From NCBI RefSeq assembly GCF_021245725.1, contig NZ_JAJGSX010000006.1:310001-374000 (forward strand): a stretch of 64,000 bases of DNA. The letters run 5' to 3'. A program made the position numbers and the translations under genes. Shown one piece after another: positions 1 through 64,000 of the stretch. The DNA comes from Pseudonocardia sp. TRM90224. GTDB taxonomy: Bacteria > Actinomycetota > Actinomycetes > Mycobacteriales > Pseudonocardiaceae. The notes beneath the pieces were generated by a model that worked only from the letters and a program-made list of their open reading frames with translations, was not told the origin of the DNA and searched no databases. Each line of letters opens with the position of its first letter. Within the stretch, counting starts at the first letter, position 1.

Positions 1-738
1 GGCCGGCACCGCCGCGTTGCCGGGCTCGACGAGCGCGCCCGAGCAGGGGTAGATGATCGCGTAGCGGTCGGTGCCGGTCCACGTGACCCAGCGTCGTCGC
101 AGCGTGACCGGCACGAACACCAGCGTCGACCCGTCGACGTCGCGCGGCGGGTACTCGTAGGCGTTGATCTGCAGCCGGCCCTCGCCGAGCCACCGCGCCT
201 GCGGGCGGAGGTCGACGATGGTGCCGGCCCACCCCTTCGTCGCGAGCTGCGACGTGCGCGCGACGACGTCGGCCTCCAGAGTGCGCCTGCGGGCCGGCCA
301 GTAGGGGAGCACGGTCTCCTCCCATACCCAGCGGTACAGCTCGGCAGCGTGTTCGGGCAGGTCGGAGCGCCGCAGCTCGGCCGGGAGCGGCCCGTTCAAC
401 GCGACTTCGAGATCGGCACGAGCGGCGTCCGGCGGGGTTCGCCGGACGACGGCCACCTCCTCGTCGAAGGTGTGCTCGCGGTCCGCGGTGGGGGTGGGGG
501 TCAGGAAGTCGGCGTTCCACGAGAGCCGCAGCCCGGCCTGCATGATCAACGCCCCGATCGGCTCGTCGCGCGTGCGTTGCCGGTAGGCGGGCAGGTGCGC
601 GTCGAGCCACGCCTGCTCACCGGGGTGGGCGGCCGTCGTGTGCACCAGCGACTGCACGCTCGCGATCGTCTCCGCCAGCGGTGAGAGCACGAACCTGGCC
701 TGTGCCAGCGTGTCGGCGCTGATCCGCCACCAGCCCAT
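1..738 (-). CDS. ArsR-like (DUF5937-type) winged-helix regulator, 3' end cut by window edge
   Basis: The frame is open from an ATG at 738 to the left edge, so the C-terminus is missing. The start is preceded by AGGGAGG at good spacing. The protein begins MGWWRISADTLAQARFVLSP and continues with a region rich in Trp, Arg and acidic residues. This matches my recollection of actinobacterial regulators that have an N-terminal DUF5937-like domain and a C-terminal ArsR-type winged helix; the winged helix would lie off the window, so its presence is inferred. It is divergent from the MFS transporter at 798 with a 59-bp gap, the usual arrangement for a local repressor and its exporter. Family assignment is moderate; the reading frame is certain. 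Confidence 0.7.
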   Translation of the reverse strand, partial: MGWWRISADTLAQARFVLSPLAETIASVQSLVHTTAAHPGEQAWLDAHLPAYRQRTRDEPIGALIMQAGLRLSWNADFLTPTPTADREHTFDEEVAVVRRTPPDAARADLEVALNGPLPAELRRSDLPEHAAELYRWVWEETVLPYWPARRRTLEADVVARTSQLATKGWAGTIVDLRPQARWLGEGRLQINAYEYPPRDVDGSTLVFVPVTLRRRWVTWTGTDRYAIIYPCSGALVEPGNAAVPA

Positions 739-797
739 GGTTTCGCCTCCCTGCGAAACTGTAACTGCCCTCACGACCGCCGTCCGAGACTCCCGGC

Positions 798-2291
798 GTG
801 GTCACCTTCCGCGAGCTCTTCCGCATACCCGAGTTCGGTCCGCTCTTCGCCGCCTCCGCCGCGCACGTCGCGGCGCAGACCGTGAGCGGCCTCGCGCTCG
901 GCACGTTGCTCTTCACCGAGACGGGCTCGCCGCTGCTGGCCGCGTTGGGAATGTTCGGGCCGTCGCTGGCGCAGCTGCTCGGGGCGAGCACGCTGCTCTC
1001 GGCTGCCGACCGGCTCCCGCCACGTGCCGCGCTGGTGGGGTTGTCGCTGGTGATGGGCATCTCGACGGCGGTGCAGGCGGTGCCCGGCCTGTCCGTCGCG
1101 GCGACGTTCGCGGTGCTGCTCGGCGTCGGGACGGTCACGTCGCTGGGCGGCGGCGTGCGCTACGGGCTGCTCAACGAGATCCTCCCGCCGCAGGGCTACC
1201 TGCTCGGGCGGGCGATGTTGAACATGTCCGTCGGTGTCATGCAGATCAGCGGGTACGCGCTCGGTGGGCTGCTGCTCGCGCTGGTCTCGCCGGGTGGTGC
1301 GCTGCTCGCCGGCGCCGCGCTGCACTGCGTCGCCGCGCTCGTCGCGGTGTTCGGGCTCAGCCGACGCCCACCCCGAGCCGGCGGCCGGCCGTCGGTCGCG
1401 CAGACGTGGCGCGGCAACGCGCAGCTCTGGTCGGCGCCGCCCCGCCGGTTCGTCTACCTGGGGTTGTGGGTGCCGAACGGCCTGGTCGTCGGCTGCGAAT
1501 CGCTCTACGTCTCGTACGCGCCGCAGCACGCCGGGGTGCTGTTCGCGAGCGCGGCGTTCGGGATGCTGCTCGGCGACACCGCCGTCGGACGGTTCCTGCC
1601 CGCCCGGTGGCGCGCCCGGCTGGCAGTGCCGATGCTCCTGCTGCTCGCCGCCCCGCACCTGATCTTCGTGTTCCGCCCGGAGCTCGGCGTCGCCGCCGTC
1701 GCGGCGGCCGTGGCGTGCGTGGGCTACGGCGCGAGCCTGCTCCTGCAGGAGCGTCTGATGGCGTTGACGCCCACCGAGCTCACCGGCCACGCGCTGGGCC
1801 TGCACACGTCCGGCATGCTGGCCATGCAGGGCGTCGGAGCAACGGTTGCGGGCTCGGTGGCGCAGCTGACCTCGCCGGCGACGGGCATCGCGGTGATGGC
1901 GGCCGCGTCGATCGCCGTGACGGTCGCGATCGCGCCTGGTCTGCGGCCCGGGGCAGGCGCATCGGCCCCGTCAGAACGGGCGGAAGTCCTCGAACCTCGG
2001 CTCGAAGGCGGGATCGGGCAGCCGCAGAGCGACGGCGCGGGGGCGTCCGGTGGCGTCGTCGAGCGTGCCGTCGAGGAAGGCGTCGGGCAGGATCTCCCAG
2101 CCCATGTTGGTGACGTAGTAGCGAGCGGCCGACCTGACCGACGGCCACCAGTGGTCGTCGAGCAGCACCAGCCCACCAGGCACGACGATCTTGCGGAGGT
2201 AGTAGAGGTCGAGGAACACCTCGTGGAACCGGTGGCTGCCGTCGACGAACGCGGCGTCCGTCGTGAACCCGTCGGCGACCAGCCCCGGTAG
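798..2291 (+). CDS. MFS transporter with an unusual C-terminal tail antisense to the next gene
   Basis: The GTG start at 798 gives MVTFRELFRIPEFGPLFAAS, the usual opening of drug-exporter-like MFS proteins. About 12 hydrophobic segments fill residues 10 to 385. The expected end is near position 1960, but there is no stop there. The frame runs a further 107 or so hydrophilic residues to 2291, antisense to the methyltransferase gene (1971-2669). The tail composition (many Val, Glu, Gly and Arg) looks like shadow coding and not a domain. The protein probably exports a small molecule across the cytoplasmic membrane, under the divergent ArsR-like regulator. Either the stop was lost and the tail is real, or a sequencing error hides an earlier stop. 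Confidence 0.85.
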   Translation: MVTFRELFRIPEFGPLFAASAAHVAAQTVSGLALGTLLFTETGSPLLAALGMFGPSLAQLLGASTLLSAADRLPPRAALVGLSLVMGISTAVQAVPGLSVAATFAVLLGVGTVTSLGGGVRYGLLNEILPPQGYLLGRAMLNMSVGVMQISGYALGGLLLALVSPGGALLAGAALHCVAALVAVFGLSRRPPRAGGRPSVAQTWRGNAQLWSAPPRRFVYLGLWVPNGLVVGCESLYVSYAPQHAGVLFASAAFGMLLGDTAVGRFLPARWRARLAVPMLLLLAAPHLIFVFRPELGVAAVAAAVACVGYGASLLLQERLMALTPTELTGHALGLHTSGMLAMQGVGATVAGSVAQLTSPATGIAVMAAASIAVTVAIAPGLRPGAGASAPSERAEVLEPRLEGGIGQPQSDGAGASGGVVERAVEEGVGQDLPAHVGDVVASGRPDRRPPVVVEQHQPTRHDDLAEVVEVEEHLVEPVAAVDERGVRREPVGDQPR

Positions 2292-2669
2292 TGCGGCCGA
2301 CGACGGCTGCTCGACCAGCGTCGCGATCGTGTCGAGACCGGCGTCCTGCAGCTGCCGCCAGCCGACACCGCCGTACTCGGTGGCCTGGAACGGATCGATG
2401 ATCAGGTGCGTCGGCGACTCGCCGCCGACCGTGACGAGGGCTTCGCCGATCGCCAGCGCGGAGCTGCCATAGGCGAGCCCGATCTCGACGACCCGGGAAA
2501 CGCCTTCCGCCACCAGGATGTCGCGTACCAGGTCGCAGTCGAGCAGGGGCACCGTGACACGCGGGAAGTCGCCCTCGTGCGGGCGGGTCCAGCCAGGGCC
2601 CGCGTGCGCGAGCCGCATCCGCGCCGTGGCGACCCGCGCGCGGCGTTCCTCGTTCCCGATGGTCCCCAC
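1971..2669 (-). CDS. class I SAM-dependent methyltransferase (Methyltransf_24 type)
   Basis: 232 residues from GTG 2669, nine bases after the bldC stop. SAM-binding motif I is visible as VVEIGLAYGSSALAI near residue 60, followed by an acidic strand end (HLIIDP) and the late motif AAFVDGSHRFHEVFLDLYYL, then LVLLDD. This layout (GxxxG, an acidic D, then DGxH before a strand) is that of the small-molecule O-methyltransferase and cephalosporin-hydroxylase-like group. The substrate cannot be told from the sequence. The gene lies on the same strand as bldC with almost no gap, so co-transcription is likely. Its 3' 321 bases overlap the tail of the convergent MFS gene. Confidence 0.8.
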   Translation of the reverse strand: MGTIGNEERRARVATARMRLAHAGPGWTRPHEGDFPRVTVPLLDCDLVRDILVAEGVSRVVEIGLAYGSSALAIGEALVTVGGESPTHLIIDPFQATEYGGVGWRQLQDAGLDTIATLVEQPSSAALPGLVADGFTTDAAFVDGSHRFHEVFLDLYYLRKIVVPGGLVLLDDHWWPSVRSAARYYVTNMGWEILPDAFLDGTLDDATGRPRAVALRLPDPAFEPRFEDFRPF

Positions 2670-2678
2670 CCGTGGAGG

Positions 2679-2891
2679 CTATCCGGCTTCGTACCTGGCG
2701 GCCCTGATCAGCTCCTCCACCGCGCCGCGTTGCACGCGGAAGGTGCGGCCGAACCTGACCGCGGGCAGCTCGCCGCTGTGGACGAGGCGGTACACCGTCA
2801 TCTTGGATACCCGCATCCGGTCGGCGACCTCGCCGACCGTCAGAAAGGGCGCCTCGATCACCTCGGGGACGCGCGGGATATCTGCAGCCAT
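2679..2891 (-). CDS. bldC: BldC-like MerR-type DNA-binding protein
   Basis: A 70-residue protein. The ATG at 2891 is chosen because GGAAGGA sits just upstream and it leaves a compact product of the size known for BldC (68 residues in Streptomyces). The core is a winged helix-turn-helix of the excisionase/MerR type: FLTVGEVADRMRVSKMTVYR, then a wing reading SGELPAVRFGRTFRVQ and a closing helix. BldC binds head-to-tail on AT-rich direct repeats and controls developmental and central genes in actinomycetes. Orthology rests on length and the near-invariant core. A longer upstream reading to 3173 exists but has no BldC counterpart. Confidence 0.85.
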   Translation of the reverse strand: MAADIPRVPEVIEAPFLTVGEVADRMRVSKMTVYRLVHSGELPAVRFGRTFRVQRGAVEELIRAARYEAG

Positions 2892-3121
2892 CGTGCGTGT
2901 CCTTCCCGTCGCCCCGATGGGGCGGTTGCTTTGCGTCTCGGTGGACCTTAGTGGAGCTGCCGTCACCCTCCGGGGTAATCGACGGGCACCGACGGATGAA
3001 CCATCGGCCCCACGTGACCCATGACGCACACACCGTTGCCTCCCGCTACCGCGGCGTAGGGTGACGGCGCGGCGCGACGGAGCGAACCCGCGCCCCATCG
3101 AGTCGCGCCAGGAGGTACCGC

Positions 3122-4159
3122 GTGACGACGGTGGAGTTGCAGGACGACAACCCCGAAGGGGACTGGACCGCACCCGGCGTGCACCGCTGCGCGCCGGGCG
3201 TGCACCGGATCCCGCTGCCGCTGCCGAACGACGGGCTGCGCGCGGTGAACGTCTACGCGGTGGCCGACGGCACCGGCTTCACCCTGATCGATGCCGGGTG
3301 GGCCCTCCAGCAGTCGGGGGACCTGCTCGGACGGGCGCTGGCGGCGCTCGGCGCGGGGTTCGGCGACGTCCGGCAGTTCCTCGTGACGCACGCGCACCGC
3401 GACCACTACACACAGGCCGTGACGCTGCGGAAGGAGTTCGGCACCCCGGTGGCGCTGGGCCGCGGCGAGCAACCCGCGCTGCGCGCGATCACCGACCCCG
3501 ACCGCAAGCCGATGGGGCAGCGCCCGCGGCTGGTCCGTGCGGGCGCCGACGAGCTGCTGCGCGCGCTCGACAGCCAACCGAAGGAACAGGCCGACCCGTC
3601 GGAATGGGAGTCACCCGACCGATGGATCGACGACGGTGCGGTGTTCACGGTGGGCGAGCGCGGGCTCGAAGCGGTGTCGACCCCCGGGCACACCCGCGGG
3701 CACGTCGTCTTCGCCGACGAGACCGCAGGGCTGCTGTTCTCCGGCGACCACGTGCTGCCGCGGATCACGCCGTCGATCGGCTTCGAGGCCGTCCCGCCGC
3801 CGAGCCCGCTCGCGGACTTCCTGAACTCGCTCGAGCTGCTGCTCACCCGGCCCGACGCGGCGCTGCTGCCCGCACACGGGCCGGTCGGCATGCGCGTGCA
3901 CGAGCGGGTGGACGAGCTGCTCGCGCACCACGGCAAGCGGCTCGACGCCACGCTGGCCGCGCTCTACGAAGGGCGCACCACGGCGGCGCAGGTGGCGGCG
4001 GCTCTGCCGTGGACCCGTAGGGAACGAACACTTGCCGATCTGGACCCGTTCAACGCGATGCTCGCCGTGCTGGAGACCGCCGCGCACCTGGACGTTCTCG
4101 TCGAGCGGCGCATCGCAACCCGTTCGGAGCAGGACGGTGTCGCCCACTACACAACGTGA
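3122..4159 (+). CDS. metallo-beta-lactamase-fold hydrolase
   Basis: 345 residues from GTG 3122, with AGGAGG seven bases upstream. The dinuclear zinc motif reads THAHRDH at about residues 88-94. Later ligands are the His in TPGHTRGH and the Asp in LLFSGDHVLP, and a further His follows in LLPAHGP. The first 30 residues precede the beta-sandwich core and the C-terminal 80 residues form a helical extension, a layout seen in the group related to LACTB2 or hydroxyacylglutathione hydrolase. It probably hydrolyses a thioester, ester or lactone in the cytoplasm. It stands alone, divergent from bldC with about 230 bp between them. The exact substrate is unknown. Confidence 0.85.
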   Translation: MTTVELQDDNPEGDWTAPGVHRCAPGVHRIPLPLPNDGLRAVNVYAVADGTGFTLIDAGWALQQSGDLLGRALAALGAGFGDVRQFLVTHAHRDHYTQAVTLRKEFGTPVALGRGEQPALRAITDPDRKPMGQRPRLVRAGADELLRALDSQPKEQADPSEWESPDRWIDDGAVFTVGERGLEAVSTPGHTRGHVVFADETAGLLFSGDHVLPRITPSIGFEAVPPPSPLADFLNSLELLLTRPDAALLPAHGPVGMRVHERVDELLAHHGKRLDATLAALYEGRTTAAQVAAALPWTRRERTLADLDPFNAMLAVLETAAHLDVLVERRIATRSEQDGVAHYTT

Positions 4160-4225
4160 TAACGATTCACTCTTCGTAGATACCCACTGACGACACGTGG
4201 GCCGTCCGGCCGTACTCTCTCGTCC

Positions 4226-5116
4226 ATGCAGGGGGTAGGTGCCGGAGGACTCGTCGCCCGCATCGGCCTGGCCGTCGTCACTTTCGCCGCTGCGGTTGCC
4301 GGGGTCGTGGTCGCCACGGAGGGCGTCCGGTTCCCGACCGTCGAGGCGCCGAGCGTCGCGTTCACGCCGGCGGCGGTGCGGGCGTGCAGCACGACGGGTG
4401 CCTACGTCACGCCGGAGCCGGGCAGCGTCGGCGTGCCGGCCGGCACCCAGCTCTGCCCGAGCGGCACGATGGTGGTGAGCCAGGCGGGCGCCGTGCTCGA
4501 CGGCTGGGACGTGCGCGGCGGCGTGATCATCGACGCGGCCGACGTCGTGGTGCGGCGCAGCCGGATCACCGGCGACGGCAGCACGCCCTACGGCATCTAC
4601 ACCACGCCTGCCGGCTCGGTCCGCATCGAGGACTCGACGTTGACCGGCGACTTCGCCGAGGCCGCCATCGGAGACGACCGCTGGTCCGGCACCCGCCTGG
4701 AGATCACCGGCGTGACGCGCGACGGCGTCCGGCTCGGCGAAGGGTCCCGGCTCACCAACAGCGTGATCCACGACTTCGCGCCCGCGCCGGGAACGCTGCG
4801 CGACGGCATCCTGATCGAGGGGTCAGGTGCGCTCGTCGAGGACAACCGCATCGAGATCGGCGCCGGACGCGGCAGCGCCGTGCGCCTGACCGGCACGTCC
4901 GGCCGCGCCGATGCCCAGCACGTGATCAGGGGCAACACGCTGGGTGGCGGCGGATACACGCTGTACCAGGACCAGGCGGGGGGCGGCCGCACCGACGTGC
5001 GGATCACCGGTAACGTCTTCAACCGCGACGCCGAACAAGGTCCGCTGCGGGTCTCGCCGCAGACGGTCGTCACCGACAACCGGTTCGCCGACGGAGGTCC
5101 ACTGCCAGGCCGCTGA
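4226..5116 (+). CDS. membrane-anchored or secreted right-handed beta-helix protein
   Basis: 296 residues. Residues 10-31 form one hydrophobic segment (RIGLAVVTFAAAVAGVVVA), an uncleaved anchor or signal peptide. From about residue 90 the chain has short strand-turn units such as GVIIDAADVVVRRSRITGDG, LTNSVIHDF, VEDNRIEIG, IRGNTLGGG and ITGNVF. This is the spacing of a parallel beta-helix as in pectate-lyase-like surface proteins, but no pectate-lyase catalytic signature was recognised. No ribosome-binding site precedes the ATG; TACTCT lies 7 bases upstream (4213-4218), which fits a leaderless transcript. It probably acts outside the membrane on a polysaccharide, or as a structural protein. 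Confidence 0.7.
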   Translation: MQGVGAGGLVARIGLAVVTFAAAVAGVVVATEGVRFPTVEAPSVAFTPAAVRACSTTGAYVTPEPGSVGVPAGTQLCPSGTMVVSQAGAVLDGWDVRGGVIIDAADVVVRRSRITGDGSTPYGIYTTPAGSVRIEDSTLTGDFAEAAIGDDRWSGTRLEITGVTRDGVRLGEGSRLTNSVIHDFAPAPGTLRDGILIEGSGALVEDNRIEIGAGRGSAVRLTGTSGRADAQHVIRGNTLGGGGYTLYQDQAGGGRTDVRITGNVFNRDAEQGPLRVSPQTVVTDNRFADGGPLPGR

Positions 5117-5248
5117 CACGACACGCCCGGGCTGCAGTTCGACTTGGCGTCCCGAGTAGTTGCAGGCAAACTGATCGCCACAACTGAGCAGGCACGACGC
5201 CACGAGGACGTAGGGGAAGACGATCCTCGTCGACGTTGGAGGTCTGCG

Positions 5249-5737
5249 GTGAATGCACGCGGCGTGGTCTTCGTCCACTCGTCGCCGACTGCGGTTTGTC
5301 CGCACGTCGAGTGGGCGATCTCCGGCGTGCTCGGAACCAAGGTCTCCTTGCACTGGACGCCGCAGGCGGCCGTCTCGGGACAGCTGCGTACCGAGTGCAC
5401 GTGGTCGGGTTCCGTCGGCAGCGGTGGCGCCATCGCCGGCGCGCTGCGGGCGTGGCCGATGCTGCGTTTCGAGGTCACCGAGGAGCCGACGCCCGGCGTC
5501 GACGGCGAGCGGTTCTGCCACGTGCCGGCGCTCGGCCTGTGGCGCGGCCGGACCAGCGCCAACGGCGACATCGTGATCGGTGAGGACCAGCTGCGGACCC
5601 TGATGGCGGAGACGCCCGTCGCGCAGCTGCCCGCCAAGATGAACGAACTGCTCGGAACGCGGTGGGACGAGGCGCTCGAACCGCTCCGCCTCGCGGGCGA
5701 CGGCGCGCCCGTGACCTGGTTGCACCAGGTCGGGTGA
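5249..5737 (+). CDS. DUF3145 family protein
   Basis: 162 residues. GTG 5249 is chosen over the longer frame opening at 5144 because GGAGG lies just before it and the product then begins MNARGVVFVHSSPTAVCPHV, the conserved start of this family. The chain is rich in Trp and acidic residues and ends TWLHQVG. DUF3145 proteins are found across Actinobacteria, and I recall them near the fabD-fabF cluster, as here. Their biochemical role is not established, and nothing in the sequence gives a catalytic motif. The conserved neighbourhood suggests a link with lipid or envelope metabolism, which is inference. Confidence 0.85.
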   Translation: MNARGVVFVHSSPTAVCPHVEWAISGVLGTKVSLHWTPQAAVSGQLRTECTWSGSVGSGGAIAGALRAWPMLRFEVTEEPTPGVDGERFCHVPALGLWRGRTSANGDIVIGEDQLRTLMAETPVAQLPAKMNELLGTRWDEALEPLRLAGDGAPVTWLHQVG

Positions 5738-5785
5738 CCCGGCCGCAACCTGGTTGCGGCACACTGCGCCCGTGGCGGGTGGACG

Positions 5786-6319
5786 ATGACGGCTAGGGGG
5801 CTGCGGGTTCTCATCGCGCTGCTCGCCGTCGTGCTGGTGGCGGTGCTCGTCGTGGCGTGGACGACCGCGGGGACGCGGCTGCGCGGCAAGCCGATCCAGG
5901 TGCCGGCGCAGGGCGTCGGCGACTCGACGGTCGCGATGAGCCTCTACGCGGCGAAGCATCCGCGTGCCGACGAGGTGCGGCGGCAGCTGCAGGAGCACTT
6001 CGACGCGATCAACGGCCGCAACTACGCGGCCTGGCGGGCGACGGTCGTGCCGGAACGGGCGACCGCGCTGTCGGAAGGGGACTTCGCGAAGGACTACGCC
6101 AGCACCAGCGACGGCTCGATCTACATCGAACGAATCGACGACCTGCCCACCGGCGCGATGCTCGTCCGGGTGCGGTTCATCAGCTCGCAGGACCTGGCCA
6201 ACGCGCCTGTCGACGTGCAGGCCACCCGCATCTGCTGGCGCAACACGCTCCCCATGGACGGGACCCCACCCCGCATCGGCGTGACGCAGGGCGGCAGCTC
6301 CCGCAAGGCCCCCTGCTGA
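5786..6319 (+). CDS. hypothetical single-pass membrane protein
   Basis: 177 residues from ATG 5786. Residues 6-27 are a strongly hydrophobic segment (LRVLIALLAVVLVAVLVVAW), followed by an extracytoplasmic domain. That domain contains a helix with RRQLQEHFDAINGRNYAAWR and strands such as GAMLVRVRFISSQ and VQATRICWRN. The helix-then-sheet pattern resembles NTF2/SnoaL-like domains attached to an N-terminal anchor, but the match is weak. A C-terminal Cys pair (ICWRN, APC) could form a disulfide. It precedes the terminator-like hairpin at 6345 and converges on fabF. No function is claimed. Confidence 0.7.
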   Translation: MTARGLRVLIALLAVVLVAVLVVAWTTAGTRLRGKPIQVPAQGVGDSTVAMSLYAAKHPRADEVRRQLQEHFDAINGRNYAAWRATVVPERATALSEGDFAKDYASTSDGSIYIERIDDLPTGAMLVRVRFISSQDLANAPVDVQATRICWRNTLPMDGTPPRIGVTQGGSSRKAPC

Positions 6320-6344
6320 AGTTGGCGCTTGGTGGTCCCGCAGA

Positions 6345-6423
6345 CACGAAAGTTCCCCACCGTTTTGCCTACTTGCACGCCCTCGCGGGTGTGCAGGTTG
6401 GCAAAACGGTGGGGAAGTTCGTG
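6345..6423. repeat. long inverted repeat, CTTCCCCACCGTTTTGCC family, copy 1 (bidirectional terminator-like)
   Basis: A 79-bp near-palindrome. The left arm runs from CACGAA through TTCCCCACCGTTTTGCC; the right arm carries the complement GGCAAAACGGTGGGGAA and ends TTCGTG; a TCGC loop lies in the middle. It fills the gap between the plus gene ending at 6319 and fabF, which ends at 6425 on the minus strand. A second copy lies at 58364-58438, also between convergent genes. The arms hold a TTTT/AAAA run within the stem, but there is no clear U-tract after the stem. Confidence 0.85.
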
Positions 6424-6424
6424 C

Positions 6425-7678
6425 TCAGACCTTCGTGAAGGCCACTGCGGCGTTGTGGCCGCCGAACCCGAAGGAGTCGCAGACCGCGGCCTGCAGGTCG
6501 ACCTTGCGGGGCTCGCCCGCAACGACGTCCAGCTCGACGCCGGGGTCGAGGTTCTCGAGGTTCAGGGTGGCGGGGATGATCCCCTCCTTCACCGAGAGCA
6601 GCGTGATGATGCTCTCGACGGCGCCGGCAGCGCCGACCATGTGCCCGAGCGCCGACTTGGGCGCGGTGAGCACGACGTGGTCGCCCAGCGCCTTGCGCAC
6701 GGCCCGGGTCTCGCCGACGTCGCCGGCCACCGTGGAGGTGGCGTGGCAGTTGACGTGCCCGACGTCGGTCGGCTCCAGCCCGCCGTTCCGCACGGCCGCC
6801 GCGATGGCGCGGGACTGACCGACGCCCTCCGGTTCGGGGCCGGTGATGTGGTAGGCGTCGGCGGAGAGCCCGGCGCCGGCGAGCCTGCCGTGCACGGTGG
6901 CTCCGCGGGCTGCGGCGTGCTCGGCCCGCTCCAGGATCATCACGCCCGCGCCTTCGCCGAGCACGAATCCGTCGCGGTCGACGTCGAAGGGGCGCGAGGC
7001 CCGCTCCGGCTCGTCGTTCCGCTGCGACAGCGTCCTGGCCTGGACGAACCCGGCCACGGTGATTCCGGTGATGCACGCTTCCGCGCCACCGGCGATCACC
7101 ACGTCGACCTCGCCGGCCCGCAGCAGCCGCGCGGCCCACGCGAGCGCTTCCGCGCCGGACGCGCACGCCGAGACGGGCGCGTGCACGCCGGCCTGCGCGC
7201 CGTACTCGATGCCGACCCACGCGGCGGGGCCGTTGGGCATCAGCATCGGGACGGTGAGCGGGGAGACCTTGCGCAGCCCGCCGGTCTCCAGCAGGTCGTC
7301 CTGCGAGAGCAGGGTGACGGCGCCCCCGATCCCGGTGCCGATCACCACGGCCAGCCGCAGCGGGTCGACCTGGGGGTTCTCCTTCGGGTCGCCCAGCCCG
7401 GCGTGGTGCCACGCCTCCTTCGCCGCGACGAGCGCAACCTGCTCGCAGCGGTCGAGCCGGCGGGCCTGCACGCGCGGCAGCACGTCGGTCGGCGCGACGG
7501 CGAGCGGCGCGGCGATCTTCACGGGCAGCTCGTGCCGGTCGACCCACTCGTGCTCGTCGTCGTCGATCCGGCGGACGCCCGACCTGCCGGCGAGCAGCGC
7601 TTCCCAGGTCGACGCGACGTCCCCGCCGAGCGGGGTGGTCGCGCCGAGCCCGGTGACGACGATGTCGACGGTACTCAT
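6425..7678 (-). CDS. fabF: beta-ketoacyl-ACP synthase II (KasA/KasB-like)
   Basis: 417 residues, the normal length. It condenses malonyl-ACP with a growing acyl-ACP. The catalytic triad is visible: Cys172 in SACASG, His312 in NCHATST and His346 in GHMVGAAGA, with the glycine-rich FGFGGHNAA near the C-terminus. The ATG at 7678 has GGAGG upstream. It is the last gene of the fabD-fabH-acpP-fabF operon, 37 bp after acpP. The order is the standard actinobacterial one; in mycolate producers the product elongates FAS-I primers (KasA). Which role applies here depends on whether a FAS-I exists elsewhere in the genome, which the window cannot show. Confidence 0.96.
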   Translation of the reverse strand: MSTVDIVVTGLGATTPLGGDVASTWEALLAGRSGVRRIDDDEHEWVDRHELPVKIAAPLAVAPTDVLPRVQARRLDRCEQVALVAAKEAWHHAGLGDPKENPQVDPLRLAVVIGTGIGGAVTLLSQDDLLETGGLRKVSPLTVPMLMPNGPAAWVGIEYGAQAGVHAPVSACASGAEALAWAARLLRAGEVDVVIAGGAEACITGITVAGFVQARTLSQRNDEPERASRPFDVDRDGFVLGEGAGVMILERAEHAAARGATVHGRLAGAGLSADAYHITGPEPEGVGQSRAIAAAVRNGGLEPTDVGHVNCHATSTVAGDVGETRAVRKALGDHVVLTAPKSALGHMVGAAGAVESIITLLSVKEGIIPATLNLENLDPGVELDVVAGEPRKVDLQAAVCDSFGFGGHNAAVAFTKV

Positions 7679-7715
7679 GGCGCCTCCGTGGTGGGGAACG
7701 GGTGGGGGGCCGACC

Positions 7716-7964
7716 TCACTGGTTCTTCGCGATGTAGTCCACGGCGTCGCCGACCGTCTTCAGCTCGGCCAGCTGGTCGTCCGGGATCTTCACGCCGAAC
7801 TTGTCCTCGGCCTGCACGGCGATCTCGACCATCGAGAGCGAGTCGATGTCGAGGTCGTCGACGAACGACTTGTCGGCGCTCACCTCGGCGGCGTCGATGC
7901 CGGCGACCTCGTCGACGATCTCGGCGAGGCCGGCGAGGATCTCCTTGTTGTCAGCCACGGTCAT
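7716..7964 (-). CDS. acpP: acyl carrier protein
   Basis: 82 residues, acidic. The phosphopantetheine attachment site is Ser42 in the motif DLDIDSLSMVEIA. Helix I (residues 5-21), the long loop and helices II-III follow the usual four-helix pattern. The start ATG has AAGGAG six bases upstream. It carries the growing acyl chain between FabD, FabH and FabF, which are encoded on either side. Spacing to fabH is 33 bp and to fabF 37 bp, consistent with one transcript. Confidence 0.97.
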   Translation of the reverse strand: MTVADNKEILAGLAEIVDEVAGIDAAEVSADKSFVDDLDIDSLSMVEIAVQAEDKFGVKIPDDQLAELKTVGDAVDYIAKNQ

Positions 7965-7997
7965 TTCTCCTTCGAGTGGGAAAACTTCGGGAACAGC

Positions 7998-8987
7998 TCA
8001 GGGACAGACGACAACCTGCCCGGCGTAGGACAAGCCCGCGCCGAAGCCTACGAGTAGCACCGTCTCGCCGGAACGGACCCGCCCGTCACGTCGCATGTGA
8101 TCCAGTGCGAGCGGGATCGAGGCGGAGGACGTGTTGCCGGAGTGCACGATGTCGTCGGCGACGCGCATGTCCTCGCGCGCCCCTTCTTTGCGCAGCCGCT
8201 TCGCGACCGCCTCGACGATCCGCAGGTTGGCCTGGTGCGGGATGAACACGTCGATGTCGGCGGGGGTGAGCCCGGCGAGCTCGATGGCGCGCAGCGCGAC
8301 AGGCGCGATCTTGGTGGTCGCCCAGCGGAAGACCGCCTGGCCCTCCTGGTGGAGCATGTTGTTGTCCGACTTGATGTGGATCGCCTGCGCCATGTCACCC
8401 GCGCTGCCCCAGGTGAGGGGGCCGATCCCGACGGACTCGGCGTCCGGTGCCGCGCCGACGACGGCCGCTCCCGCGCCGTCGGCGAAGATGATCGCCGTCG
8501 AGCGGTCGGTCCAGTCGACCCAGTCGGAGAGCTTCTCGGCGCCGATCACCAGCACGTTGCGCGCCGAACCGGCCCTGACCAGGTCGGCGGCGTTGCCCAT
8601 CGCGTAGCAGAACCCGGCGCAGGCCGCGTTCAGGTCGAACGCGCCGGGCGCGGGGATGCCGATGCGCTCCGCGGTCTGCGCGGCGCCGTTCGGGATGGGG
8701 TTGGGCATCGTGCAGGTGGCGAGGATGACGGTGTCGACGTCGGCGGGGTTGAGCCCGGCGTCCTTGACGGCCAGCTCGCCCGCCTCGGACGCCATGTCGA
8801 CGAGGGACGTGCCCTGCTCGGCGATGCGCCTGCTCTGGATGCCGACCCGCTCGCGGATCCACTGGTCGTTGGTGTCCATGCGTGCGGCGAGGTCGTCGTT
8901 GGTGACGACGTTCTCCGGCTGGGTGCTGCCGAGCCCGATGATCCGGGCGCCGGGTGCAGTGGGTGCGAGCGTGAACCGTCCGGTCAT
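7998..8987 (-). CDS. fabH: beta-ketoacyl-ACP synthase III
   Basis: 329 residues from ATG 8987, the start that overlaps the fabD stop (ATGA). It performs the first condensation, acyl-CoA with malonyl-ACP. The triad is Cys123 in NAACAGFCYA, His251 in PHQANLRI and Asn285 in HSGNTSSAS, all correctly placed for FabH. The thiolase fold is covered end to end, closing with GFGAGLSYAGQVV. A longer frame continues upstream to 9551 but is only the shadow of fabD. Translational coupling with fabD is likely. Confidence 0.97.
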   Translation of the reverse strand: MTGRFTLAPTAPGARIIGLGSTQPENVVTNDDLAARMDTNDQWIRERVGIQSRRIAEQGTSLVDMASEAGELAVKDAGLNPADVDTVILATCTMPNPIPNGAAQTAERIGIPAPGAFDLNAACAGFCYAMGNAADLVRAGSARNVLVIGAEKLSDWVDWTDRSTAIIFADGAGAAVVGAAPDAESVGIGPLTWGSAGDMAQAIHIKSDNNMLHQEGQAVFRWATTKIAPVALRAIELAGLTPADIDVFIPHQANLRIVEAVAKRLRKEGAREDMRVADDIVHSGNTSSASIPLALDHMRRDGRVRSGETVLLVGFGAGLSYAGQVVVCP

Positions 8988-9928
8988 GCGTTTCCTCCTG
9001 TGTGCTCGCTGACCAGCGCGGCGGCCGCGTCGAGGTCGTCCGGGGTCTTGAGTGCCAGCGTTGCCGTGCCCTTGAGCTCGCGCTTCACGAGGCCCACCAG
9101 CGCACCGGCAGGGGGCAGCTCGATCACGGCCGTGACCCCGACCTCGCGCAGGGTCGTCATGCACGCGTTCCAGCGGACCGGGAGGGTGACCTGCGCGACG
9201 AGCCTGCGCAGCACCTCGGCGCCGGACGTGACGACGGTGCCGTCGGCGTTGGAGAGCAGCGGCCGGTCGGGGTCGGCGGTCGCGAGGTCGGCGGTGTGGG
9301 CACGCAGCGCGTCCTCCGCGGGGGCCATGAAGCGGGTGTGGAACGCGCCCGCGACGGCCAGGGAGATCACCCTCGCCCGCTCCGGCGGCTCGGCCGCGAG
9401 CGCCTCCAGTGCGCTGACGGGCCCGGCCGCGACGATCTGACCAGCGCCGTTGAGGTTCGCGGGATCGAGGCCGAGCTTGTCGAGCGTGGCCAGCACATCG
9501 TCGGGGTTCCCGCCGAGGACGGCGCTCATGCCGGTCGGCTCGGCAGCGCACGCGGCTGCCATCTCCCGGCCGCGCACGGCGGCCAGCCCGACGGCGGCAT
9601 CGGGGGTGAGCACACCCGCGACGGCCGCGGCGGCGAGCTCACCGACCGAGTGGCCCGCGGTCGGCGCGTCCGCCGGGAGGTCGATCGTCGCGGCGAGCCG
9701 GGCGGCAGCGATCAGCGAGGTCGCGACCACGAGCGGCTGGGTGACCGCGGTGTCCTTGATCTCGTTCTCGTCGGCGGTGGTGCCCAGGCGGCGCAGGTCG
9801 AGCCCGCTGGCGCTGGACCAGGCCTCGAGCGACTCCTGCGCGGCGGTGCCGTGCGGCGTGTCGTCGAGCCACGGGCTGAGCATGCCGGGCTTCTGGGATC
9901 CCTGTCCGGGTGCGAGCAGTGCGATCAC
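8984..9928 (-). CDS. fabD: malonyl-CoA:ACP transacylase
   Basis: 314 residues. GTG 9928 is chosen because the protein must begin just before IALLAPGQGSQKPGM, the conserved N-terminus; the upstream frame to 10060 is non-homologous. The active-site Ser94 sits in GHSVGEL, Arg119 in VRGREM and His197 in GAFHTRF, the normal acyltransferase set. It loads malonyl groups onto AcpP for FabH and FabF. It is the first gene of the operon, with a palindrome (9997-10013) between it and fasR that is a candidate regulator site. Confidence 0.95.
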   Translation of the reverse strand: MIALLAPGQGSQKPGMLSPWLDDTPHGTAAQESLEAWSSASGLDLRRLGTTADENEIKDTAVTQPLVVATSLIAAARLAATIDLPADAPTAGHSVGELAAAAVAGVLTPDAAVGLAAVRGREMAAACAAEPTGMSAVLGGNPDDVLATLDKLGLDPANLNGAGQIVAAGPVSALEALAAEPPERARVISLAVAGAFHTRFMAPAEDALRAHTADLATADPDRPLLSNADGTVVTSGAEVLRRLVAQVTLPVRWNACMTTLREVGVTAVIELPPAGALVGLVKRELKGTATLALKTPDDLDAAAALVSEHTGGNA

Positions 9929-9996
9929 GGTGCACAGACAACACCCCCGGGCCCTCGCGGCGGGATACCGGCACGCACGAACTCGGAGGCTTCCAG

Positions 9997-10013
9997 TTGG
10001 AGGTTTCCTCCAA
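9997..10013. promoter_or_regulatory. TTGGAGG-TTT-CCTCCAA palindrome upstream of fabD (candidate FasR site)
   Basis: A perfect 7-bp inverted repeat with a 3-bp centre, 68 bp upstream of the fabD start and 65 bp downstream of the fasR stop. A further CCTCC/GGAGG half-site lies next to it (about 9984-9990). FasR homologues are known to bind inverted repeats in the fabD promoter region of Streptomyces and mycobacterial relatives. The assignment here is by position and symmetry only. Confidence 0.55.
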
Positions 10014-10078
10014 AGCCGGCCCGGTGAGTCCCACGTCACCCTCACTTGAAGGGTGCACAAGTTGTAGGAACTCGCAGG

Positions 10079-11293
10079 TCAGATCGCCTCGTCGGCGTCC
10101 AGTCTGCCCACGACGAGCGCCGTGCGCAGCACCAGCGCGTCGCGCGGATCGGTCGGGGTGCGGCCCGTGAGTTCACTCACGCGACGCAGTCGGTAGCGCA
10201 CCGTGTTCGGGTGGACGAACAGCTGACGCGCGCACGACTCCAGCGCGCTGCCACCCTCGAGGTACGCCGCGAGGGTGTGCAGCAGCTCGCCACCTGCCGA
10301 TTCGAGCGGTTCGACGACGGACTCGACGAGCCGCCGCCGCGCCGTGGCGTCGCCGGAGAGCGCGCGCTCGGGCAGCAGGTCCTTCGCCGCGACCGGCCGT
10401 GGCGCGGCGGGCCAGCCCGGAGCGGCGCGCAGGCCCGCGATCGCCTCCCGCGCACTGCCGTGTGCGGCCGCGAGCCCTGTGACCAGCGGCCCGACGACGA
10501 TCGGCCCCGGTCCGAAGCCGTCGACGAGCTGACCGAGGACGTCCTCGGTCGCCTCGCCGGACGGCTCCGCGACGAGCACGACCAGCCGGCTGCCCTGGAT
10601 CCCCGCGAGCACGGAGCGGCCGGCCTTGTCGGCCTCGCGGCGCAGGACGGTCGGCCCGCGTGGTGCGTCGGCCGCGGGGGAGCCGACGACGACCTGCAGC
10701 GCGGCGTCGGGGTCCCAGCCCAGCGCGGAGGCGCGCGAGACGAGCGCATCGTCGGTCTCGCCGCGCACGACGGCGTCGACGACGAGCGCTTCGTGGCGGG
10801 CGTCCCAGGCGCCGCGGGTCTCGGCGGCGCCGGCATAGACGGTCGCGGCGGCGAAGGCGATCTCCCGTCCGAACCGCAGGATGCTCTCCACCAGCAGGCG
10901 TCGCTCGGCCTCGTCGGCGGCGAGCGGGGGCAGGTGGCGCTCGAAGACCTCGGTGGCGATCCGCACCAGGTCGACGGTCTGCCGCAGGCTGAGTCGCTCG
11001 GCCAGGTCGTGCGGTGCGATGCGGAAGGCCTCGGCGGTGAGCCGGATCGTCTCGCCGCGCTCACCGAGCCACGCCACGAAGTTGGCGACGCCGGTCTGCG
11101 TCACGAGCGCAACACCGGCGCGCTGGTCGGCCGGCAGCCGTGCGAACCACGGCTGGCGCTCCTCCATGGCGACGAGGCACGCGGACGCCAGCTCGCCCGC
11201 CGCGAGCCCGAGCCGACGCCGGGTGGCGGCTGAGACCGCCGTCCCTTGTGTGGCTGGTCCTATCGCCTCCCGCCGGGTCATGTCGGGCAGCAT
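10079..11293 (-). CDS. fasR: PucR-family regulator of the fatty-acid operon
   Basis: 404 residues from ATG 11293; an internal ATG at 11281 is the alternative, and a longer frame to 11395 would run into the divergent pirin gene. The C-terminal PucR helix-turn-helix is clear: LLHTLAAYLEGGSALESCAR, then LFVHPNTVRYRLRRVSELTGR. The middle region has the GGDEF-like PucR fold (LQVVVG, SRLVVLVAEPS, GPIVVGPLV). Its place directly upstream of fabD is that of FasR, the activator of the fabD operon in Streptomyces and mycobacteria. Binding of acyl-CoA effectors is known for the family, not visible here. Confidence 0.88.
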   Translation of the reverse strand: MLPDMTRREAIGPATQGTAVSAATRRRLGLAAGELASACLVAMEERQPWFARLPADQRAGVALVTQTGVANFVAWLGERGETIRLTAEAFRIAPHDLAERLSLRQTVDLVRIATEVFERHLPPLAADEAERRLLVESILRFGREIAFAAATVYAGAAETRGAWDARHEALVVDAVVRGETDDALVSRASALGWDPDAALQVVVGSPAADAPRGPTVLRREADKAGRSVLAGIQGSRLVVLVAEPSGEATEDVLGQLVDGFGPGPIVVGPLVTGLAAAHGSAREAIAGLRAAPGWPAAPRPVAAKDLLPERALSGDATARRRLVESVVEPLESAGGELLHTLAAYLEGGSALESCARQLFVHPNTVRYRLRRVSELTGRTPTDPRDALVLRTALVVGRLDADEAI

Positions 11294-11354
11294 TGCACGC
11301 GCGCCGCGAAGGACCTGGGAACAGGACGGCTGGTGCCGGCGTTCCCAACGTGTA

Positions 11355-11368
11355 GTTGCAGATGCAAC
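11355..11368. promoter_or_regulatory. GTTGCA-GA-TGCAAC palindrome before the pirin gene
   Basis: A perfect 6-bp inverted repeat with a 2-bp centre, 20 bp upstream of the pirin ATG and 61 bp upstream of the fasR ATG. It lies where an operator could control either divergent gene. The dyad is too short for a terminator. The regulator is unknown. Confidence 0.45.
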
Positions 11369-11388
11369 AAAATGGCTGGAGGCATCCG

Positions 11389-12171
11389 ATGACACGCAGC
11401 GCCCTCACGACCCTCACGCCCTCGGTGGACGTCCGGAGGGCAGGCGAGCGCTTCCATACCGAGATCGACTGGCTCGACTCCCGGCACAGCTTCTCGTTCG
11501 GGCAGCACTACGACCCGTCGAACACGCACTTCGGGCTGCTGCTCGTGAGCAACGACGACGTCGTGCGCGCGGGGACCGGCTTCGACACGCACCCCCATCG
11601 CGACATGGAGATCGTGACCTGGGTGCTCGAGGGCTCACTCGTGCACCAGGACTCCACCGGTCACTCCGGCGTCATCTACCCGGGACTGGCCCAGCGGATG
11701 AGCGCCGGAAGCGGCATCCTGCACTCGGAGAAGAACGACTCGTGGCGGCTCGACCCCGCGGCCGGACCGCACGACAAGGACGTCCACTTCGTGCAGATGT
11801 GGGTGCTGCCCGACACGGAACGCATCACACCGGGGTACGCGCAGCTCGACATCGGGCCTCAACTAGACTCGGGCGAGCTCGTGGTGGTGGCTTCGGGAAT
11901 GCCGAAGCACAACACCGACAGTGCGATCTCGATCCACCAGAAGCACGCAGCCCTGTTCGCGGCACGGCTGCAGCCCGGAGCGTCGATCAACCTGCCACAG
12001 GCGCCGCTGGTGCACTTGTTCCTCGCGCGGGGCTCCGTAGAGCTCGAAGGCGCAGGGAAGCTCGACACAGGCGATACCGCCCGCATCACCGTCGGTGACG
12101 GGCAGCGGGTAATCGCAGGTTCAGACGGCGCCGAAGTGCTCGTCTGGGAGATGCACGCGACCCTCAGCTGA
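11389..12171 (+). CDS. pirin-like bicupin protein
   Basis: 260 residues. ATG 11389 is chosen because GGAGG lies seven bases before it; an in-frame TTG at 11356 falls inside the palindrome and is unlikely. The N-terminal cupin carries the metal ligands in FDTHPHRDMEIVTWVLEG (three His and a Glu), preceded by SRHSFSFGQHYDP. A final ligand region follows at SGILHSEKN. The C-terminal cupin (about residues 180-260) is less conserved. Pirins are iron-binding; some have quercetinase activity and others act as regulators, including of the pyruvate dehydrogenase complex in Serratia. The aceE gene is nearby, but the link is only positional. Confidence 0.88.
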   Translation: MTRSALTTLTPSVDVRRAGERFHTEIDWLDSRHSFSFGQHYDPSNTHFGLLLVSNDDVVRAGTGFDTHPHRDMEIVTWVLEGSLVHQDSTGHSGVIYPGLAQRMSAGSGILHSEKNDSWRLDPAAGPHDKDVHFVQMWVLPDTERITPGYAQLDIGPQLDSGELVVVASGMPKHNTDSAISIHQKHAALFAARLQPGASINLPQAPLVHLFLARGSVELEGAGKLDTGDTARITVGDGQRVIAGSDGAEVLVWEMHATLS

Positions 12172-12232
12172 ACTTCCGCGAGGGGTACTGGCGCCGGGCG
12201 GCGGTCCCGGCGCTACTGATCGATGAGTGCGA

Positions 12233-12439
12233 TCAGGCAAGCGGGCTGACGTTGGTGGCCTGCGGCCCCTTCTGTCCCTGCTCGATGTCGAACGCCACGC
12301 GCTGGCCTTCGTCGAGGCTCTTGTACCCGTTGGTCTGGATCGCCGAGTAGTGCACGAACACGTCCGCGCCACCACCGTCAGGAGCGAGGAAGCCGTAGCC
12401 CTTCTCGCTGTTGAACCACTTGACGGTGCCCTCTGCCAT
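12233..12439 (-). CDS. cspA: cold-shock protein CspA
   Basis: 68 residues, a single cold-shock domain. RNP1 reads KGYGFLAP and RNP2 reads VFVHYSAI, preceded by [14 protein letters not shown] 12439 has an AGGAG-like site (GAGAGCAAGA region) upstream. It binds single-stranded RNA or DNA as an RNA chaperone. It stands alone between the convergent pirin gene and the aceE terminator. The four-domain relative at 18511-19458 shares its core. Confidence 0.95.
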
Positions 12440-12592
12440 TCTTGCTCTCCTCGTACCTGTCGCCGGGGCGCTGGCCCCCGGCATCGCGCCGGCCGGCCAC
12501 TACGATCAGCGCCCAGCCGGGACCCCGTTCGCGATCACGCGAGGTCGGCGTCGCGCGGAGCGTATCGTGTTCCGGGCTCTCTGCCGAGGGCC

Positions 12593-12633
12593 AAAAAGCC
12601 ACGTTCCTGCCCGCTGCGGGCAGGAACGTGGCT
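12593..12633 (-). terminator. intrinsic terminator of aceE (variant of the AAAGCCAC repeat family)
   Basis: The 18-bp arms AGCCACGTTCCTGCCCGC (12597-12614) and its exact complement (12616-12633) form a perfect stem. Read on the minus strand, the stem is followed by TTTTT (12597-12593), a classical Rho-independent terminator 42 bp after the aceE stop. The arms share the core GCCAC-TTCCTGCCC with the dispersed hairpin family at 22720, 26765, 38893, 40846 and 54852, with ACGTTC replacing ACTTTC. Confidence 0.85.
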
Positions 12634-12674
12634 CTTGGGGGCTCTGCGGCGTTCGTGCGGTATCCGGGAAGCCC

Positions 12675-15470
12675 TTACGCGACGCCGCTGTCGCTGGTCT
12701 GCGGACCGGCCGCCTGCGGGTCGTCGATCTTGTACTTCGCCGCTGCGTCCACCACCACGGCACGTTCCATCTCGCCGCGCTCCGCCAGGCTGGCCAGCGC
12801 TGCCACCGTGATCGACTCCGCGTCGACGTTGAAGTGGCGGCGCACGGCCGGGCGGGTGTCGGAGAGCCCGAAGCCGTCGGTGCCCAGCGACGTGAACGGC
12901 GCCGGCACCCACTGGCGGATCAGGTCGGGCATGGCCCGCATCCAGTCCGACACCGCGATCACGGGCGCCCCCTCGCCGAGCGCGCTCGTGACGTACGGAA
13001 CGCGCTTCTCCGACTCCGGGTGCAGCAGGTTGTGCTGCTCGGTCTCGACGCCGTCGCGGCGCAGCTCGCCCCACGACGTCACCGACCACACCTCGGCACC
13101 GACGCCCCACTGCTCGGCGAGCATGTCGCGCGCCTGCAGGGCCCACGGCACCGAGACGCCCGACGCCAGCAGGCGCACCTGCGGGCCCTCGTCACGAGGG
13201 CTCGCGGCGAACCGGTAGAGACCGCGCAGCACGCCCTCGGGGTCGAGACCCTCCGGCTCTGCCGGCTGGACGTACGGCTCGTTGTAGACGGTCAGGTAGT
13301 AGATGATGTTCTCGCCGCCGAGGCGCTCGGCGTCGTCACCCGCACCCTCGCCGTACATCCGGCGCAGGCCGTCCTTGACGATGTGTGCGATCTCGAACGA
13401 GAACGCCGGGTCGTACGCCACGACGGCCGGGTTGGTCGCCGCGAGCAGCAGCGAGTGGCCGTCGTTGTGCTGCAGGCCCTCACCGGTCAGCGTGGTGCGG
13501 CCGGCCGTCGCGCCCACCAGGAACCCGCGCGCCATCTGGTCGGCAGCCGCCCAGATCGAGTCGCCCGTGCGCTGGAAGCCGAACATCGAGTAGAAGACGT
13601 ACACGGGGATCATCGGCTCGCCGTGCGTCGCGTAGGACGTCCCGGCGGCGGTGAACGAGCCGACGGAGCCGGCCTCGTTGATGCCCTCGTGCAGCAGCTG
13701 CCCCTGCTCCGACTCGCGGTAGGCGAGCATCAGCGAGGCGTCGACGGACGTGTACTGCTGCCCGTTCGGGTTGTAGATCTTCTGCGTCGGGAACATCGAG
13801 TCCATCCCGAACGTGCGCGCCTCGTCCGGGATGATCGGCACGAACCGGCCGCCGATCTCCTTGTCCTTCACCAGCTCGCGCAGCAGCCGGACGAACGCCA
13901 TCGTCGTGGCGACCTCCTGCTTGCCCGAGCCCTTGCGGACGAAGTCGTAGACCTTGTCGCCGGGCAGGACCAGCGGCTTCGCCGTGATCCGCCGCGACGG
14001 CAGCGGCCCGCCCAGCGCGCGGCGCCGCTCGGCCATGTACTGGATCTCCGGGGCGTCCTCGCCGGGGTGGTAGTACGGCGGGAGGTACGGGTTCTCCTCC
14101 AGCGCGGCGTCGGAGATCGGGATGCGCTGCTCGTCGCGGAACTGCTTGAGGTCCTCGAGCGAGAGCTTCTTCATCTGGTGGGTCGCGTTGCGGCCCGCGA
14201 AGTGCGTCCCGAGGCTGTAGCCCTTGATCGTCTTCGCCAGGATGACGGTCGGCTGACCGTTGTGCTCCATCGCGGCCGCGTAGGCCGCGTACACCTTCCG
14301 GTAGTCGTGGCCGCCGCGCTTGAGGTTCCAGATCTCGGCGTCGGACATCGGCTCGACCAGCGACTTCGTGCGCGGGTCGCGTCCGAAGAAGTGGTCGCGG
14401 ACGTAACCGCCGTCGTTCGCCTTGTAGGTCTGGTAGTCGCCGTCGGGCGTCTGGTTCATGAGGTTGACCAGCGCGCCGTCACGGTCGGCGTGCAGCAGCG
14501 CGTCCCACTCGCGACCCCAGATGACCTTGATCACGTTCCAGCCGGCGCCGCGGAAGAAGGACTCCAGCTCCTGGATGATCTTGCCGTTGCCGCGGACCGG
14601 CCCGTCGAGGCGCTGCAGGTTGCAGTTGACCACGAACGTGAGGTTGTCGAGGCCCTCCGTCGCGGCGATGTGGATCAGGCCGCGGGACTCCGGCTCGTCC
14701 ATCTCGCCGTCGCCGAGGAACGCCCACACGTGCTGCTCGTCGGTGTTGGTGAAGCCGCGGTCGCCCAGGTAGCGGTTGAACCGCGCCTGCATGATCGCGT
14801 TCATCGGGCCGAGGCCCATCGAGACGGTCGGGAACTCCCAGAAGTCCGACATCAACCGGGGGTGCGGGTAGGACGGCAGCCCGTTGCCGGGCCCGCCGTG
14901 CGAGAGCTCCTGCCGGAACCCGTCGAGGCGGTCCTCGGTGAGGCGACCCTCGAGATACGCGCGGGCGTACACACCTGGAGACGCGTGTCCCTGGATGTAG
15001 ATCTGATCACCCCCACCCGGGTGGTCCTTGCCACGGAAGAAGTGGTTGAAACCGACCTCGTAGAGCGTCGCCGACGACGCGTAGGACGAGATGTGGCCAC
15101 CGACACCGATGCCGGGCCGCTGCGCCCGGTGCACCGTCATGGCCGCGTTCCAACGGATCCAACGGCGGTAGGCGCGCTCCGCCTCCTCGTCGCCCGGGAA
15201 CCACGGCTCCCGATCGGTCGGGATCGTGTTCACGTAATCGGTGCTGGTCAGCGACGGTACGCCGACGTGCCGCTCGCGGGCGCGCTGCAGCATCCGCAGC
15301 ATCAAGTAGCGCGCACGCTGCTGTCCGGCGGCGTCGACGACGGCATCGAAGGAGTCAAGCCACTCTGCGGTTTCCTCCGGATCGATGTCCGGCAGGTGCG
15401 CGGCGAGGCCGTCGCGGATGACGTGGACACGCCGCGGCGCCGCGTCGTGGGGACTGGTCTGGCCGGTCAA
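12675..15470 (-). CDS. aceE: pyruvate dehydrogenase E1 component, homodimeric type
   Basis: 931 residues from TTG 15470, preceded by GGGAG. Upstream frame to 15650 has no counterpart in AceE proteins, which begin shortly before [20 protein letters not shown]. The thiamine diphosphate motif reads [12 protein letters not shown] near residue 255 and ends in [10 protein letters not shown]; the transketolase-like central domain contains [10 protein letters not shown] and EAGSVGSF. It decarboxylates pyruvate and passes the acetyl group to the E2 lipoyl enzyme, encoded elsewhere. Length and near-complete similarity to mycobacterial AceE make this secure. A strong terminator follows at 12633-12593. 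Confidence 0.97.
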
Positions 15471-15652
15471 GGGATCTCCCTGCAGGGCTCGAGCTGGGTC
15501 TATCTCCGGTTCTTCCCCTATCGTGCCCCTCGGCGCTCGATCTCGTAACGAGTGGTTGCGCACCGACGAGTCACGTGTTCGGATTCCGCATCCGGATGCA
15601 CGCTCGTGCGTTGAACGCTCGAGTGGGGAGAACGACGAAAAGGGGTACACGC

Positions 15653-16087
15653 GTGGTCGCCGCGGATGATGCCGGACGTGGGTCCGACATCGCGGGCAAG
15701 CTCGGCGTTGAGCCGGGCATGGTCGTCCAGGAACTCGGTTGGGACTCCGATGTCGACGAGACGGTACGTGATGCCGTCGAGGAGAGGTCGGGGGACGAGC
15801 TGCTCGACGAGGACGCCGACGAGGTGGTCGACGTCGTCGTCATGTGGTGGCGCGACGGCGACGGCGATCTCGTCGACGCACTGATCGGGGCGATCGGCCC
15901 GCTCGCCGACAACGGTGTGGTCTGGGTGCTCAGCCCGAAGACCGGCCGGCGTGGGCACGTCGAGCCGAGCGAGATCGCCGAAGCCGCACCGACGGCAGGC
16001 CTCTCGCAGACGTCGAACGTCAGCGTCAGCGACGACTGGGCGGGGGCCCGGCTCGTGGCACCGAAGGCGGCGAAGTCCAGACGCTGA
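15653..16087 (+). CDS. DUF3052 family protein
   Basis: 144 residues from GTG 15653, with AAAAGGGG upstream; the longer frame from 15575 is not conserved. The chain is very acidic in the middle ([26 protein letters not shown]) and ends with [17 protein letters not shown] and [18 protein letters not shown], the hallmark blocks of DUF3052. In Actinobacteria this gene is commonly divergent from aceE and near ahpE, exactly as here. The function is unknown; no catalytic motif is visible. Confidence 0.9.
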
Positions 16088-16168
16088 TCCCGCCGGTCTC
16101 GCACCGGCCGGTATGCCATCGCCTAGGCTCTCCTCGACAGCGATCGATCGAGTCGAGGAGACCAGCAC

Positions 16169-16627
16169 ATGGCGCCCGAGGTCGGCACCGCGGCACCGGA
16201 CTTCACCCTGAAGGACCAGAACAACCAGGAGGTCACGCTCTCGTCGTTCCGCGGCGAGCGCGCCGTACTGGTGGTCTTCTACCCGTTCGCGTTCTCGGGC
16301 ATCTGCACCGGCGAGCTGTGCGGCATCCGCGACGACCTGGCGTCGTTCCAGAACGACGACGTGCAGGTCCTCGCGATCTCGGTGGACCACGCGTTCACCC
16401 TGAAGGCGTGGTCCGAGGCGCAGGGCTACGAGTTCCCGCTGCTCGCCGACTTCTGGCCGCACGGGAAGGTCGCGCAGGACTACGGCGTCTTCAACGCCGA
16501 CCGCGGCATGGCCGTCCGCGGCACCTTCCTCGTCGACAAGGCGGGCGTCGTGCGCTTCGCCGAGGTCAACGCGCCCGGCGAGGCCCGTGACCAGGACGGA
16601 TGGAAGAAGGCAGTAGCGGCGCTGTGA
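16169..16627 (+). CDS. ahpE: one-Cys-type peroxiredoxin AhpE
   Basis: 152 residues. The peroxidatic Cys46 lies in the motif YPFAFSGICTGEL, the AhpE variant of the PxxxTxxC site. Cys51, five residues later (GELCGI), is extra compared with mycobacterial AhpE as I remember it and could serve as a resolving residue. Arg near TFLVDKAG and the thioredoxin fold are otherwise standard. It reduces peroxides and peroxynitrite in the cytoplasm using mycothiol or mycoredoxin in relatives. The start has GAGGAG upstream. Confidence 0.93.
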   Translation: MAPEVGTAAPDFTLKDQNNQEVTLSSFRGERAVLVVFYPFAFSGICTGELCGIRDDLASFQNDDVQVLAISVDHAFTLKAWSEAQGYEFPLLADFWPHGKVAQDYGVFNADRGMAVRGTFLVDKAGVVRFAEVNAPGEARDQDGWKKAVAAL

Positions 16628-16632
16628 GAGTC

Positions 16633-16664
16633 TGTGCACGGAGGCCCTCCGGCCTCCGTGCACA
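16633..16664. terminator. perfect 14-bp-stem hairpin after ahpE
   Basis: The arms TGTGCACGGAGGCC and GGCCTCCGTGCACA pair perfectly around a CTCC loop, six bases after the ahpE stop and two before the tRNA-Val 5' end. There is no T-run because the tRNA follows at once. It probably ends the ahpE transcript or marks the tRNA 5' processing boundary. Confidence 0.75.
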
Positions 16665-16665
16665 C

Positions 16666-16737
16666 GGGCGCGTAGCTCAGCGGGAGAGCACTCGGCTTAC
16701 ACCCGAGCGGTCGCAGGTTCGAACCCTGCCGCGCCCA
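16666..16737 (+). tRNA. tRNA-Val (anticodon TAC)
   Basis: 72 bases folding as a complete cloverleaf. The acceptor GGGCGCG pairs with CGCGCCC, the D-arm is GCTC/GAGC, the anticodon stem CTCGG/CCGAG holds loop CTTACAC (anticodon TAC), and the T-arm GCAGG/CCTGC holds loop TTCGAAC. The discriminator base is A; CCA is not encoded. Its 3' half is repeated 1.2 kb downstream at 17889-17947, marking it as an integration site. Confidence 0.97.
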
Positions 16738-16933
16738 CGTCTTGACCTGCGGAAACGTCCCAGCGGTTCCTGTGGAAGTTCACCCTGGTTGACTCGACGT
16801 GCCGGAGTTTCGCACCGCGCGAAGATCAAATGGCACGTTCGCGGCAAGCCGGAGTGGCTGGTGTGATCGTGGTAAACCTGAGTCGACGCCGACCGCCTTG
16901 CCAGGACTTCTGAAAAAGTTCAGACTGGGTGAT

Positions 16934-17392
16934 GTGACTACCGAGGTGCAGTGGAGCGACTTGCAGCGTGACCCGAAGGGTGTCGCTGCGCTTGCCGATC
17001 AGGGCGACGTGCGGGTGCGGCGCCGGGATGGTGTGCCGCTGCTGCTGGTTCGTGAGGACTCCGCCACGTCGGCGGCCGATGGCGCGGTAGGCGCGGCGCG
17101 GACGCTGCGTAACGCGCTCTCGCATCTGCCGGGTGAGGCGGCGGCGGAGGTCCTGGTCGAGGAGTTCCCGTGGGCGGACTTGCTTCCCGAGGCCGATCGG
17201 CTCCAGTTCGTGTCCGACTTCGTGCGGGCGGTGGGGGCGTCGGCGGAGCTGGGTCGCTGGACGGTGTTGGCGCAGGTCCTGGTCGAGTGGAAGGCGACCG
17301 CGGCCGTATACGCCGACCCTGCGCTCGTCGCGGAGTTGTCCCGGTCGCTCGATGATGATCTCGGTCCGGTGCCGGCGCCGACGGGTTCCTGA
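16934..17392 (+). CDS. putative Phd/YefM-like antitoxin
   Basis: 152 residues from GTG 16934; the frame opening at 16799 lies in the attachment-flank sequence and is unlikely. Residues 3-45 (EVQWSDLQRDPKGVAALADQ, then VRVRRRDGVPLLLVRE) have the Phd-like beta-alpha-beta pattern ending in a hydrophobic strand. The C-terminal 85 residues are helical with FPWADLLPEADRLQFVSDF and AQVLVEWKATAAVYADP, as in a group of long actinobacterial antitoxins. It is followed three bases later by the putative toxin. Assignment rests on pair organisation and recalled family resemblance. It would bind the toxin and repress its own promoter. Confidence 0.6.
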   Translation: MTTEVQWSDLQRDPKGVAALADQGDVRVRRRDGVPLLLVREDSATSAADGAVGAARTLRNALSHLPGEAAAEVLVEEFPWADLLPEADRLQFVSDFVRAVGASAELGRWTVLAQVLVEWKATAAVYADPALVAELSRSLDDDLGPVPAPTGS

Positions 17393-17395
17393 GCG

Positions 17396-17749
17396 ATGCC
17401 TGCGAAGCGTGGTGATCGGGTGGCGCCACCGGCTCGCCCTGATGGGTGGGAAGCCCGGTTCGCCACCTCGGAGGCGGCGAAAGGTTGGGAAGAGCTGTGC
17501 CGGGTGGCGCAGTCGAACACGTGGGAGGCGTGGGTCGTGCTGACCGAGCGACCCACTCAGCCGGAGTACCGTTCACGGCAACACCGACTCCGCGGCCAAC
17601 TCGCGGAGCGTCAGATCGCAGGCCAGACGTTGCCGCAGTGGCAGTACGAGGTCACCGCGGGCGGACGGATCTGGTACTGCCCTGATGCGGCGAGGCGGAT
17701 CGTGTGGGTCGTTGCGGCGAGCACGTCGCATCCCAAGGTCACCGAGTAG
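17396..17749 (+). CDS. putative RelE-like toxin partner
   Basis: 117 residues from ATG 17396, three bases after the antitoxin stop. It contains WEARFATSEAAKGWEELCR, then RQHRLRGQLAERQI, then QWQYEVTAGGRIWYCPDAAR and the closing IVWVVAASTSHPKVTE. The order helix, RLRG turn, then three antiparallel strands with a basic patch is that of compact RelE/ParE ribonucleases. No single catalytic residue can be named with certainty. A truncated second copy (78 matching residues) lies at 21640-21879. Toxin function is inferred, not shown. Confidence 0.6.
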   Translation: MPAKRGDRVAPPARPDGWEARFATSEAAKGWEELCRVAQSNTWEAWVVLTERPTQPEYRSRQHRLRGQLAERQIAGQTLPQWQYEVTAGGRIWYCPDAARRIVWVVAASTSHPKVTE

Positions 17750-17770
17750 AAGATCGAACTCGCTCTGCCG

Positions 17771-17796
17771 GCGTGGAGCCATTCGTGGTGCGAAAT
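17771..17796 (+). repeat. 26-bp direct repeat, copy 1
   Basis: GCGTGGAGCCATTCG followed by TGGTGCGAAAT, identical to 18171-18196 exactly 400 bp downstream. The copies bracket the tRNA-Val 3' duplicate. Confidence 0.85.
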
Positions 17797-17888
17797 GGCG
17801 GCGATCAGGGCCAGCCTGCAGCGTCAGATGATGTGGAGCACGGCGCCGAAGTCGATGGTAGAGGCTCCGTGTGGCGCTGCCCGCCCCT

Positions 17889-17947
17889 CTTACACTCGAG
17901 CGGTCGCAGGTTCGAACCCTGCCGCGCCCACGTGACCTGCGGAAACG
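17889..17947 (+). repeat. duplicated tRNA-Val 3' half and flank (att-like site)
   Basis: 59 bases matching 16696-16757. They include part of the anticodon loop, the variable region, the whole T-arm and the acceptor 3' strand, then the flank GACCTGCGGAAACG. There is one substitution (TCGAG for CCGAG) and a 3-base deletion (CTT) after the tRNA end. Direct duplication of a tRNA 3' half is the footprint of tyrosine-integrase insertion. The bracketed 1.2 kb carries the toxin-antitoxin pair; no integrase gene is present. Confidence 0.85.
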
Positions 17948-18170
17948 CGGGCTGTCGATCAGTGGTGACTGCAAGTCCGTGAGCCGAGTGGTCACTTGGT
18001 GAGACCCGGTAAGCCGGTCCTCAGGCGCTGACCTGGGATGGACGCCGGGTGAGGTTGACCTCGTCGCGATCCGTGACGCCGCTGCTCAGGATGCCTGGCG
18101 ACGCTCGTGGGTCCGGGGGCGTACGGATCGCCATAGCGCGTGCTGAGGGGAAGACTGCGCGCATCCGCCG

Positions 18171-18196
18171 CGTGGAGCCATTCGTGGTGCGAAATC
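18171..18196 (+). repeat. 26-bp direct repeat, copy 2
   Basis: Identical to 17771-17796. Sequence on either side diverges apart from a GCGG a base or two later. Confidence 0.85.
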
Positions 18197-18510
18197 GCGG
18201 ACACGGTGGCCGACTTCGGTCGCGGATGAGCGAACGCTGTGATGAGGGTCGAGTGCAGCGGTGGGCGAGGGGCTTCGGGCTCTACACGACGCGGGCTGAG
18301 GTCGCGTCATCCGGCCGCCAGTCGGCGCGCGAGGCCACCGGTGCGGCGGTGTCGGCTACGCGCTGCGGTTGGTCGAAGAGGTCTGTGAGTTCGTACTGGG
18401 ACGAGTTAAGGCGTGAGCAGGATCGGCGGCGGCGTTGCTGACGGCACCCATCGACGGGGATGAACGAGCACTCACGTCGGGAACTGATCAGCCATCGGTG
18501 GGCCGCCTCT

Positions 18511-19458
18511 TCAGAGGCGTTCGACGCGGTCGGCCTGCGGGCCCCGGTCGCTCTGCCGCACCGCGTACCGGACCCGGTCACCCTTCTGCAGCGGCTCCGA
18601 CCCCATGATCACGGACACGTGGGCGAAGAGATCGTCGCCGCCTGCGTCCGGGGTGATGAAGCCGAAGCCGCGGTCGCCGTCGTAGCGCGCGACGACGCCC
18701 TCGCCGCCTCGTGCGGGCACGTCCCGCGCCGCCGGCCCTGCGGCCGCGGCAGGTGCCGACCGCTGCGGCGCCGTCTGAGGCTCGGCGCCCCGGACCAGGT
18801 GCACGTCGCGGGCCTGCGGGCCCTTGTCTCCACTAGCCACCTCGTAGGCGACGCGGTCGCCCTCCGCGAGCCACGTCAGCCCGTCGGCCAGGGCCCGGGC
18901 GTGAACGAAGACGTCCCCGGCGCCGGAGTCGGGGGTGATGAAGCCGAAGCCCTTGTCCTCGTCGTACCAGGCCACCGTGCCGTCGGCACCGTCCGCGGTG
19001 CCGGCCGCAGCGGGTAGGCCGGCCCCGGCTCCCAGCGGGATCACGTGCCCGGCCTGCGGGCCGCGCTCGCCTTCGACGATCAGGAAGGCCACCCGCTGCC
19101 CCTCGGTGACCACGCCGCCGGTCACGATGGCGGAGCTGTGCACGAAGATGTCGGCGCCGCCGCCGTCCGGCGACGCGAAGCCGTACCCCTTGCCCGGCTC
19201 GTACCAGTTGACGGTGCCGAGCAGGCCCATGGCGCTGCCGGTGGCCGCATCGGCGGTGACGCGAACGCGCAGCGCCTGGGGCCCGCGGTCGTTCTCGCCG
19301 ACCTCGAACACGACGGCCTGACCCTCGCGGAGCACTTTCCCGCCGCCGTCCCCGACGATCTCGGAGGCGTGCACGAACACGTCCGGCGAGCCGTCCTCGG
19401 GCGCGAGGAAGCCGAAACCCCGGTCGGCGTCGAACCAACGGACGGTCCCCTGCGGCAT
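18511..19458 (-). CDS. four-domain cold-shock protein
   Basis: 315 residues from ATG 19458, preceded by CTGGAG. Four tandem cold-shock domains are visible: about 1-68 ([26 protein letters not shown]), 79-142 ([26 protein letters not shown]), 159-223 ([26 protein letters not shown]) and 253-315 ([26 protein letters not shown]). Domain 4 has ARYD in place of the usual KWFN-type start and Phe-Ala-His in RNP2, so its nucleic-acid binding may differ. An Ala/Pro-rich linker (225-250) separates domains 3 and 4. Bacterial cold-shock proteins normally have one domain, so this could bind longer RNA cooperatively. Confidence 0.92.
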
Positions 19459-19606
19459 CGAAGGCTCCAGGTCGAGAGGGCGGGCACTGGCCCCCAGTCT
19501 CTCTGACAGACCTCGCGGTCCGTCGGGCCGGCCCACAAGCGGGCGCTGCGGAGCTGGCGGCGGGCCGTTGGTCCACCTAGCGACACGCCGAGTTTGAGAC
19601 CAGGTC

Positions 19607-20254
19607 CTACCCGCCGGCGGCGAGGGCGGCGCGCCATTCGGCGAAGAGACTCGTCAATTGGAGGACGGCGTCGCCGCGGATCCCGTCCTCGGCCCAATCG
19701 GCGTTGGTCAGCCGCTTGATGGCGTTCAGGGCGTCGAGGAAGATCTCGATCGTGAACCCGGCGTCCTTGGCGGCGGCAAGCTGCAGCAGCGCGTCACGCG
19801 AGTAGTGGCGCATCAGTGCGTGGACGTCGTAGAAGTCGCGTGGGCGGGCTCGTCCCCACAGCGCGAGCACCTTGTCCGCGGCCAGGTCATCCGGGTGCAA
19901 GACCGGTCCGACATCAAGCATGACGCGGGGCTGGAGACGGCCGCCGTCGGCGAACACCTCGACCGTGCACTCGCTTCCGTCGGTGGGATCGACGGCGACG
20001 AAGCGGTGGTCGGCGGGAGGGCGGTCGGCGTCGCGAGATTCCAGGCCGCGCTCGCGCAAGGCCGTACGCAGTGCGGCTGTGACGCGGCGTGCTTCTGCGT
20101 CGTCGATCTCGGTGAACAGGTCGACGTCCTGGGTCGCTCAGTCGGCGAAGCCATGGGCGATCACCGCCCCGCCGCCGGCGAGGGCAATGGTGTGCGCTTC
20201 GGGCAGAGCGGACGCGATGCGAACGATCAGATCTTGCAAGGGATCGAGCGGCAC
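19607..20254 (-). pseudogene. AbiEii/AbiGii-type nucleotidyltransferase toxin, broken by an in-frame TGA
   Basis: Translated from GTG 20254 the chain reads through LIVRIASALPEAHTIALAGG and AVIAHGFAD. It then meets TGA at 20140-20138 and resumes in the same frame with ATQDVDLFTEIDDAEARR. The expected residue at the stop is Arg (CGA to TGA is one transition). Downstream the family blocks continue: LHPDDLAADKVLALWGRARPRDFYDVHAL and the C-terminal helices. The nucleotidyltransferase core (GGxA...DVDLF) therefore straddles the stop. A remnant of its usual small partner lies just upstream at 20258-20470. It is probably inactive unless the stop is read through. Confidence 0.8.
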
Positions 20255-20257
20255 GGT

Positions 20258-20470
20258 TCAGGCAGCCGCGCGCGAGTCGTCGATCAGCGGACGCCAGGCG
20301 GACCGAACTCGGTGCGGCAGGTACATGCGGTCCCAGACTTCGACGAGTCCAGGGCCGTCGATCAGCCGCGTGATGTCATCGAGGCTGCCTTCGACGAGGA
20401 CGATCTCATAAAGGTCCCGGCGGCGGTCGAGGTCGGTGACATCCCAGCGGATCTCGCGAGGGTGAGGGCC
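20258..20470 (-). pseudogene. C-terminal remnant of the small partner gene of AbiEii
   Basis: An open stretch ending in TGA at 20260-20258, three bases before the AbiEii start. It reads REIRWDVTDLDRRRDLYEIV, then LVEGSLDDITRLIDGPGLVEVWDRMYLP and closes with RSAWRPLIDD. I recall this as a roughly 100-residue actinobacterial family often encoded just before AbiEii-like genes. Upstream the frame dissolves into a (GGTCGA)n-like low-complexity run (20462-20505) with no start codon, so the N-terminus is lost. Confidence 0.55.
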
Positions 20471-20626
20471 TGGTCGAGGTCGAGGTCGGGGTCGGGGTCG
20501 CCTCGGCGGCGCCTGTCGCGCTGGCCGTTGGTCGGTCGTCGTCGTTCTTTCTGGGGGCCGAGACCCCGTCGCTGTCGGTGGTCGCCTCGGGCGGCCTACG
20601 CCCGCGCAGCTCCGGCTGAGACGCCC

Positions 20627-21102
20627 TCATGCGTGCGGTCCCAACGGACCTTCCCACTCCCACGCGCACCAGAACTCGCCGGTGTTGCCCATGGTTGCGC
20701 ACGGCTGCAGCTCTCCGTAGTTGCCGTACCACCAGCCTGGGACGCTGGCATAGCCCGTCCCGTCGACGGGTCCACCGGCGCCGCCCGGGACCATCCCCTT
20801 TCCGTACGGGAAGTAGTAGAGGTAGACGTGGCTTCCCTGGGGGCGTCGAGGAGCTCCGCGGTGTACGTCCAGGCACCAGGTCGGGCCGCTTTGCAGGTGA
20901 CCATCCGGAGTCGGACATTCTTGTACTTGCGGCTCTTCTCGGCCGGGTAGGAGCTGCCATCGCACAACTCCGAGGCCGCTCCCGCGGAGCCTGCGGCTGC
21001 TGCGACGGGGGCGGTGAAGGCGCAGGTCGCCGACAGGATGGCGACCGCGATGAGTGCCGCCTGCACCTTCACCCTGACGCGCAAGCCCGGTGTGTGATTC
21101 AT
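20627..21102 (-). pseudogene. secreted small protein with a frameshift
   Basis: From ATG 21102 the chain opens with a signal peptide (KVQAALIAVAILSATCAFTA, Ala-rich cleavage zone), then SELCDGSSYPAEKSRKYKNV and PGAWTYTAELLDAP. Near 20840 the sensible frame shifts. The continuation GSHVYLYYFPYGKGMVPGG, then GWWYGNYGELQPCATMGN and EFWCAWEWEGPLGPHA, lies in another frame and stops at 20627. The original frame instead runs on to 20596 through Ser/Arg/Thr-rich nonsense. Four Cys suggest disulfides. The cause is a real frameshift or a base-call error in a G run (CTGGGGGCG). Function unknown. Confidence 0.6.
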
Positions 21103-21639
21103 GCGGCGCACTTCATCAGCCTTGGCTGACATCCGGCTTACATCCTGGCGCGCGGGCGCACGGCTCCCGTTTCACGCGCGAGAGCCCGCTGGTCGGCGCC
21201 GGAGGAGCGCCGACGAGGACCGGACGAAGGGCGGGAGTGCCACTGCGCCGGCGTGCGGGTGCAGGAAAGTGGCTTTCAGGTGAATCGCCGCAGGCGCGGT
21301 CCGACGTTGCACACCGTCGACGCACCGTGCAGATGGTCGGCCATGTGCAAAGCACGCCCCCGGTGTGCAAAGCGGCCCGTCCGCAACCCCGGAGCCTGTC
21401 CCCGTCTGCACGGCGCGGTCTACCCCGCGAGCTGGATGCGTGCGCAACGCAGACGTTGCCAGGAAAGTCCGCCATGGCCCTCCGGGTCGCCACGAGGGAT
21501 GAGAATCGGTGCTGGGTGCGGCACTCGGGGTACGTCCGTGGTGGGGTTCACTTCCGGCCCGACGGGTGGGTGCACCGCATGCGCCCGAAGGTCATGGCGG
21601 ACTTTCTGGCAGCGGTGCGGACCTGCCGTGGGAGCGTCG
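21103..21639. other. decayed stretch without a supported gene
   Basis: About 540 bp. A short plus segment near 21474-21630 reads MALRVATRDENRCWVRHSGY then VHFRPDGWVHRMRPKVMADF, which looks protein-like but has no identified family and changes frame before the toxin fragment. The remainder shows no start, ribosome-binding site or motif. It is probably a remnant of mobile DNA joined to the toxin fragment at about 21640. Confidence 0.5.
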
Positions 21640-21879
21640 CAGGCCAACACCTGGGAGGCGTGGGTTGTGCTGACCGAGCAGCCGATGCACCCGAAGAATC
21701 CATCACGGCAGCACCGCCTGCGTGGTCAGTTGGCCGAGCGTCAGATCGGGGGGCGGACCCTGCCGCAGTGGCAGCACGAGGTCACTGCGGGCGCGCGGAT
21801 CTGGTACTGCCCGCACGACCAGAAGCGGGTGGTCTGGGTCGTTGCGGCGTGCACGTCGCACCCGAAGGCGACCGAGTGA
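21640..21879 (+). pseudogene. truncated second copy of the RelE-like toxin
   Basis: 78 residues beginning near ANTWEAWVVLTEQP and ending TSHPKATE with a TGA. They align without gaps to residues 40-117 of the 17396 protein, including LRGQLAERQI and LPQWQHEVTAGARIWYCP. The N-terminal 39 residues (the WEARFATSEAAKGWEELCR part) are absent and there is no antitoxin upstream. Nucleotide similarity is high but clearly not recent (many third-position changes). It is a dead copy or a remnant from an older insertion. Confidence 0.75.
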
Positions 21880-22037
21880 CCTCGTCCGGTGGCTCTGGTG
21901 CTCCGCGTCGGTGCGGCTGGTGTGCGGCCGATGCGGCGGCCGTCGGGTTCTCGCACGGACTTGGGGTAGTTCCACACCTCTCGATTCGGTGAGATGGGCG
22001 GCATGCGCCCCCACCGACCAGCGAGGCGAGGACTCCT

Positions 22038-22697
22038 GTGACCGACAGCCCCATGCCTCCCGCGCCCGGCTTCGAGGTGCACGGGGCACGCGGACGCTTC
22101 AACGCCGCGTTCTTCAGCGTGATGGGCCCGTACATCGAGTGGAACCTGCGCGGGCACAAGCGACGTGTGTTCGCCGGGCTGCCTCAGACGGTCGTCGAGG
22201 TCGGCCCGGGCGTCGGGGCCAACCTCCGCCACCTGCCCCGCGGATCGACACTCGTCGCCATCGAACCCAACATCCACATGCACGCGCGGTTGCGGGCTGC
22301 CGCAGAGCGGCGCGGCGTGCACCTCGACCTGCGCGACCGGGTCGCCGAGCACACCGAACTCCCCGACCGGAGCGTCGACGGCGTGATCTCCTCGTTGGTG
22401 CTCTGCTCGGTGACCGACCCCGCCGCGGTGCTCGCCGAGATCCGTCGCATCCTGCGGCCCGGTGGCACCTTCCGCTTCGTGGAACACGTCGCCGCCCCGG
22501 CCGGAACGCCGACGCGCTTCCTCCAACGTGCGCTGCGCAGGCCGTGGGCCTGGACCTTCGAGGGGTGTTCGTGCGAGCGGGACCTGGCCGGTCAGCTGCG
22601 CACGGCCGGGTTCGCCCGCCTCGACATCGAGCTGTACCGCCTGCACACCCCGTTCATCCCGTTCAACACCCAAATAGCCGGCATCGCCCACGCCTGA
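22038..22697 (+). CDS. class I SAM-dependent methyltransferase (Methyltransf_11 type)
   Basis: 219 residues from GTG 22038. Motif I reads TVVEVGPGVGANLRHLP (residues 51-67), motif II LVAIEPNIHMHARL, and post-I DRSVDGVISSLVLCSVTDP with ILRPGGTFRFVEHVAAPAG. The C-terminus RTAGFARLDIELYRLHTPFIPF resembles the METTL7/thiol- or phospholipid-methyltransferase group. It is a single gene, ending just before the large inverted repeat at 22720. Substrate unknown; a lipid or small hydrophobic thiol is a guess from similarity. Confidence 0.85.
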   Translation: MTDSPMPPAPGFEVHGARGRFNAAFFSVMGPYIEWNLRGHKRRVFAGLPQTVVEVGPGVGANLRHLPRGSTLVAIEPNIHMHARLRAAAERRGVHLDLRDRVAEHTELPDRSVDGVISSLVLCSVTDPAAVLAEIRRILRPGGTFRFVEHVAAPAGTPTRFLQRALRRPWAWTFEGCSCERDLAGQLRTAGFARLDIELYRLHTPFIPFNTQIAGIAHA

Positions 22698-22719
22698 CGA
22701 ACGTCGAGCGCGCCGTGAC

Positions 22720-22790
22720 GCCGGGAGGGCAGCAAAGCCACTTTCAGGCCCTGTGAGGGCCGGAAAGTGGCTTTCCTGCCCTCCCGGCGG
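22720..22790. repeat. inverted repeat, AAAGCCACTTTC family, copy 1
   Basis: 71 bp with 27-bp arms beginning CGCCGGGAGGGCAG and one internal mismatch (CAGC versus CAGG). It lies at the convergent junction of the methyltransferase and the 22744-23319 membrane protein, whose stop codon is inside the element. It can fold as one long stem or, in part, as smaller stems around CCA and TGG loops. Confidence 0.9.
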
Positions 22791-23319
22791 AGCCGGACGC
22801 CACACACCTCACGCGCCGCCGGTAGTACGACCACGTGACGGCGCCGAGGAGGGGCCCCCACAGCGTCAGTGGGAGGTAGCAGACCGCCATGAGCGCCTCC
22901 CACCCGTTGCCGTCGGGTGCGCCGGCCTGCGGCGGGAGGAAGAACATCAGCGGCGTGGCGCCCCACATCACGGTGAGGGCGATCGCGCCGAACGTGGCGG
23001 GGACGACCGCCGCCATCGGTGGGATCCGCCGGCCGCCGAGGCCCGGCACCCGGCGCGGCACCACCTCGCCCCACGGCTGAACCAGGCCGAGGGCCAGCAG
23101 CGCCAGCCCTTCGGCGAGCAGCGCGAGCCCGAGCAGGTAGGCCTTCTCGTGCAGGTCGTCGGTGGCCTGCTGGTAGAGGGTCGCGTCCCAGCCGATGGGG
23201 ATGGCGAACACCCACGCCAGACGCCACAGCGCGGTGGGCAGCGTCAGCAACGGGATGACGTGCGCCGCGCGGACGGCCCATCGCGGCGGCGCTTGCACCC
23301 GGGTGGTCAGGACGGTCAT
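22744..23319 (-). CDS. hypothetical four-helix membrane protein
   Basis: 191 residues from ATG 23319, with GAGGAG upstream. Four hydrophobic segments are seen (about 21-45, 62-84, 98-126, 143-165), with WDATLYQQATDDLHEKAYLL between the first two. The last 12 or so residues (AGKPLSGPHRA) are encoded by the inverted repeat at 22720-22790, so the protein's natural end is set by the repeat. It is divergent from the MFS gene at 23475. No family was recognised; DoxX-like or DUF3995-like proteins have a similar layout. Confidence 0.75.
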   Translation of the reverse strand: MTVLTTRVQAPPRWAVRAAHVIPLLTLPTALWRLAWVFAIPIGWDATLYQQATDDLHEKAYLLGLALLAEGLALLALGLVQPWGEVVPRRVPGLGGRRIPPMAAVVPATFGAIALTVMWGATPLMFFLPPQAGAPDGNGWEALMAVCYLPLTLWGPLLGAVTWSYYRRRVRCVASGSAGRAGKPLSGPHRA

Positions 23320-23370
23320 CGGCTGCTCCTCGGTCTCGGCTGCCGCTCAGCGTTGCGGCCGGGACCGTGC

Positions 23371-23447
23371 TCGCCCTCCCCGCAGCGGGGGAGGGCGATC
23401 GCCCGTCGAGGGGACGCGGGCTGGACCTTCCCCCTTGGGGAAGGTCC
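23371..23447. promoter_or_regulatory. two tandem perfect hairpins in a divergent promoter gap
   Basis: Hairpin 1: TCGCCCTCCCC (23371-23381) with GGGGAGGGCGA (23388-23398). Hairpin 2: GGACCTTCCCC (23423-23433) with GGGGAAGGTCC (23437-23447). Both stems have 11 perfect pairs, and they lie between the starts of the membrane protein (23319, minus) and the MFS gene (23475, plus). They could be operators, or transcript hairpins affecting translation of the MFS gene, whose GGGGGAGG ribosome site is 16 bases further on. Confidence 0.6.
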
Positions 23448-23474
23448 ACGCTCGGCCCGACGGGGGAGGTCACC

Positions 23475-24707
23475 ATGCGATTGAGCGCATACGTCATCGA
23501 CCGACGGCCACTGCGGATCCCGGCGTTCCGCCGCCTGTGGACGGCGTCGGTGGTGTCCGCGGTCGGCGGTTCGTTCAGCCTCATCGCCGTGCCGACGCAG
23601 GTCTTCACGCTCACCGGCTCCTCGGCCGCCGTGGGCGTCTCGGCGACGGTGTCGATGTGCGCGCTCGTCGTCTCGGCGCTCTGGTCCGGCGCGTTGGCCG
23701 ACGCCATCGACCGCAGACGGTTGTTGCTGGCCGGCAACGGCGGGCTGGCGCTGGCCTACCTCGGGCTGTGGCTCAGCTCCGTGCTCGGGGTCGCGACGCT
23801 CCCGGTGCTGCTCGTGCTCGTCGCGCTCCAGGGCGTCGGTTTCGGCGCGACCATGACCGTGACGGGCGCGGCGGTTCCCCGCGTGGTGCCGAACGACCAG
23901 CTGGTCGCCGCCAACAGCCTCAGCGCCCTGACCCGCTACACCGGCGCGGTCGTGGGTCCGCTGCTCGCCGGCGTGCTCATCCCCGTCGTCGGGCTCGGCT
24001 CGCTCTACCTGTTCGACGCGCTCGCGCTGGGGGCCGTGCTTTGGGCCACGGCCAAGCTGCCGGCGATGCCGCCGCGCGGGACCGGCGCAGAACGCTCGCT
24101 CCGCCACGGCTTTCGCTACCTCGCCGGGCAACGGGTGCTGGTCGCGATCCTCGCCGTCGACCTGGCCGCGATGGTGCTCGCCATGCCCGTCGCGCTCTTC
24201 CCGGAGCTGGCCGAGCGCAGCTACGGCGGCCCGGCCGGCGGCGGCGTCGAGCTCGGCCTCCTGTTCGCCGCCTACCCGACCGGTGTGCTGCTCACAGGAC
24301 TGTTCTCGGGGACGTTCAGCCGAGCGCGGCGGCATGGTCGGCTCATGGCGTCCGCCGCGATCGTCTGGGGCTGCTGCGTCGTGGTGCTCGGCCTGGCGAC
24401 CGCGTTGCCGCTCGCCGTCTTGGCGCTGGTCGCCGGTGGCGCCGTCAACTTCGTGCTCAGCACGTTCCGCAACGCCATCTCGCAGGCCCACACCGACGAC
24501 GCGCTCCGCGGCCGGATCCAGGGCATCCTCACCATTGTGCTGATGGGTGGTCCGCAGCTGGCCAACGTGGTGCACGGGTTCGCGGGCGCCGCCATGGGCG
24601 CCCGCTGGGCGGTCGGCGTCGGGGGAGCGCTCACAGTTCTGGCCGTCGCATTGCTGGTGTGGGCCGTGCCCGAGCTGTGGCGCTACGACAGCGAATCCAC
24701 CGGCTGA
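23475..24707 (+). CDS. MFS exporter (EntS-like)
   Basis: 410 residues. ATG 23475 is chosen because GGGGGAGG precedes it. The protein shows the family opening PAFRRLWTASVVSAVGGSF, motif A as GALADAIDRRRLL, and about 12 membrane spans. The C-terminal half carries NFVLSTFRNAISQAHTDDALRGRIQGI, the block typical of the enterobactin-exporter (EntS) subgroup. It probably exports a siderophore-like or drug-like molecule. It is convergent with the TetR gene (3-bp gap), while the hairpins upstream may regulate it. Confidence 0.88.
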   Translation: MRLSAYVIDRRPLRIPAFRRLWTASVVSAVGGSFSLIAVPTQVFTLTGSSAAVGVSATVSMCALVVSALWSGALADAIDRRRLLLAGNGGLALAYLGLWLSSVLGVATLPVLLVLVALQGVGFGATMTVTGAAVPRVVPNDQLVAANSLSALTRYTGAVVGPLLAGVLIPVVGLGSLYLFDALALGAVLWATAKLPAMPPRGTGAERSLRHGFRYLAGQRVLVAILAVDLAAMVLAMPVALFPELAERSYGGPAGGGVELGLLFAAYPTGVLLTGLFSGTFSRARRHGRLMASAAIVWGCCVVVLGLATALPLAVLALVAGGAVNFVLSTFRNAISQAHTDDALRGRIQGILTIVLMGGPQLANVVHGFAGAAMGARWAVGVGGALTVLAVALLVWAVPELWRYDSESTG

Positions 24708-24710
24708 CCG

Positions 24711-25367
24711 TCACGGCCGCCAGCCGGCCGGCTTCTCCGGCGAGAAGTACGCCTCGAACATCTCGAGCGCCGGCGCGGCGAGCGGGGCGAAGCGCGCCTC
24801 ACCCGGCCGGGCGTGCTGGTCGTTGCCGAGCTGGAGCGACGAGATGCCGGCGCTGAGGGCGACGAGCAGGCTGGTGCCGCGCTCGGTACCCGCTGCCGGG
24901 TGCAGTTCGCAGCGATCGATGGCTGCCGCGACCGCGCTCGCGATCACCTCCTGCACCTCCAGGCTGGGACGGTAGGCGCGCTCGGACGGCTCGAAGCCGG
25001 GCACCGCGGGGAAGAACAACAGCTGGGTGAGCGCGGGGTCCTCGACCGTGAACGTGATCGAGGCGGTGATGATCGCGCGGAGCGCCGGCAGCCCCGGGGC
25101 GTTCGCCGCAACCGCTGCACGGACGAGTTCGAGGTGCTGGTTCATGCCTCGCTCGAAGAGCGCGTCGTATATGGCCAGGCGGGAGTCGAAGTACTGGTAG
25201 AGCGACGGCTGGCGAAGCCCCACCCGACGGGCGACCTCGGACATGTTCAGCGCACCGGCGCCGAGCTCGCCGATGACGGCCAGCGCGACATCGAGGATCT
25301 CCTCGCGGGTCCGCCTGCGCTGCCGTTCGCGCGGTCCGGGCGGCCGATCGACGACGTCAGTCACCAC
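24711..25367 (-). CDS. TetR-family repressor
   Basis: 218 residues from GTG or ATG near 25367. The N-terminal helix-turn-helix reads RTREEILDVALAVIGELGAG, then MSEVARRVGLRQPSLYQYFDSRLAIYDALF. The C-terminal domain contains TVEDPALTQLLFFPAVPGFEPS, typical of the WHG-type ligand domain. It is divergent from the SRPBCC-hydrolase operon with a 67-bp AT-rich, dyad-containing gap, so it most likely represses that operon and itself. Confidence 0.9.
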   Translation of the reverse strand: MVTDVVDRPPGPRERQRRRTREEILDVALAVIGELGAGALNMSEVARRVGLRQPSLYQYFDSRLAIYDALFERGMNQHLELVRAAVAANAPGLPALRAIITASITFTVEDPALTQLLFFPAVPGFEPSERAYRPSLEVQEVIASAVAAAIDRCELHPAAGTERGTSLLVALSAGISSLQLGNDQHARPGEARFAPLAAPALEMFEAYFSPEKPAGWRP

Positions 25368-25434
25368 TACACCATAGACGACGCTATACCCTATCTGTTT
25401 AACTATGACCTATAGGGGAGTTCGAGGAGGGGTC
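25368..25434. promoter_or_regulatory. divergent promoter with two dyads (candidate TetR operator)
   Basis: This 67-bp gap is the most AT-rich spot in the area. It contains ATAG-ACGACG-CTAT (25374-25387) and CCCTAT (25389-25394) paired with ATAGGG (25412-25417). Such dyads between a TetR gene and its divergent target are the standard operator position. The ribosome site GAGGAGGGG for the plus gene follows. Confidence 0.6.
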
Positions 25435-25932
25435 ATGCAGCGGTTGGGACGCGATGAGGTGCAGCGCCACGTGGTGGCTCAACCGCTGCAGGTCTACGAG
25501 CTCGTCTCGGACGTCACCCGCACGCCGACATGGAGCCCGCAGGTGATCGACTGCTCGTGGCTCGACGGCGCCACCGGCCCCGCCGTCGGCGCGCGGTTCG
25601 TCGCGCGCAACAAGCTCCGCTGGTTCGTCTGGTCCAACAGGCCGGTCGTGGAAGTGGCCGATCCCGGCCGCGAGTTCACGATCTGCCGCACCGAACCGGG
25701 CGGTGGCAGCATCCGGTGGGCCTATCGCCTGCTTCCCGAGGCAGGCGGAACCCGGGTGGCGCTGAGCTACGAGGTGCTGCAGACGGTGCCGCTGGGCCTG
25801 CACATCGTGCTGCGAGTGCTGTTCGGCGTCCGCGACCTCCAGGCCGACCTGCACGCCAACATGGTCACCAGTCTCGACCGGATCGCCGAGCTGGCGACGG
25901 CTCAGCGCGCCACGGCCCCCGACGTCCCATGA
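25435..25932 (+). CDS. SRPBCC (START-like) protein
   Basis: 165 residues from ATG 25435, with GAGGAGG upstream. The family pattern is present: VAQPLQVYELVSDVTRTPTW, then SWLDGATGPAVGARFVARN, PGREFTICRTEPGGGSIRWA and VALSYEVLQ. The fold forms a hydrophobic cavity for lipids or aromatic ligands, and members include polyketide cyclases. The stop overlaps the start of the next gene by four bases (ATGA), so the two products are co-translated. The related gene at 60993 has the same SWLDGA block. Confidence 0.87.
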   Translation: MQRLGRDEVQRHVVAQPLQVYELVSDVTRTPTWSPQVIDCSWLDGATGPAVGARFVARNKLRWFVWSNRPVVEVADPGREFTICRTEPGGGSIRWAYRLLPEAGGTRVALSYEVLQTVPLGLHIVLRVLFGVRDLQADLHANMVTSLDRIAELATAQRATAPDVP

Positions 25933-26795
25933 CCGGCGCCGGGACCGTCGTCGCCAACGGCGCCGAGCTCTACCACGAGGTCCGTGGGGCGGGTCCGACG
26001 ATCCTGTTCATCTCCGGGGCGACCGGTGACGCCGGCCAGTGGGACGCCGTCGCGGACCTGCTGTCCGACGACTACACGGTGCTGACCTACGACCGACGCG
26101 GCAACTCGCGCAGCCCACGTCCACCGGCCTGGGGCAGCGCCCCGATCGGGGAGCAGGCCGACGACGCAGCGGCGCTGCTCCGAGCGCTCGGGCTCGCACC
26201 TGCGATCGGCTACGGCAGCAGTCAGGGTGCGATGGTCCTGACCGCGCTCGTCCTGCGGCACCCCGAGGTGCTCTCCGCTGCGGTGTTCCACGAGCCGCCC
26301 TACGCAGGCGCCCTGCCAGCTGCCGATGAGATCCGCGGCGGTCTGCAGCAGCTGGTCGGCGCTGCGATGGCGGAGGGCGGTCCTGCGCTCGCGACCGAGC
26401 GGTTCCTGCGCTGGGTGGGTGGGGACGCGGCCTTCGAGGCGATCGATCCGGCCACCCGCTCCCGGATGCTCGGCAACGGCGAGGTGCTGTTCGGAATGGA
26501 GATCGGAGGAGTCTCCGCGTACCTGCCCGCGCAGCAGGAGCTGGCCGCGGTGCGTACCTGTTGTGTTGTCGCGGCAGGGGCCGAGCACCGCGCTGCCGAC
26601 GCACCCTTCCACTGGTTCCACGACGCGTCGCGCTGGCTCGCGGATCGACTGGGCGCGCCGCTCGTCGAGCTGTCAGGGGGACACCTTCCGCAGCTCACCT
26701 GCCCGCAGGCGCTCGCGGCGGAGCTGCGCGACCTGTGCGAGCAGATGCGCGCGTTCCGCACGCGAGGGCAGGAAAGCCACTTTCCTGCCCTGTGA
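25929..26795 (+). CDS. alpha/beta hydrolase
   Basis: 288 residues from ATG 25929, overlapping the SRPBCC stop. The nucleophile elbow is GSSQG with Ser98; the oxyanion region reads ILFISGATGDAGQW; the catalytic His lies in LSGGHLPQL near residue 262. It hydrolyses an ester, lactone or C-C bond of an unknown substrate, perhaps one carried by the SRPBCC partner. The last ten residues (RGQESHFPAL) and the stop come from the inverted repeat at 26765-26821. Confidence 0.88.
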   Translation: MTGAGTVVANGAELYHEVRGAGPTILFISGATGDAGQWDAVADLLSDDYTVLTYDRRGNSRSPRPPAWGSAPIGEQADDAAALLRALGLAPAIGYGSSQGAMVLTALVLRHPEVLSAAVFHEPPYAGALPAADEIRGGLQQLVGAAMAEGGPALATERFLRWVGGDAAFEAIDPATRSRMLGNGEVLFGMEIGGVSAYLPAQQELAAVRTCCVVAAGAEHRAADAPFHWFHDASRWLADRLGAPLVELSGGHLPQLTCPQALAAELRDLCEQMRAFRTRGQESHFPAL

Positions 26796-26821
26796 GGGCC
26801 GGAAAGTGGCTTTGCTGCCCT
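26765..26821. repeat. inverted repeat, AAAGCCACTTTC family, copy 2
   Basis: 57 bp. The left half AGGGCAGGAAAG-CCA-CTTTCCTGCCCT is itself a perfect palindrome; the right half GGGCCGGAAAG-TGG-CTTTGCTGCCC is its near-inverse. It lies at the convergent end of the hydrolase and NTF2 genes and encodes the last residues of the hydrolase. Confidence 0.9.
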
Positions 26822-26866
26822 TTCCGGGGTCACCCCCGCCCCCGGCTCCCGACGCACGTCGAGTGG

Positions 26867-27340
26867 TCATTGCGGTGCCAGGACGGGTGGTTTCGTGCGG
26901 GCCTGCGCGTGCAGGCGCGCCCAGAGGTCGTCGAGCTGGCCGCGCAGGCGGGCGAAGCGCAGGTGGTCGACATAGTCGCGGGACTCCACGATCTCGCCGT
27001 CGCGCACCCGCATCACGAACACGCACGGCACCGCGAACGCCTCACCCGTCTCCGGGTGCGTCCCCGCGTAGGAGAACTCGGCGACGATCACCTCGGGGTC
27101 GGCGGTCTCGTGGACGACGATGTCGGCCGGCCGGACCCGGAGCCGCGCCACCTGCGCCAGCTCGGGCCGCTCGAAGTGCTTGCGGAGCTCGGCGCGGGTA
27201 GTCAGCGGTGGGATGCCCAGCGGCGCCATCGGGTGTCGGACGTCCGTGTGCTCGGCGTAGAGCTGCGGAAGCGCGGCCACGTCCTGGTCGGCGACGCCGT
27301 TGACCAGCTTGAGGAACACTTCTCGCGGTGAGAGTGGCAT
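26867..27340 (-). CDS. SnoaL/NTF2-like protein
   Basis: 157 residues from ATG 27340, with GGGAGA upstream. It shows the NTF2-fold opening PREVFLKLVNGVADQDVAAL, the turn YAEHTDVRHPMAPLG, and strands EVIVAEFSYAGTHPETGEAF and VMRVRDGEIVESRDYVDHLRF. Such cone-shaped proteins bind or isomerise small hydrophobic compounds. It is divergent from the TetR gene at 27425, with strong operator-like palindromes between them. Confidence 0.88.
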   Translation of the reverse strand: MPLSPREVFLKLVNGVADQDVAALPQLYAEHTDVRHPMAPLGIPPLTTRAELRKHFERPELAQVARLRVRPADIVVHETADPEVIVAEFSYAGTHPETGEAFAVPCVFVMRVRDGEIVESRDYVDHLRFARLRGQLDDLWARLHAQARTKPPVLAPQ

Positions 27341-27353
27341 GAGATCTCCCGAT

Positions 27354-27395
27354 ATATTCGGAGTAGAGACTCCGAATATAGGGAGTCGTCACTCC
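27354..27395. promoter_or_regulatory. tandem palindromes, likely TetR operators
   Basis: Site 1 is ATATTCGGAGT-AGAG-ACTCCGAATAT (27354-27379), a perfect 11-bp dyad. Site 2 is GGAGT-CGTC-ACTCC (27382-27395), sharing the GGAGT/ACTCC core. They fill the gap between the NTF2-like gene and the TetR gene, so the TetR product probably binds here and controls both. Confidence 0.75.
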
Positions 27396-27424
27396 GGTTG
27401 TCGAGAGAGGGAGGCACGACGAGC

Positions 27425-27970
27425 ATGCGCGCGGACGCCCGGACCAACAGGGCCCGGATCCTCGACGCGGCCGAGGCCGTGTTCGCCGAGGGCGGCGACG
27501 CCGCGTCCACCGAGGAGGTCGCGAGCCGAGCCGGCGTCGGGATCGCCACGGTGTTCCGGCACTTCCCGACGAAGCCGCAGCTGCTGGAGGCCGTGCTGGT
27601 CGGGAGGCTGGAGCGGCTGCGCGATCAGGCGGCCGCGCTCGTCGACGGGCTCGAGCCGGGCTCCGCGTTCTTCGACTTCTTCGCCACCCTCGTCGAGGAC
27701 GCCGCCGGCAAGATCGCCATCGCCACCGCGTTGAGCGAAGCGGGCGGCGGGGCCGCGCCCGAGGCCACGCGGGCGTCCGGCGAGCTGCGTGCTGCCGTGG
27801 GAAAGCTCCTGGAGCGCGCGATCGAGGCCGGTGCCGTCCGAGCTGACGTGGAGCTGCCGGAGGTCTACGCGCTACTGGTCGGGGTGTCGCGGGCGGCGGT
27901 GTACACGGCGCTCGACGCGAACGTCCGCGACCGGATGCTCGCGATCGTGTTCGACGGGCTGCGGGCATAG
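27425..27970 (+). CDS. TetR-family repressor
   Basis: 181 residues. ATG 27425 is preferred to the upstream TTG at 27398 because GGGAGG lies between them. The helix-turn-helix region is RILDAAEAVFAEGGDAASTE, then VASRAGVGIATVFRHFPTKPQLLEAV. The C-terminal domain is of the SbtR/TetR_C type with FFDFFATLVEDAAGK. It most likely represses the divergent NTF2-like gene through the palindromes at 27354-27395. Confidence 0.9.
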   Translation: MRADARTNRARILDAAEAVFAEGGDAASTEEVASRAGVGIATVFRHFPTKPQLLEAVLVGRLERLRDQAAALVDGLEPGSAFFDFFATLVEDAAGKIAIATALSEAGGGAAPEATRASGELRAAVGKLLERAIEAGAVRADVELPEVYALLVGVSRAAVYTALDANVRDRMLAIVFDGLRA

Positions 27971-27981
27971 ACCGGAGGTGC

Positions 27982-28613
27982 CTACCCGCCGATCGGCTTT
28001 TCGATATCGGCCCGCATCGCTCGCAGGAGCTTGGCCAACTCGGCCGTTGTCGTGTCCGGCCCGGTGATGATCTGACCGAAGGTCGTCTGGGCCTGGAACT
28101 GCGTCCGGGGCGGCCGAGCTGCGCATGTCGGCGAGGTCGACGACGATCGCCAGCCGACAACGAAGATCGGGAGCGCCAGACCCGTCAGGCCGATGAACGG
28201 CCAGGGTCTCGGCGCGTTGCGGGCGATGAGCCAGATCGGCAACGCGGTCAGGAAGGTCGTCGCGCAAGGAGGAGCGAGAGCCGTCCGAATTCTTCGGAGA
28301 CGGGCTTGATCGGTTCGGGGTCACCGGCCGCCAGAGTGTTGATGTAGAGCACCAGCAGGACGACCCCGATCACCACGGCCTATACGAGCGATGCCAGTAG
28401 TGCTCGACCGTAGTTCGTGGTCCGGATCGGCTGGCGGGGATACGACGGCGTGCCGGGATAGGGCGGCTGGCCGGGATGCGCCGCGTAGCCAGGGGCGAAT
28501 CCTTGTGGCGGATAGGGCGGGTGGCCGTAGGGCGGCTGGCCTGGATGAGGTGGCATCGGCCGCCGGGGTGCGAACCCGCCAACCGAGGGTCGGTGATCGT
28601 CAGGGCGGTTCAT
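27982..28613 (-). pseudogene. proline-rich membrane protein, broken by a stop and a frameshift
   Basis: From ATG 28613 the protein begins NRPDDHRPSVGGFAPRRP, then a Pro/Gly/Tyr-rich tract (PPHPGQPPYGHPPYPPQGF), then NYGRALLASLV. There a TAG (about 28382) interrupts a membrane segment that continues VVIGVVLLVLYINTLAAGDP. Near 28265 the frame must shift to read LTALPIWLIARNAPRPWPFI and GLTGLALPIFVVGW. A last segment FGQIITGPDTTTAELAKLLR ends at 27982. Three membrane spans are thus split by two lesions. It resembles actinobacterial Pro-rich DUF-type membrane proteins. It is probably inactive. Confidence 0.65.
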
Positions 28614-28691
28614 GGCCGGCGACCTTTCGCCGATGCGGACCGTTGCCAACGGCACGCTATGCATCGGCACCCCGAACCACATGAGTAGCCG

Positions 28692-29891
28692 CTACCTGCT
28701 TCGCGCCGCCCGCACCGCGCCCCGGCCTGCCACCGTCGCGACGATCACCTGTCCGGTGGCGGCGACGCACATCAGCAGGATCGGGGCCTGCCAGCCGGCG
28801 CTGACGGTGTGCAGCAGCCCGAACACCACCGGCCCGACGGCGGCCAGCAGGTAGCCGATCGACTGCGCCATCGCCGACAGCGCGCCGGCCGTGGCAGCGT
28901 CGTGGGCGCGCAGGCTGAGGAAGGCCAGTGCCAGTACCAGACACGCGCCACCGCCCAGCCCGAGCACGACGCTCCACAGCAGTGCCCATCCCGGCGCCAC
29001 GAGCAGCCCGAGGTAGCCGGCGAGCAGGATGGCCGAACTCACCGCGGCCAGCAGCCGCTGGTCGCGCGCCCATCGCAGCACCGCAGGCACCGCGAGGCTG
29101 GTTGCGACCGCGACCGCCTGGAACACGAACAGCAGCCAACCGGCCGCGGCCGCGCTCACCCCGCTGTCCTGGAGCACCTGGGGCAACCACGTGACGACGA
29201 CGTAGAAGCCCAGCGACTGCAGCCCCATGAACGCCGTGACAGCCCACGCCAGCGGTGACGCCCACGGCAACCTGTGCCCGTGCGCCGCGGCCGTGGCCGG
29301 CCGCGGCGCATTCCGCACCTGGGGCAGCCACAGCACGACGGCCACCAGCGCGAACACGACCCAGCCGCCCAGCGCGGTGCTCCAACCACCAGGGGCAACC
29401 TGGCTGACCGGCACCGCCACCCCGGACGCCACGGCGGCGACCCCGCCCATCACGGTGGCGTACGCGCTGGTCAGCAGCCCCACCCTGGTCGGGAAGTCGC
29501 GCTTGATCAGGCTCGGCAGGATCACGTTGCCCACCGCGATCCCGCCTCCGATCAGCACCGTTCCGCCGAACAGGCCGGCCGTCGTCGGCACCCACCGGAC
29601 CGCGATCCCGAGCGCCAGCACCACGAGCGCACCCCCGAGCAGCCGCTCCGGCCCCCACCGCGCGGCCAGCCGCGGAACCATCGGTGAGATCGCCGCGAAA
29701 GCCAGCAACGGCACGGTGTTCAACAGACCGGCCGCCGCGGGCGCCAGCGCCAGATCGGCCTGCACCTGATCCAGCAACGGCCCGACGCCCGTCAGGCTCG
29801 CCCGCAGGTTCGCAGCCACCACCAGCAGGCCCCACACCAGCAGCGCCCGACCGGAGCGTGACCTCCTACCCACCACCTCGTGCGTGTCCAT
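28692..29891 (-). CDS. MFS transporter, CynX/NimT type
   Basis: About 399 residues; ATG 29891 or the in-frame GTG 29900. It begins with RALLVWGLLVVAANLRASLT, whose NLR is typical of the CynX/NimT subgroup (cyanate and nitroimidazole transporters), then VGPLLDQVQADLALAPAAAG. There are 12 membrane spans; the second half has SLGFYVVVTWLPQVLQDSG. The natural substrate is unknown. It is divergent from an XRE regulator (102-bp gap), its likely controller. Confidence 0.88.
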   Translation of the reverse strand: MDTHEVVGRRSRSGRALLVWGLLVVAANLRASLTGVGPLLDQVQADLALAPAAAGLLNTVPLLAFAAISPMVPRLAARWGPERLLGGALVVLALGIAVRWVPTTAGLFGGTVLIGGGIAVGNVILPSLIKRDFPTRVGLLTSAYATVMGGVAAVASGVAVPVSQVAPGGWSTALGGWVVFALVAVVLWLPQVRNAPRPATAAAHGHRLPWASPLAWAVTAFMGLQSLGFYVVVTWLPQVLQDSGVSAAAAGWLLFVFQAVAVATSLAVPAVLRWARDQRLLAAVSSAILLAGYLGLLVAPGWALLWSVVLGLGGGACLVLALAFLSLRAHDAATAGALSAMAQSIGYLLAAVGPVVFGLLHTVSAGWQAPILLMCVAATGQVIVATVAGRGAVRAARSR

Positions 29892-29993
29892 GCTCGCCAC
29901 GATCGAGGCACCCGGTGGCGATCAACCAGGCCGAGCTCAGGCTGGCCCTCGTCGGGACACCCTTAGCCGCGGTAACCGGCATACGCTCGAAGG

Positions 29994-30830
29994 ATGGGTT
30001 CGCCGTTGGGGGACTTCCTCCGCGCCAAGCGCGACAGCATCCAGCCGGGATCCATCGGCCTGCCCGACCGCGGCCGCCGCAGGGCACCCGGCGTGCGCCG
30101 CCTGGACGTCGCCGAGCGGGCCGGCATCAGCGTCGAATACCTGACCCGCATCGAGCAGGGCCGCGACCGGCGTCCCTCGCCGGCCGTCACGAAGGCGCTC
30201 GCCGACGCGCTCGGCCTCGATGCACCGGAACGCAACCACCTGAGCTACCTCGCGAAGATCACCGGCGGGGAGTGCTCCGCCCACATCCAGCCCGTGCCGC
30301 CGGGCCGGACCGTGCGATCCTCCGTGCTGGAGACGCTCCGCCTCCTCGAACCGGGCATCGCGGTCGTGACCAACCGGCTGGGTGACGTGCTCGCCCACAC
30401 CAGCGGCTACGCGTCGATCACCAGCGGGACCGGGCTGCTCGACGCCGACCCCCCGAACCTCACCCGCTACGTCTTCACCGACCCGCGCGCGCGGACGTTC
30501 TTCATCGACTGGGCCGACGTCGCCGACGAACAGGCCTTCGACCTGTGGCTCGTCCCGTCCATCGAGAACTCCGAGTGGCTCACCGCCGAGCTCACGCCCG
30601 TCGCCGGCCCCGATTTCACGCAGCGTCTGAAGCGCCACGTCGTGCCGCCGCGCGGCGTTCTCCGGCTCCGGCACCCGGCGGGGCCCGAGCTCCACCTGCA
30701 CCGCGAGACCCTCGAACTCCCCGCCGACGACCAGCAGCTCGTCGTCTTCCACCCCACCGACGACCGAACCGCGCACGCGGTGACCCAGCTCGGCCGGGAG
30801 CGCGGCGGCCGGCTCCGGTCCATCTCGTAG
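29994..30830 (+). CDS. XRE-family regulator with MmyB-like ligand domain
   Basis: 278 residues. The N-terminal helix-turn-helix reads RLDVAERAGISVEYLTRIEQGRDRRPSPAV (residues 36-65). From about 105 onward the MmyB-like PAS-type domain begins, with LLEPGIAVVTNRLGDVLAHT, then RYVFTDPRARTFFIDWADVA and VLRLRHPAGPELHLHRETLELP. In relatives this domain may bind a fatty acid or other small molecule. It is divergent from the CynX-like transporter and probably controls it. The ATG has GAAGG just upstream. Confidence 0.88.
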   Translation: MGSPLGDFLRAKRDSIQPGSIGLPDRGRRRAPGVRRLDVAERAGISVEYLTRIEQGRDRRPSPAVTKALADALGLDAPERNHLSYLAKITGGECSAHIQPVPPGRTVRSSVLETLRLLEPGIAVVTNRLGDVLAHTSGYASITSGTGLLDADPPNLTRYVFTDPRARTFFIDWADVADEQAFDLWLVPSIENSEWLTAELTPVAGPDFTQRLKRHVVPPRGVLRLRHPAGPELHLHRETLELPADDQQLVVFHPTDDRTAHAVTQLGRERGGRLRSIS

Positions 30831-30921
30831 CCGTCGGACCCGGATCGAGTACCCGACTACTCGGGACCGGGGCCGGGCGCGACCAGATACTCGGACCTCC
30901 AGGAGGACTGGAGCGCTGATC

Positions 30922-32097
30922 ATGAGTGAGATGCTGGTCAACACGACGACGGCAGGGCTGCAGCACCAACCAGCGGTGGCGTCCTTCGCCGGGACCCACT
31001 TCCTCGTCGTGTGGGCGGACGGCAGCGACGCGACGATCAAGGGGCAGATCGTTCGCTCGGACGGCGTCCGCAGCGGTGGCGAGTTGACGGTCAGCGCCCC
31101 GGCCGCGAACAACACCGACCGCCGGCTGCCGACCGTGCGCAACATCGGGTTCGGGCTGGTCGCCGCGTGGGTGGAGCGTGCGTTCACCAACCCCGGTCCG
31201 CGCCCGCACGTGAAGCTGCGCAGGTTCGACCAGGATGGACGGCCGATCGGCGCCGAGATCCAGGTCAGCACCGCCGACGTCGATCCGGAGCACCGGCCCG
31301 CCCTGGTGAACCTCGTCGACGGCGGCTTCCTGGCCGTCTGGGTCGACCCGCGCCCCGACCAGCGGATCCGGGCGCAGCGCTTCACCAGCAGCGGGGTGAG
31401 GACGGGTGCGGAGTTCACCGTCACCACCACGGCCGGATTCCACACCGGCCCGACCTGTGTGCCGCTGGAAGGTGGGAACTACGTGGTCGCGTGGCGCAGC
31501 GATCCGGCCGCGGTCGGCGGCGGCGCGCTCCTCTTCCGCGTCTTCGACCTCGCGGGCACACCCCAGTCGGCCGAGCGGCCGGTGAACCTCTTCGGGTTCG
31601 GCGGCGGCAAGGCCTTGGCGCTGCTCGACACGGGGCGATTCGCCCTCGCCCACATCAGGAACGGGACGATGAGCGACATCGGGGTCCAGCGGAGCACCGT
31701 GGAGGCCACGGTGTTCCGCCCCGATGCGACGGAGGCCGGGATCGCGTTCGCGGCCAGCTCCGGGCAAGGCATCAACTGCTCGTCGCCGGCCATCGCGGCG
31801 CTGCCCGGGGGACGTTTCGTCGTCGCGTGGATGCAACGAAGCGCCGAGACGTTCGCCACCACTCCGGTCGTCAAGGCCAGGGCGTTCTCCGACAGCGCGG
31901 GGCCGGTCGGCGCGGAGGTCCAGGTGAGCACGTCGACAGCGGCCGACCGGGCCGGGACGTGTGCGGCGTCGACCTTCGGCTTCGGCGGCGAGGCCGTGTT
32001 CGTCGGCTGGAGCGACAACGCGGGTGGCGACGACAGCTCGGACTTCGCGGTTCGCGGGCGGACACTCCCGGTCTCCGGGCCCGGCGGGCTCGCCTGA
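30922..32097 (+). CDS. beta-propeller-like repeat protein of unknown function
   Basis: 391 residues, no signal peptide. The chain repeats a module of about 50-60 residues built on strands such as FLVVWADGSDATIKGQIV, GLVAAWVERA, GGFLAVWVDPRPDQRIRAQR, GNYVVAWRSDP, GGRFVVAWMQRS and AVFVGWSDN. Each pairs a hydrophobic V-x-W strand with an arginine-containing outer strand, followed by a xxGAEIQVST-type phrase. The pattern is that of beta-propellers or related sheet repeats seen in cyanobacterial and proteobacterial surface proteins. Export would need a non-Sec route, since no leader is visible. The start has AGGAGG upstream. It stands alone. Confidence 0.75.
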   Translation: MSEMLVNTTTAGLQHQPAVASFAGTHFLVVWADGSDATIKGQIVRSDGVRSGGELTVSAPAANNTDRRLPTVRNIGFGLVAAWVERAFTNPGPRPHVKLRRFDQDGRPIGAEIQVSTADVDPEHRPALVNLVDGGFLAVWVDPRPDQRIRAQRFTSSGVRTGAEFTVTTTAGFHTGPTCVPLEGGNYVVAWRSDPAAVGGGALLFRVFDLAGTPQSAERPVNLFGFGGGKALALLDTGRFALAHIRNGTMSDIGVQRSTVEATVFRPDATEAGIAFAASSGQGINCSSPAIAALPGGRFVVAWMQRSAETFATTPVVKARAFSDSAGPVGAEVQVSTSTAADRAGTCAASTFGFGGEAVFVGWSDNAGGDDSSDFAVRGRTLPVSGPGGLA

Positions 32098-32168
32098 CCC
32101 CGAGATTTGGCGTCAGTTCTGCCGGAGGTCGTATCGACGCCGGCCGCGAGCCCGGGGCCCGTCCCGAC

Positions 32169-32813
32169 TCACCCTCCGAGGAACCACAGGACGGCGAGGA
32201 CGCGCCGGTTGTCGTCGTCCGACGTCCCCAGCCCGAGCTTCATGAAGATGCTGGCGATGTGCTTCTCGACCGCGCTGTAGGTGATCGAGAGGCCCTGGCT
32301 GATGGCCCGGTTCGAGCGGCCCTGCGCTACGAGGACCATCACGTCGCGCTCGCGAGGGGTGAGCGTGGTGAGCCGTTCCCGTTGTCGGGTCGCGCCGAGC
32401 AGCTGGCGCACCACCTCCGGGTCGAGCGCCGTGCCGCCGGCCCCGACCCGGTCGAGGGCGTCGCTGAACGCCGCGACGTCGCTGACGTTGTCCTTGAGCA
32501 GGTAGCCGACCCCGCCCGCGGACGAGCCGAGCAACTCGCTCGCGTACCGCGCCTCGACGTACTGCGAGAACACGAGGATCGCCGTGGCGGGATGCTCCGC
32601 CTTGATCCGGATCGCGGCGCGGAGACCCTCGTCGGTGTGCGTCGGTGGCATGCGGACGTCGACGATCGCGACGTCCGGGCGGTGCTCGGCCACGGCGTCG
32701 AGCAGCGTCTCCGCGTCGCCCACGGCTGCGGCGACCTCGTGGCCGCGGTCGGTGACCACCTCGACGAGCCCGGCCCGCACGACGAACGAGTCCTCGGCGA
32801 TCACGACCCGCAT
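32169..32813 (-). CDS. NarL/LuxR-type response regulator
   Basis: 214 residues from ATG 32813. The receiver domain has acidic residues in VVIAEDSF and the phospho-acceptor Asp52 in VAIVDVRMPP, with the Lys in YLLKDNVSD. The LuxR helix-turn-helix follows at about 148-205 (LTPRERDVMVLVAQGRSNRA, then SAVEKHIASIFMKLG). It shares one base with the stop of the upstream histidine kinase gene (TGATG), so the two are a coupled two-component pair. Target genes unknown; the peptidase in the same operon is one possibility. Confidence 0.93.
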   Translation of the reverse strand: MRVVIAEDSFVVRAGLVEVVTDRGHEVAAAVGDAETLLDAVAEHRPDVAIVDVRMPPTHTDEGLRAAIRIKAEHPATAILVFSQYVEARYASELLGSSAGGVGYLLKDNVSDVAAFSDALDRVGAGGTALDPEVVRQLLGATRQRERLTTLTPRERDVMVLVAQGRSNRAISQGLSITYSAVEKHIASIFMKLGLGTSDDDNRRVLAVLWFLGG

Positions 32814-34114
32814 CAGGCGTTCCTCGGGCCAGGGGTCTCCGTCGGCAGCACGACGGTGATGGTTGTGGGTCCACCGCCGGGGCTGTCCACGTCGATGGCG
32901 CCGTCGACCGCCGACACCCGCCCGTGGAGGCCGTCGAGGCCGGCGCCGACCCGGACGCCCGCCCCGCCGCAACCGTCGTCGCGGACGTGCAGGCGCAGCC
33001 CGGGGCCGTCGGCGGCGAGCCGGATCGAGGCCCGCTGCGCGCCGCTGTGCTTCGCCACGTTCGTCAGCAGCTCCGCAGTGCAGAAGTAGACGATCGCCTC
33101 GATCGCGGGGGAGGGCCGTTGCGGAAGCTCGACCGACAGGTCCGTCGGGACGGGGCTGCGCGCGGCGAGCGTGGCCAGCGCCGCCGGCAGGCCGGCATCG
33201 AGGATCGGTGGGTGGATGCCGGCGATGAGGTCGCGCAGATCGGTGATCGCCGAGCGGGCGGTATCGAGCGCGGTGTCGACGAGGGTGCGGACCCGCCCGA
33301 CGTCGACGGTGTCGGCCGCCAGCTTCTCGCTGGCCAGGCCGAGCTTCATGGCCACCGCGACGAGCTGGGCCTGCGCTCCGTCGTGCAGATCGCGTTCGAT
33401 GCCGCGCAGGCGGACCTCGGCACCGTCGACGACGGCCGCCCGGCTGTTCTCCAGCTCGTGCACCCGCTCGGCCAGCGCGGACGGTCCGAGCAGCCAGCAG
33501 GTGAGCACCGCGTCGAGCGCCAGCACCGGGCGGAGCACCCACGGCGCGACGAGGATCATCACGACGCCCTGCGCCACGAGCAGCGCCATCTCCGGCCACG
33601 TGTCGAAGACGATGTCGCCGTACCGGATCAGGAACGGGTGCGGCACGAACCCGGCGGTCGGCGGAGCCGGCGCCTGCCCGAGGTCCCGCAGCAGCGGCGA
33701 GAGCACGAGGACCGCCCCGCCGACCCGCGTCCCGACCGCCACCACGAACGCCGCCACAGCCAGGGGGAACCGCAGCAGGAAGTAGGCGTGCGCGCGCCAG
33801 CCGCCGGTGTCGCGCAAGCCCGCGCCGATCCACAGCAGGAACCCGCGACCGGCGGGGACCGGCGGCGCCGGCCCGTCGACGGCTACACCCAGCAGCGCCC
33901 GGGAGAGCGCCCGGTGGATCGCCCCGAGCTGACGCGCCCCACGCACGGCGAGCGCCAGCAGCGGCAACCCGACGAGCGTGGCGACCAGCACCCCGGCAGC
34001 GGTCACCGAGAGCACGCTGAAGAGGAACCCGGCCAGGCCGAGCGGCAACCCGACCAGCGCATAGCCGAACTCCGCCCACGATCGCGCGGTGAACGGTTCC
34101 CTCAGCAGCGTCAT
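32813..34114 (-). CDS. sensor histidine kinase (HisKA_3 type)
   Basis: 433 residues from ATG 34114. The N-terminal region (residues 15-205) has several hydrophobic segments of the DUF-type sensor seen in actinobacterial kinases. The dimerisation/phosphoacceptor helix is RGIERDLHDGAQAQLV with His244; the ATPase domain has the N-box TAELLTNVAKHS, then LRLHVRDDGCGGAG and GLDGLHGRVSAV. It phosphorylates the co-encoded response regulator. Its start overlaps the stop of the upstream lipoprotein hydrolase by four bases (ATGA). Confidence 0.93.
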   Translation of the reverse strand: MTLLREPFTARSWAEFGYALVGLPLGLAGFLFSVLSVTAAGVLVATLVGLPLLALAVRGARQLGAIHRALSRALLGVAVDGPAPPVPAGRGFLLWIGAGLRDTGGWRAHAYFLLRFPLAVAAFVVAVGTRVGGAVLVLSPLLRDLGQAPAPPTAGFVPHPFLIRYGDIVFDTWPEMALLVAQGVVMILVAPWVLRPVLALDAVLTCWLLGPSALAERVHELENSRAAVVDGAEVRLRGIERDLHDGAQAQLVAVAMKLGLASEKLAADTVDVGRVRTLVDTALDTARSAITDLRDLIAGIHPPILDAGLPAALATLAARSPVPTDLSVELPQRPSPAIEAIVYFCTAELLTNVAKHSGAQRASIRLAADGPGLRLHVRDDGCGGAGVRVGAGLDGLHGRVSAVDGAIDVDSPGGGPTTITVVLPTETPGPRNA

Positions 34115-35631
34115 CGATCCTGCAGGCTAGCGGCCGGCACGGCGTGCCCCGGGATCGTGATGTCGTGAGCGGGCAGCTCACCCCGGACGAGGTAGGCCGC
34201 GCCGATGTCCTGCGCGGTCTGGTTGAGCACGGCCTGCTGGTTGGCGAACGCCCCGTGCTTGCCGGAGTCGGCCTCGGTGACCATCACCGAGCTGGGCATC
34301 ACGCGGTGCATCGCGAGCGCGCCCGCGTGCGGCGCCCCCGGATCGCCGACCGGCGAGAACATCAGCACCGGCGGCAGCCCGGCTCCGGTGATCGGCACGC
34401 GTTCGCCGTGCGGGACGGGCCAGTCCGCACAAGCCGCGCCGCCGAGCCACATGTTCCACCAGGCGAACCGGGACGTCGTCGTCGCTTCGGCCGCCCGGCT
34501 CTCGTAGGCGGTGTGGTCGCTCGGCCATTGCGCATCGACGCAGGACACAGCGGTGGCCGCGGCCGCCGCCTGCTCCTGCTCAGGGGTGACGTGCGGCGTC
34601 GACATCCCGACGAGCGCGCTGTCGTCGTGGCCGACCGCGTACGCGCTCATGGCCGTGGCGAGGTCGTTCCAGACGACCTCCGAGAACAGGGCGTTGTAGA
34701 TCGTGCCGAGCACCTCGCCCACCCCGACCGGCCCGCGCGGCGCCGCCCTGAGGTCGGCGAGCACACCGTCCACGGTCGCTCGCGCGGCCTCGACGGTGGC
34801 ACCGAGGTGGAACAGGTCGTCGTGGGCGGCCGCCCAGGCCAGCCACCCGTCGAACCGCTGCTCCAGCGCCGGGGCCTGGGCGAACCCGGCTTCGAACCAC
34901 ATCGCGCCGGGCTCCGGGTCGACGGGGGCGTCGAGCAGCATCCGGTCGACCCGCTGCGGGAACAGCTCGCCGTAGACGGCGCCGAGGTAGGTGGCGTAGG
35001 ACGTGCCGTAGAAGGAGATCGTCCGCTCACCCAGCTTCGAGCGGAGCAGGTCCATGTCCCTGGCGGCATCGATCGTCCCGATGTGGGCGAGCACGTCGCC
35101 GGAGCGGCTCGCGCAGCCGGCGGCGAACGTGCGCCACTTCTCCCAGAGCCTGCCGAGGTTGGCAGGATCGTCCGGGTCGGGCTGCGGCCCGTTCCAGAAC
35201 TCGGGATCCACGCAGCTGATCGGCGAGCTGTGCCCGACGCCGCGCGGGTCGAGCCCGATCAGGTCGTACGCGTCGATCACCTGCTGCGGGAGCCTGGTCA
35301 CGCCGTCCTGGTCGGGCACCGTGATCGTGCCGATGCGGGCCGCCGCGCTCGACCCCGGCCCGCCGGGGTTGACGAACAGCGTGCCCCGCCGCTTCGCCGG
35401 ATCACCCGCGGCGATCCGGGAGGCGAGCAGCGTGATCGTCGGCCCGTCCGGGTGGGCGTAGTCCAGTGGCGCCTCGAACGTCGCACACGTCATCGTCGGG
35501 AACTGCTCGGCGAGATCGGCCGGACACGCCCCGAACGAGAGCGGCGAGGGCGCCGCGGACAGCGGGCCGGCCGTGGTGCACGCGGTGCCGCAGAGCAGGG
35601 CCGCGACACCGGTCAGAACGAGTTTTCTCAT
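34111..35631 (-). CDS. secreted alpha/beta hydrolase of the TAP (tripeptidyl aminopeptidase) type
   Basis: 506 residues from ATG 35631. An N-terminal signal with LVLTGVAALLCGTACTT suggests lipoprotein processing, though the lipobox is imperfect. Catalytic elements are GTLFVNPGGPGSSAA (oxyanion), the elbow GTSYATYLGAVYGELFP with the Ser in GTSYA, and the C-terminal TAP-like domain with HGAFANQQAV. It cleaves short peptides or esters outside the membrane. It is the first gene of a three-gene operon with the kinase and response regulator, an unusual pairing that suggests the signalling pair senses its product. Confidence 0.88.
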   Translation of the reverse strand: MRKLVLTGVAALLCGTACTTAGPLSAAPSPLSFGACPADLAEQFPTMTCATFEAPLDYAHPDGPTITLLASRIAAGDPAKRRGTLFVNPGGPGSSAAARIGTITVPDQDGVTRLPQQVIDAYDLIGLDPRGVGHSSPISCVDPEFWNGPQPDPDDPANLGRLWEKWRTFAAGCASRSGDVLAHIGTIDAARDMDLLRSKLGERTISFYGTSYATYLGAVYGELFPQRVDRMLLDAPVDPEPGAMWFEAGFAQAPALEQRFDGWLAWAAAHDDLFHLGATVEAARATVDGVLADLRAAPRGPVGVGEVLGTIYNALFSEVVWNDLATAMSAYAVGHDDSALVGMSTPHVTPEQEQAAAAATAVSCVDAQWPSDHTAYESRAAEATTTSRFAWWNMWLGGAACADWPVPHGERVPITGAGLPPVLMFSPVGDPGAPHAGALAMHRVMPSSVMVTEADSGKHGAFANQQAVLNQTAQDIGAAYLVRGELPAHDITIPGHAVPAASLQDR

Positions 35632-35783
35632 GGATCTCAATGAACGCGACCGGCGTCGTCAGCACATTGCCGCTGTCCTCAGAAATCGGTACTGAGGTTG
35701 TCCCCAATGTCCGTTGCGACGTTCGGGTAGTGCCCGGCTCCGCACCGGGGGGTTGAGTCGATCACGTGCGATGGTCGTTGACC

Positions 35784-37148
35784 ATGCGTCGGGAACTCGT
35801 GGTCATGGCAGCGATCGGGGTCGTGCTGGCGGCCGGGTGCGGCGGCACCCCACCTCAACCGGCGGCACCGCCGGACCCGCCGGCGGCCCCGTACGAGGTC
35901 TCCGCGCCGGTCTCGGCCGCGGTGAACGCGATCAAGGAGGCGCCCGCGGTGCGAGCCGCGCTCGCCGCGATCGCGAACGACGAGCCGCGCGCCATCGCCG
36001 ACCAGATCGCGATCAACCAGATCCCCGCGCCGCCCTTCAAGGAGGACCAGCGCGGCGCCGACTACCTGCGTCGCCTGACCGAGACCGGGCTGGAGGACGT
36101 GCACCGCGACAAGGAAGGCAACGTCTACGGCGTGCGCCGCGGAACCGGTGGCGGCCCGACGATGTTCGTGTCGGCGCACCTGGACACCGTCTTCCCGGAG
36201 GGCACCGACGTCACGGTGACGCAGCAGGACGGGAAGCTCTACGGGCCGGGGATCGCCGACGACGCACGCGGCCTCACCGCCGTGCTGGTCATCGCGCGTG
36301 CGCTGCGGGACGCCGGCGTGCAGACCAAGGGCGACATCGTCCTCGGCGCCACGGTCGGCGAGGAAGGGCTGGGCAACCTGCGCGGGGTCAAGGCGTTCTT
36401 CGCGGAGAACCCGGGCATCGACGGGTTCGTCACGATCGAGCCGGGCGAGCCGGAGCACGTGGCGTACGAGGGGACCGGCAGCCGCCGCTACGAGATCGCC
36501 TTCGCGGGCCCCGGCGGGCACAGCTTCGGGGATTTCGGACGGCCGAGCGCGATCCACGCGATGGGACGGGCGATCACCAAGATCTCCGAGATCCGCCCGC
36601 CCGCCACGCCGAGGACCACCTTCACCGTCGGCACCGTGGCGGGCGGCACCTCGGTGAACTCGATCGCCGGCGCCGCCAAGATGCAGGTGGACATGCGGTC
36701 CAACGACCCGGGTGAGCTCACGAAGTTGGAGGCCCAACTCCTTCCGATGGCCACCGCCGGCGCACAGGAGGAGAACGCGAGGTGGAACGCGGCCGCCGAG
36801 GGCGGGGTGACCGTGCAGACCACGCTGATCGGCGACCGCCCGGCCGGCACGCAGGACCGCAACTCACCGATCGTCCAGGCCGCGTTCGCCGCGCCCGCCG
36901 CACTGGGCTTGAACCCGGCGCTGCAGCCGGCGTCCAGCACCGACGCCAACGTGCCGCTGAACCTGGGCATCCCGGCGGTGATGCTGGGCGGCGGTGGCAA
37001 AGCCGGCAACACGCACTCCTCCACCGACAAGGAGTGGTTCGACCCGACCGACGCGCACCTCGGACCGCAGAACGCGATGCTGGTCGCGCTCAGCATGGTC
37101 GGTCTGGCCGGCGAGACGCCGGTCGAACCGCTGCTCCCGAACCGCTGA
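35784..37148 (+). CDS. M20-family metallopeptidase lipoprotein
   Basis: About 454 residues from ATG 35784 (GTG 35766 is the alternative). The lipoprotein signal ends in GVVLAAGCGG, with the lipidated Cys in LAAGC. Zinc-ligand motifs appear in order: VSAHLDTVFPEG, GIADDARG, TVGEEGLG, TIEPGEP and the His in GNTHSSTDKEW. The dimerisation domain carries AFAGPGGHSFGDFGRPSAIH. It is a surface-anchored aminopeptidase or carboxypeptidase of the PepT-like group. It is divergent from the TAP hydrolase, which also acts on peptides. Confidence 0.9.
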   Translation: MRRELVVMAAIGVVLAAGCGGTPPQPAAPPDPPAAPYEVSAPVSAAVNAIKEAPAVRAALAAIANDEPRAIADQIAINQIPAPPFKEDQRGADYLRRLTETGLEDVHRDKEGNVYGVRRGTGGGPTMFVSAHLDTVFPEGTDVTVTQQDGKLYGPGIADDARGLTAVLVIARALRDAGVQTKGDIVLGATVGEEGLGNLRGVKAFFAENPGIDGFVTIEPGEPEHVAYEGTGSRRYEIAFAGPGGHSFGDFGRPSAIHAMGRAITKISEIRPPATPRTTFTVGTVAGGTSVNSIAGAAKMQVDMRSNDPGELTKLEAQLLPMATAGAQEENARWNAAAEGGVTVQTTLIGDRPAGTQDRNSPIVQAAFAAPAALGLNPALQPASSTDANVPLNLGIPAVMLGGGGKAGNTHSSTDKEWFDPTDAHLGPQNAMLVALSMVGLAGETPVEPLLPNR

Positions 37149-37193
37149 CCGGGTGCGGCGCTCTCGTTCAGGGCTCTTGTTCAGCGCTCTTGT

Positions 37194-38078
37194 TCAGCGC
37201 CGCAGAGCGGTCTCCTGCTGCATGTGGGACAGCTTCTCGGGGTTGCGCACGGCGTAGAGGCCGGTGACCAGGCCGTCGTCGATGCGCAGCGCGAGCACGG
37301 TGTCGACCTCGCCGTCGAACTGGAGGACGAGCGCCGGGTAGCCGTTCACCTGCGCCGGCAGCAGCGACGCCTCGGCCATCCGGCTCAGTCCCATCGCCAG
37401 CACGGCGGCCACCTTGTCGGCGCCAACGACGGGTACACGCACGGCCTGCACGATGCCGCCGCCATCGCCCAGCAGGACGACGTCGGGGGCGAGGATGTCG
37501 AGCAGGCCTTGCAGGTCGCCGGTGTCGACGGCCTGCCGGAAGGCGTCGAGCGCACCACGTGCCTCGGCGGCCGACGGAGTGCCGCGCGGGCGGCGGGCCG
37601 CGACGTGCGCCCGCGCCCGGTGGGCGATCTGCCGGACGGCGGCGGGCGTCTTGTCGACGGCGTCCGCGATGTCGTCGTACTCCACGTCGAACACCTCCCG
37701 CAGCACGAAGACGGCCCGCTCCGTCGGCGCGAGCGTCTCCAGCACCAGCATCATCGCCATGGAGACGCTCTCGGCGAGCTCGACGTCCTCGGCCACGTCG
37801 GGCGTCGTGAGCAGCGGCTCCGGCAGCCACGGCCCGACGTAGGTCTCCTTGCGGCGGCCGAGCGTGCGCAGCCGCGTCAACGCCAGCCGGGTGGTGATGC
37901 GGACGAGGAACGCGCGCGGCGACTGGACGGTGTCGAGATCGACGCCGACCCAGCGCAGCCAGGTCTCCTGCAGCACGTCCTCGGCATCTGCCGCCGAGCC
38001 GAGCATCTCGTAGGCGACGGTGAACAGCAGGCTGCGGTGGGCGACGAACGCCTCGGTGGCGGGGTCCGTGCCAGCCAT
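37194..38078 (-). CDS. sigJ: ECF sigma factor of the SigJ/ECF41 group
   Basis: 294 residues from ATG 38078, with GAGGAGGAG upstream; a longer frame to 38159 is not conserved. Region 2 reads RSLLFTVAYEMLGSAADAED and VLQETWLRW; region 4 reads APTERAVFVLREVFDVEYDD. The C-terminal 100 residues are the SnoaL-like extension (FRQAVDTGDLQGLLDILAPD, then PALVLQFDGEVDTVLALRI and GLYAVRNPEKL) that defines ECF41 sigma factors and takes the place of an anti-sigma factor. The divergent AhpD-like gene is the standard ECF41 partner. Confidence 0.9.
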   Translation of the reverse strand: MAGTDPATEAFVAHRSLLFTVAYEMLGSAADAEDVLQETWLRWVGVDLDTVQSPRAFLVRITTRLALTRLRTLGRRKETYVGPWLPEPLLTTPDVAEDVELAESVSMAMMLVLETLAPTERAVFVLREVFDVEYDDIADAVDKTPAAVRQIAHRARAHVAARRPRGTPSAAEARGALDAFRQAVDTGDLQGLLDILAPDVVLLGDGGGIVQAVRVPVVGADKVAAVLAMGLSRMAEASLLPAQVNGYPALVLQFDGEVDTVLALRIDDGLVTGLYAVRNPEKLSHMQQETALRR

Positions 38079-38135
38079 GGATCTCCTCCTCGTTCGCGAC
38101 GCGGGTCGCCCTCCAGACGCCGGCCACCGCCGTCC

Positions 38136-38164
38136 TGTGACACCCGATCCGTATGGCACACGTC
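38136..38164 (+). promoter_or_regulatory. candidate ECF41-type promoter of the AhpD-like gene
   Basis: TGTGACA at 38136-38142 and CGTC at 38161-38164, separated by 18 bases, 88 bp before the AhpD-like ATG. ECF41 sigma factors are reported to use a TGTCACA plus CGTC promoter; here the -35 differs by one base and the spacer is slightly long. The position between sigJ and its expected target supports the call. Confidence 0.45.
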
Positions 38165-38251
38165 ACGCGCCGGCGATGTCACGAGGTGAACCCCGGTCGG
38201 CGTCTCGTGTTCGTCAAGCACACAACACCACAGCAACGTGAGGACGACGTC

Positions 38252-38737
38252 ATGGACGCGCGATTCAACATGTTCGGGAACGAGCTCGCCGCGAAGTTCG
38301 CGAAGCGGTTCGTGGCCGCCAGCTTGGTGATCGACGGGTCGACGCTGCCGAAGCCGACCCAGGAACTGGTCTCCTTGCGGGCCAGCCAGATCAACGGCTG
38401 CGGCTTCTGCGTCGACATGCACACCAAGGACGCCGCGGCCGCCGGAGAGTCGTCGGTGCGGCTCAACCTGGTCGCCGCGTGGCGTGAGGCGACCGTGTTC
38501 ACCGACGCCGAGCGAGCCGCCCTCGCGCTCGCCGAGGAAGGCACCCGGCTCGCCGACCACCACCACGGTGTCTCCGACGAGACCTGGGCGCAGGTCCGCA
38601 AGCACTACGACGACGACCAGGTCGCGGCGCTGGTCGGGCTGGTCGCGCTGATCAACGCTGCGAACCGCATGAACGTCATCGTGCGCAACCCGGCCGGCTC
38701 CTACGAGCCGGGGATGTTCGCGAGCTTGACGAACTGA
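38252..38737 (+). CDS. AhpD-like carboxymuconolactone decarboxylase family protein
   Basis: 161 residues from ATG 38252. The CxxC motif lies in INGCGFCVDMHTKDA with His further on, the AhpD active-site layout (Cys-Gly-Phe-Cys and His). Ahead of it is KPTQELVSLRASQ. It is probably a small peroxidase or disulfide reductase under control of the divergent SigJ, as in other ECF41 pairs (the gene type that ECF41 factors regulate). The ATG has GAGGACG upstream. Confidence 0.9.
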   Translation: MDARFNMFGNELAAKFAKRFVAASLVIDGSTLPKPTQELVSLRASQINGCGFCVDMHTKDAAAAGESSVRLNLVAAWREATVFTDAERAALALAEEGTRLADHHHGVSDETWAQVRKHYDDDQVAALVGLVALINAANRMNVIVRNPAGSYEPGMFASLTN

Positions 38738-38765
38738 GGCGCGGCTACCCCGGTGGCCCCGGGGG

Positions 38766-38822
38766 GTGCCAGGAAGGCCACTTTCCTGTCCTGTGGTGCC
38801 AGGAAAGCCACTTTCCTGGCAC
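38766..38822. repeat. AAAGCCACTTTC family, variant with two direct copies
   Basis: GTGCCAGGAAGG-CCA-CTTTCCTGTC (38766-38790), then GTGCCAGGAAAG-CCA-CTTTCCTGGCAC (38796-38822). The second is a perfect 12-bp stem with a CCA loop. Unlike the other copies, the two halves are in direct, not inverted, order. It follows the AhpD-like gene by about 28 bp and probably terminates it. Confidence 0.85.
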
Positions 38823-38892
38823 ACGCCGTGCCCTCCGGGGGGTGCGCGGCGGGGTGGGGTGACTGCGTGCGGGTCGTCGACCCGGGTTCGGG

Positions 38893-38951
38893 GAGGGCAG
38901 GAAAGCCACTTTCCTGCCCTGTGAGGGCCGGAAAGTGGCTTTCCTGCCCTC
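38893..38951. repeat. inverted repeat, AAAGCCACTTTC family, copy 3
   Basis: The canonical form: GAGGGCAGGAAAG-CCA-CTTTCCTGCCC, a short TGTGA centre, then GGGCCGGAAAG-TGG-CTTTCCTGCCCTC. It lies 58 bp before the menC start, and 70 bp after the preceding variant copy. Confidence 0.9.
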
Positions 38952-39008
38952 GTGTGCCTAACGCGGGCATCTCAGTGGCGCGGCGCCGCTCCCCGCCCCT
39001 GGTGTTCG

Positions 39009-39995
39009 ATGGGTGACGTGTCAAGAACAGGTCGGTCGATCGACGTCGACGGGGCGCGGGTCTACGCCATCCCGATGAGCACGCGGTTCCGTGGCATCAC
39101 GGTGCGCGAGGGGATGCTGGTCGAGGGGCCGAACGGCTGGGGGGAGTTCTGCCCCTTCCCCGAGTACGACGACGCCGAGGCGGCCGGCTGGCTGGCGACC
39201 GCGGTCGAGCAGTGCACCGTCGGCTGGCCGGCGCCGGTGCGTGATCGCATCCCCGTCAACTGCACCGTGCCCGTCGTCGCGCCGGAGCGGGCGCACGCGA
39301 TCGTGACGGCGTCCGGGTGCGGCACGGCGAAGGTCAAGGTCGCCGACCACCAGGACTCGCTCGCGGAGGACGTCGCCCGCCTGGAGGCCGTCCGGGACGC
39401 GCTAGGCCCGTCCGGCGCCGTCCGGGTCGACGCCAACGGTGTGTGGGACGTCGACTCGGCTGTGAGCTGGATCAAGCGGCTCGACGTGGCCGCCGGCGGG
39501 CTGGAGTACGTCGAGCAGCCGTGCCGCACGATCGAGGAGCTGGCGGCCGTCCGGCGCAAGGTCGACGTGCGGATCGCGGCCGACGAGTCCATCCGCCGCG
39601 CCGACGACCCGCTGCGGGTGGCCGTGGCCGGCGCCGCGGACATCGCGGTGATCAAGTGCACGCCGCTGGGCGGGGTGCGCCGCTCCCTGCAGGTGGCCGA
39701 GGCGGCCGGACTGCCGTGTGTGGTGTCGTCGGCCCTGGAGACGAGCGTCGGGCTGGCGGCGCAGGTCGCGCTCGCCGCCGCGTTGCCCACGCTGGAGTTC
39801 GCGTGCGGGCTCGGCACGCTCTCGCTGCTCGACGGCGACGTCGTGCCCGCCGGTGAGGCACTGCGTCCGGCTGACGGCTACCTGCCCGTCCCGCGAACGC
39901 CACCGGTGCCGGATCCCGATCTCCTCGACCGCTTCGAGCAGCGTGACGCGCGACGGGCCGACTGGTGGCGTGCGCGGCTGGGACGTGTGGCGTGA
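39009..39995 (+). CDS. menC: o-succinylbenzoate synthase
   Basis: 328 residues from ATG 39009 (GTG 39018 also possible). It dehydrates SHCHC to o-succinylbenzoate in menaquinone synthesis. Enolase-superfamily motifs are in order: TAKVKVADH (catalytic Lys), VRVDANGVWD (metal Asp), LEYVEQPC (metal Glu), RIAADESIR (metal Asp) and ADIAVIKCTPLGG (second Lys). The N-terminal capping part FRGITVREGMLVEGPNGWGE is of the short actinobacterial MenC type. It overlaps the next gene by four bases. Confidence 0.92.
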   Translation: MGDVSRTGRSIDVDGARVYAIPMSTRFRGITVREGMLVEGPNGWGEFCPFPEYDDAEAAGWLATAVEQCTVGWPAPVRDRIPVNCTVPVVAPERAHAIVTASGCGTAKVKVADHQDSLAEDVARLEAVRDALGPSGAVRVDANGVWDVDSAVSWIKRLDVAAGGLEYVEQPCRTIEELAAVRRKVDVRIAADESIRRADDPLRVAVAGAADIAVIKCTPLGGVRRSLQVAEAAGLPCVVSSALETSVGLAAQVALAAALPTLEFACGLGTLSLLDGDVVPAGEALRPADGYLPVPRTPPVPDPDLLDRFEQRDARRADWWRARLGRVA

Positions 39996-40828
39996 GCCGC
40001 GTCGCCGTCATCGGTGACGTCGGTGGCCACCTGAACCTGCTGGTCACTGCGCTGCGTGAGCTGGGGGCCACCGTCGAGGGCGACGGGGTGACGCTCCCGG
40101 ACGACCTCGTGGTGATCCAGGTCGGCGACCTCGTCCACCGAGGGCCGGACAGTCCGGGTGTATTGCGGTTGGTGGACCGGGCGCTGCGCGAGCAACCGCG
40201 GCAGTGGATCCAGCTGGTGGGCAACCACGAACAGCTCTACGTCGACCGTCCGGTGTTCCGCTGGCCCGAGCCGATCGGCGCAGATGACGCGGAGCTGCTG
40301 CGGCGCTGGTGGGCGAGCGGGCGGATGCGACCCGCGGCGGCGTTCGTCGACGGCGGCGGGCGCGAGTGGCTCGTCGTGCACGGCGGCGTGACCGCGGAGT
40401 TCTGGCGCGACGTGCTGCGCAGGCCGCAGGGTGCGCCGGCGGCCGCGGCGGCCGTCACCGCGCTGGCGACCTCCGGCGACATGCGGTTCTGGGCGCCCGG
40501 GGTCAAGCTCGACGGCCAGGTCAACCGGTGGTCCGGGCCGGTCTGGGCGGCCGCCGGCCCGGAGCTCTACGCGTCGTGGCTCGCGCGCCTGACCGAGAAG
40601 GGAACGGCGCCGCCGTTCGCCCAGGTGCACGGGCACAGCCAGGCCGCGCCGTGGGATCCGGCCAGGTTCCCGGCCGCGTTCACCGGCGTGCTGACGGTCG
40701 ACCGTGCGGCCCGGCACCAGTGGTGCGACGTCGGCGGTGTCCCGCTGGTCGGCGTCGACCCCGTGCACGGCAGCCAGGGGGCGGCCAGCTGGCGTCCGCT
40801 GGTGTTCGACGGGGCCACAGTGCTGTAG
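39992..40828 (+). CDS. calcineurin-like metallophosphoesterase
   Basis: 278 residues from GTG 39992, overlapping the menC stop (GTGA). The five family motifs are all visible: VIGDVGGHLN, QVGDLVHRG, LVGNHEQLY, VVHGGVT and QVHGHSQ. These residues bind two metals in serine/threonine-phosphatase-like enzymes. Substrate is unknown; translational coupling to menC suggests a shared transcript and not necessarily a shared pathway. The family repeat at 40846 follows. Confidence 0.9.
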   Translation: MSRVAVIGDVGGHLNLLVTALRELGATVEGDGVTLPDDLVVIQVGDLVHRGPDSPGVLRLVDRALREQPRQWIQLVGNHEQLYVDRPVFRWPEPIGADDAELLRRWWASGRMRPAAAFVDGGGREWLVVHGGVTAEFWRDVLRRPQGAPAAAAAVTALATSGDMRFWAPGVKLDGQVNRWSGPVWAAAGPELYASWLARLTEKGTAPPFAQVHGHSQAAPWDPARFPAAFTGVLTVDRAARHQWCDVGGVPLVGVDPVHGSQGAASWRPLVFDGATVL

Positions 40829-40845
40829 CCAGGCAGGGCGTAGGG

Positions 40846-40904
40846 GAGGGCAGGAAAGCCACTTTCCGGCCCGCACAGGGCAGGAGAGTGGCTTTCCTGC
40901 CCTC
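40846..40904. repeat. inverted repeat, AAAGCCACTTTC family, copy 4
   Basis: GAGGGCAGGAAAGCCACTTTC and the partner AGAGTGGCTTTCCTGCCCTC around a CGGCCCGCACAG-type centre. It sits at the convergent end of the phosphoesterase (40828, plus) and the TetR gene (40948, minus). Confidence 0.9.
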
Positions 40905-40947
40905 CTCAGGACCAACCCCGACGAGCCGGGGTTGGTCACCAGCGGAG

Positions 40948-41514
40948 CTACGCGCGGTACCGGAGGCCGTCCATCAGCAGGTCGAGGAGGCGGCCGGCCT
41001 GCTCGCGCTGCGCCGGCTCGCCGGCGGCGAGGGAGATCCCGCTGAGGCTGGTGAGGACGTCGCCCGGAGCGACGTCGGAGCGGATGGCGCCCGCGGCGAT
41101 TCCGGCGTCGAGCAGCGTGGTGATCGCGCCGACGAGCCGGGCGCGGCTCTCGGCGAACGGGTTGCCGCCCGACGCGATGAGGGCGCGCAGTGCCTCGGCC
41201 ATGCCGCGTTTGGTGGTCATGTAGTCGACGAAGCGGTCCAGCCACGCGCGCAGCGCCGCGGCGGGTTCCTCGGTGCGTGCGAGGTCGTCGGCGGCGTCGC
41301 ACAGGCGGCTGAGCTGGTTGCGGTAGGTTGCCTCGACGAGCGCGTCGCGGGTCGGGAAGTGGCGGTACAGCGTGCCGATGCCGACGCCGGCCTCCTTCGC
41401 GATGGCTTCCATCGTGACGTCGGGGTCGCCTTGGGTGAACGCGCTGACGGCGGCCTCGAGCAGTCGCTCGCGGTTGCGCTTCGCGTCGGCCCGCAGGGGT
41501 CGCGTGCTTGTCAC
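40948..41514 (-). CDS. TetR-family repressor
   Basis: 188 residues. GTG 41514 is chosen because GGGAGG lies just upstream; ATG 41526 would contain that site. The helix-turn-helix region is RERLLEAAVSAFTQGDPDVT, then AIAKEAGVGIGTLYRHFPTRDALVEAT. The C-terminal domain is of the SbtR-like type (LDRFVDYMTTKRGMAEALRAL). It is divergent from an SDR gene, with two near-identical palindromes between them. Confidence 0.9.
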   Translation of the reverse strand: MTSTRPLRADAKRNRERLLEAAVSAFTQGDPDVTMEAIAKEAGVGIGTLYRHFPTRDALVEATYRNQLSRLCDAADDLARTEEPAAALRAWLDRFVDYMTTKRGMAEALRALIASGGNPFAESRARLVGAITTLLDAGIAAGAIRSDVAPGDVLTSLSGISLAAGEPAQREQAGRLLDLLMDGLRYRA

Positions 41515-41577
41515 CGGTCCTCCCATCTGTTCCCCGATCGCCTCGAATGTGACGAGGAGAGCGTACGGCTTGATATC

Positions 41578-41623
41578 CGGAGGGCACTCCGCTTAACTGG
41601 AAATCGTAACGGAGGACCCTCCG
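41578..41623. promoter_or_regulatory. paired CGGAG-N4-CTCCG operators
   Basis: CGGAGGGCACTCCG (41578-41591) and CGGAGGACCCTCCG (41610-41623), 32 bp centre to centre, about three helical turns. Each is followed by CTT. They lie between the TetR gene and the SDR gene, so the TetR product probably binds both as dimers on one DNA face. Confidence 0.7.
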
Positions 41624-41649
41624 CTTCATCGTACGGGGACAGGACCACC

Positions 41650-42591
41650 ATGACCACGTCAACTCGCATCACCACACCGTTCGACCGGAGCTCCACGGCG
41701 GCAGAGGTCGTCGCAGGCATCGATCTCGGCGGCAAGCGGGCGGTCGTGACCGGTGCCGCGTCGGGCATCGGCATCGAGACCGCGCGTGCGCTGGCCGCTG
41801 CGGGCGCCGAAGTGACGCTCGCCGTGCGCAACCTCGACGCCGGCAAGGCGACGGCCGACGACATCGTCGCCACCACGGGCAACAGCAAGATCCAGGTCGC
41901 GTCGCTCGACCTCACCGACCGGGCGTCCGTGGCCGGGTTCGTCGCCGCCTGGGACGGCCCGCTGCACATCCTCGTCAACAACGCCGGGGTGATGGCGGCG
42001 CCGGAGACGCGCACCCCGGAGGGCTGGGAGCTGCAGTTCGCGACCAACCACTTCGGGCACTTCCAGCTGGCCACCGGCCTGCACAGGGCGCTCACCGCGG
42101 CCGGTGGCGCGCGGATCGTCTCCGTCAGCTCCAGCGGGCACCTGCGGTCGCCGATCGTCTTCTCCGACATCCACTTCACCGAGCGCGAGTACGAGCCGTG
42201 GTCGGCGTACGGGCAGTCGAAGACGGCCAACATCCTGTTCGCCGTCGAGGCGACCAAGCGCTGGGCCGACGACGGCATCACCGCCAACGCCCTCATGCCC
42301 GGAGGCATCCGCACCAACCTGCAGCGGTACGTGAGCATGGAGGAGATCGAGCGGATGCGGGCCCGGATGGGAAGCTCCGACATCGTCTGGAAGACACCGG
42401 AGCAGGGCGCAGCGACGTCCGTGTTGCTGGCGACCTCACCGCTGCTCGAAGGGATCGGCGGGCGCTACTTCGACGACTGCAACGAGGCCCTGCCGAACGA
42501 GCCGGGCACGCGCACGGGTGTTGCGGCCTACGCGCTCGACGAGGACGCCGCCGCGCAGCTGTGGGACGTGACGGTGCGCACGCTCGCCTGA
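41650..42591 (+). CDS. short-chain dehydrogenase/reductase
   Basis: 313 residues from ATG 41650. The NAD(P)-binding motif is VTGAASGIGIETARALAAAG (residues 34-53); the NNAG motif reads LHILVNNAGVMAAPE; the catalytic Ser is in VSVSSSGHL, and the Tyr and Lys are in AYGQSKTAN. It resembles the retinol-dehydrogenase/oxidoreductase SDR subgroup. The substrate is unknown. It is probably induced when the divergent TetR leaves its operators. The repeat at 42594 begins two bases after its stop. Confidence 0.9.
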   Translation: MTTSTRITTPFDRSSTAAEVVAGIDLGGKRAVVTGAASGIGIETARALAAAGAEVTLAVRNLDAGKATADDIVATTGNSKIQVASLDLTDRASVAGFVAAWDGPLHILVNNAGVMAAPETRTPEGWELQFATNHFGHFQLATGLHRALTAAGGARIVSVSSSGHLRSPIVFSDIHFTEREYEPWSAYGQSKTANILFAVEATKRWADDGITANALMPGGIRTNLQRYVSMEEIERMRARMGSSDIVWKTPEQGAATSVLLATSPLLEGIGGRYFDDCNEALPNEPGTRTGVAAYALDEDAAAQLWDVTVRTLA

Positions 42592-42593
42592 GC

Positions 42594-42654
42594 GTCGACA
42601 ACGACGTTGTGGCTGTTGCGGGGTGCCCCGAGCAGCCACAACGTCGTTGTCAAC
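42594..42654. repeat. inverted repeat, GTCGACAACGACGTT family, copy 1
   Basis: 61 bp: left arm GTCGACAACGACGTTGTGG, right arm CCACAACGTCGTTGTCAAC, with pairing extended through CTG/CAG near the loop. It lies between two plus-strand genes (SDR and the hydrolase-LuxR fusion), 15 bp before the latter's GTG. Confidence 0.88.
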
Positions 42655-42668
42655 GGGAGACTGGTGGC

Positions 42669-43715
42669 GTGGAGGACGGGCCGGAACTGCAGTACACCCG
42701 CACCAGCGACGGTGTGACGATCGCCTACCAGGTGCTGGGCAGCGGGCCCGCGCTCGTCTGGCTCCCGTCGCTGGGCAACATGATGGCCCAGTGGCGGGTC
42801 CCCGAGCTGCGTACGGCCTACCTCGAGCTCGCCCGTTCGGTCCGGCTCGTGCTCTACGACGCCCGCGGGATGGGCAGCTCCGACCGCCGGGTCGACCTGC
42901 ATGATCTCGGGCTCGACGCCCACACGCGCGACCTGGAGGCCGTCGTCGACGCCGCCGGGCTCGAAGCGACGTCGCTGCTCGGCTACTACCACTCGTCGAC
43001 CACCGCGATGGCGTTCGCGGCGAAGCATCCGCACCGCGTGGAGCGGCTGGCGCTGTTCGGAGCGGCTGCCCGGATGCGGGACATGGTCGCGGCGGTGGAG
43101 AACCAGGCGCTGTTCTCGCTGCTCGACCAGGACTGGGACCTGTTCGTCGACACCGCCGCGCACGCCTGGCTGGGCTGGACGGCGGGGGAGTCGGGGCGGT
43201 TGATGGCGGAGTCGTTCCGGACGGCTGTCGCACCGGCCGTCGCCAAAGCGTGGCTGGAGGCGGCGCTGGAGATCGATGTCACCGCGCTGCTGCGGGACGT
43301 CCTGGCGCCCACGCTGGTGATCCACCGGCAGGGCGAGCGGCAGATCCCCGTCGAGGTGTCGCGGCGGCTGGCCGACGCGCTACCGCGCGGCCAGCTCGTC
43401 GAGCTCGACGGATCGTCGCCGACGTTGCTGTTGGGGGAGGCGCGCACCGACGTCGGGCTGCTGGCGCGGTACGTGACCACCGGGAAGATCAGTCGCCCGG
43501 CGGCCGCGCCGTCGCCGCCCGGCGAGCGCGTGACACCCCGTGAGCTGGACGTGCTGCGGCTGCTGGCCGCCGGCGACTCCAACACGGAGATCGCGCGGAC
43601 GCTGGGCATCACAGTGCACACCGTCGAGCGGCACACGACCAACCTCTACCGCAAGATCGGCGCCCGCGGCCGGGCCGACGCGGCCGCGTACGCGCTGCGC
43701 CGCGGCCTGGCCTGA
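42669..43715 (+). CDS. alpha/beta-hydrolase-like domain fused to a LuxR DNA-binding domain
   Basis: 348 residues from GTG 42669. Residues 1-265 follow an alpha/beta-hydrolase fold (VTIAYQVLGSGPALVWLPSL, then LVLYDARGMGSSDRR and VDAAGLEATSLLGYYHSSTT). The nucleophile elbow, normally GxSxG, reads GYYHSST here, so catalysis is doubtful. Residues 285-348 are a LuxR helix-turn-helix (VTPRELDVLRLLAAGDSNTE, then TVHTVERHTTNLYRKIG). The protein is likely a transcription regulator whose hydrolase-like part senses a small molecule. It heads a unit with the deazaflavin-type gene at 43787. Confidence 0.87.
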   Translation: MEDGPELQYTRTSDGVTIAYQVLGSGPALVWLPSLGNMMAQWRVPELRTAYLELARSVRLVLYDARGMGSSDRRVDLHDLGLDAHTRDLEAVVDAAGLEATSLLGYYHSSTTAMAFAAKHPHRVERLALFGAAARMRDMVAAVENQALFSLLDQDWDLFVDTAAHAWLGWTAGESGRLMAESFRTAVAPAVAKAWLEAALEIDVTALLRDVLAPTLVIHRQGERQIPVEVSRRLADALPRGQLVELDGSSPTLLLGEARTDVGLLARYVTTGKISRPAAAPSPPGERVTPRELDVLRLLAAGDSNTEIARTLGITVHTVERHTTNLYRKIGARGRADAAAYALRRGLA

Positions 43716-43786
43716 CGGAATTCCGTCATACGAGGCACCGGAGGCCGGGGATGTGCGGCACCTCCCCGCGGCCGACCATGGTCGGC

Positions 43787-44197
43787 ATGACGACAACAAC
43801 GCAGATCGCGCCGAGCAGCCGCTCGTGGTGGATGGCGAAGGTGACCAGCCCGATCGCGCTGGCGCTGGCGGGACGGCCGTTCGTCCCGCTTTGGGCGGTG
43901 GTGCACCACCGCGGCCGCAAGTCGGGTCGGGACCTGTCGGTACCGGTTGCGGTGATGACCACGAACGACGTCTTCGTGATCACGCTCCCGTTCGGGCCGG
44001 GCACGAACTGGGCGCGCAACGTGCTCGCCGCCGGCGGGTGCACGCTGCGGTGGAAGGGCGCCGACCACCTCGTGACCCGGCCGGAGTTGATCGGCGCCGA
44101 CGAGGCGAAGCGCTACTTCTCGAAGCTCCAGTGGTCGATCCAGGAGCGCATGTTCGGCGCGTCCGCCTTCCTCCGGCTCCAGCGCACCGCCGGCTGA
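43787..44197 (+). CDS. nitroreductase/deazaflavin-dependent (DDN-type) family protein
   Basis: 136 residues from ATG 43787; ATG 43751 or 43778 would add a short non-conserved lead. The conserved blocks are VPLWAVVHHRGRKSGRDLSVPVAV, FVITLPFGPGTNWARNVLAAGG and TLRWKGADHLVTRPELI, which match the F420-binding DDN family of Actinobacteria. Such enzymes reduce unsaturated or nitro compounds with F420H2. The last residues QRTAG precede the tandem-repeat region. Confidence 0.85.
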   Translation: MTTTTQIAPSSRSWWMAKVTSPIALALAGRPFVPLWAVVHHRGRKSGRDLSVPVAVMTTNDVFVITLPFGPGTNWARNVLAAGGCTLRWKGADHLVTRPELIGADEAKRYFSKLQWSIQERMFGASAFLRLQRTAG

Positions 44198-44255
44198 CCC
44201 GCTCCCCGACTCGCGCATTGCGTGGCCCCGACTCTCGGAGGTGGTGGGGCCCACC

Positions 44256-44494
44256 GAGACGTGGGACTCGCCTGCCGAGACGTGGGACTCGCCTGCCGAG
44301 ACGTGGGACTCGCCGGCCGAGACGTGGGACTCGCCGTGCCGGAGGTGTCGACTCACCGTGCCGGAGGTGTCGACTCGCCGTGCCGGAGGTGTCGACTCGC
44401 CGTGCCGGAGGTGTCGACTCGCCGTGCCGGAGGTGTCGACTCACCGTGCCGGAGGTGTCGACTCACCGTGCCGGAGGTGGCGACTCGCCGCTCC
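44256..44494. repeat. tandem 21/22-bp repeat array (11 units)
   Basis: Four units of GAGACGTGGGACTCGCCTGCC (44256-44340, the last one 22 bases) are followed by seven 22-bp units of GGAGGTGTCGACTCACCGTG plus CC (44341-44494), differing by A/G at one position and diverging in the last. The array fills the convergent gap of 370 bp between 44197 and 44568, which holds no gene. A related array lies at 61504-61607. Units touch without spacers, so it is not a CRISPR. Confidence 0.95.
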
Positions 44495-44567
44495 GGACCG
44501 CGCGACTCACCCGCCCGCCCACCTCCGACTCGCGCGCGGGGTGGCCCCGAGTCGCGTGGGCGGCGGG

Positions 44568-46373
44568 TCAGCCGTCCTGGGGCTTCATGCGGAAGTCGTA
44601 GCGGGCGGGGAGCGGTTCGTCGGGGCAGGCGGCCTCCCACAGCCGGTCGAGGCTGACCTCGCCTTCACGCAGGTCGTCGACCTCGATGCCGTCGCGCAGC
44701 AGCGCCGCCGCGCGATCCCGCTCACCCGCGGCGACGGCGGCAAGCGCTTCGCCCAGCCGGATCCGGCCCCGGGCTCGCACATCCACGGGTAGGGCGTCGA
44801 CGAGCCGCAGCGCCTCGGCCGGACGGTCCGCGGCCACCAGCGCGGCCATCGCCTCCACGGCCAGCTGCCATACGTCGGGCAGCGCGGTGTGGGCGGCGAC
44901 AACCAGGTCGGGGTCGCCGTCGAGCACTCCGAGCGCCCGCTGCGCCCACGGCGTGGCCTGCGCGGCGATCGAATTCCGGTAGTGCCGGCCCGCCGCCACG
45001 AGGTCGCCGTCGGCGTGCGCCATCACCCCGAGGTGGTAGCTCGTCGCCCACGATCGCGGCGCCGCAGCCGCCAGCAGCGAGCGCCAGCCCTCGCCCGTGA
45101 CGTAGGAGACCGGCGGGTCGGGTGGCAGCGCGCCGCCGGTGATCAGCGCCTCCCACGGGGCCTGGTCCGCCCCGAGGGTCGAGGCGGCGAAGGGCGTCCC
45201 GGCATCGGCCAGCGAGGGCTCACCGGCGTGCCGCCTGCGCAGCTCCTCCAACGCGCCCCAGCCGCTGCCGGTGCACAAGGACGGACCGACCGGGAGATCC
45301 GCGCTCGCCGTGAACGCCGCGAGCTGGTCGTCGAGATCATCGGTGGTGGCCGGTCCGTACGACTCCACCCACCGCCAGGTCGCCCCCGCGGGCATCGGCA
45401 CGTGCTCGTACTGCGTGCACGCGAGCCCGGCCTGGATCTCGCAGTACGGCTCGCCGGCCAGCCAGTCCTGCCACCGCCGCCCGCCCGTCGTGGCTCCCCA
45501 GCAGAAGAGCTTGCGGCCGCGCAGCAAAGCGGTCGAGCGCTGCACCAGCCCCGATCCGTCCGGCTCCCGCGCCTCGATCCACGGCTGCGGCTCGTCGTCG
45601 GCGATCTCGTAGAAGTAGTCGGCCGCGGCCGGCTCCTGTGCCGGGATCATGTCTCCTACCGGCACCCGTTCCAGCGCCCCGCTGTACGACGTCCGGTACG
45701 CGCTGGTGGCCGGCGCCCGCACGACCAGCGACGACGTCTCCGGGACCGCTGTGTTGGACCACCAGTACATCGGGACGACAGCCGGGTTGGGGTTGGTGAT
45801 CCCGACCCCGACGAACAGCGCAGGCGACCCGGCCGGGAGCCACGCGTCGACGTGGAAGACGACCCCGCGCATCCGCTCGTACTCCCACATCCGCAGCACC
45901 TGCGTGCCGTCCGGCCGTTCGAGCGCAGCGGCGTGCAGCGGGTCGCAGGTCAGCGGGCTGTGGCCGCGGGTCCCGATGTTCCACTCGACACCCCCGGCGA
46001 ACCACGCGCCGCGCAGCCCGAGGTTGGCCGGCTGGAGCACGTCCGGGCGGTGCAGCAGCTCCCGTCCGGCGTCGAGGTCGACGAGCGACCACAGCCGGCC
46101 GCCGAGCGTCGGCAGGAACGTCGCCCGCAGCCGCTCGTTCGCCAGCTCGACGGCCGGCACGCCGGTCGGGACGGGCGCGCGACCGTAGCCGTCCTGCAGC
46201 AGGTACGGCAGCACCGTGCGCACGCGCCCGTACTCCGCTCCCCGGCGGACCGCCGGCGAGGCCTCGGTGAGGTCGAGCGCGTACGGCGGGTCGAGCATCC
46301 CCGCGACCGGCGGCATCGGGTTGACCGGCCCCACCGCCGCCATCCGCAGATCGAATGTGCGCAGGTCTGGCAC
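44568..46373 (-). CDS. DUF5107 domain protein with C-terminal helical repeats
   Basis: 601 residues from GTG 46373, with GGGGA upstream; the frame to 47024 is only shadow. Residues 40-330 form the galactose-mutarotase-like DUF5107 fold (LRATFLPTLGGRLWSLVDLD, FAGGVEWNIGTRGHSP, LQVLRMWEYERMRGVVFHVD). The C-terminal part (about 400-600) has alanine-rich helical pairs such as ATSYHLGVMAHADGDLVAAGRHYRNSI, like TPR units. DUF5107 proteins act on or sense sugars; no catalytic residue can be assigned. The tandem-repeat region follows on the 3' side. Confidence 0.87.
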   Translation of the reverse strand: MPDLRTFDLRMAAVGPVNPMPPVAGMLDPPYALDLTEASPAVRRGAEYGRVRTVLPYLLQDGYGRAPVPTGVPAVELANERLRATFLPTLGGRLWSLVDLDAGRELLHRPDVLQPANLGLRGAWFAGGVEWNIGTRGHSPLTCDPLHAAALERPDGTQVLRMWEYERMRGVVFHVDAWLPAGSPALFVGVGITNPNPAVVPMYWWSNTAVPETSSLVVRAPATSAYRTSYSGALERVPVGDMIPAQEPAAADYFYEIADDEPQPWIEAREPDGSGLVQRSTALLRGRKLFCWGATTGGRRWQDWLAGEPYCEIQAGLACTQYEHVPMPAGATWRWVESYGPATTDDLDDQLAAFTASADLPVGPSLCTGSGWGALEELRRRHAGEPSLADAGTPFAASTLGADQAPWEALITGGALPPDPPVSYVTGEGWRSLLAAAAPRSWATSYHLGVMAHADGDLVAAGRHYRNSIAAQATPWAQRALGVLDGDPDLVVAAHTALPDVWQLAVEAMAALVAADRPAEALRLVDALPVDVRARGRIRLGEALAAVAAGERDRAAALLRDGIEVDDLREGEVSLDRLWEAACPDEPLPARYDFRMKPQDG

Positions 46374-46381
46374 GGGTCCCC

Positions 46382-47578
46382 TTACTTGTCGTCGAGCGCC
46401 GACATGGTCTGCCACTGCTCCCACGGGATCGCCCAGTCGTAGACGTCGCCGTCGGCGCGGGTCATCGGCACCGTGCTGCCGGTGACCTCGACCGGGTCGC
46501 CGTAGATCGCGGTGTCGTAGTACGCCCGTGCGTTGGCGGTCGAGAGGTTGACGCACCCGTGCGTGACGTTGCTGCGGCCCTGCGCCCAACCCGACGCCGG
46601 GTTGGCGTGGATGAACTCGCCGTTGTTGGAGATCCGCACGGCCCAGTGCATCAGCACGTTCTCGTAGTCGAACGTGGGGTTGGTCATCAGGACCGACGGG
46701 GACTTGCTCATCACGATGTGGGTGCCGTTGCGGGTGACCCGCCGGGCGTCCGCCTCCAGCCCGTAGCTCGCGGGGAGGTCGCTGACCACCTGGCCGTCGC
46801 GCACCACGACCATGCGGTGCGAGGTGACATCGGCCTTCACGATCTGCGAGCGCCCGATGCTGAACGTCGTCCCGAGGTCGTTGGAGCCGAAGCCGGCCGC
46901 CCCGAGGTCGACCCCGCGGGTGTCGGCCATGACGGTCACGGTGGTGCCGGCGGGCCAGTACGTCGCAGGCCGCCAATGCACCCGCGAGCCGGTCTCCCAG
47001 TCGTTGTCGGGCAGCCATCCCCACGAGCCGGTGACGGGCACCGAGGTCTGCACTGCCAGCGCCTTCTCGGCCGCGGCGCGGTCCGCCTCCGGGATGCGCC
47101 GGTCGAACCGGATCTCGATGGGCGCCGCGACACCGACGACGTCCCCGTCGCCGATGTTGGACGTGGCCTTGACCAGGCGTTTCGGGGCGACCGTCGTGAA
47201 CGTGCTGGAGATCGGCTGCGGGCCGGTCTCGCCGATCCCGGTGGCGGTGAGGCGGTAGGTGGTGCCGAACGCGGGCTTCTGCGTCGCGAGCCAGGTCTGC
47301 CCGTCGGTGGAGAGGCCGCCGGGCAGTACCTTCCCGTCCTCGGACGTGACGGCGACGTCGGCGAGCGTCCCGCCCATGACGTCGACCCGGATGGGCTCGG
47401 CCGGGACGACCCCGGTGCTCGCGTCAGCGGGGCTGATGGCCACCCGCAGCTCGACCGGCGGCGGGACGAACGCGGCGTTGTGCGCGTCCATCTCGGAGAC
47501 GACGACCAGCGCGGCGCCGGTGCCGATCAGCACCGTCGCCACCACCCAGGGCAACCAACCCCGACCTCGCCTGATCAC
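46382..47578 (-). CDS. L,D-transpeptidase (Ldt, mycobacterial LdtMt2-like)
   Basis: 398 residues from GTG 47578, preceded by GGGGGCAGG. A single N-terminal membrane anchor (LPWVVATVLIGTGAALVVV) is followed by two Ig-like domains (PVELRVAISPADASTGVVPAE; FTTVAPKRLVKATSNIGDG). The YkuD catalytic domain carries His in EFIHANPASGWAQG and the nucleophile Cys in NVTHGCVNLS. It forms 3-3 cross-links in peptidoglycan at the cell surface, resisting beta-lactams that target D,D-enzymes. It is on the same strand as the DUF5107 gene, eight bases upstream of it, so they may share a transcript. Confidence 0.93.
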   Translation of the reverse strand: MIRRGRGWLPWVVATVLIGTGAALVVVSEMDAHNAAFVPPPVELRVAISPADASTGVVPAEPIRVDVMGGTLADVAVTSEDGKVLPGGLSTDGQTWLATQKPAFGTTYRLTATGIGETGPQPISSTFTTVAPKRLVKATSNIGDGDVVGVAAPIEIRFDRRIPEADRAAAEKALAVQTSVPVTGSWGWLPDNDWETGSRVHWRPATYWPAGTTVTVMADTRGVDLGAAGFGSNDLGTTFSIGRSQIVKADVTSHRMVVVRDGQVVSDLPASYGLEADARRVTRNGTHIVMSKSPSVLMTNPTFDYENVLMHWAVRISNNGEFIHANPASGWAQGRSNVTHGCVNLSTANARAYYDTAIYGDPVEVTGSTVPMTRADGDVYDWAIPWEQWQTMSALDDK

Positions 47579-47701
47579 CCTGCCCCCGTACCGACGTGCC
47601 CAACTGGGATGACAATCCAGCACCCGGCCACCGTTCTGTGTCCGGCTCGCGCCGCGAGGGCCGGGAATTCACCCGATCTCCGCAGTCAAGGATGTTTGCG
47701 G

Positions 47702-48412
47702 TCAGCCTGGAGAGGGCATCAGCGGCTGCTCTCCGGCCGCCAGTCGCTCGCCGCGACGGACGATCTCGCGGTGCCATTCGCCGGGGATCACGCCGAACCG
47801 GCCGGCGTCGATCGCCGCGAGCGCCTCGGCGGCGATGTCGGCCGGGTCCTCGCCGTCCTGCGACATACCGGTGCGCACGAGAGCGGGAGCGAGCATCGTC
47901 ACCCCGACGGGTGTGTCGGCCAGCCCGAGCGCCGCCTGCTCCGCGACGGCGACCACCGCGTGCTTCGACGCCGCGTACGCGCCACCGACCGGGAACGTCG
48001 CCAGCCCGGCGAGCGACGCCGTGATGAGGATGTGGGCGGGCTGCCCGCTCGCGAGCAGGCGCGGGACGAACGTGCGCAGGCCGTTCACCACGCCGCCGAC
48101 GTTCACGGCGAACACGCGGTCCCAGTCGGCCGCGCCGACCTCCCACGGCAGCCCGACGTCCGCGCCGACGATCCCGGCGTTCAGGCAGACCAGCTGCACG
48201 TCGCCGGCCGCGGCGCCGAGCGCCTCGACCGCCGCGGGGTCGCTAACGTCGGTGCGGACGGCCGTGCCTTGCAGCTCGGCAGCAGCCGCGCCGAGCGCGG
48301 ACTCGTCGACGTCGGCCAGCACTACGTCGGCACCACCGGCCCGCAGTGCGGTGGCGAGCGCGCGGCCGATGCCGCCCGCCGCACCGGTGACGACGGCTCT
48401 GGTGACGTTCAC
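47702..48412 (-). CDS. short-chain dehydrogenase/reductase
   Basis: 236 residues from GTG 48412. Cofactor motif VTGAAGGIGRALATALRAGG, the acidic DVDES after strand 2 favouring NAD, LNAGIVGAD as the NNAG equivalent, Ser in ILITASLAG and YxxxK in AYAASKHAVV. The loop between strand 4 and helix 4 contains VGLPWEVGAADWDRVFAVNV. The substrate is not evident. It is divergent from the CopD/CtaG gene (90 bp). Confidence 0.88.
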   Translation of the reverse strand: MNVTRAVVTGAAGGIGRALATALRAGGADVVLADVDESALGAAAAELQGTAVRTDVSDPAAVEALGAAAGDVQLVCLNAGIVGADVGLPWEVGAADWDRVFAVNVGGVVNGLRTFVPRLLASGQPAHILITASLAGLATFPVGGAYAASKHAVVAVAEQAALGLADTPVGVTMLAPALVRTGMSQDGEDPADIAAEALAAIDAGRFGVIPGEWHREIVRRGERLAAGEQPLMPSPG

Positions 48413-48502
48413 TTACGTCCCTTTCGTCCGGTGTGTCGACAGTCTGGTCGATCAAGGTCGGCTTCAGGGAACCACGAGAGGGCGCATCACGACCACCTCC
48501 GT

Positions 48503-50368
48503 GTGAATCGTGCATGGCTGATCACCGCGCTCTCCGCATCAGCGCTGGTCGCGGCCGCGGTGGCGGTGCCGGACAGCGGGCTCTACGAGCGGGTCGGCAT
48601 CCCGGTCGCGCCGGAGGCGCTGCGCGGGCTGCTCGCGGCGAACCGGACGGTCGCGCAGCTCAGCGCGGCGCTGACCGCGGGCGTCCTGCTCTACGCCGTG
48701 GTGTTCGCGCCGCACCAGCGCTCCGGCGTGCTGGACGTCGACGGCTACCGCGCCGTGCGGTTGGCGCGGTGGACGGCCGCCGTCGGCGCGGTTGCAGCGC
48801 TCGGGCAGGCCGTGCTCGTCGCGGCCGACCTGACCGGCAGCGCCGTCACCGACGTGCTCGGCGTGGCCGGGCTGATCGGGGAGTACGCGGCGCTGGAGGA
48901 GCCGGTCGGGTGGCTGGTCACCGCCGCTGCGCTGCTGGTGGTGGCGGCGGGCTGCTGCGCGACGGTGCGGTGGCGCCCCGTTGCCGCGCTCGCCGTGCTG
49001 GCCGCGCTGGCGATGACGGCGCCGAATGCGGCTAGCTGGTCGATCGCGGGCGCCGACCACGACTGGGGCACCGACGCCTCGGTCGTGCGGACCGTCGCCG
49101 CGGTCGTGTGGACCGGGACGCTGCTCGTCCCGCTCGTGCTGCGGCCCTACGCGCCGCGGCGGCGGGCAGTGCTGCTGGCGCTGTGCGGTGCGGCGTGGGT
49201 CGCGGGCACCGTCGTGTTCTGGTTCGTGCAGACCGGCGGCACGCCCGCGCTGGACACGCCGTGGGGGCTGCTGCTGGCCGCGCAGCTCGTGGTGGCCTGC
49301 GCCGTCGCGGCGTGCTGGCGGTCGCCGCGGCTCGCGCTGGCCGGGTCGTTGCTGGTCACGGCGCTCTCGGCGGCGCAGGCGAACGCCGTGCCGCCGCGGA
49401 TGTACGGGCCGCCCGACACCATCGGGCAGGCCCTCATCGGGTTCGACGTCGCCGGCCCGGCCACGGCGGCCCGGCTGCTGCTCGACTGGCGGCCCAACCT
49501 GGTGTTCTGCACGATCGCCGGGATCGCCGTCGGGCTGTACCTGCACGGCGTGCGGGTGCTGCGGCGCCGCGGCGACGCCTGGCCGGTCGGGCGGACCACG
49601 GTGTGGGTGCTGGGCTGGCTGATCGTCCTGCTCGCCACGTCGTCGGGGCTCGGGCGGTACGGGTCCGCCCAGTTCAGCGTGCACATGATCGGCCACATGA
49701 TGATCGGGATGCTCGCGCCCGTGCTGCTCGCGCTCGGCGGCGCGGTGACGCTCGCGCTGCGCGCGCTGGCGCCGTCCCGGCAGGGGAGCGGCCCGCGGGA
49801 GTGGATCGTCGCCGCGCTCGCCTCGCCGCTCGCGCGGTTCGCGACCCACCCGGTGCCGGCCATGATCGTGTTCGTCGGGTCGTTCTACGTGCTCTACTTC
49901 ACCCCGATCTTCGACACGACCTTGCGCTACCACTGGGCGCACCAGCTGATGTTCGTGCACATCCTGGCCGTCGGGTACGTGTTCTTCTGGCCGCTGATCG
50001 GGGTCGACAGGGCGCCGGTGCGGCTGCCGTCGATCGGCCGGCTCGCGGTGCTGCTGGCGTCCATGCCGTTCCACGCGTTCTTCGGCGTCGCGCTGATGAG
50101 CGCCGACTCCGTGCTCGGCTCCGACTTCTACCGCTCGATCGCGCTGCCCGGCCTGCACCTGCTCACCGACCAGCGGATCGGCGGCGGGATCGCGTGGGCG
50201 ACCGGTGAGCTGCCGATGCTCGTCGTCGTCATCGTGCTGCTGGTGCAGTGGTCGCGGGAGGACGCGCGCGACGCCGCACGCCACGACCGCAAGGCCGACC
50301 GCGACGGCGACGCCGACCTGACGGCCTACAACGCGATGCTCGCCGATCTGGCCCGCACCCGCGCGTAA
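48503..50368 (+). CDS. CopD-type copper protein fused to CtaG (cytochrome-oxidase assembly factor)
   Basis: 621 residues from GTG 48503, about 14 membrane spans. The N-terminal half is CopD-like, with RTVAQLSAALTAGVLLYAVV and the conserved His-Asp pair in AGADHDWGTDASVVRT. The C-terminal half is CtaG (DUF1404-like), with SVHMIGHMMIGMLAPVLLALGG, ATHPVPAMIVFVGSFYVLYF, HWAHQLMFVHILAVGYVFFWP and PFHAFFGVALMS. The many His and Met residues fit a copper-handling role in loading cytochrome c oxidase. Mycobacteria encode similar fused proteins. It is convergent with the copper ATPase across a shared repeat. Confidence 0.92.
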   Translation: MNRAWLITALSASALVAAAVAVPDSGLYERVGIPVAPEALRGLLAANRTVAQLSAALTAGVLLYAVVFAPHQRSGVLDVDGYRAVRLARWTAAVGAVAALGQAVLVAADLTGSAVTDVLGVAGLIGEYAALEEPVGWLVTAAALLVVAAGCCATVRWRPVAALAVLAALAMTAPNAASWSIAGADHDWGTDASVVRTVAAVVWTGTLLVPLVLRPYAPRRRAVLLALCGAAWVAGTVVFWFVQTGGTPALDTPWGLLLAAQLVVACAVAACWRSPRLALAGSLLVTALSAAQANAVPPRMYGPPDTIGQALIGFDVAGPATAARLLLDWRPNLVFCTIAGIAVGLYLHGVRVLRRRGDAWPVGRTTVWVLGWLIVLLATSSGLGRYGSAQFSVHMIGHMMIGMLAPVLLALGGAVTLALRALAPSRQGSGPREWIVAALASPLARFATHPVPAMIVFVGSFYVLYFTPIFDTTLRYHWAHQLMFVHILAVGYVFFWPLIGVDRAPVRLPSIGRLAVLLASMPFHAFFGVALMSADSVLGSDFYRSIALPGLHLLTDQRIGGGIAWATGELPMLVVVIVLLVQWSREDARDAARHDRKADRDGDADLTAYNAMLADLARTRA

Positions 50369-50433
50369 CCGTCGACAACGACGTCATGGCTGTTTGTGAG
50401 CGCTAACAACAGCAAGAACGTCGTTGTCGACGG
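50369..50433. repeat. inverted repeat, GTCGACAACGACGTT family, copy 2
   Basis: Left arm CCGTCGACAACGACGT (50369-50384), right arm ACGTCGTTGTCGACGG ending at 50433, with an imperfect middle. It lies at the convergent end of the CopD/CtaG and copper-ATPase genes. The stop codon of the latter (50384-50386) is inside it, so the C-terminal residues VDNDVLAVVSAHKQP come from the repeat. Confidence 0.9.
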
Positions 50434-52600
50434 CCGCGTGGCGCAGGCGGAGGCTGTTGGTGACGACGAGGAGCGACGAGAGCGCCATCGCCGCGCCGGC
50501 GACGAGCGGGTTGAGCAGGCCGGCCGCGGCGAGCGGGACGGCGGCGAGGTTGTAGCCGAACGCCCAGGCGAGGTTGCCGCGGATGGTGCCGAGCGTGGCT
50601 CGTGCAAGGTCGACGGCGGCGGGCAGCAGCCGCAGGTCGTCGCGGACGAGCACGACGTCGGCGGCGTCGAGCGCCACATCCGCGCCCGCGCCGACCGCGA
50701 TGCCGAGGTCGGCCGCGGCAAGCGCGGCCGCGTCGTTGACGCCGTCGCCGACCATCGCCACGCGCCGCCCCTGCGCCTGCAGCCTGCGGATCTCGGCGAC
50801 CTTGCCGTCCGGCATCGCCCGCGCGATCACCTCGGTGATCCCGACGGCAGCGGCGACGGCGTGCGCGGGCGCCGGCCCGTCACCAGTCACGAGCACCGGC
50901 TGCAGGCCCCGCGCGCGCAGCGCGGCGACGGCGCCCGCAGCGCTGGGCGCGAGCGGGTCGGCCAGTGCGATCGCGCCGGCGATCCGACCGTCGACTGTCA
51001 CGCCGACGGTCGTGCGCCCCGCGGCGGCCCACCCGCCCGTCGCCGCCCGCAGGTCGTCATCGAGGAGCGCTTCGTCGACCCTGCCGACCACAACGGCGCG
51101 TCCCTCGACCGTCCCGCGCGCGCCGAGGCCCGGCATCGCCTCGAAGTCCGCGACGTCCGGGACCGACGGCAGCTCCCCGCCCGCCCGCTGGACGATCGCG
51201 CGGGCGATCGGGTGCTCCGATGCACGCTCCACGGCCGCCGCGAGGCGCAGCAGCTCGGCCTCCGCGACGCCGTCCACGCAGGCCAGCGCGACGACCGACA
51301 TCCGGCCGGTGGTCAGCGTGCCGGTCTTGTCGAGCACAACGGTGTCCACAGCGCGCACGGCCTCCAGCGCGCGGTGGCCCTTCAGGAATATCCCCAGCTC
51401 GGCGCCGCGGCCGGCAGCAACCATCAGCGCGGTGGGCGTCGCGAGCCCCAATGCGCACGGGCACGCGATCACGACGACCGAGAGCGCCGCGGCGACGGCG
51501 TCGTGCGTGGTGGCGCCCGCGAGCAGCCAACCGGCCAGCGTCGCGGCGGCAACCCCGAGAACGACCGGCACGAACACCGCGGAGACCCGGTCGACCAGCC
51601 GCTGCGCCGCAGACTTCTGCACCTGCGCCTGCTCGACGGCACGCAGCATCCTGGCCAGCCGCGTGTCGGCTCCGACGGTGTCGGCACGGACGACGAGCCG
51701 CCCACCGGTCGCGATGGTGCCGCCGGTGACCTCGTCGCCCGCCGCCACCTCCGCCGGCACCGGCTCGCCCGTCATCGCGCTCGTGTCGACCGCGGCCACG
51801 CCGTCGACGACCGTGCCGTCGGTGGCGACCCGCTCACCGGGCCGGACGAGGAACAGGTCGCCGGCCCGCAGGAGGTCCGTCGGCAGCGTGCGCTCGCCGC
51901 CGTCCTCGTCGAGGACGGTGACCTCGTCGCTGCGCAGCAGCGCGAGCGACCGCATGACGCCGGCCGCGCCGCGCCGGGCCCGGGCCTCGAAGTAGCGCCC
52001 GGCCAGCACGAACGTCGTGACGCCCGCGGCCACCTCCAGGTATAGCGGTCCGCTCGGGTGCAGCACGGCGGCCCATCCCGTCGCGGTGGCGACCTCACCC
52101 GTCGCGAGGTTCGCCAGCGACCACCCGCTCGCCGCGACGACCCCGACCGACACCAGCGTGTCCATCGTCGTCGTGCCGTGGCGCAGGTTGACCAGCGCGG
52201 CGCGGTGGAACGGCCACGCCGCCCACCCGACGACCGGCAGCGCCAGCGCGGCGACAACCACCTCCCAGCCGGGGAACCGGAGCCCGGGCACGAGCGAGAG
52301 CGCCAGCGAGACGTCGGCGACCGGGATGAAGAGCAGCAGCGCGACCGCGAACCGCCTGCGCAGGTCGCGTACGGGGTCGGCGGCCGGCGGCTCGGCGGTG
52401 GGCAGGCCGGCGCGGTAGCCGGCCTTCTCGACGGTCGCCAGCAGCGTCGCGACGGGCACGTCCGGGCCGTGCTCGACGCTGGCCCGTCCGGTGGCGAGGT
52501 TCACCGTGGCCGTGACGCCCGCCAGCTTGCCGAGCTTGCGCTCCACCCGCCCGACGCACGCGGCGCACGTCATGCCGCCGACGGTGATCGTTGTGGTCAC
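50384..52600 (-). CDS. copA: copper-translocating P-type ATPase
   Basis: 738 residues. N-terminal heavy-metal domain with Cys12 and Cys15 in GGMTCAACVGRVE. The membrane metal site is Cys380-Pro-Cys382 in ACPCALGLA; phosphorylation Asp424 in DKTGTLTTG; nucleotide domain with SEHPIA; hinge in MVGDGVNDAAAL. The actuator loop reads AMTGEPVPAE. CPC with one HMA domain indicates a Cu(I) exporter of the CopA group; some CtpA/CtpV-like pumps supply copper to enzymes instead. A CopD/CtaG gene converges on it and a YeeE/YedE transporter lies upstream. Confidence 0.93.
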   Translation of the reverse strand: MTTTITVGGMTCAACVGRVERKLGKLAGVTATVNLATGRASVEHGPDVPVATLLATVEKAGYRAGLPTAEPPAADPVRDLRRRFAVALLLFIPVADVSLALSLVPGLRFPGWEVVVAALALPVVGWAAWPFHRAALVNLRHGTTTMDTLVSVGVVAASGWSLANLATGEVATATGWAAVLHPSGPLYLEVAAGVTTFVLAGRYFEARARRGAAGVMRSLALLRSDEVTVLDEDGGERTLPTDLLRAGDLFLVRPGERVATDGTVVDGVAAVDTSAMTGEPVPAEVAAGDEVTGGTIATGGRLVVRADTVGADTRLARMLRAVEQAQVQKSAAQRLVDRVSAVFVPVVLGVAAATLAGWLLAGATTHDAVAAALSVVVIACPCALGLATPTALMVAAGRGAELGIFLKGHRALEAVRAVDTVVLDKTGTLTTGRMSVVALACVDGVAEAELLRLAAAVERASEHPIARAIVQRAGGELPSVPDVADFEAMPGLGARGTVEGRAVVVGRVDEALLDDDLRAATGGWAAAGRTTVGVTVDGRIAGAIALADPLAPSAAGAVAALRARGLQPVLVTGDGPAPAHAVAAAVGITEVIARAMPDGKVAEIRRLQAQGRRVAMVGDGVNDAAALAAADLGIAVGAGADVALDAADVVLVRDDLRLLPAAVDLARATLGTIRGNLAWAFGYNLAAVPLAAAGLLNPLVAGAAMALSSLLVVTNSLRLRHAAVDNDVLAVVSAHKQP

Positions 52601-52636
52601 TCAGCAGAGGTCGCCGGCGGCCGGGCTCGGGTTCCC

Positions 52637-53899
52637 TCAGCAGACGGAGTCGGACGGCCGCGGGTTGGCCAGGCCGAACAGGCCGCGGGCGCGCAGGCCG
52701 ACCCACGTGCCGCCGAGCGCAGCGACCGCCCACACCCAGCCCGACAGGCTCCCGGACGCGATCCCGGCGAGGTAGGCGCCGATGTTGCAGCCGCTCGCCA
52801 GCCGCGCCCCGATGCCCATGATGATCCCGCCGAGCACGGCGGCGAGCGCGGTGCGCCACGGCAGGGAGCTGCGCACGATCCAGGCACCGCCCGCCGTTGC
52901 CGCCAGCGCGGCCCCGATCACGATCCCGATGTCGGTGAGGGACGTCTTGTCCGCCAGCACGGGCCCGGCGAGCGACTTCGCCTGCGCGGGCTGCTGCCAG
53001 TACGCCCACGTCTCCGGGTGCAGCCCGACGGCCTGCAGCACCTTCGCGCCCCAGAGCGCGAACGCGCTGGTGATGCCCCAGGCGCCGCCGGAGACGAGCA
53101 GCACCGCACCACCGAGCGCGGCCAGCACGAGCGCCCCGACCAGCATCGGCCACGAACCGCGCAGGATCCGCGCCGCGCCGCTCGCGGCCGGTGCCGGTGC
53201 GGTCGGCGGCGGGTTGCGGCGTGCCTGCACGACCCGGCTCACCAGCACGACCGCGAGCAGCGCCACGATCGTCACCGCCCACGACCCGAACCACCCGATG
53301 TGATCGGCCAGCACCACGGCCGGCAGCGCCGGCAGATCTGCGACCAGCGGATATCCCCAGGTGAACAGGACCGAGCCGGTGATGAAGCCGAAGAGCGTCA
53401 GCACGATCGTGCCCTGCCCGGAGCCGACGGCGAACAGCGTCCCGGAGGCGCACGCGCCGCCCAGCTGCATGCCGATGCCGAACAGGAACGCGCCCAGCAC
53501 GAGCCCGACGCCGAGCGTGCCGGCGGAGGGCGCGGGAGTGCTGCCGAACACCCCCGTCCCGGTGCCGATGATCAACGCGAACAGGGTGGCGGTGGTCCCG
53601 AGCAGCAACGCGTGCGCGCGCAGCCCCGTCCCGTTGCCGACGGCGACGAGCTGGCGCCACGCCGAGGTGAAGCCGAAGCGCGAGTGGAAGAGCGCCACCC
53701 CGAGCCCGACACCCAGCGCGAGCAGCACCGCCTGCCGCGCGCCGTGCTGGAGGCCGACGTAGGTGATCAGGGCGGCGCCGATGACGGCGAACGACGCGAG
53801 CGCGCGCCATTGCACCGGCGCGGCCGGATCGGGTGGTGGGGCGACCGCGCACGTCGGCGCGGGGGAGAGGAGCGTGCGTGGACCGGCGTCGACAGACAT
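52637..53899 (-). CDS. YeeE/YedE family transporter (thiosulfate/sulfur uptake type)
   Basis: 420 residues from ATG 53899, with GAAGGA upstream. Around ten membrane segments. The two family repeats show Cys motifs: RFGFTSAWRQL and MQLGGACASGTLFAVGSGQG in the first, RLASGCNIGAYLAGIASGSL in the second. In characterised members such Cys residues pass thiosulfate inward. The protein ends PRPSDSVC with a C-terminal Cys. It is 36 bp upstream of copA on the same strand, linking sulfur uptake and copper export in one probable operon. Confidence 0.92.
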   Translation of the reverse strand: MSVDAGPRTLLSPAPTCAVAPPPDPAAPVQWRALASFAVIGAALITYVGLQHGARQAVLLALGVGLGVALFHSRFGFTSAWRQLVAVGNGTGLRAHALLLGTTATLFALIIGTGTGVFGSTPAPSAGTLGVGLVLGAFLFGIGMQLGGACASGTLFAVGSGQGTIVLTLFGFITGSVLFTWGYPLVADLPALPAVVLADHIGWFGSWAVTIVALLAVVLVSRVVQARRNPPPTAPAPAASGAARILRGSWPMLVGALVLAALGGAVLLVSGGAWGITSAFALWGAKVLQAVGLHPETWAYWQQPAQAKSLAGPVLADKTSLTDIGIVIGAALAATAGGAWIVRSSLPWRTALAAVLGGIIMGIGARLASGCNIGAYLAGIASGSLSGWVWAVAALGGTWVGLRARGLFGLANPRPSDSVC

Positions 53900-54010
53900 G
53901 GATGTCCTTCTGAAGGGCAAGACGGCAGGGACGGGCGGTGTTCAGTCACACCCGACAGGCCGCACCACGCTGCGTGCAGTGATCGACGAAGCGGCGCCGC
54001 GTCAGAAGGA

Positions 54011-54397
54011 TCACCCGTGCAGGGTAACCGCCAACGCATCGTCCACGCTCGGGTACAGCGGGATGATCTGCTGGAGGTTCATCGCCTCCCACGGCCGGGT
54101 GACGGGCCGGTGGTCGGCCGGCGCGACGACCCGCACGGCCACATCCGTCCCGGTGCCGCCCTGCGCGGGCGCCGAGGCTCTCGTCGCGATGTTGGCCAGC
54201 ACCCCGAGGCCCGACGAGCCGAGGAACTCGACGTCGCTCAGATCGATGACGACGGCGTCGAGCGCGGCGTTGCCCAGCGCGTCGTCGACGGCCGCCATCA
54301 GCGCCGGCGCGGTGTGCAGGTCGAGCTCACCATGCACTGCGACCACCACGGCGGAGCCGGCCGAAGACGTGGGTACGGCGGTGGTGGAGATGCTCAT
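54011..54397 (-). CDS. STAS-domain anti-sigma-factor antagonist
   Basis: 128 residues; ATG 54397 or an upstream GTG 54415. The STAS core reads AVVVAVHGELDLHTAPALMAAVDD, then AVVIDLSDVEFLGSSGLGVLANI, where the Ser in FLGSSGLG is the phosphorylation site of SpoIIAA-type proteins. It would bind a RsbW/SpoIIAB-like kinase to free a stress sigma factor. No partner gene is nearby, as is common for these in Actinobacteria. Confidence 0.9.
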   Translation of the reverse strand: MSISTTAVPTSSAGSAVVVAVHGELDLHTAPALMAAVDDALGNAALDAVVIDLSDVEFLGSSGLGVLANIATRASAPAQGGTGTDVAVRVVAPADHRPVTRPWEAMNLQQIIPLYPSVDDALAVTLHG

Positions 54398-54463
54398 CGG
54401 CGTCGGTTGACCTGTCACGTCGGGCACGGTAGCGCGTCGAGCGGATCTCGGCCGGATCGAGGA

Positions 54464-54748
54464 ATGCCGGAGATGTTTGGGCCCCGGGACGGCGCGGGTA
54501 CTTCCCGGGCGATGCGCGACGGCACTACTCCAGACGACGGCCCCGCCGAGATGGCGGCTGCCGACGTCCGGCGTCTCTTCGAAAAGCTTCCCGCTTTGCA
54601 GAAGGTCGTCGAAGTGGCCGAGGCCGCCGCGGTCGACCTCTTCCCTGGGTGGCGGGCGACGCGGCCCCCGCCCGGCCGGCCGCGGCGCACCATCAACCTC
54701 CAGCGCCCGATCGTGCACGGACCACAGTCAGGTTCGTCGCAGACCTGA
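54464..54748 (+). CDS. small hypothetical protein
   Basis: 94 residues from ATG 54464 (ATG 54512 would give 78). It carries an amphipathic helix pair, AADVRRLFEKLPALQKVVEV and AAAVDLFPGW, then a Pro/Arg-rich tail (RPPPGRPRRTINLQRP). No ribosome site is obvious. It is divergent from the STAS gene and followed by two repeat elements. The helical part has realistic composition, so it may be real, but no family was recognised. Confidence 0.4.
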   Translation: MPEMFGPRDGAGTSRAMRDGTTPDDGPAEMAAADVRRLFEKLPALQKVVEVAEAAAVDLFPGWRATRPPPGRPRRTINLQRPIVHGPQSGSSQT

Positions 54749-54755
54749 CCTGCGC

Positions 54756-54820
54756 CCGTCGAGAACGACGTTGCCGCTGACCTGGGGCAGGCAATGCAGC
54801 GACAACGTCGTTCTCGACGG
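54756..54820. repeat. inverted repeat, GTCGACAACGACGTT family, copy 3
   Basis: Left arm CCGTCGAGAACGACGTTG, right arm CAACGTCGTTCTCGACGG, with additional CCGCTG/CAGCG pairing inside. It lies just after the small gene ending at 54748 and 32 bp before an AAAGCCACTTTC-family element, so two repeat families stand side by side here. Confidence 0.9.
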
Positions 54821-54851
54821 ATTCCAGCGACTCAAGGCCCCTGGGGTCGGG

Positions 54852-54910
54852 GAGGGCAGGAAAGCCACTTTCCTGCCCTGTGAGGGCCGGAAAGTGGCTT
54901 TGCTGCCCTC
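54852..54910. repeat. inverted repeat, AAAGCCACTTTC family, copy 5
   Basis: GAGGGCAGGAAAG-CCA-CTTTCCTGCCC, TGTGA, then GGGCCGGAAAG-TGG-CTTTGCTGCCCTC. It is nearly identical to the copies at 26765 and 38893. It lies 29 bp downstream of the kduD stop (minus) and so could end that transcript. Confidence 0.9.
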
Positions 54911-54939
54911 GCGTGCGGAACGCATGCTTCTCGCTCCGG

Positions 54940-55707
54940 CTACCGGCCGAGCCACCCGCCGTCCACGGCGAGGACGTGGCCGTGCACGTACGCGGCCGAC
55001 GGGGAGCAGAGGAACACCACGGCGCCGACGACGTCGGCCGCCTCGCCCCACCGGCCGGCCGGGATGCGGGCGCGGATCGCCGGTTCGCGCGCCGGGTCGG
55101 CGCGCAGGTCGGTCGTGTTGTCCGTCGCGATGTAGCCGGGCGCAACGGCGTTCACGTTCACCCCGCGGCCCGCCCACTCGTTCGAGAGCGCTCGCGTGAG
55201 CCCGGCCAGCGCGTGCTTCGCCGCCGCGTAGGCCGGCACCCGGATGCCGCCCTGGAACGACAGGAGCGACGCGATGTTGACGATCCGCCCGTCGCCCCGC
55301 TCGACCATCCCGCGGCCGAACTCCTGCGACAGCACGAACGCGGCGTCGAGGTTGACGTCGAGGACGTGACGCCAGTCGTCCCACGGGGTATCGACGGCGT
55401 CGGCCCTGCGGATGGTGCCGGCGTTGTTGACCAGCACGTCCACCTGGCGGTCGGCGGCGATGCCCGCTGCCGTCTCGCGGACGGCCACGTGGTCGGCGAG
55501 GTCGGTCACGACGACGTCGGCGGTCCGACCCCGCTGCTCGACCTCGCGCGCGACGTCGGCGAGCCCGTCGGGCGTGCGGCCCCAGAGGACGAGGTCGGCG
55601 CCCGCGTCGGCCAGCCCGAGCGCGATCGCCCTGCCGAGCCCGGTGCGCGCGCCGGTGACGAGCGCGGTGCGCCCGTCGAGCCCGAACATCCGCTCCAGAC
55701 CGGTCAC
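54940..55707 (-). CDS. kduD: 2-dehydro-3-deoxy-D-gluconate 5-dehydrogenase-like SDR
   Basis: 255 residues. GTG 55707 is chosen because it overlaps the kduI stop (GTGA) and gives an N-terminal length like that of other KduD proteins; ATG 55689 is the alternative. Cofactor motif VTGARTGLGRAIALGLADAG; NNAG motif LVNNAGTIRRADA; Ser in IVNIASLLSFQGG; YxxxK in AYAAAKHAL; GYIATDNT after the active site. It follows kduI, so both act on deoxy-keto-uronates from pectin or glycosaminoglycan breakdown. Confidence 0.9.
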   Translation of the reverse strand: MTGLERMFGLDGRTALVTGARTGLGRAIALGLADAGADLVLWGRTPDGLADVAREVEQRGRTADVVVTDLADHVAVRETAAGIAADRQVDVLVNNAGTIRRADAVDTPWDDWRHVLDVNLDAAFVLSQEFGRGMVERGDGRIVNIASLLSFQGGIRVPAYAAAKHALAGLTRALSNEWAGRGVNVNAVAPGYIATDNTTDLRADPAREPAIRARIPAGRWGEAADVVGAVVFLCSPSAAYVHGHVLAVDGGWLGR

Positions 55708-56522
55708 CGCAGGTCCGGGGTGGCCACGAGGTCCATGTCGTTGTAGGCGATGTTCTCCCCGGCCGTGCACCACACGAACTTGTACGAGCTGGTGCCCGCG
55801 CCGGTGTGCACCGACCACGACGGGCTGATGACGGCCTGCCGGTCGGCCATGATCAGGCTCCGGGTGCGGTCGGGTTGCCCGCACAGGTGCACGATCCGGT
55901 CCTGCTCCGGCAGGTCGAAGTACAGGTAGATCTCGGTGCGCCGGTCGTGGGTGTGGCACGGCATGGTGTTCCAGACGCTGCCCGGCTCGATCGTGGTGAT
56001 CCCCATCGCCAGCTCGTTCGACGCCAGCCCGCCCTGGTGGATGTACTTGCGCAGGGTCCGGACGTTCGCGTGCCCCTGGTCGCCGAGCGCGATCGTCTCG
56101 ACCTCGGCCCGCTTCGCGACCCGGGTCGGGTGCTGCGCGTGCGACGGCGCGGACACCATGTAGAACGCGGCGTCGCCGGCCAGCGTCACCGCGGCCGTCC
56201 CGGCGCCGACGTAGACGATGTCCTCCGCCTCGACCGCGATCCGCTCGCCGTCGGCGACGACCTCACCGCTGCCGCCGATGCAGACGACCCCGATCTCGCG
56301 CCGGTCGCACAGCCGCTCGGCCGCGATCTCCGCCGGGGCCTCCAGCGCCAGCTCGCCGCCCTCGGGCAGCGCGCCGCCGATGAGGATGCGGTCGTGGTGG
56401 GTGAGGGTCCAGCTCACCTCACCCGGCCGGAACAGGTCCTCCAGCACGAACCGCGCGCGCAGCTCGTCGGGAGGCAGGGTGGGCAGCTCGGACGGGTGGG
56501 TCGCGTACCGGACGTCGATCAC
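55704..56522 (-). CDS. kduI: 5-dehydro-4-deoxy-D-glucuronate isomerase
   Basis: 272 residues from GTG 56522. The zinc-binding cupin region reads VWNTMPCHTHDRRTEIYLYF with its His residues and Glu, and a later His appears in ISPSWSVHTGAGTSSYKF. The N-terminus VRYATHPSELPTLPPDELRARF is typical of KduI. It isomerises 5-dehydro-4-deoxyuronate to 3-deoxy-hexulosonate, which KduD then reduces or oxidises. No polysaccharide lyase or uronate transporter is in the window. Confidence 0.93.
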   Translation of the reverse strand: MIDVRYATHPSELPTLPPDELRARFVLEDLFRPGEVSWTLTHHDRILIGGALPEGGELALEAPAEIAAERLCDRREIGVVCIGGSGEVVADGERIAVEAEDIVYVGAGTAAVTLAGDAAFYMVSAPSHAQHPTRVAKRAEVETIALGDQGHANVRTLRKYIHQGGLASNELAMGITTIEPGSVWNTMPCHTHDRRTEIYLYFDLPEQDRIVHLCGQPDRTRSLIMADRQAVISPSWSVHTGAGTSSYKFVWCTAGENIAYNDMDLVATPDLR

Positions 56523-56618
56523 GCTCCGCAGTATCGCCGGGAAGATCGCTGAAGGGGAAACGGGTCGCGCCCGCTGGAAGACTCCTCGTGACGATCAACG
56601 AACCGCAGGAGGTCGACC

Positions 56619-58361
56619 GTGCCGGCAGGTGACATCGGGAGCGAGATCCGCGGCCGGGTGGCCACCGCGCTGCGCGAGGCGTTCGACGTCCGCGTGGAGC
56701 CCGCCGACACGATGGTGCGCCCGTCGGGGCAGGCCGGTGTGGACTACCAGTGCGACATCGCGATGAAGCTGGCCCGGACGCTGCGCAGACCTCCGCGCGA
56801 GGTCGCCGAGGCGGTCGTCGGCGCGCTGGGCACGTCGAGCGTGTTCGAGCCGCCGCAGGTCAGCGGGCCCGGGTTCGTCAACTTCACGCTGCGGACCGAC
56901 TGGCTCGCCGCACGGGTGGCGGGTCTGCTCGGCGACGGCCGGCTCGGGGTGGCGGCGACGCAGCGGCCCCGGCGGATCGCGCTGGACTACTCCAGCCCCA
57001 ACGTCGCCAAGGAGATGCACGTCGGCCACCTGCGCCCGACGATCATCGGCGACGCCTTGCTGCGGCTGCTGAGGTTCGCCGGGCACGAGGTGCTGCCGCA
57101 CAACCACCTCGGGGACTGGGGCACGCCGTTCGGCATGCTGATCGAGCACCTGGTCGACATCGGCTGGGAATCGGGCGGCGACCACACCATCAACGACCTC
57201 GACGGCTTCTACCGGCAGGCCCGCGCGAAATTCGACGGCGAGCCCGGCTTCGCCGACCGGTCGCGCGCCCGCGTCGTCGCGCTGCAGGGTGGTGACCAAC
57301 GGACGCTGCGGCTGTGGCGCGCGCTCGTCGACGAGTCGACCCGGCACTTCAACGAGGTCTACCGGCTGCTCGACGTCGGCCTCACCGACGACGACATCTA
57401 CGGCGAGAGCTTCTACGACCCGATGCTCGCCGGCACCGTCGCCGACCTGGAGGGAAAGGGCCTGACGCGGGTCAGCGACGGCGCCGTCTGCCTGTTCCCC
57501 GTGGGCTTCGCCAACCGGGAGGGCGAGCCGCTGCCGCTGATCCTGCGCAAGCGCGACGGCGGGTACGGCTACCACGTGACGGACGTGGCGACGCTCCGGT
57601 ACTGGACGGCGGAGCGCGGTGTGGACGACCTGCTCTACGTGGTCGGGGCGCCGCAGGCGCAGCACTTCCGGATGGTGTTCGCGGCCGGGCGGGAGGCCGG
57701 CTACCTCACCGACGCGCACCGCGCCGTCCACATCGGGTTCGGCAGCATGCTCGGCGAGGACGGCCGGACCATCCGGACGCGAGCCGGCGGCTCCGTGAAG
57801 CTCGCCGACCTGCTCGCGGAGGCCGTCGACAACGCGGCCGAGATCGTGGCGGAACGCTCCCAGCTGGAGCCGGCCGAGCAGGCGCAGGTGGCGAGGGCGG
57901 TCGGGCTCGGCGCGCTCAAGTACGCCGACCTGTCGAGCGACCGGGAGCACGACTACGTGTTCACGTGGAGCCGGATGCTCGCCACGGAGGGCAACACGTC
58001 GGTGTACCTGCAGTACGCCGTCGCCCGGATCCGGTCGATCTTGCGCTCGGCCGGGGCGGTGCCTCCTCCCGGCACGGTGGTGCAGCTCGGCGAGCCGGCC
58101 GAGCGGGCGCTGGCGGTGAAGCTGCTGCAGTTGCCGGCCGCCGTCGACGCGGCCGTCGAGGGCTACGCGCCGCACAAGCTCTGCACGTACCTCTACGAGC
58201 TGGCGAAGGTGTTCACCGCCTTCCACGGCAGCTGCCCGATCCTGAAGGACCACGTCGCTCCCGACGTCCGCGGCTCGCGGCTGGTGCTGGCCCACCTGAC
58301 CGCGGAGGTGCTGGTGCTCGGCCTCGCGCTCATCGGGATCGAGGCGCCGCAACGCATGTAG
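56619..58361 (+). CDS. argS: arginyl-tRNA synthetase
   Basis: 580 residues from GTG 56619, with AGGAGG six bases upstream. The N-terminal Add-1 domain (EIRGRVATALREAF, then SGPGFVNFTL) is present; the HIGH motif reads HVGH in SSPNVAKEMHVGHLRP; the KMSK-equivalent region is GSMLGEDGRTIRTRAGGSVKL; the DALR anticodon domain contains LQYAVARIRSILR and ends IGIEAPQRM. This SPNVAKEMHVGH form resembles the E. coli type as much as the housekeeping actinobacterial one, and the neighbours are not the usual lysA/hom genes. It could be a second or replaced ArgS. Confidence 0.92.
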   Translation: MPAGDIGSEIRGRVATALREAFDVRVEPADTMVRPSGQAGVDYQCDIAMKLARTLRRPPREVAEAVVGALGTSSVFEPPQVSGPGFVNFTLRTDWLAARVAGLLGDGRLGVAATQRPRRIALDYSSPNVAKEMHVGHLRPTIIGDALLRLLRFAGHEVLPHNHLGDWGTPFGMLIEHLVDIGWESGGDHTINDLDGFYRQARAKFDGEPGFADRSRARVVALQGGDQRTLRLWRALVDESTRHFNEVYRLLDVGLTDDDIYGESFYDPMLAGTVADLEGKGLTRVSDGAVCLFPVGFANREGEPLPLILRKRDGGYGYHVTDVATLRYWTAERGVDDLLYVVGAPQAQHFRMVFAAGREAGYLTDAHRAVHIGFGSMLGEDGRTIRTRAGGSVKLADLLAEAVDNAAEIVAERSQLEPAEQAQVARAVGLGALKYADLSSDREHDYVFTWSRMLATEGNTSVYLQYAVARIRSILRSAGAVPPPGTVVQLGEPAERALAVKLLQLPAAVDAAVEGYAPHKLCTYLYELAKVFTAFHGSCPILKDHVAPDVRGSRLVLAHLTAEVLVLGLALIGIEAPQRM

Positions 58362-58363
58362 GC

Positions 58364-58438
58364 GAAACTTCCCCACCGTTTTGCCAACTTGCACACCCTG
58401 CGGGGCATGCAGGTTGGCAAAACGGTGGGGAAGTTCGG
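58364..58438. repeat. inverted repeat, CTTCCCCACCGTTTTGCC family, copy 2
   Basis: Left arm CTTCCCCACCGTTTTGCC followed by AACTTGCA; right arm TGCAGGTT followed by GGCAAAACGGTGGGGAAG, with a short G/C centre. It lies 3 bp after argS (plus) and 3 bp before the EamA gene end (minus), exactly between convergent genes like copy 1 at 6345. Confidence 0.92.
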
Positions 58439-58440
58439 GG

Positions 58441-59346
58441 TTACGTTGCGGCGGGGACCGCGGGTGCCGGCCGGCGGGCACCGCGGACCGCGCCGGCGCT
58501 CGCGACGACGACGAGCGCGATGGCGAGGCATTCGAGCAGGCTCAGGCGCTGGCCGAGCAGCACGAACCCGACGACGGCCGCCAGGGCGGGGGACAGGCTC
58601 ATGAGGATCGCGAACGTCGCCGCGCGCAGGCGGCGCAGCGCCACGAGCTCGAACCCGTAGGGCACCATCGACGACATCAGCGCGACGGCGGCGCCGAGCC
58701 CGAGCACCGCGGGGGAGAGCAGTGCGGTGCCGGCGGTCGCGATCCCGAGAGGGGCGCTCAGGACGGTCGCGGCACCCATGGCGAGCGCGAGCCCGTCGAA
58801 CCGGTCGAAGCGGCCGCCGGTGCGTTGCGCGAGCAGGATGTACGCGCCCCAGAGCGCGCCCGCGGCCAGCGCGAAACCGCCGCCGACGATCGTGAGCCCG
58901 CCGAGGCCGTCCCAGCCGAGGAGGGCCACTCCGGCCAGCGCGACGGCGGGCCACACCCACCGGCCGGCGCCGCGGGCGGCGAGCACGGAGAGCGCGAGCG
59001 GGCCGAGCACCTCGACGGTGACGGCCGCGCCGAGCGGCATCCGTGCGATCGCCTCGTAGAAGAGCATGTTCATGCCGGCGAGGGTCGCGCCGAAGCCGAC
59101 GACAACCGCCCAGTCGGCGCGCGAGCGTCCGCGCAGCCGGGGCCGGCAGACCGCCAGCAGGACGACAGCGGACAGGCCCAGTCGCAGCATGACCGCGGCG
59201 GGCCCGCCGACGAGCGGGAGCAGGAACGTCGCGACGGCGGCGCCGGCGTGCAGGACGAGGTGTCCGGCGAGCACCAACGCCACCGGTCCGAGCTGACCGT
59301 CGGGGGTGGTCGGAACAGGAGCCGGGGAGACACGAAGTGCGGCCAC
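58441..59346 (-). CDS. EamA-family (DMT, RhtA-like) exporter
   Basis: 301 residues from GTG 59346. Ten hydrophobic segments in two EamA halves; landmarks are MLRLGLSAVVLLAV, MNMLFYEAIARMPLGAAVTVEVLGPL and VALRRLRAATFAILMSLSPALAAVVGFVLLGQRL. The block MNMxFYxAIxRxPLGxAVxxEFxGP is typical of the RhtA threonine/homoserine exporter group. It is divergent from a LysR regulator, its likely controller. Confidence 0.9.
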   Translation of the reverse strand: MAALRVSPAPVPTTPDGQLGPVALVLAGHLVLHAGAAVATFLLPLVGGPAAVMLRLGLSAVVLLAVCRPRLRGRSRADWAVVVGFGATLAGMNMLFYEAIARMPLGAAVTVEVLGPLALSVLAARGAGRWVWPAVALAGVALLGWDGLGGLTIVGGGFALAAGALWGAYILLAQRTGGRFDRFDGLALAMGAATVLSAPLGIATAGTALLSPAVLGLGAAVALMSSMVPYGFELVALRRLRAATFAILMSLSPALAAVVGFVLLGQRLSLLECLAIALVVVASAGAVRGARRPAPAVPAAT

Positions 59347-59415
59347 GACACCGACGCTATTTACCGCGGATCGGCTTCGGAAATGCCGATGTACCTGTGG
59401 TTATGCTTGCCCGAC
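59347..59415. promoter_or_regulatory. divergent promoter region of EamA and LysR genes
   Basis: 69 bp. On the plus strand TATGCT (59402-59407) lies eight bases before the LysR ATG, and neither gene has a ribosome site there, which fits leaderless mRNA. On the minus strand TAAATA (about 59364-59359) lies some 12 bases before the EamA GTG. LysR proteins usually bind such gaps at T-N11-A dyads; none was pinned down. Confidence 0.5.
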
Positions 59416-60267
59416 ATGACCATGGAGCTGCGCCATCTCCGGTGCTTCCTCGCGATCGCGGAGGAGGGCTCCATCACGCGTGCCGCCGCCCGCCTGCACA
59501 TCGGGCAGCCGGCGCTCTCGCGCACGCTGCGGCAGCTCGAACAGCACCTGGGACTGCGGCTGGTCGAGCGGTCGACGCACCACCTCGAGCTCACGACGGC
59601 CGGGGTCGCGTTCCGGGCCCGCGCGGCCGGTGCCGTGGCAGCCGTCGATGCCGCGCTGGACCCCGGCCGGCTCGGCAGGTGGCCGCTGCGGCTCGGGCAC
59701 GCGTGGTCGGCGCTCGGCAGGCGCACCCCCGACCTGCTGCGCCGCTGGCGGATGTCCCATCCCGACGTCCCGCTGGAGCTGATCCGCCTCGACAACCGCT
59801 CGGCCGGGCTGCTCACCGGCGACACCGACATCGCCGTGCTGCGCGGCGACATCGTGCTGCCAGGAGCCCGCGTCGAGTTCCTCACGACGGAGCCCCGGCT
59901 GGCGGCCGTCCCGGCCGGTAGCCCGCTCGCCGGGCGGCCCGCGGTGCGCCTCGCCGACCTTGCCGGGCACACGGTCGCGGTCAACCGCGAGTCGGGCTCG
60001 ACGACACCCGAGCTGTGGCCGCCCGAGATCCGGCCCGCGACGCTCGAGGTCACGGGTACCGACGACTGGCTCGTCGCCGTCGCCGACGGGCGGGCCGTCG
60101 GCGTGACGGCGGCCGCGACGGCGGAGCTGCACCGGTTCCCCGGCGTCGTGTTCGTCCCGATCACCGATGTGCCGGACATCCCGGTGATGCTCGCGTGGTT
60201 CGAGCCGCCCGCGCATCCCGCGGTGCCCGACCTGGTCCGCCTCGCGCGCGACGTGATGCGCGACTGA
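59416..60267 (+). CDS. LysR-family transcription regulator
   Basis: 283 residues from ATG 59416. The helix-turn-helix region reads LRHLRCFLAIAEEGSITRAAARLHIGQPALSRTLRQLEQHLGLRLVERS. The substrate-binding part starts near residue 95 (LRLGHAWSALGRRTPDLLRRW), with a first-half motif LTGDTDIAVLRGDI. It probably controls the divergent EamA exporter in response to a metabolite. It is slightly shorter than typical LysR proteins (about 300). Confidence 0.92.
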   Translation: MTMELRHLRCFLAIAEEGSITRAAARLHIGQPALSRTLRQLEQHLGLRLVERSTHHLELTTAGVAFRARAAGAVAAVDAALDPGRLGRWPLRLGHAWSALGRRTPDLLRRWRMSHPDVPLELIRLDNRSAGLLTGDTDIAVLRGDIVLPGARVEFLTTEPRLAAVPAGSPLAGRPAVRLADLAGHTVAVNRESGSTTPELWPPEIRPATLEVTGTDDWLVAVADGRAVGVTAAATAELHRFPGVVFVPITDVPDIPVMLAWFEPPAHPAVPDLVRLARDVMRD

Positions 60268-60272
60268 GCTGG

Positions 60273-60635
60273 TCAGTGGCCGTGCCCGTGGCCGTGGCCG
60301 TGCCCGTGCCCGTGGTTGTGGTCGTGGCCGGCGGGCCTGGTGGCGAACGCCGCCGCCCGCTCCTCGACCTCGGGCCCGCGGACCTGGCCCGTGACGGCGA
60401 GCACGTCCTCCAGCGCGGCGAGCCAGCACTCGTAGTAGCCGCGGCCCTGGGGCTCCCCGGCGCGGAGGTGCGTGATCAGCGCCGACTGGAACGTCTCCCA
60501 CGCGAACGCGCCCGCGTCGTGCAGCGCGACCGCCATCCCGAACGCGCGTCCCTCCCACGGCTCGGCGAAGACCAGCTCGCCGTTGGAGCGGGGCGGAGCG
60601 GCAGGGCCGTCGACGGGCAGCGGGGCCGGCACCAC
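60273..60635 (-). CDS. nitrile-hydratase-activator-like protein with a His-Gly tail
   Basis: 120 residues from GTG or ATG near 60635. The core reads ELVFAEPWEGRAFGMAVALH, then GAFAWETFQSALITHL and YYECWLAALEDVLAVTG, the pattern of the nitrile hydratase/thiocyanate hydrolase accessory protein (metal-loading activator). The C-terminus is a His-Gly repeat of about 17 residues (HDHNHGHGHGHGHGHGHGH-like), a metal-binding tail not expected in normal activators. No nitrile hydratase alpha or beta subunit gene is in the window, so it is an orphan or a metallochaperone. It is convergent with the LysR gene, 5 bp apart. Confidence 0.8.
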   Translation of the reverse strand: MVPAPLPVDGPAAPPRSNGELVFAEPWEGRAFGMAVALHDAGAFAWETFQSALITHLRAGEPQGRGYYECWLAALEDVLAVTGQVRGPEVEERAAAFATRPAGHDHNHGHGHGHGHGHGH

Positions 60636-60666
60636 CCGAGCCTATCTCGCACCGGAGGGGCAGAAC

Positions 60667-60996
60667 GTGCAGTATCGGTGGATGATCGTGCGACTCGATG
60701 AGGACGGGGCCGTCGTCCTCGACGCCGACGACTGCGGGCGGCTGCACCTGGAGACCGACCTCGACGAGCACGGGCTGCACACGGCGCTGAAGATCACCGC
60801 GACCGGTGCTGCGATCGACGGCGACACCGCCTGGCTCGACCTCGGCGTCCTGCGCACCAGGGCCCGGTTGGTGGCCACGGAACCCGACTGGGACCAGCGG
60901 TGGGCGGCAATGGTCGACCATGCCGAGGCGAAGGGTTGGCTGTCGGACGACGGGCACGCCGTGCAGGTGCACGTCGAGCGGGCCGGGGCTCCGTGA
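60667..60996 (+). CDS. hypothetical protein
   Basis: 109 residues from GTG 60667, with GGAGGGG upstream; ATG 60682 is an alternative. The chain opens with RWMIVRLDEDGAVVLDADDC and continues RLHLETDLDEHGLHTALKIT, LDLGVLRTRARLVATEPDWD and AMVDHAEAKGWLSDDGHAVQ. Alternating strands and one helix suggest a small alpha-beta fold. No family was recognised. It overlaps the SRPBCC gene by four bases (GTGA), so both are made together. Confidence 0.75.
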   Translation: MQYRWMIVRLDEDGAVVLDADDCGRLHLETDLDEHGLHTALKITATGAAIDGDTAWLDLGVLRTRARLVATEPDWDQRWAAMVDHAEAKGWLSDDGHAVQVHVERAGAP

Positions 60997-61505
60997 AGAT
61001 CGCCGATGGACCGACGGCCGAGGGGGTCGTGCACGTCGCGGCGGCGCCCGAGCGGGTGTGGTCGGTGGTGAGCGACATCCACGTCGTCGCGTCGATCAGC
61101 CGCGAGATCCAGGAGGTCAGCTGGCTCGACGGCGCCGAGGAGGCGGCGTGCGGGCACCGGTTCCGCGGCCGCAACTCCCACCCGGAGGCCGGGGAGTGGA
61201 CGACGACCTCGACCGTGGTCGAGTGTGACCCGCCGCGGGTGCTCGCGTGGGCCGTCGAGGACCCGGCCAGCCCGTCGGCGGTGTGGCGGTTCGAGCTGAC
61301 CTCCGTCGATGGAGGCACCGAGCTGCGCCAGCACGTGCGGCTGGGCACCGGCCCGTCGATGTTCACCCCCATCATCGAGGAGATGCCGGAGATGGAGGAG
61401 GAGATCGTCGACGGCCGGATGGACGAGTTCCGCGAGTCGATCGCCATCACCCTCGCGGCCCTCAAGGACCTCGCCGAAACGGACGCCTCGCCGCGCGGGA
61501 AGTGA
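60993..61505 (+). CDS. SRPBCC (START-like) protein
   Basis: 170 residues from GTG 60993. It has the family blocks VVHVAAAPERVWSVVSDIHV, ISREIQEVSWLDGAEEAACG, GEWTTTSTVVECDPPRVLAW and ELTSVDGGTELRQHVRLG. The C-terminus EEIVDGRMDEFRESIAITLAALKDLA is a long helix closing the cavity. It likely binds a hydrophobic small molecule. It ends just at the second tandem-repeat array. Confidence 0.87.
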   Translation: MKIADGPTAEGVVHVAAAPERVWSVVSDIHVVASISREIQEVSWLDGAEEAACGHRFRGRNSHPEAGEWTTTSTVVECDPPRVLAWAVEDPASPSAVWRFELTSVDGGTELRQHVRLGTGPSMFTPIIEEMPEMEEEIVDGRMDEFRESIAITLAALKDLAETDASPRGK

Positions 61506-61607
61506 CGACTCACCGCTCCGAAAGTGGCGACTCACCGTGCTGAAAGTGGCGACTCACCGTGCTGAAAGTGGCGACTCACCGTGCTGAAAGTGGCGACTCA
61601 CCGCTCT
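61504..61607. repeat. 22-bp tandem repeat array, second locus
   Basis: A partial first unit followed by four 22-bp units of GAAAGTGGCGACTCACCGTG plus CT (61520-61607, the last with CCGCTCT). The core GTGGCGACTCACCGTGC matches the 44341-44494 units (GTGTCGACTCACCGTGC) apart from T/G. It lies at the convergent junction of the SRPBCC and P450 genes, the same setting as the first array. Confidence 0.93.
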
Positions 61608-61619
61608 GGAACGCGCGGC

Positions 61620-62813
61620 TCACCAGGTGAGGGGGAGGGCTTGGGGGCCCCTGACCAGGCCGCCCGTGCGCCACTGGACGTCTTGGGGCTCGACGGCCAG
61701 GCGCAGGTCGGGGAACTCGCGCAGCAGCCCGCCGATCGCCTCCTGCAGCTCCATCCTGGCCAGCTGGGCGCCCAGGCAGTGGTGCACGCCGTGGCCGAAC
61801 GCGACGTGCGGGACGGGCATCGTGCGGTCGAGCTGGAGTTGCTCCGGGTCGGGGAAGGCGGCGGGGTCGCGGTTGGCGGTCTGCGTCGCGACGTAGACGG
61901 TGTCGCCGGCCCGGATGGTGACCCCGGAGAGTTCGACGTCCTCCGTCGCGATCCGCGGGAAGCCGGCCGAGGCGCCGAGCGGGGTGAAGCGCAGCAGCTC
62001 CTCGATCCCTTGCGCCACGGCGGCCTCGTCGCCCCGCAGCGCGGCGCCGCGGTCGGGGCGGGTGAGCAGGAGAAAGGTCATGTTGCCGATCTGGTTCATC
62101 GTCGTCTCGTGCCCGGCGACGAGGATGACGAAGGCCAAGGAGATCATCTCCGCCTCGGAGAGCTTGTCGCCGTCGTCCCGCGCGACGACGAGCGCCCCGA
62201 GCAGGTCGTCGGTCGGCTGCTCGCGGCGTTGCGCCACCAGCCCCGACATGTAGGTGTACATCGCGCCCATCGACTGCGCGCGCTGCTCGGGGGTCTGGGA
62301 CGTCATCGACAGCGCCGCGTCGGCGCCGGCCCGGAAGATCGGGCGGTCGGCGACGGGCACGCCGAGCAGCTCGCAGATGATCGTCACGGGCAGCGGGACC
62401 GACAGGTGCCCCACCAGGTCGGCGCCCGGCCCTTCGGCACGCATGCCGGCCAGCATCTCCGCAGTGAGCCGGCGCGCCCGCGGGCGCAGCTCGGCGACCC
62501 TGCGCGCGGTGAACGCCTTCGCGACGAGCTTGCGCAGGCGGGTGTGGTCGGGCGGGTCCATGTCGAGGATCGTCGGGACCTGCTCGGCGATCTCGGGACG
62601 GACCCGCGGCACGTCCTTGCCGAACAGCTCGGCCCTGCTGAACCGCGGGTCGGACAGCACTGTGCGGACGTCGCCGTACCGCACGGCGAGCCACGCCTCG
62701 CCGCCGAAGGGGAGCTGCACCCGCGAGACCGGCTCCTCGTCGAGCAGCGTCCGGAAGGTCGGGTCGAGGTCCATCGCCCGCGCGACGGAGAAGGGATAGC
62801 TACGCGTCGCCAC
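61620..62813 (-). CDS. cytochrome P450 (CYP105/107-like)
   Basis: 397 residues from GTG 62813. The heme ligand is Cys346 in FGHGVHHCLGAQ; the oxygen-activating I-helix is LVAGHETTMN; the K-helix ExxR is EELLRF (Glu272, Arg275). The soluble bacterial length and motifs match the CYP105/107-type enzymes of actinomycetes, which hydroxylate steroids, terpenoids or drugs. It is downstream of a TetR gene with a perfect operator in the 41-bp gap. No ferredoxin gene is adjacent. Confidence 0.94.
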   Translation of the reverse strand: MATRSYPFSVARAMDLDPTFRTLLDEEPVSRVQLPFGGEAWLAVRYGDVRTVLSDPRFSRAELFGKDVPRVRPEIAEQVPTILDMDPPDHTRLRKLVAKAFTARRVAELRPRARRLTAEMLAGMRAEGPGADLVGHLSVPLPVTIICELLGVPVADRPIFRAGADAALSMTSQTPEQRAQSMGAMYTYMSGLVAQRREQPTDDLLGALVVARDDGDKLSEAEMISLAFVILVAGHETTMNQIGNMTFLLLTRPDRGAALRGDEAAVAQGIEELLRFTPLGASAGFPRIATEDVELSGVTIRAGDTVYVATQTANRDPAAFPDPEQLQLDRTMPVPHVAFGHGVHHCLGAQLARMELQEAIGGLLREFPDLRLAVEPQDVQWRTGGLVRGPQALPLTW

Positions 62814-62828
62814 AACAAGCCCCCGATG

Positions 62829-62848
62829 CCGTAAGCAAGTGCTTACGG
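62829..62848. promoter_or_regulatory. CCGTAAGCA-AG-TGCTTACGG operator before the P450 gene
   Basis: A perfect 9-bp dyad with a 2-bp centre (62829-62837 and 62840-62848), 16 bp upstream of the P450 start and 6 bp after the TetR stop. The symmetry and position fit a TetR-dimer site that represses the P450 gene. A terminator is unlikely because the element precedes a start codon and has no T-run. Confidence 0.75.
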
Positions 62849-62854
62849 CCGAAG

Positions 62855-63439
62855 CTAGGAGCGCCCGGAGGAGCTGTCAAGCAACGCCGTCGACGCCCGC
62901 CGGAGGTGCCCGGACGCGGCCTCGGCGGTCAGCATCGTGCCCACTCCGGGGATCGAGCGCATCACCGTGATGCCGAGCAGGAACGCCAGCAGCAGCTCGG
63001 CGCGAGCCACGGCGTCGTCGTGGTCGTCGGTGTCGACGAGCGAGGCGAACGCCGAGGTGTAGGCGGCTCCCAGCTCGGCACGCAGGTCGGCGCCGACCCC
63101 GGAGCTGCCGGCTCCGCGCAGCACGGCGAGGAAGGGTTCGGCCGACTTCACCGGCTCGAACATCGCCGCGATCGTCCGTTCGAGCAGCTCCTCGGGCGGC
63201 CCCGCGTTCAGCAGCTCCATCATTTCACCGCGGACGGCCTCGCTGAACAGCCCTTCCTTGTTGCCGAAGTAGCGGAAGAGCAGCGCCTGGTTGACCCCCG
63301 CCCGGTCGGCGACCGCGCGCACCGTCGTCCGGTCGTACCCCTCCGCCGCGAACAGCTCCTGCGCAGCGGTGAGCAACGCGCGACGGGTCGCGGCGGAATC
63401 CCGCGTCCTTACCGGTTCGTCCGTTCCCGCCGATGACAT
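62855..63439 (-). CDS. TetR-family repressor
   Basis: 194 residues from ATG 63439. The helix-turn-helix reads RRALLTAAQELFAAEGYDRT, then VRAVADRAGVNQALLFRYFGNKEGLFSEAV. The C-terminal domain has LLAFLLGITVMRSIPGVGTM. It lies immediately upstream of the P450 gene on the same strand and probably represses it through the 62829-62848 palindrome, so the two may form an inducible unit. Confidence 0.9.
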   Translation of the reverse strand: MSSAGTDEPVRTRDSAATRRALLTAAQELFAAEGYDRTTVRAVADRAGVNQALLFRYFGNKEGLFSEAVRGEMMELLNAGPPEELLERTIAAMFEPVKSAEPFLAVLRGAGSSGVGADLRAELGAAYTSAFASLVDTDDHDDAVARAELLLAFLLGITVMRSIPGVGTMLTAEAASGHLRRASTALLDSSSGRS

Positions 63440-63504
63440 GCGGGGATGAGACCACACCCGGGGCGTTTGTGTGTGACCCCCACGCGACCGGGTAACTCCT
63501 CCAC

Positions 63505-63938
63505 ATGCCGCAACGCGACGAGGAGCACCAGCCGCAGTCCGCCGAACTCGGCGCTGCGGTGCAGCTGGACACGCCGAGACGCTCGACGACCCGCCCGGCG
63601 ACCCCCTCGACGCCGGGTACGTGCCGCCGGACCGGCCTTACGTGCTCGACGACGACGGGGTGAGCTCGGCCGCGATGGGGCGCACCGAGAACCCGGAGGA
63701 GCGGCTGCACCGCGAGGAACCGGAGGAGGACGCAATGACCGATCCGAACCGCTCAGGACGGCTGAGCGACACCGGTGCGGACGTCGGCATCGACGGCGGT
63801 GCCGCCAGCGCCGAGGAAGCCGCCATGCACACCGTGCGCGGGAACACCGCCGAGGACATCGACCGCTCGCCCGAGACGGACGGCGCCGCCGCGCCGGCGT
63901 CGGGACGTGACGATGTCGGCCCACAGATGGGCCGTTAG
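63505..63938 (+). pseudogene. DUF5709 family protein with a one-base frameshift
   Basis: From ATG 63505 the frame reads MPQRDEEHQPQSAELGAAVQLD and is then lost. One base later the sensible frame is AETLDDPPGDPLDAGYVPPD, RPYVLDDDGVSSAAMGRTEN and on to DVGIDGGAASAEEAAMHTV. A one-base deletion near 63573 explains both parts. The acidic, Gly-rich blocks (ETLDD..LDAGYxPPDRP; DVGIDGxxASAEEAAxH) are those of DUF5709. The cause may be a real lesion or a base-call error. The function of the family is unknown. Confidence 0.7.
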
Positions 63939-63955
63939 CGGGGAGAATGGGCCAG

Positions 63956-64000
63956 GTGAAGCGTCCGAACCCGCTGCGGTGGCTGTGGTACGCGATGGGC
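63956..64000 (+). CDS. start of a DUF5313-like gene, cut by the right edge
   Basis: Only the first 15 codons are in the window: GTG 63956 gives VKRPNPLRWLWYAMG (ATG 63947 would add three residues). The pattern KRPNPLRWLWYAMG resembles the N-terminus of the DUF5313 membrane family in Actinobacteria (RPxxLxWxxYAxG). GGGGAG lies upstream. Too little is visible for more. Confidence 0.5.
   Translation, partial: MKRPNPLRWLWYAMG

Follow-up and report, generated by a model that had tools for sequence, protein, structure and literature searches.

The repeat found in the window, the whole 64,000-nucleotide stretch of Pseudonocardia sp. TRM90224 that was analysed, belongs to a family of 59-bp palindromes spread across this genus of soil bacteria. 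With a confidence somewhat better than even, its members are regarded here as Pseudonocardia-specific selfish or semi-selfish palindromic DNA elements, which share features with REP dimers/REPINs and with the Rickettsia palindromic element (RPE) and which would be moved or rewritten by a trans-acting factor. How REP- and RPE-like palindromes spread, and why they are still palindromic, is an old puzzle. For this question the family offers a rigid recognition-like frame, contrasting copy numbers in neighbouring species and copies in conserved genes that are comparable across species.

Copies in the window

With at most one mismatch, 23 matches to GGGCAGGAAAG were counted in the window where 0.55 would be expected, and none of 100 shuffles contained 23 or more. 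All seven copies of the preliminary description (five close ones and two variants) were found again, with coordinates right within a few bases, and six of them share the frame AAAGCCAC-N25-GTGGCTTT with at most one mismatch. Gene boundaries given here are those of codon-usage-based gene calling, not of an annotation.

The copy at 12586–12644, a family member with one mismatch to the frame, is flanked by two minus-strand genes and lies directly downstream of an E1-like gene (12675–15470, minus strand). It had been taken for a standard terminator with a T-tract; no T-tract exists within 12 bases of either end, and a terminator scan of 12400–12800 was empty. The copy at 22725–22783 overlaps the 3′ end of a called gene (22744–23319, minus strand) convergent with 22038–22697 (plus strand), and the one at 26764–26822 encodes the last codons (QESHFPAL) and the stop of an alpha/beta-hydrolase gene (25929–26795, plus strand) convergent with 26867–27319 (minus strand). 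The member at 38893–38951, of the type common in this genome, is located in the tandem gap 38737–39009, and that at 40846–40904, with a reverse-complement interior, in a convergent gap between 39992–40828 (plus strand) and 40948–41514 (minus strand). The copy at 54852–54910 lies in the gap 54397–54940 with a minus-strand gene on each side, directly downstream of the 3′ end of 54940–55707 (minus strand). The seventh, at 38766–38822, is of the direct-repeat (C) type: its halves are each self-complementary and equally oriented, it matches the inverted frame only with four mismatches, and its predicted long fold (−33.3 kcal/mol) is nearly equal to that of two hairpins (−32.2 kcal/mol). In addition, a degenerate eighth copy (D type, two mismatches) is present at about 21227–21285, with an intact right half followed by a AGGTGAATCGCCGCAG tail. 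The in-frame copies in proteins, the spacing fixed across species, the compensated arms and the likeness within genomes, all described below, lay beyond the earlier window-only view.

Architecture and distribution of the family

The unit is the palindrome CAG-N-A-NN-GCCAC-N25-GTGGC-NN-T-N-CTG, whose frame is invariant; the remaining positions vary, yet mostly stay complementary. The spacing is nearly as rigid: in 1.17 Mb of this genome (C1 and C70) all 67 matches have N25 and none any other spacing from N15 to N40, while in relatives, each place taken once, N25 was found at 82 of 84 distinct places and N45 at the other two, with none else within N10–N60. Close pairs of halves comprise 36 inverted (+/−) ones and a direct-repeat minority of four (+/+); in the 567 + 590 half matches a perfect half is tallied on both strands, its reverse complement differing by three bases. 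That the element can form either one long hairpin or two short ones, as proposed earlier, holds for the main type of this species. Among alleles taken at fixed places, both halves are self-complementary over five pairs in only 3 of 17 at smc and 1 of 13 between prfA and prmC, so that the feature common to all is the single long palindrome.

In this genome 498 places fit one search pattern and 420 a second (reversed-pattern control: 0), counts which at one mismatch or less overlook diverged copies. Within the genus, 32 of 62 genomes contain matches, 24 of them at least 17 copies, and the other 30 none. Among 397 genomes of the order, 20 outside the genus have one or two one-mismatch matches compared with 13 for the reversed control, and the interiors of the matches in these 20 pair at 0–7 of 11 positions against 4–10 in family alleles; the exact 15-mer occurs outside the genus in three genomes with one or two copies each. 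A single 65-base query to each of a plasmid and a phage collection returned no match. Viral contigs yielded 22 stretches with the plain pattern, which were set aside: none has both CAG and CTG, their GC content ranges from 0.39 to 0.63, and they look unrelated, often being low-GC hairpins. The sole match of Rfam covariance models in the window at gathering score was a tRNA.

The invariant frame, the rigid spacing and a density of about one copy per 19–22 kb in this genome would all suit recognition by a protein that organises the chromosome or regulates genes and that binds as a dimer to CAG.A..GCCAC half-sites separated by about three helical turns. Nevertheless, this appears highly improbable: a protein that binds the duplex needs no complementarity of the variable positions, which is mostly kept, and closely placed species differ widely in copy number, with 117 in G276 but 1 in G321 and 0 in G300, and 73 in G229 but 2 in G322 and in G330; among neighbours, G313 likewise has 21 copies and G323 has 1.

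Placement at gene ends

In a sample of 1.254 of the 9.38 Mb of this genome, 77 of 79 copies are intergenic, although coding sequence makes up 88 % of it. Convergent gaps hold 31 copies against 13.7 expected, and 28 of the 37 copies in tandem gaps are closer to the upstream stop. Divergent gaps contain nine copies, compared with 19.7 expected by length and 13.5 by gap number; the latter difference is not significant (p 0.11). A location mostly where genes converge, as first described, does not hold for the window, in which three of seven copies are convergent (22720, 26765 and 40846) and four tandem; in this larger sample, convergent gaps are strongly favoured. Copy number and placement bear out, more firmly than the window alone allowed, the earlier idea that these palindromes form a dispersed family of REP/MITE-like type located at the ends of genes, and 498 places and a convergent bias exclude the contrary case of a few randomly placed copies.

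This enrichment at convergent and 3′ ends, together with the folds predicted for RNA of the window's seven copies (−33 to −58 kcal/mol), would fit a host 3′-end device, i.e. a bidirectional terminator lacking a U-tract or a stabiliser of mRNA 3′ ends, which is under selection, undergoes compensatory change and is occasionally homogenised by recombination. Such a device is considered unlikely. No U-tract follows the hairpins, and the elements are absent among the four terminator-like sites of 22600–42000 (3.6 in shuffles); a T-tract terminator was rejected, there being no T-tract and, in the two stretches scanned, no terminator call at the elements. Moreover, 30 of the 62 genus genomes do without any match, and copies lie in places where a terminator would be harmful, both in the prfA-prmC gap and within smc, BCCP-like, nadB, CobN-like, NRPS and PKS genes.

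Copies inside proteins

All 12 internal copies, from seven distinct sites at loci chosen regardless of frame, read QESH...ESGFP. Two further internal copies in the QESH frame came from a frame-biased search; the loci L251 and L255, reached by a search with the peptide itself, were omitted from the frame count. One candidate, L259, classed as internal in frame 0 with four mismatches, was discarded as a chance match. Copies that overlap called gene ends (18 rows) use all three frames (8/3/7). SMC, BCCP-like, NadB, PTS, NRPS and PKS proteins contain residues, in linkers and loops, that such short palindromes have added. Of 30 genomes read, 17 have the SMC hinge insert, always at one position, and the gap between prfA and prmC is filled in 13 of 30.

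Covariation of the arms

At smc, 84.2 % of 476 cells in 17 alleles are paired, 16 of 28 pairs are altered on both sides, and 60 cells have changed on both sides as against six on one. The 13 alleles between prfA and prmC are similar, with 86.0 % of 364 cells paired and 54 two-sided versus 10 one-sided changes. Covariation amounts to 0.290 at smc (0.108 when shuffled, 0.030–0.101 with slid partners) and to 0.375 at prfA-prmC (0.143 and 0.049–0.117, respectively); none of 500 shuffles reached the observed value at either place, in a test that inflates covariation for related sequences.

The changes lead mostly from one Watson-Crick pair to another; G.U pairs are few and, on the transcribed strand, not clearly more frequent than A.C. 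We therefore infer that it is the palindrome as DNA, in a hairpin or cruciform fold, that counts. As to the host 3′-end device, the mismatched states are divided: prfA-prmC has a slight excess of G.T (15 versus 11 A.C), which speaks for it, whereas smc has none, the excess there being on the side of A.C (34 versus 8 G.T).

Template switching, too, could produce compensated arms, with no dedicated factor involved. According to this explanation, the palindromes would have arisen or spread once and been maintained since then by template switching or by repair on a hairpin template, and likeness among copies of one genome would reflect recombination or exchange between strains. Template switching has been described as giving rise to compensatory changes of several bases (PMC8794818) and has been proposed for palindromes in coding regions of nematomorph mitochondria (PMC6649704). 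Even so, only a small chance is given to it, since hundreds of copies and a fixed recognition-like frame are left unaccounted for; the alleles considered next bear on it as well.

Likeness within genomes

In the nine genomes having both alleles, and with junction-checked alleles, the distance between the smc and the prfA-prmC copy of one genome is 9.3 of 59 versus 17.8 in permutations, none of 20000 being as low; two of the nine (G122 and G281) show no such likeness. G302 carries the ATGGCCAC arm type at both smc and prfA-prmC, and G308 the CTTTGACG type at both. Correction from arm to arm has no means of producing identical new arms at unlinked sites, which is a further argument against persistence without a dedicated factor. 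Unlinked copies within a species being usually more alike than copies at the same place across species, a process that keeps spreading or rewriting copies is indicated.

In close pairs of genomes the copies at the same site are the most alike (smc: one difference between G316 and G306, two between G271 and G309). Two sister species that are 94.4 % identical share five sites, three nearly the same and two with other arms. At a place with one element in G271, its sister G309 has two elements and a gene between them, an arrangement in favour of recombination without a dedicated factor. The prfA-prmC site is filled in G271 and empty in G309, with GTGA flanks on both sides, the one filled/empty pair encountered; no clean new insertion was caught. 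This difference was first taken for an insertion, a view given up because genomes far removed also carry the element there. It may be a loss, although G297 and G237, close by, lack the element like G309, so that either direction may apply. Since the smc and prfA-prmC sites are common to distant species, there is room for a host function, and this also counts in favour of a 3′-end device.

Search for a mobilising gene and proposed mechanism

PF01797 (Y1, RAYT/IS200-like) has no match in this genome, which is 96.7 % complete, and a Y1/RAYT link was rejected for it. In the genus, five of 62 genomes possess a Y1 gene: G281 with 96 copies of the element, G319 with 24, G104 with six, and G300 and G181 with none. 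Of the 24 genomes with at least 17 copies, 22 lack Y1, the exceptions being G281 and G319. A sample of 1344 proteins encoded near copies disclosed no recurrent mobilising gene or transposase in its best 25 clusters; beyond orthologues of G271/G309 and two pairs which this genome shares with G276, the one conspicuous gene there was smc, and smc itself contains the element.

For the favoured interpretation as selfish or semi-selfish DNA, we infer a trans-acting factor which would read the CAG/GCCAC frame, copy elements to new sites and overwrite old ones, either by transposition or by ectopic conversion that the hairpin sets off. The predicted factor would, in this genome, be something other than the usual RAYT/Y1 transposase. 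Selection would then leave copies where they are least harmful, behind stop codons and in protein linkers, and those at gene ends may secondarily protect or end transcripts. A more specific version is put forward tentatively, as possible rather than probable: a RAYT-independent system of Pseudonocardia, for which the CAG/GCCAC frame and the constant length of the arms would mark the folded 59-bp hairpin, might rewrite copies in place with the current arms of the lineage, including those inside conserved genes such as smc. If true, a loop of the conserved protein SMC would be repeatedly re-edited by a selfish hairpin. Because no RAYT was found in the richest genome and neighbouring species contrast in copy number, the mover can be sought by comparison of gene content.

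Comparison with known systems

Intrinsic terminators and terminator-like repeats resemble the family in their strong hairpins at 3′ ends, many of them between convergent genes; the Pseudonocardia element differs by its missing T-tract, its in-frame intragenic copies and its symmetry at the DNA level. With REP, BIME and REPIN sequences it has in common a high copy number, a mostly extragenic location, inverted dimers, a position mostly downstream of coding regions and some intragenic members; some REP-type sequences are inside genes, encoding 20–30 amino acids (more than half of such dimers or groups). In contrast to these, the 17 + 13 aligned alleles contain no invariant GTAG or CGTC tag columns, the stem is much longer with a rigid N25, and no Y1 transposase is present in this genome. 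The words Actinobacteria, Mycobacterium and Streptomyces are absent from the main text of the REP/BIME/REPIN paper.

Coding palindromes of nematomorph mitochondria are likewise inverted repeats kept inside protein genes; they are scattered and differ in position, whereas Pseudonocardia has one dispersed family with a shared motif (PMC6649704). RPEs are reported as palindromes of 105–146 or about 150 bp which occur between genes and in frame in many unrelated proteins, each with a conserved peptide (PMC10969869, PMC2229807). Compared by description, RPEs and the coding palindromes of Wolbachia are alike to the family in having both intergenic and in-frame copies, one preferred frame and a conserved peptide. 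The Pseudonocardia element is distinguished from RPE by its 59 bp, its high-GC actinobacterial host and its invariant frame and spacing. Furthermore, RPEs are reported to lose repeat identity over time (PMC6649704), while the Pseudonocardia arms are mostly complementary even inside smc and resemble each other within a genome.

Copy number and range of the palindrome family

The dispersed palindrome family claimed in the preliminary description is real and genus-wide, and it occupies coding as well as non-coding DNA. In the window the 25-base motif occurs 23 times against 0.55 expected, far above chance, and at least one stretch of Pseudonocardia sp. MH-G8 carries it as well. The exact 15-base core GGAAAGCCACTTTCC has 419 + 402 occurrences in the window's genome (9.38 Mb, high GC), compared with 0 for a reversed-pattern control. 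The constant part of the element throughout the genus is AAAGCCAC-N25-GTGGCTTT, found with at most one mismatch at 498 places in this genome and in 29 of the 62 genus genomes; it is better described as CAG-N-A-NN-GCCAC-N25-GTGGC-NN-T-N-CTG, with 420 places and 32 of 62 genomes. By the latter pattern 24 of the 62 genomes carry at least 17 copies (e.g. 129 in G308, 117 in G276, 96 in G281 and 81 in G324) and eight carry 1–6, with sharp differences between neighbouring species of an only partly resolved tree.

An order-wide sample of 397 genomes gave 21 with matches, namely the window's genome and 20 others with one or two each; against these 20 outside genomes, the reversed control matched 13. 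Of 11 interior positions, 0–7 are paired in the matches outside the genus versus 4–10 in 30 family alleles. The exact 15-mer was present in three genomes outside the genus in a family-wide sample, with one or two copies each. Viral contigs (L270–L291) were rejected as carriers: their matches to AAAGCCAC-N25-GTGGCTTT lie in hairpins of unrelated, often low-GC contigs and lack the full CAG..CTG frame; the plain pattern alone is not diagnostic. In four contigs of the window's genome (C2, C13, C20 and C23) an element lies less than 200 bases from the start; the repeat may thus interrupt the assembly.

Anatomy and folding

Close pairs of cores in 800 kb lie exactly 30 bp apart and are mainly inverted (36 +/− versus 4 +/+). 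In 1.17 Mb of the window's genome 67 matches have the N25 spacing and none any other from N15 to N40; in relatives, with one count per place, N25 was found 82 times, N45 twice and the rest of N10–N60 not at all. The long fold is more stable than the two-hairpin fold in all seven window copies, by a margin of just 1.1 kcal/mol at 38766. The earlier proposal of one long or two short hairpins holds for the main type of this species, but few of the alleles have both halves self-complementary (three of 17 at smc, one of 13 at prfA-prmC).

A mini-hairpin, GTGCG-N3-CGCAC (e.g. C1:122350, 341018 and 515296), lies within 80 bp of a core in 18 of its 24 occurrences in 800 kb (contig C1 of G000, loci L032–L071), in 13 of those 18 exactly 22 bp before it, giving the composite a BIME-like look. 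The D-type copies (window 21278–21293; C1:228971, 233107, 483521, 665003 and 665090) possess a tail like AGGTGAATCGCCGCAG together with tens of bases of further common sequence and are a mosaic of repeats.

Placement relative to genes

Placement was analysed for 79 copies (at most two mismatches) and the gaps between called genes in 1.254 Mb of the window's genome. All but two of the copies lie in or at the edge of intergenic gaps, the others being one inside smc and one at a contig start. The suspected enrichment at convergent gene ends was confirmed, with 31 copies in convergent gaps, a number reached by none of 5000 simulations; the expectation from gap length is 13.7. Divergent gaps hold nine copies, versus 19.7 expected by length (p 0.003) or 13.5 by gap number (p 0.11). 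In tandem gaps the upstream stop is the nearer in 28 of 37 copies (medians 56 and 126 bp). The window copy at 26764–26822 provides the end of a hydrolase gene, QESHFPAL plus stop.

Copies inside proteins

Internal copies are read in the frame QESH...ESGFP in 12 of 12 cases at seven distinct sites; 11 come from loci of relatives picked with the 15-base core or, in the case of L031, with the 25-mer, and one is the smc copy of the window's genome. Two further copies, found by peptide search in L251 (a PKS) and L255 (a PTS protein), were left out of this count. A second stop-free frame, RKATF..., was found solely at called gene starts, and in 18 cases of a copy overlapping a called gene end all three frames are used; many of these ends may be gene-caller errors.

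Pfam and NCBIfam place most of the inserts in loops or interdomain stretches. They separate HPr from the EI N-terminal domain, the iron-sulphur from the cysteine-rich domain in an FAD oxidase, the FAD from the C-terminal domain in L-aspartate oxidase (nadB), the condensation from the adenylation domain in an NRPS, and DH from KR in a PKS. Others lie in the hinge of SMC, ahead of the biotinyl domain of a BCCP-like protein (just below the family cut-off), ahead of the domain of a DMFA2-like protein, and within a CobN-like protein. Linkers of NRPS and PKS megasynthases with elements in frame are found in L169:171-5717 (genome G306) and L251 (the window's genome).

In the survey of smc in 62 genomes 30 were read, 7 had no smc match and 25 with a match were left out. 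The hinge insert occurs at the identical place and frame in 17 of the 30, every one of which carries at least 17 copies. A shorter hinge loop is present in G299, G317, G285, G312, G169, G332 and G181, and the palindrome is absent from the hinges read in G229 (73 copies), G322, G330 and G323. G300 (L229), a genome with no copies, has a short hinge stretch QKSGSPDLG, possibly what is left of a decayed insert. In G192 (L247) the hinge place used elsewhere by the family is occupied by a palindrome unrelated to it, with arms of about 20 bp.

Complementarity of the arms

At fixed places the arms vary between species yet mostly pair, in 84.2% of cells for the 17 smc alleles and 86.0% for the 13 prfA-prmC alleles. 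Two-sided changes affect 16 of 28 pairs at smc and likewise 16 of 28 at prfA-prmC; one-sided versus two-sided changed cells number 6 versus 60 and 10 versus 54, respectively. At both sites the covariation score is higher than in any of 500 shuffles, and slid partners fall clearly below it; the slid partners are the safer control, since shuffles overstate covariation for related sequences. On the transcribed strand G·T versus A·C counts are 8 versus 34 (smc) and 15 versus 11 (prfA-prmC), i.e. no clear G·T excess, with a surplus of A·C in smc. Judged from these alleles, the feature kept would be a DNA palindrome and not an RNA hairpin. This is not proof, because double changes can also be produced in a single step by template switching (PMC8794818).

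Likeness within genomes, gain and loss

In the nine genomes with both, the smc and prfA-prmC copies differ at 9.3 of 59 positions, versus 17.8 for permuted genomes (0 of 20000 permutations as low), even with one copy in coding and the other in non-coding DNA. Exceptions are G122 (24 differences) and G281 (18). The mean same-site distance among these genomes is 17.8 for smc and 20.0 for prfA-prmC. Close relatives have site-specific smc alleles in common (G316/G306 differ at one position, G271/G309 at two).

The sister species G271 and G309 are 94.4% identical across 163 kb aligned and have five sites in common in about 200 kb, three with the same or nearly the same element and two with other arms. 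At the junction of prfA and prmC (NCBIfam) G271 carries an element, while the site is empty in G309, where both genes overlap by GTGA. Thirteen of 30 loci read are filled here, those of distant genomes included, which would point to losses; but G297 and G237, both close by, have empty junctions, and we lean that way without certainty. In L194 (G313) and L203 (G323) another hairpin, GTGCGCGGA...TCCGCGCAC, lies in this gap. Elsewhere in G309 (L180:700-2000) a 327-aa gene without Pfam match is flanked by two elements, both with an interior similar to that of the window's genome. At this place G271 has one single, different element, which suggests gene gain or loss via recombination at the elements.

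Search for a driver and comparison with known systems

No Y1 transposase was found in the window's genome; the type occurs in 5 of 62 genus genomes and is absent from 22 of the 24 with at least 17 copies. Once smc and orthologous pairs are set aside, none of the gene families beside copies recurs in more than two sampled genomes. Among the matches listed in the open-licence literature (titles, abstract openings) no paper that seems to treat such a family in Pseudonocardia was found. REPs within genes (PMC3733652) and in-frame Rickettsia palindromic elements (RPEs; PMC10969869 and PMC2229807) are described. REP dimers and RPEs are the closest known systems in appearance and location. However, no RAYT was found in the richest Pseudonocardia genome and, unlike both systems, the family has a rigid frame, keeps its symmetry up inside conserved genes and consists of copies that are alike within a genome.
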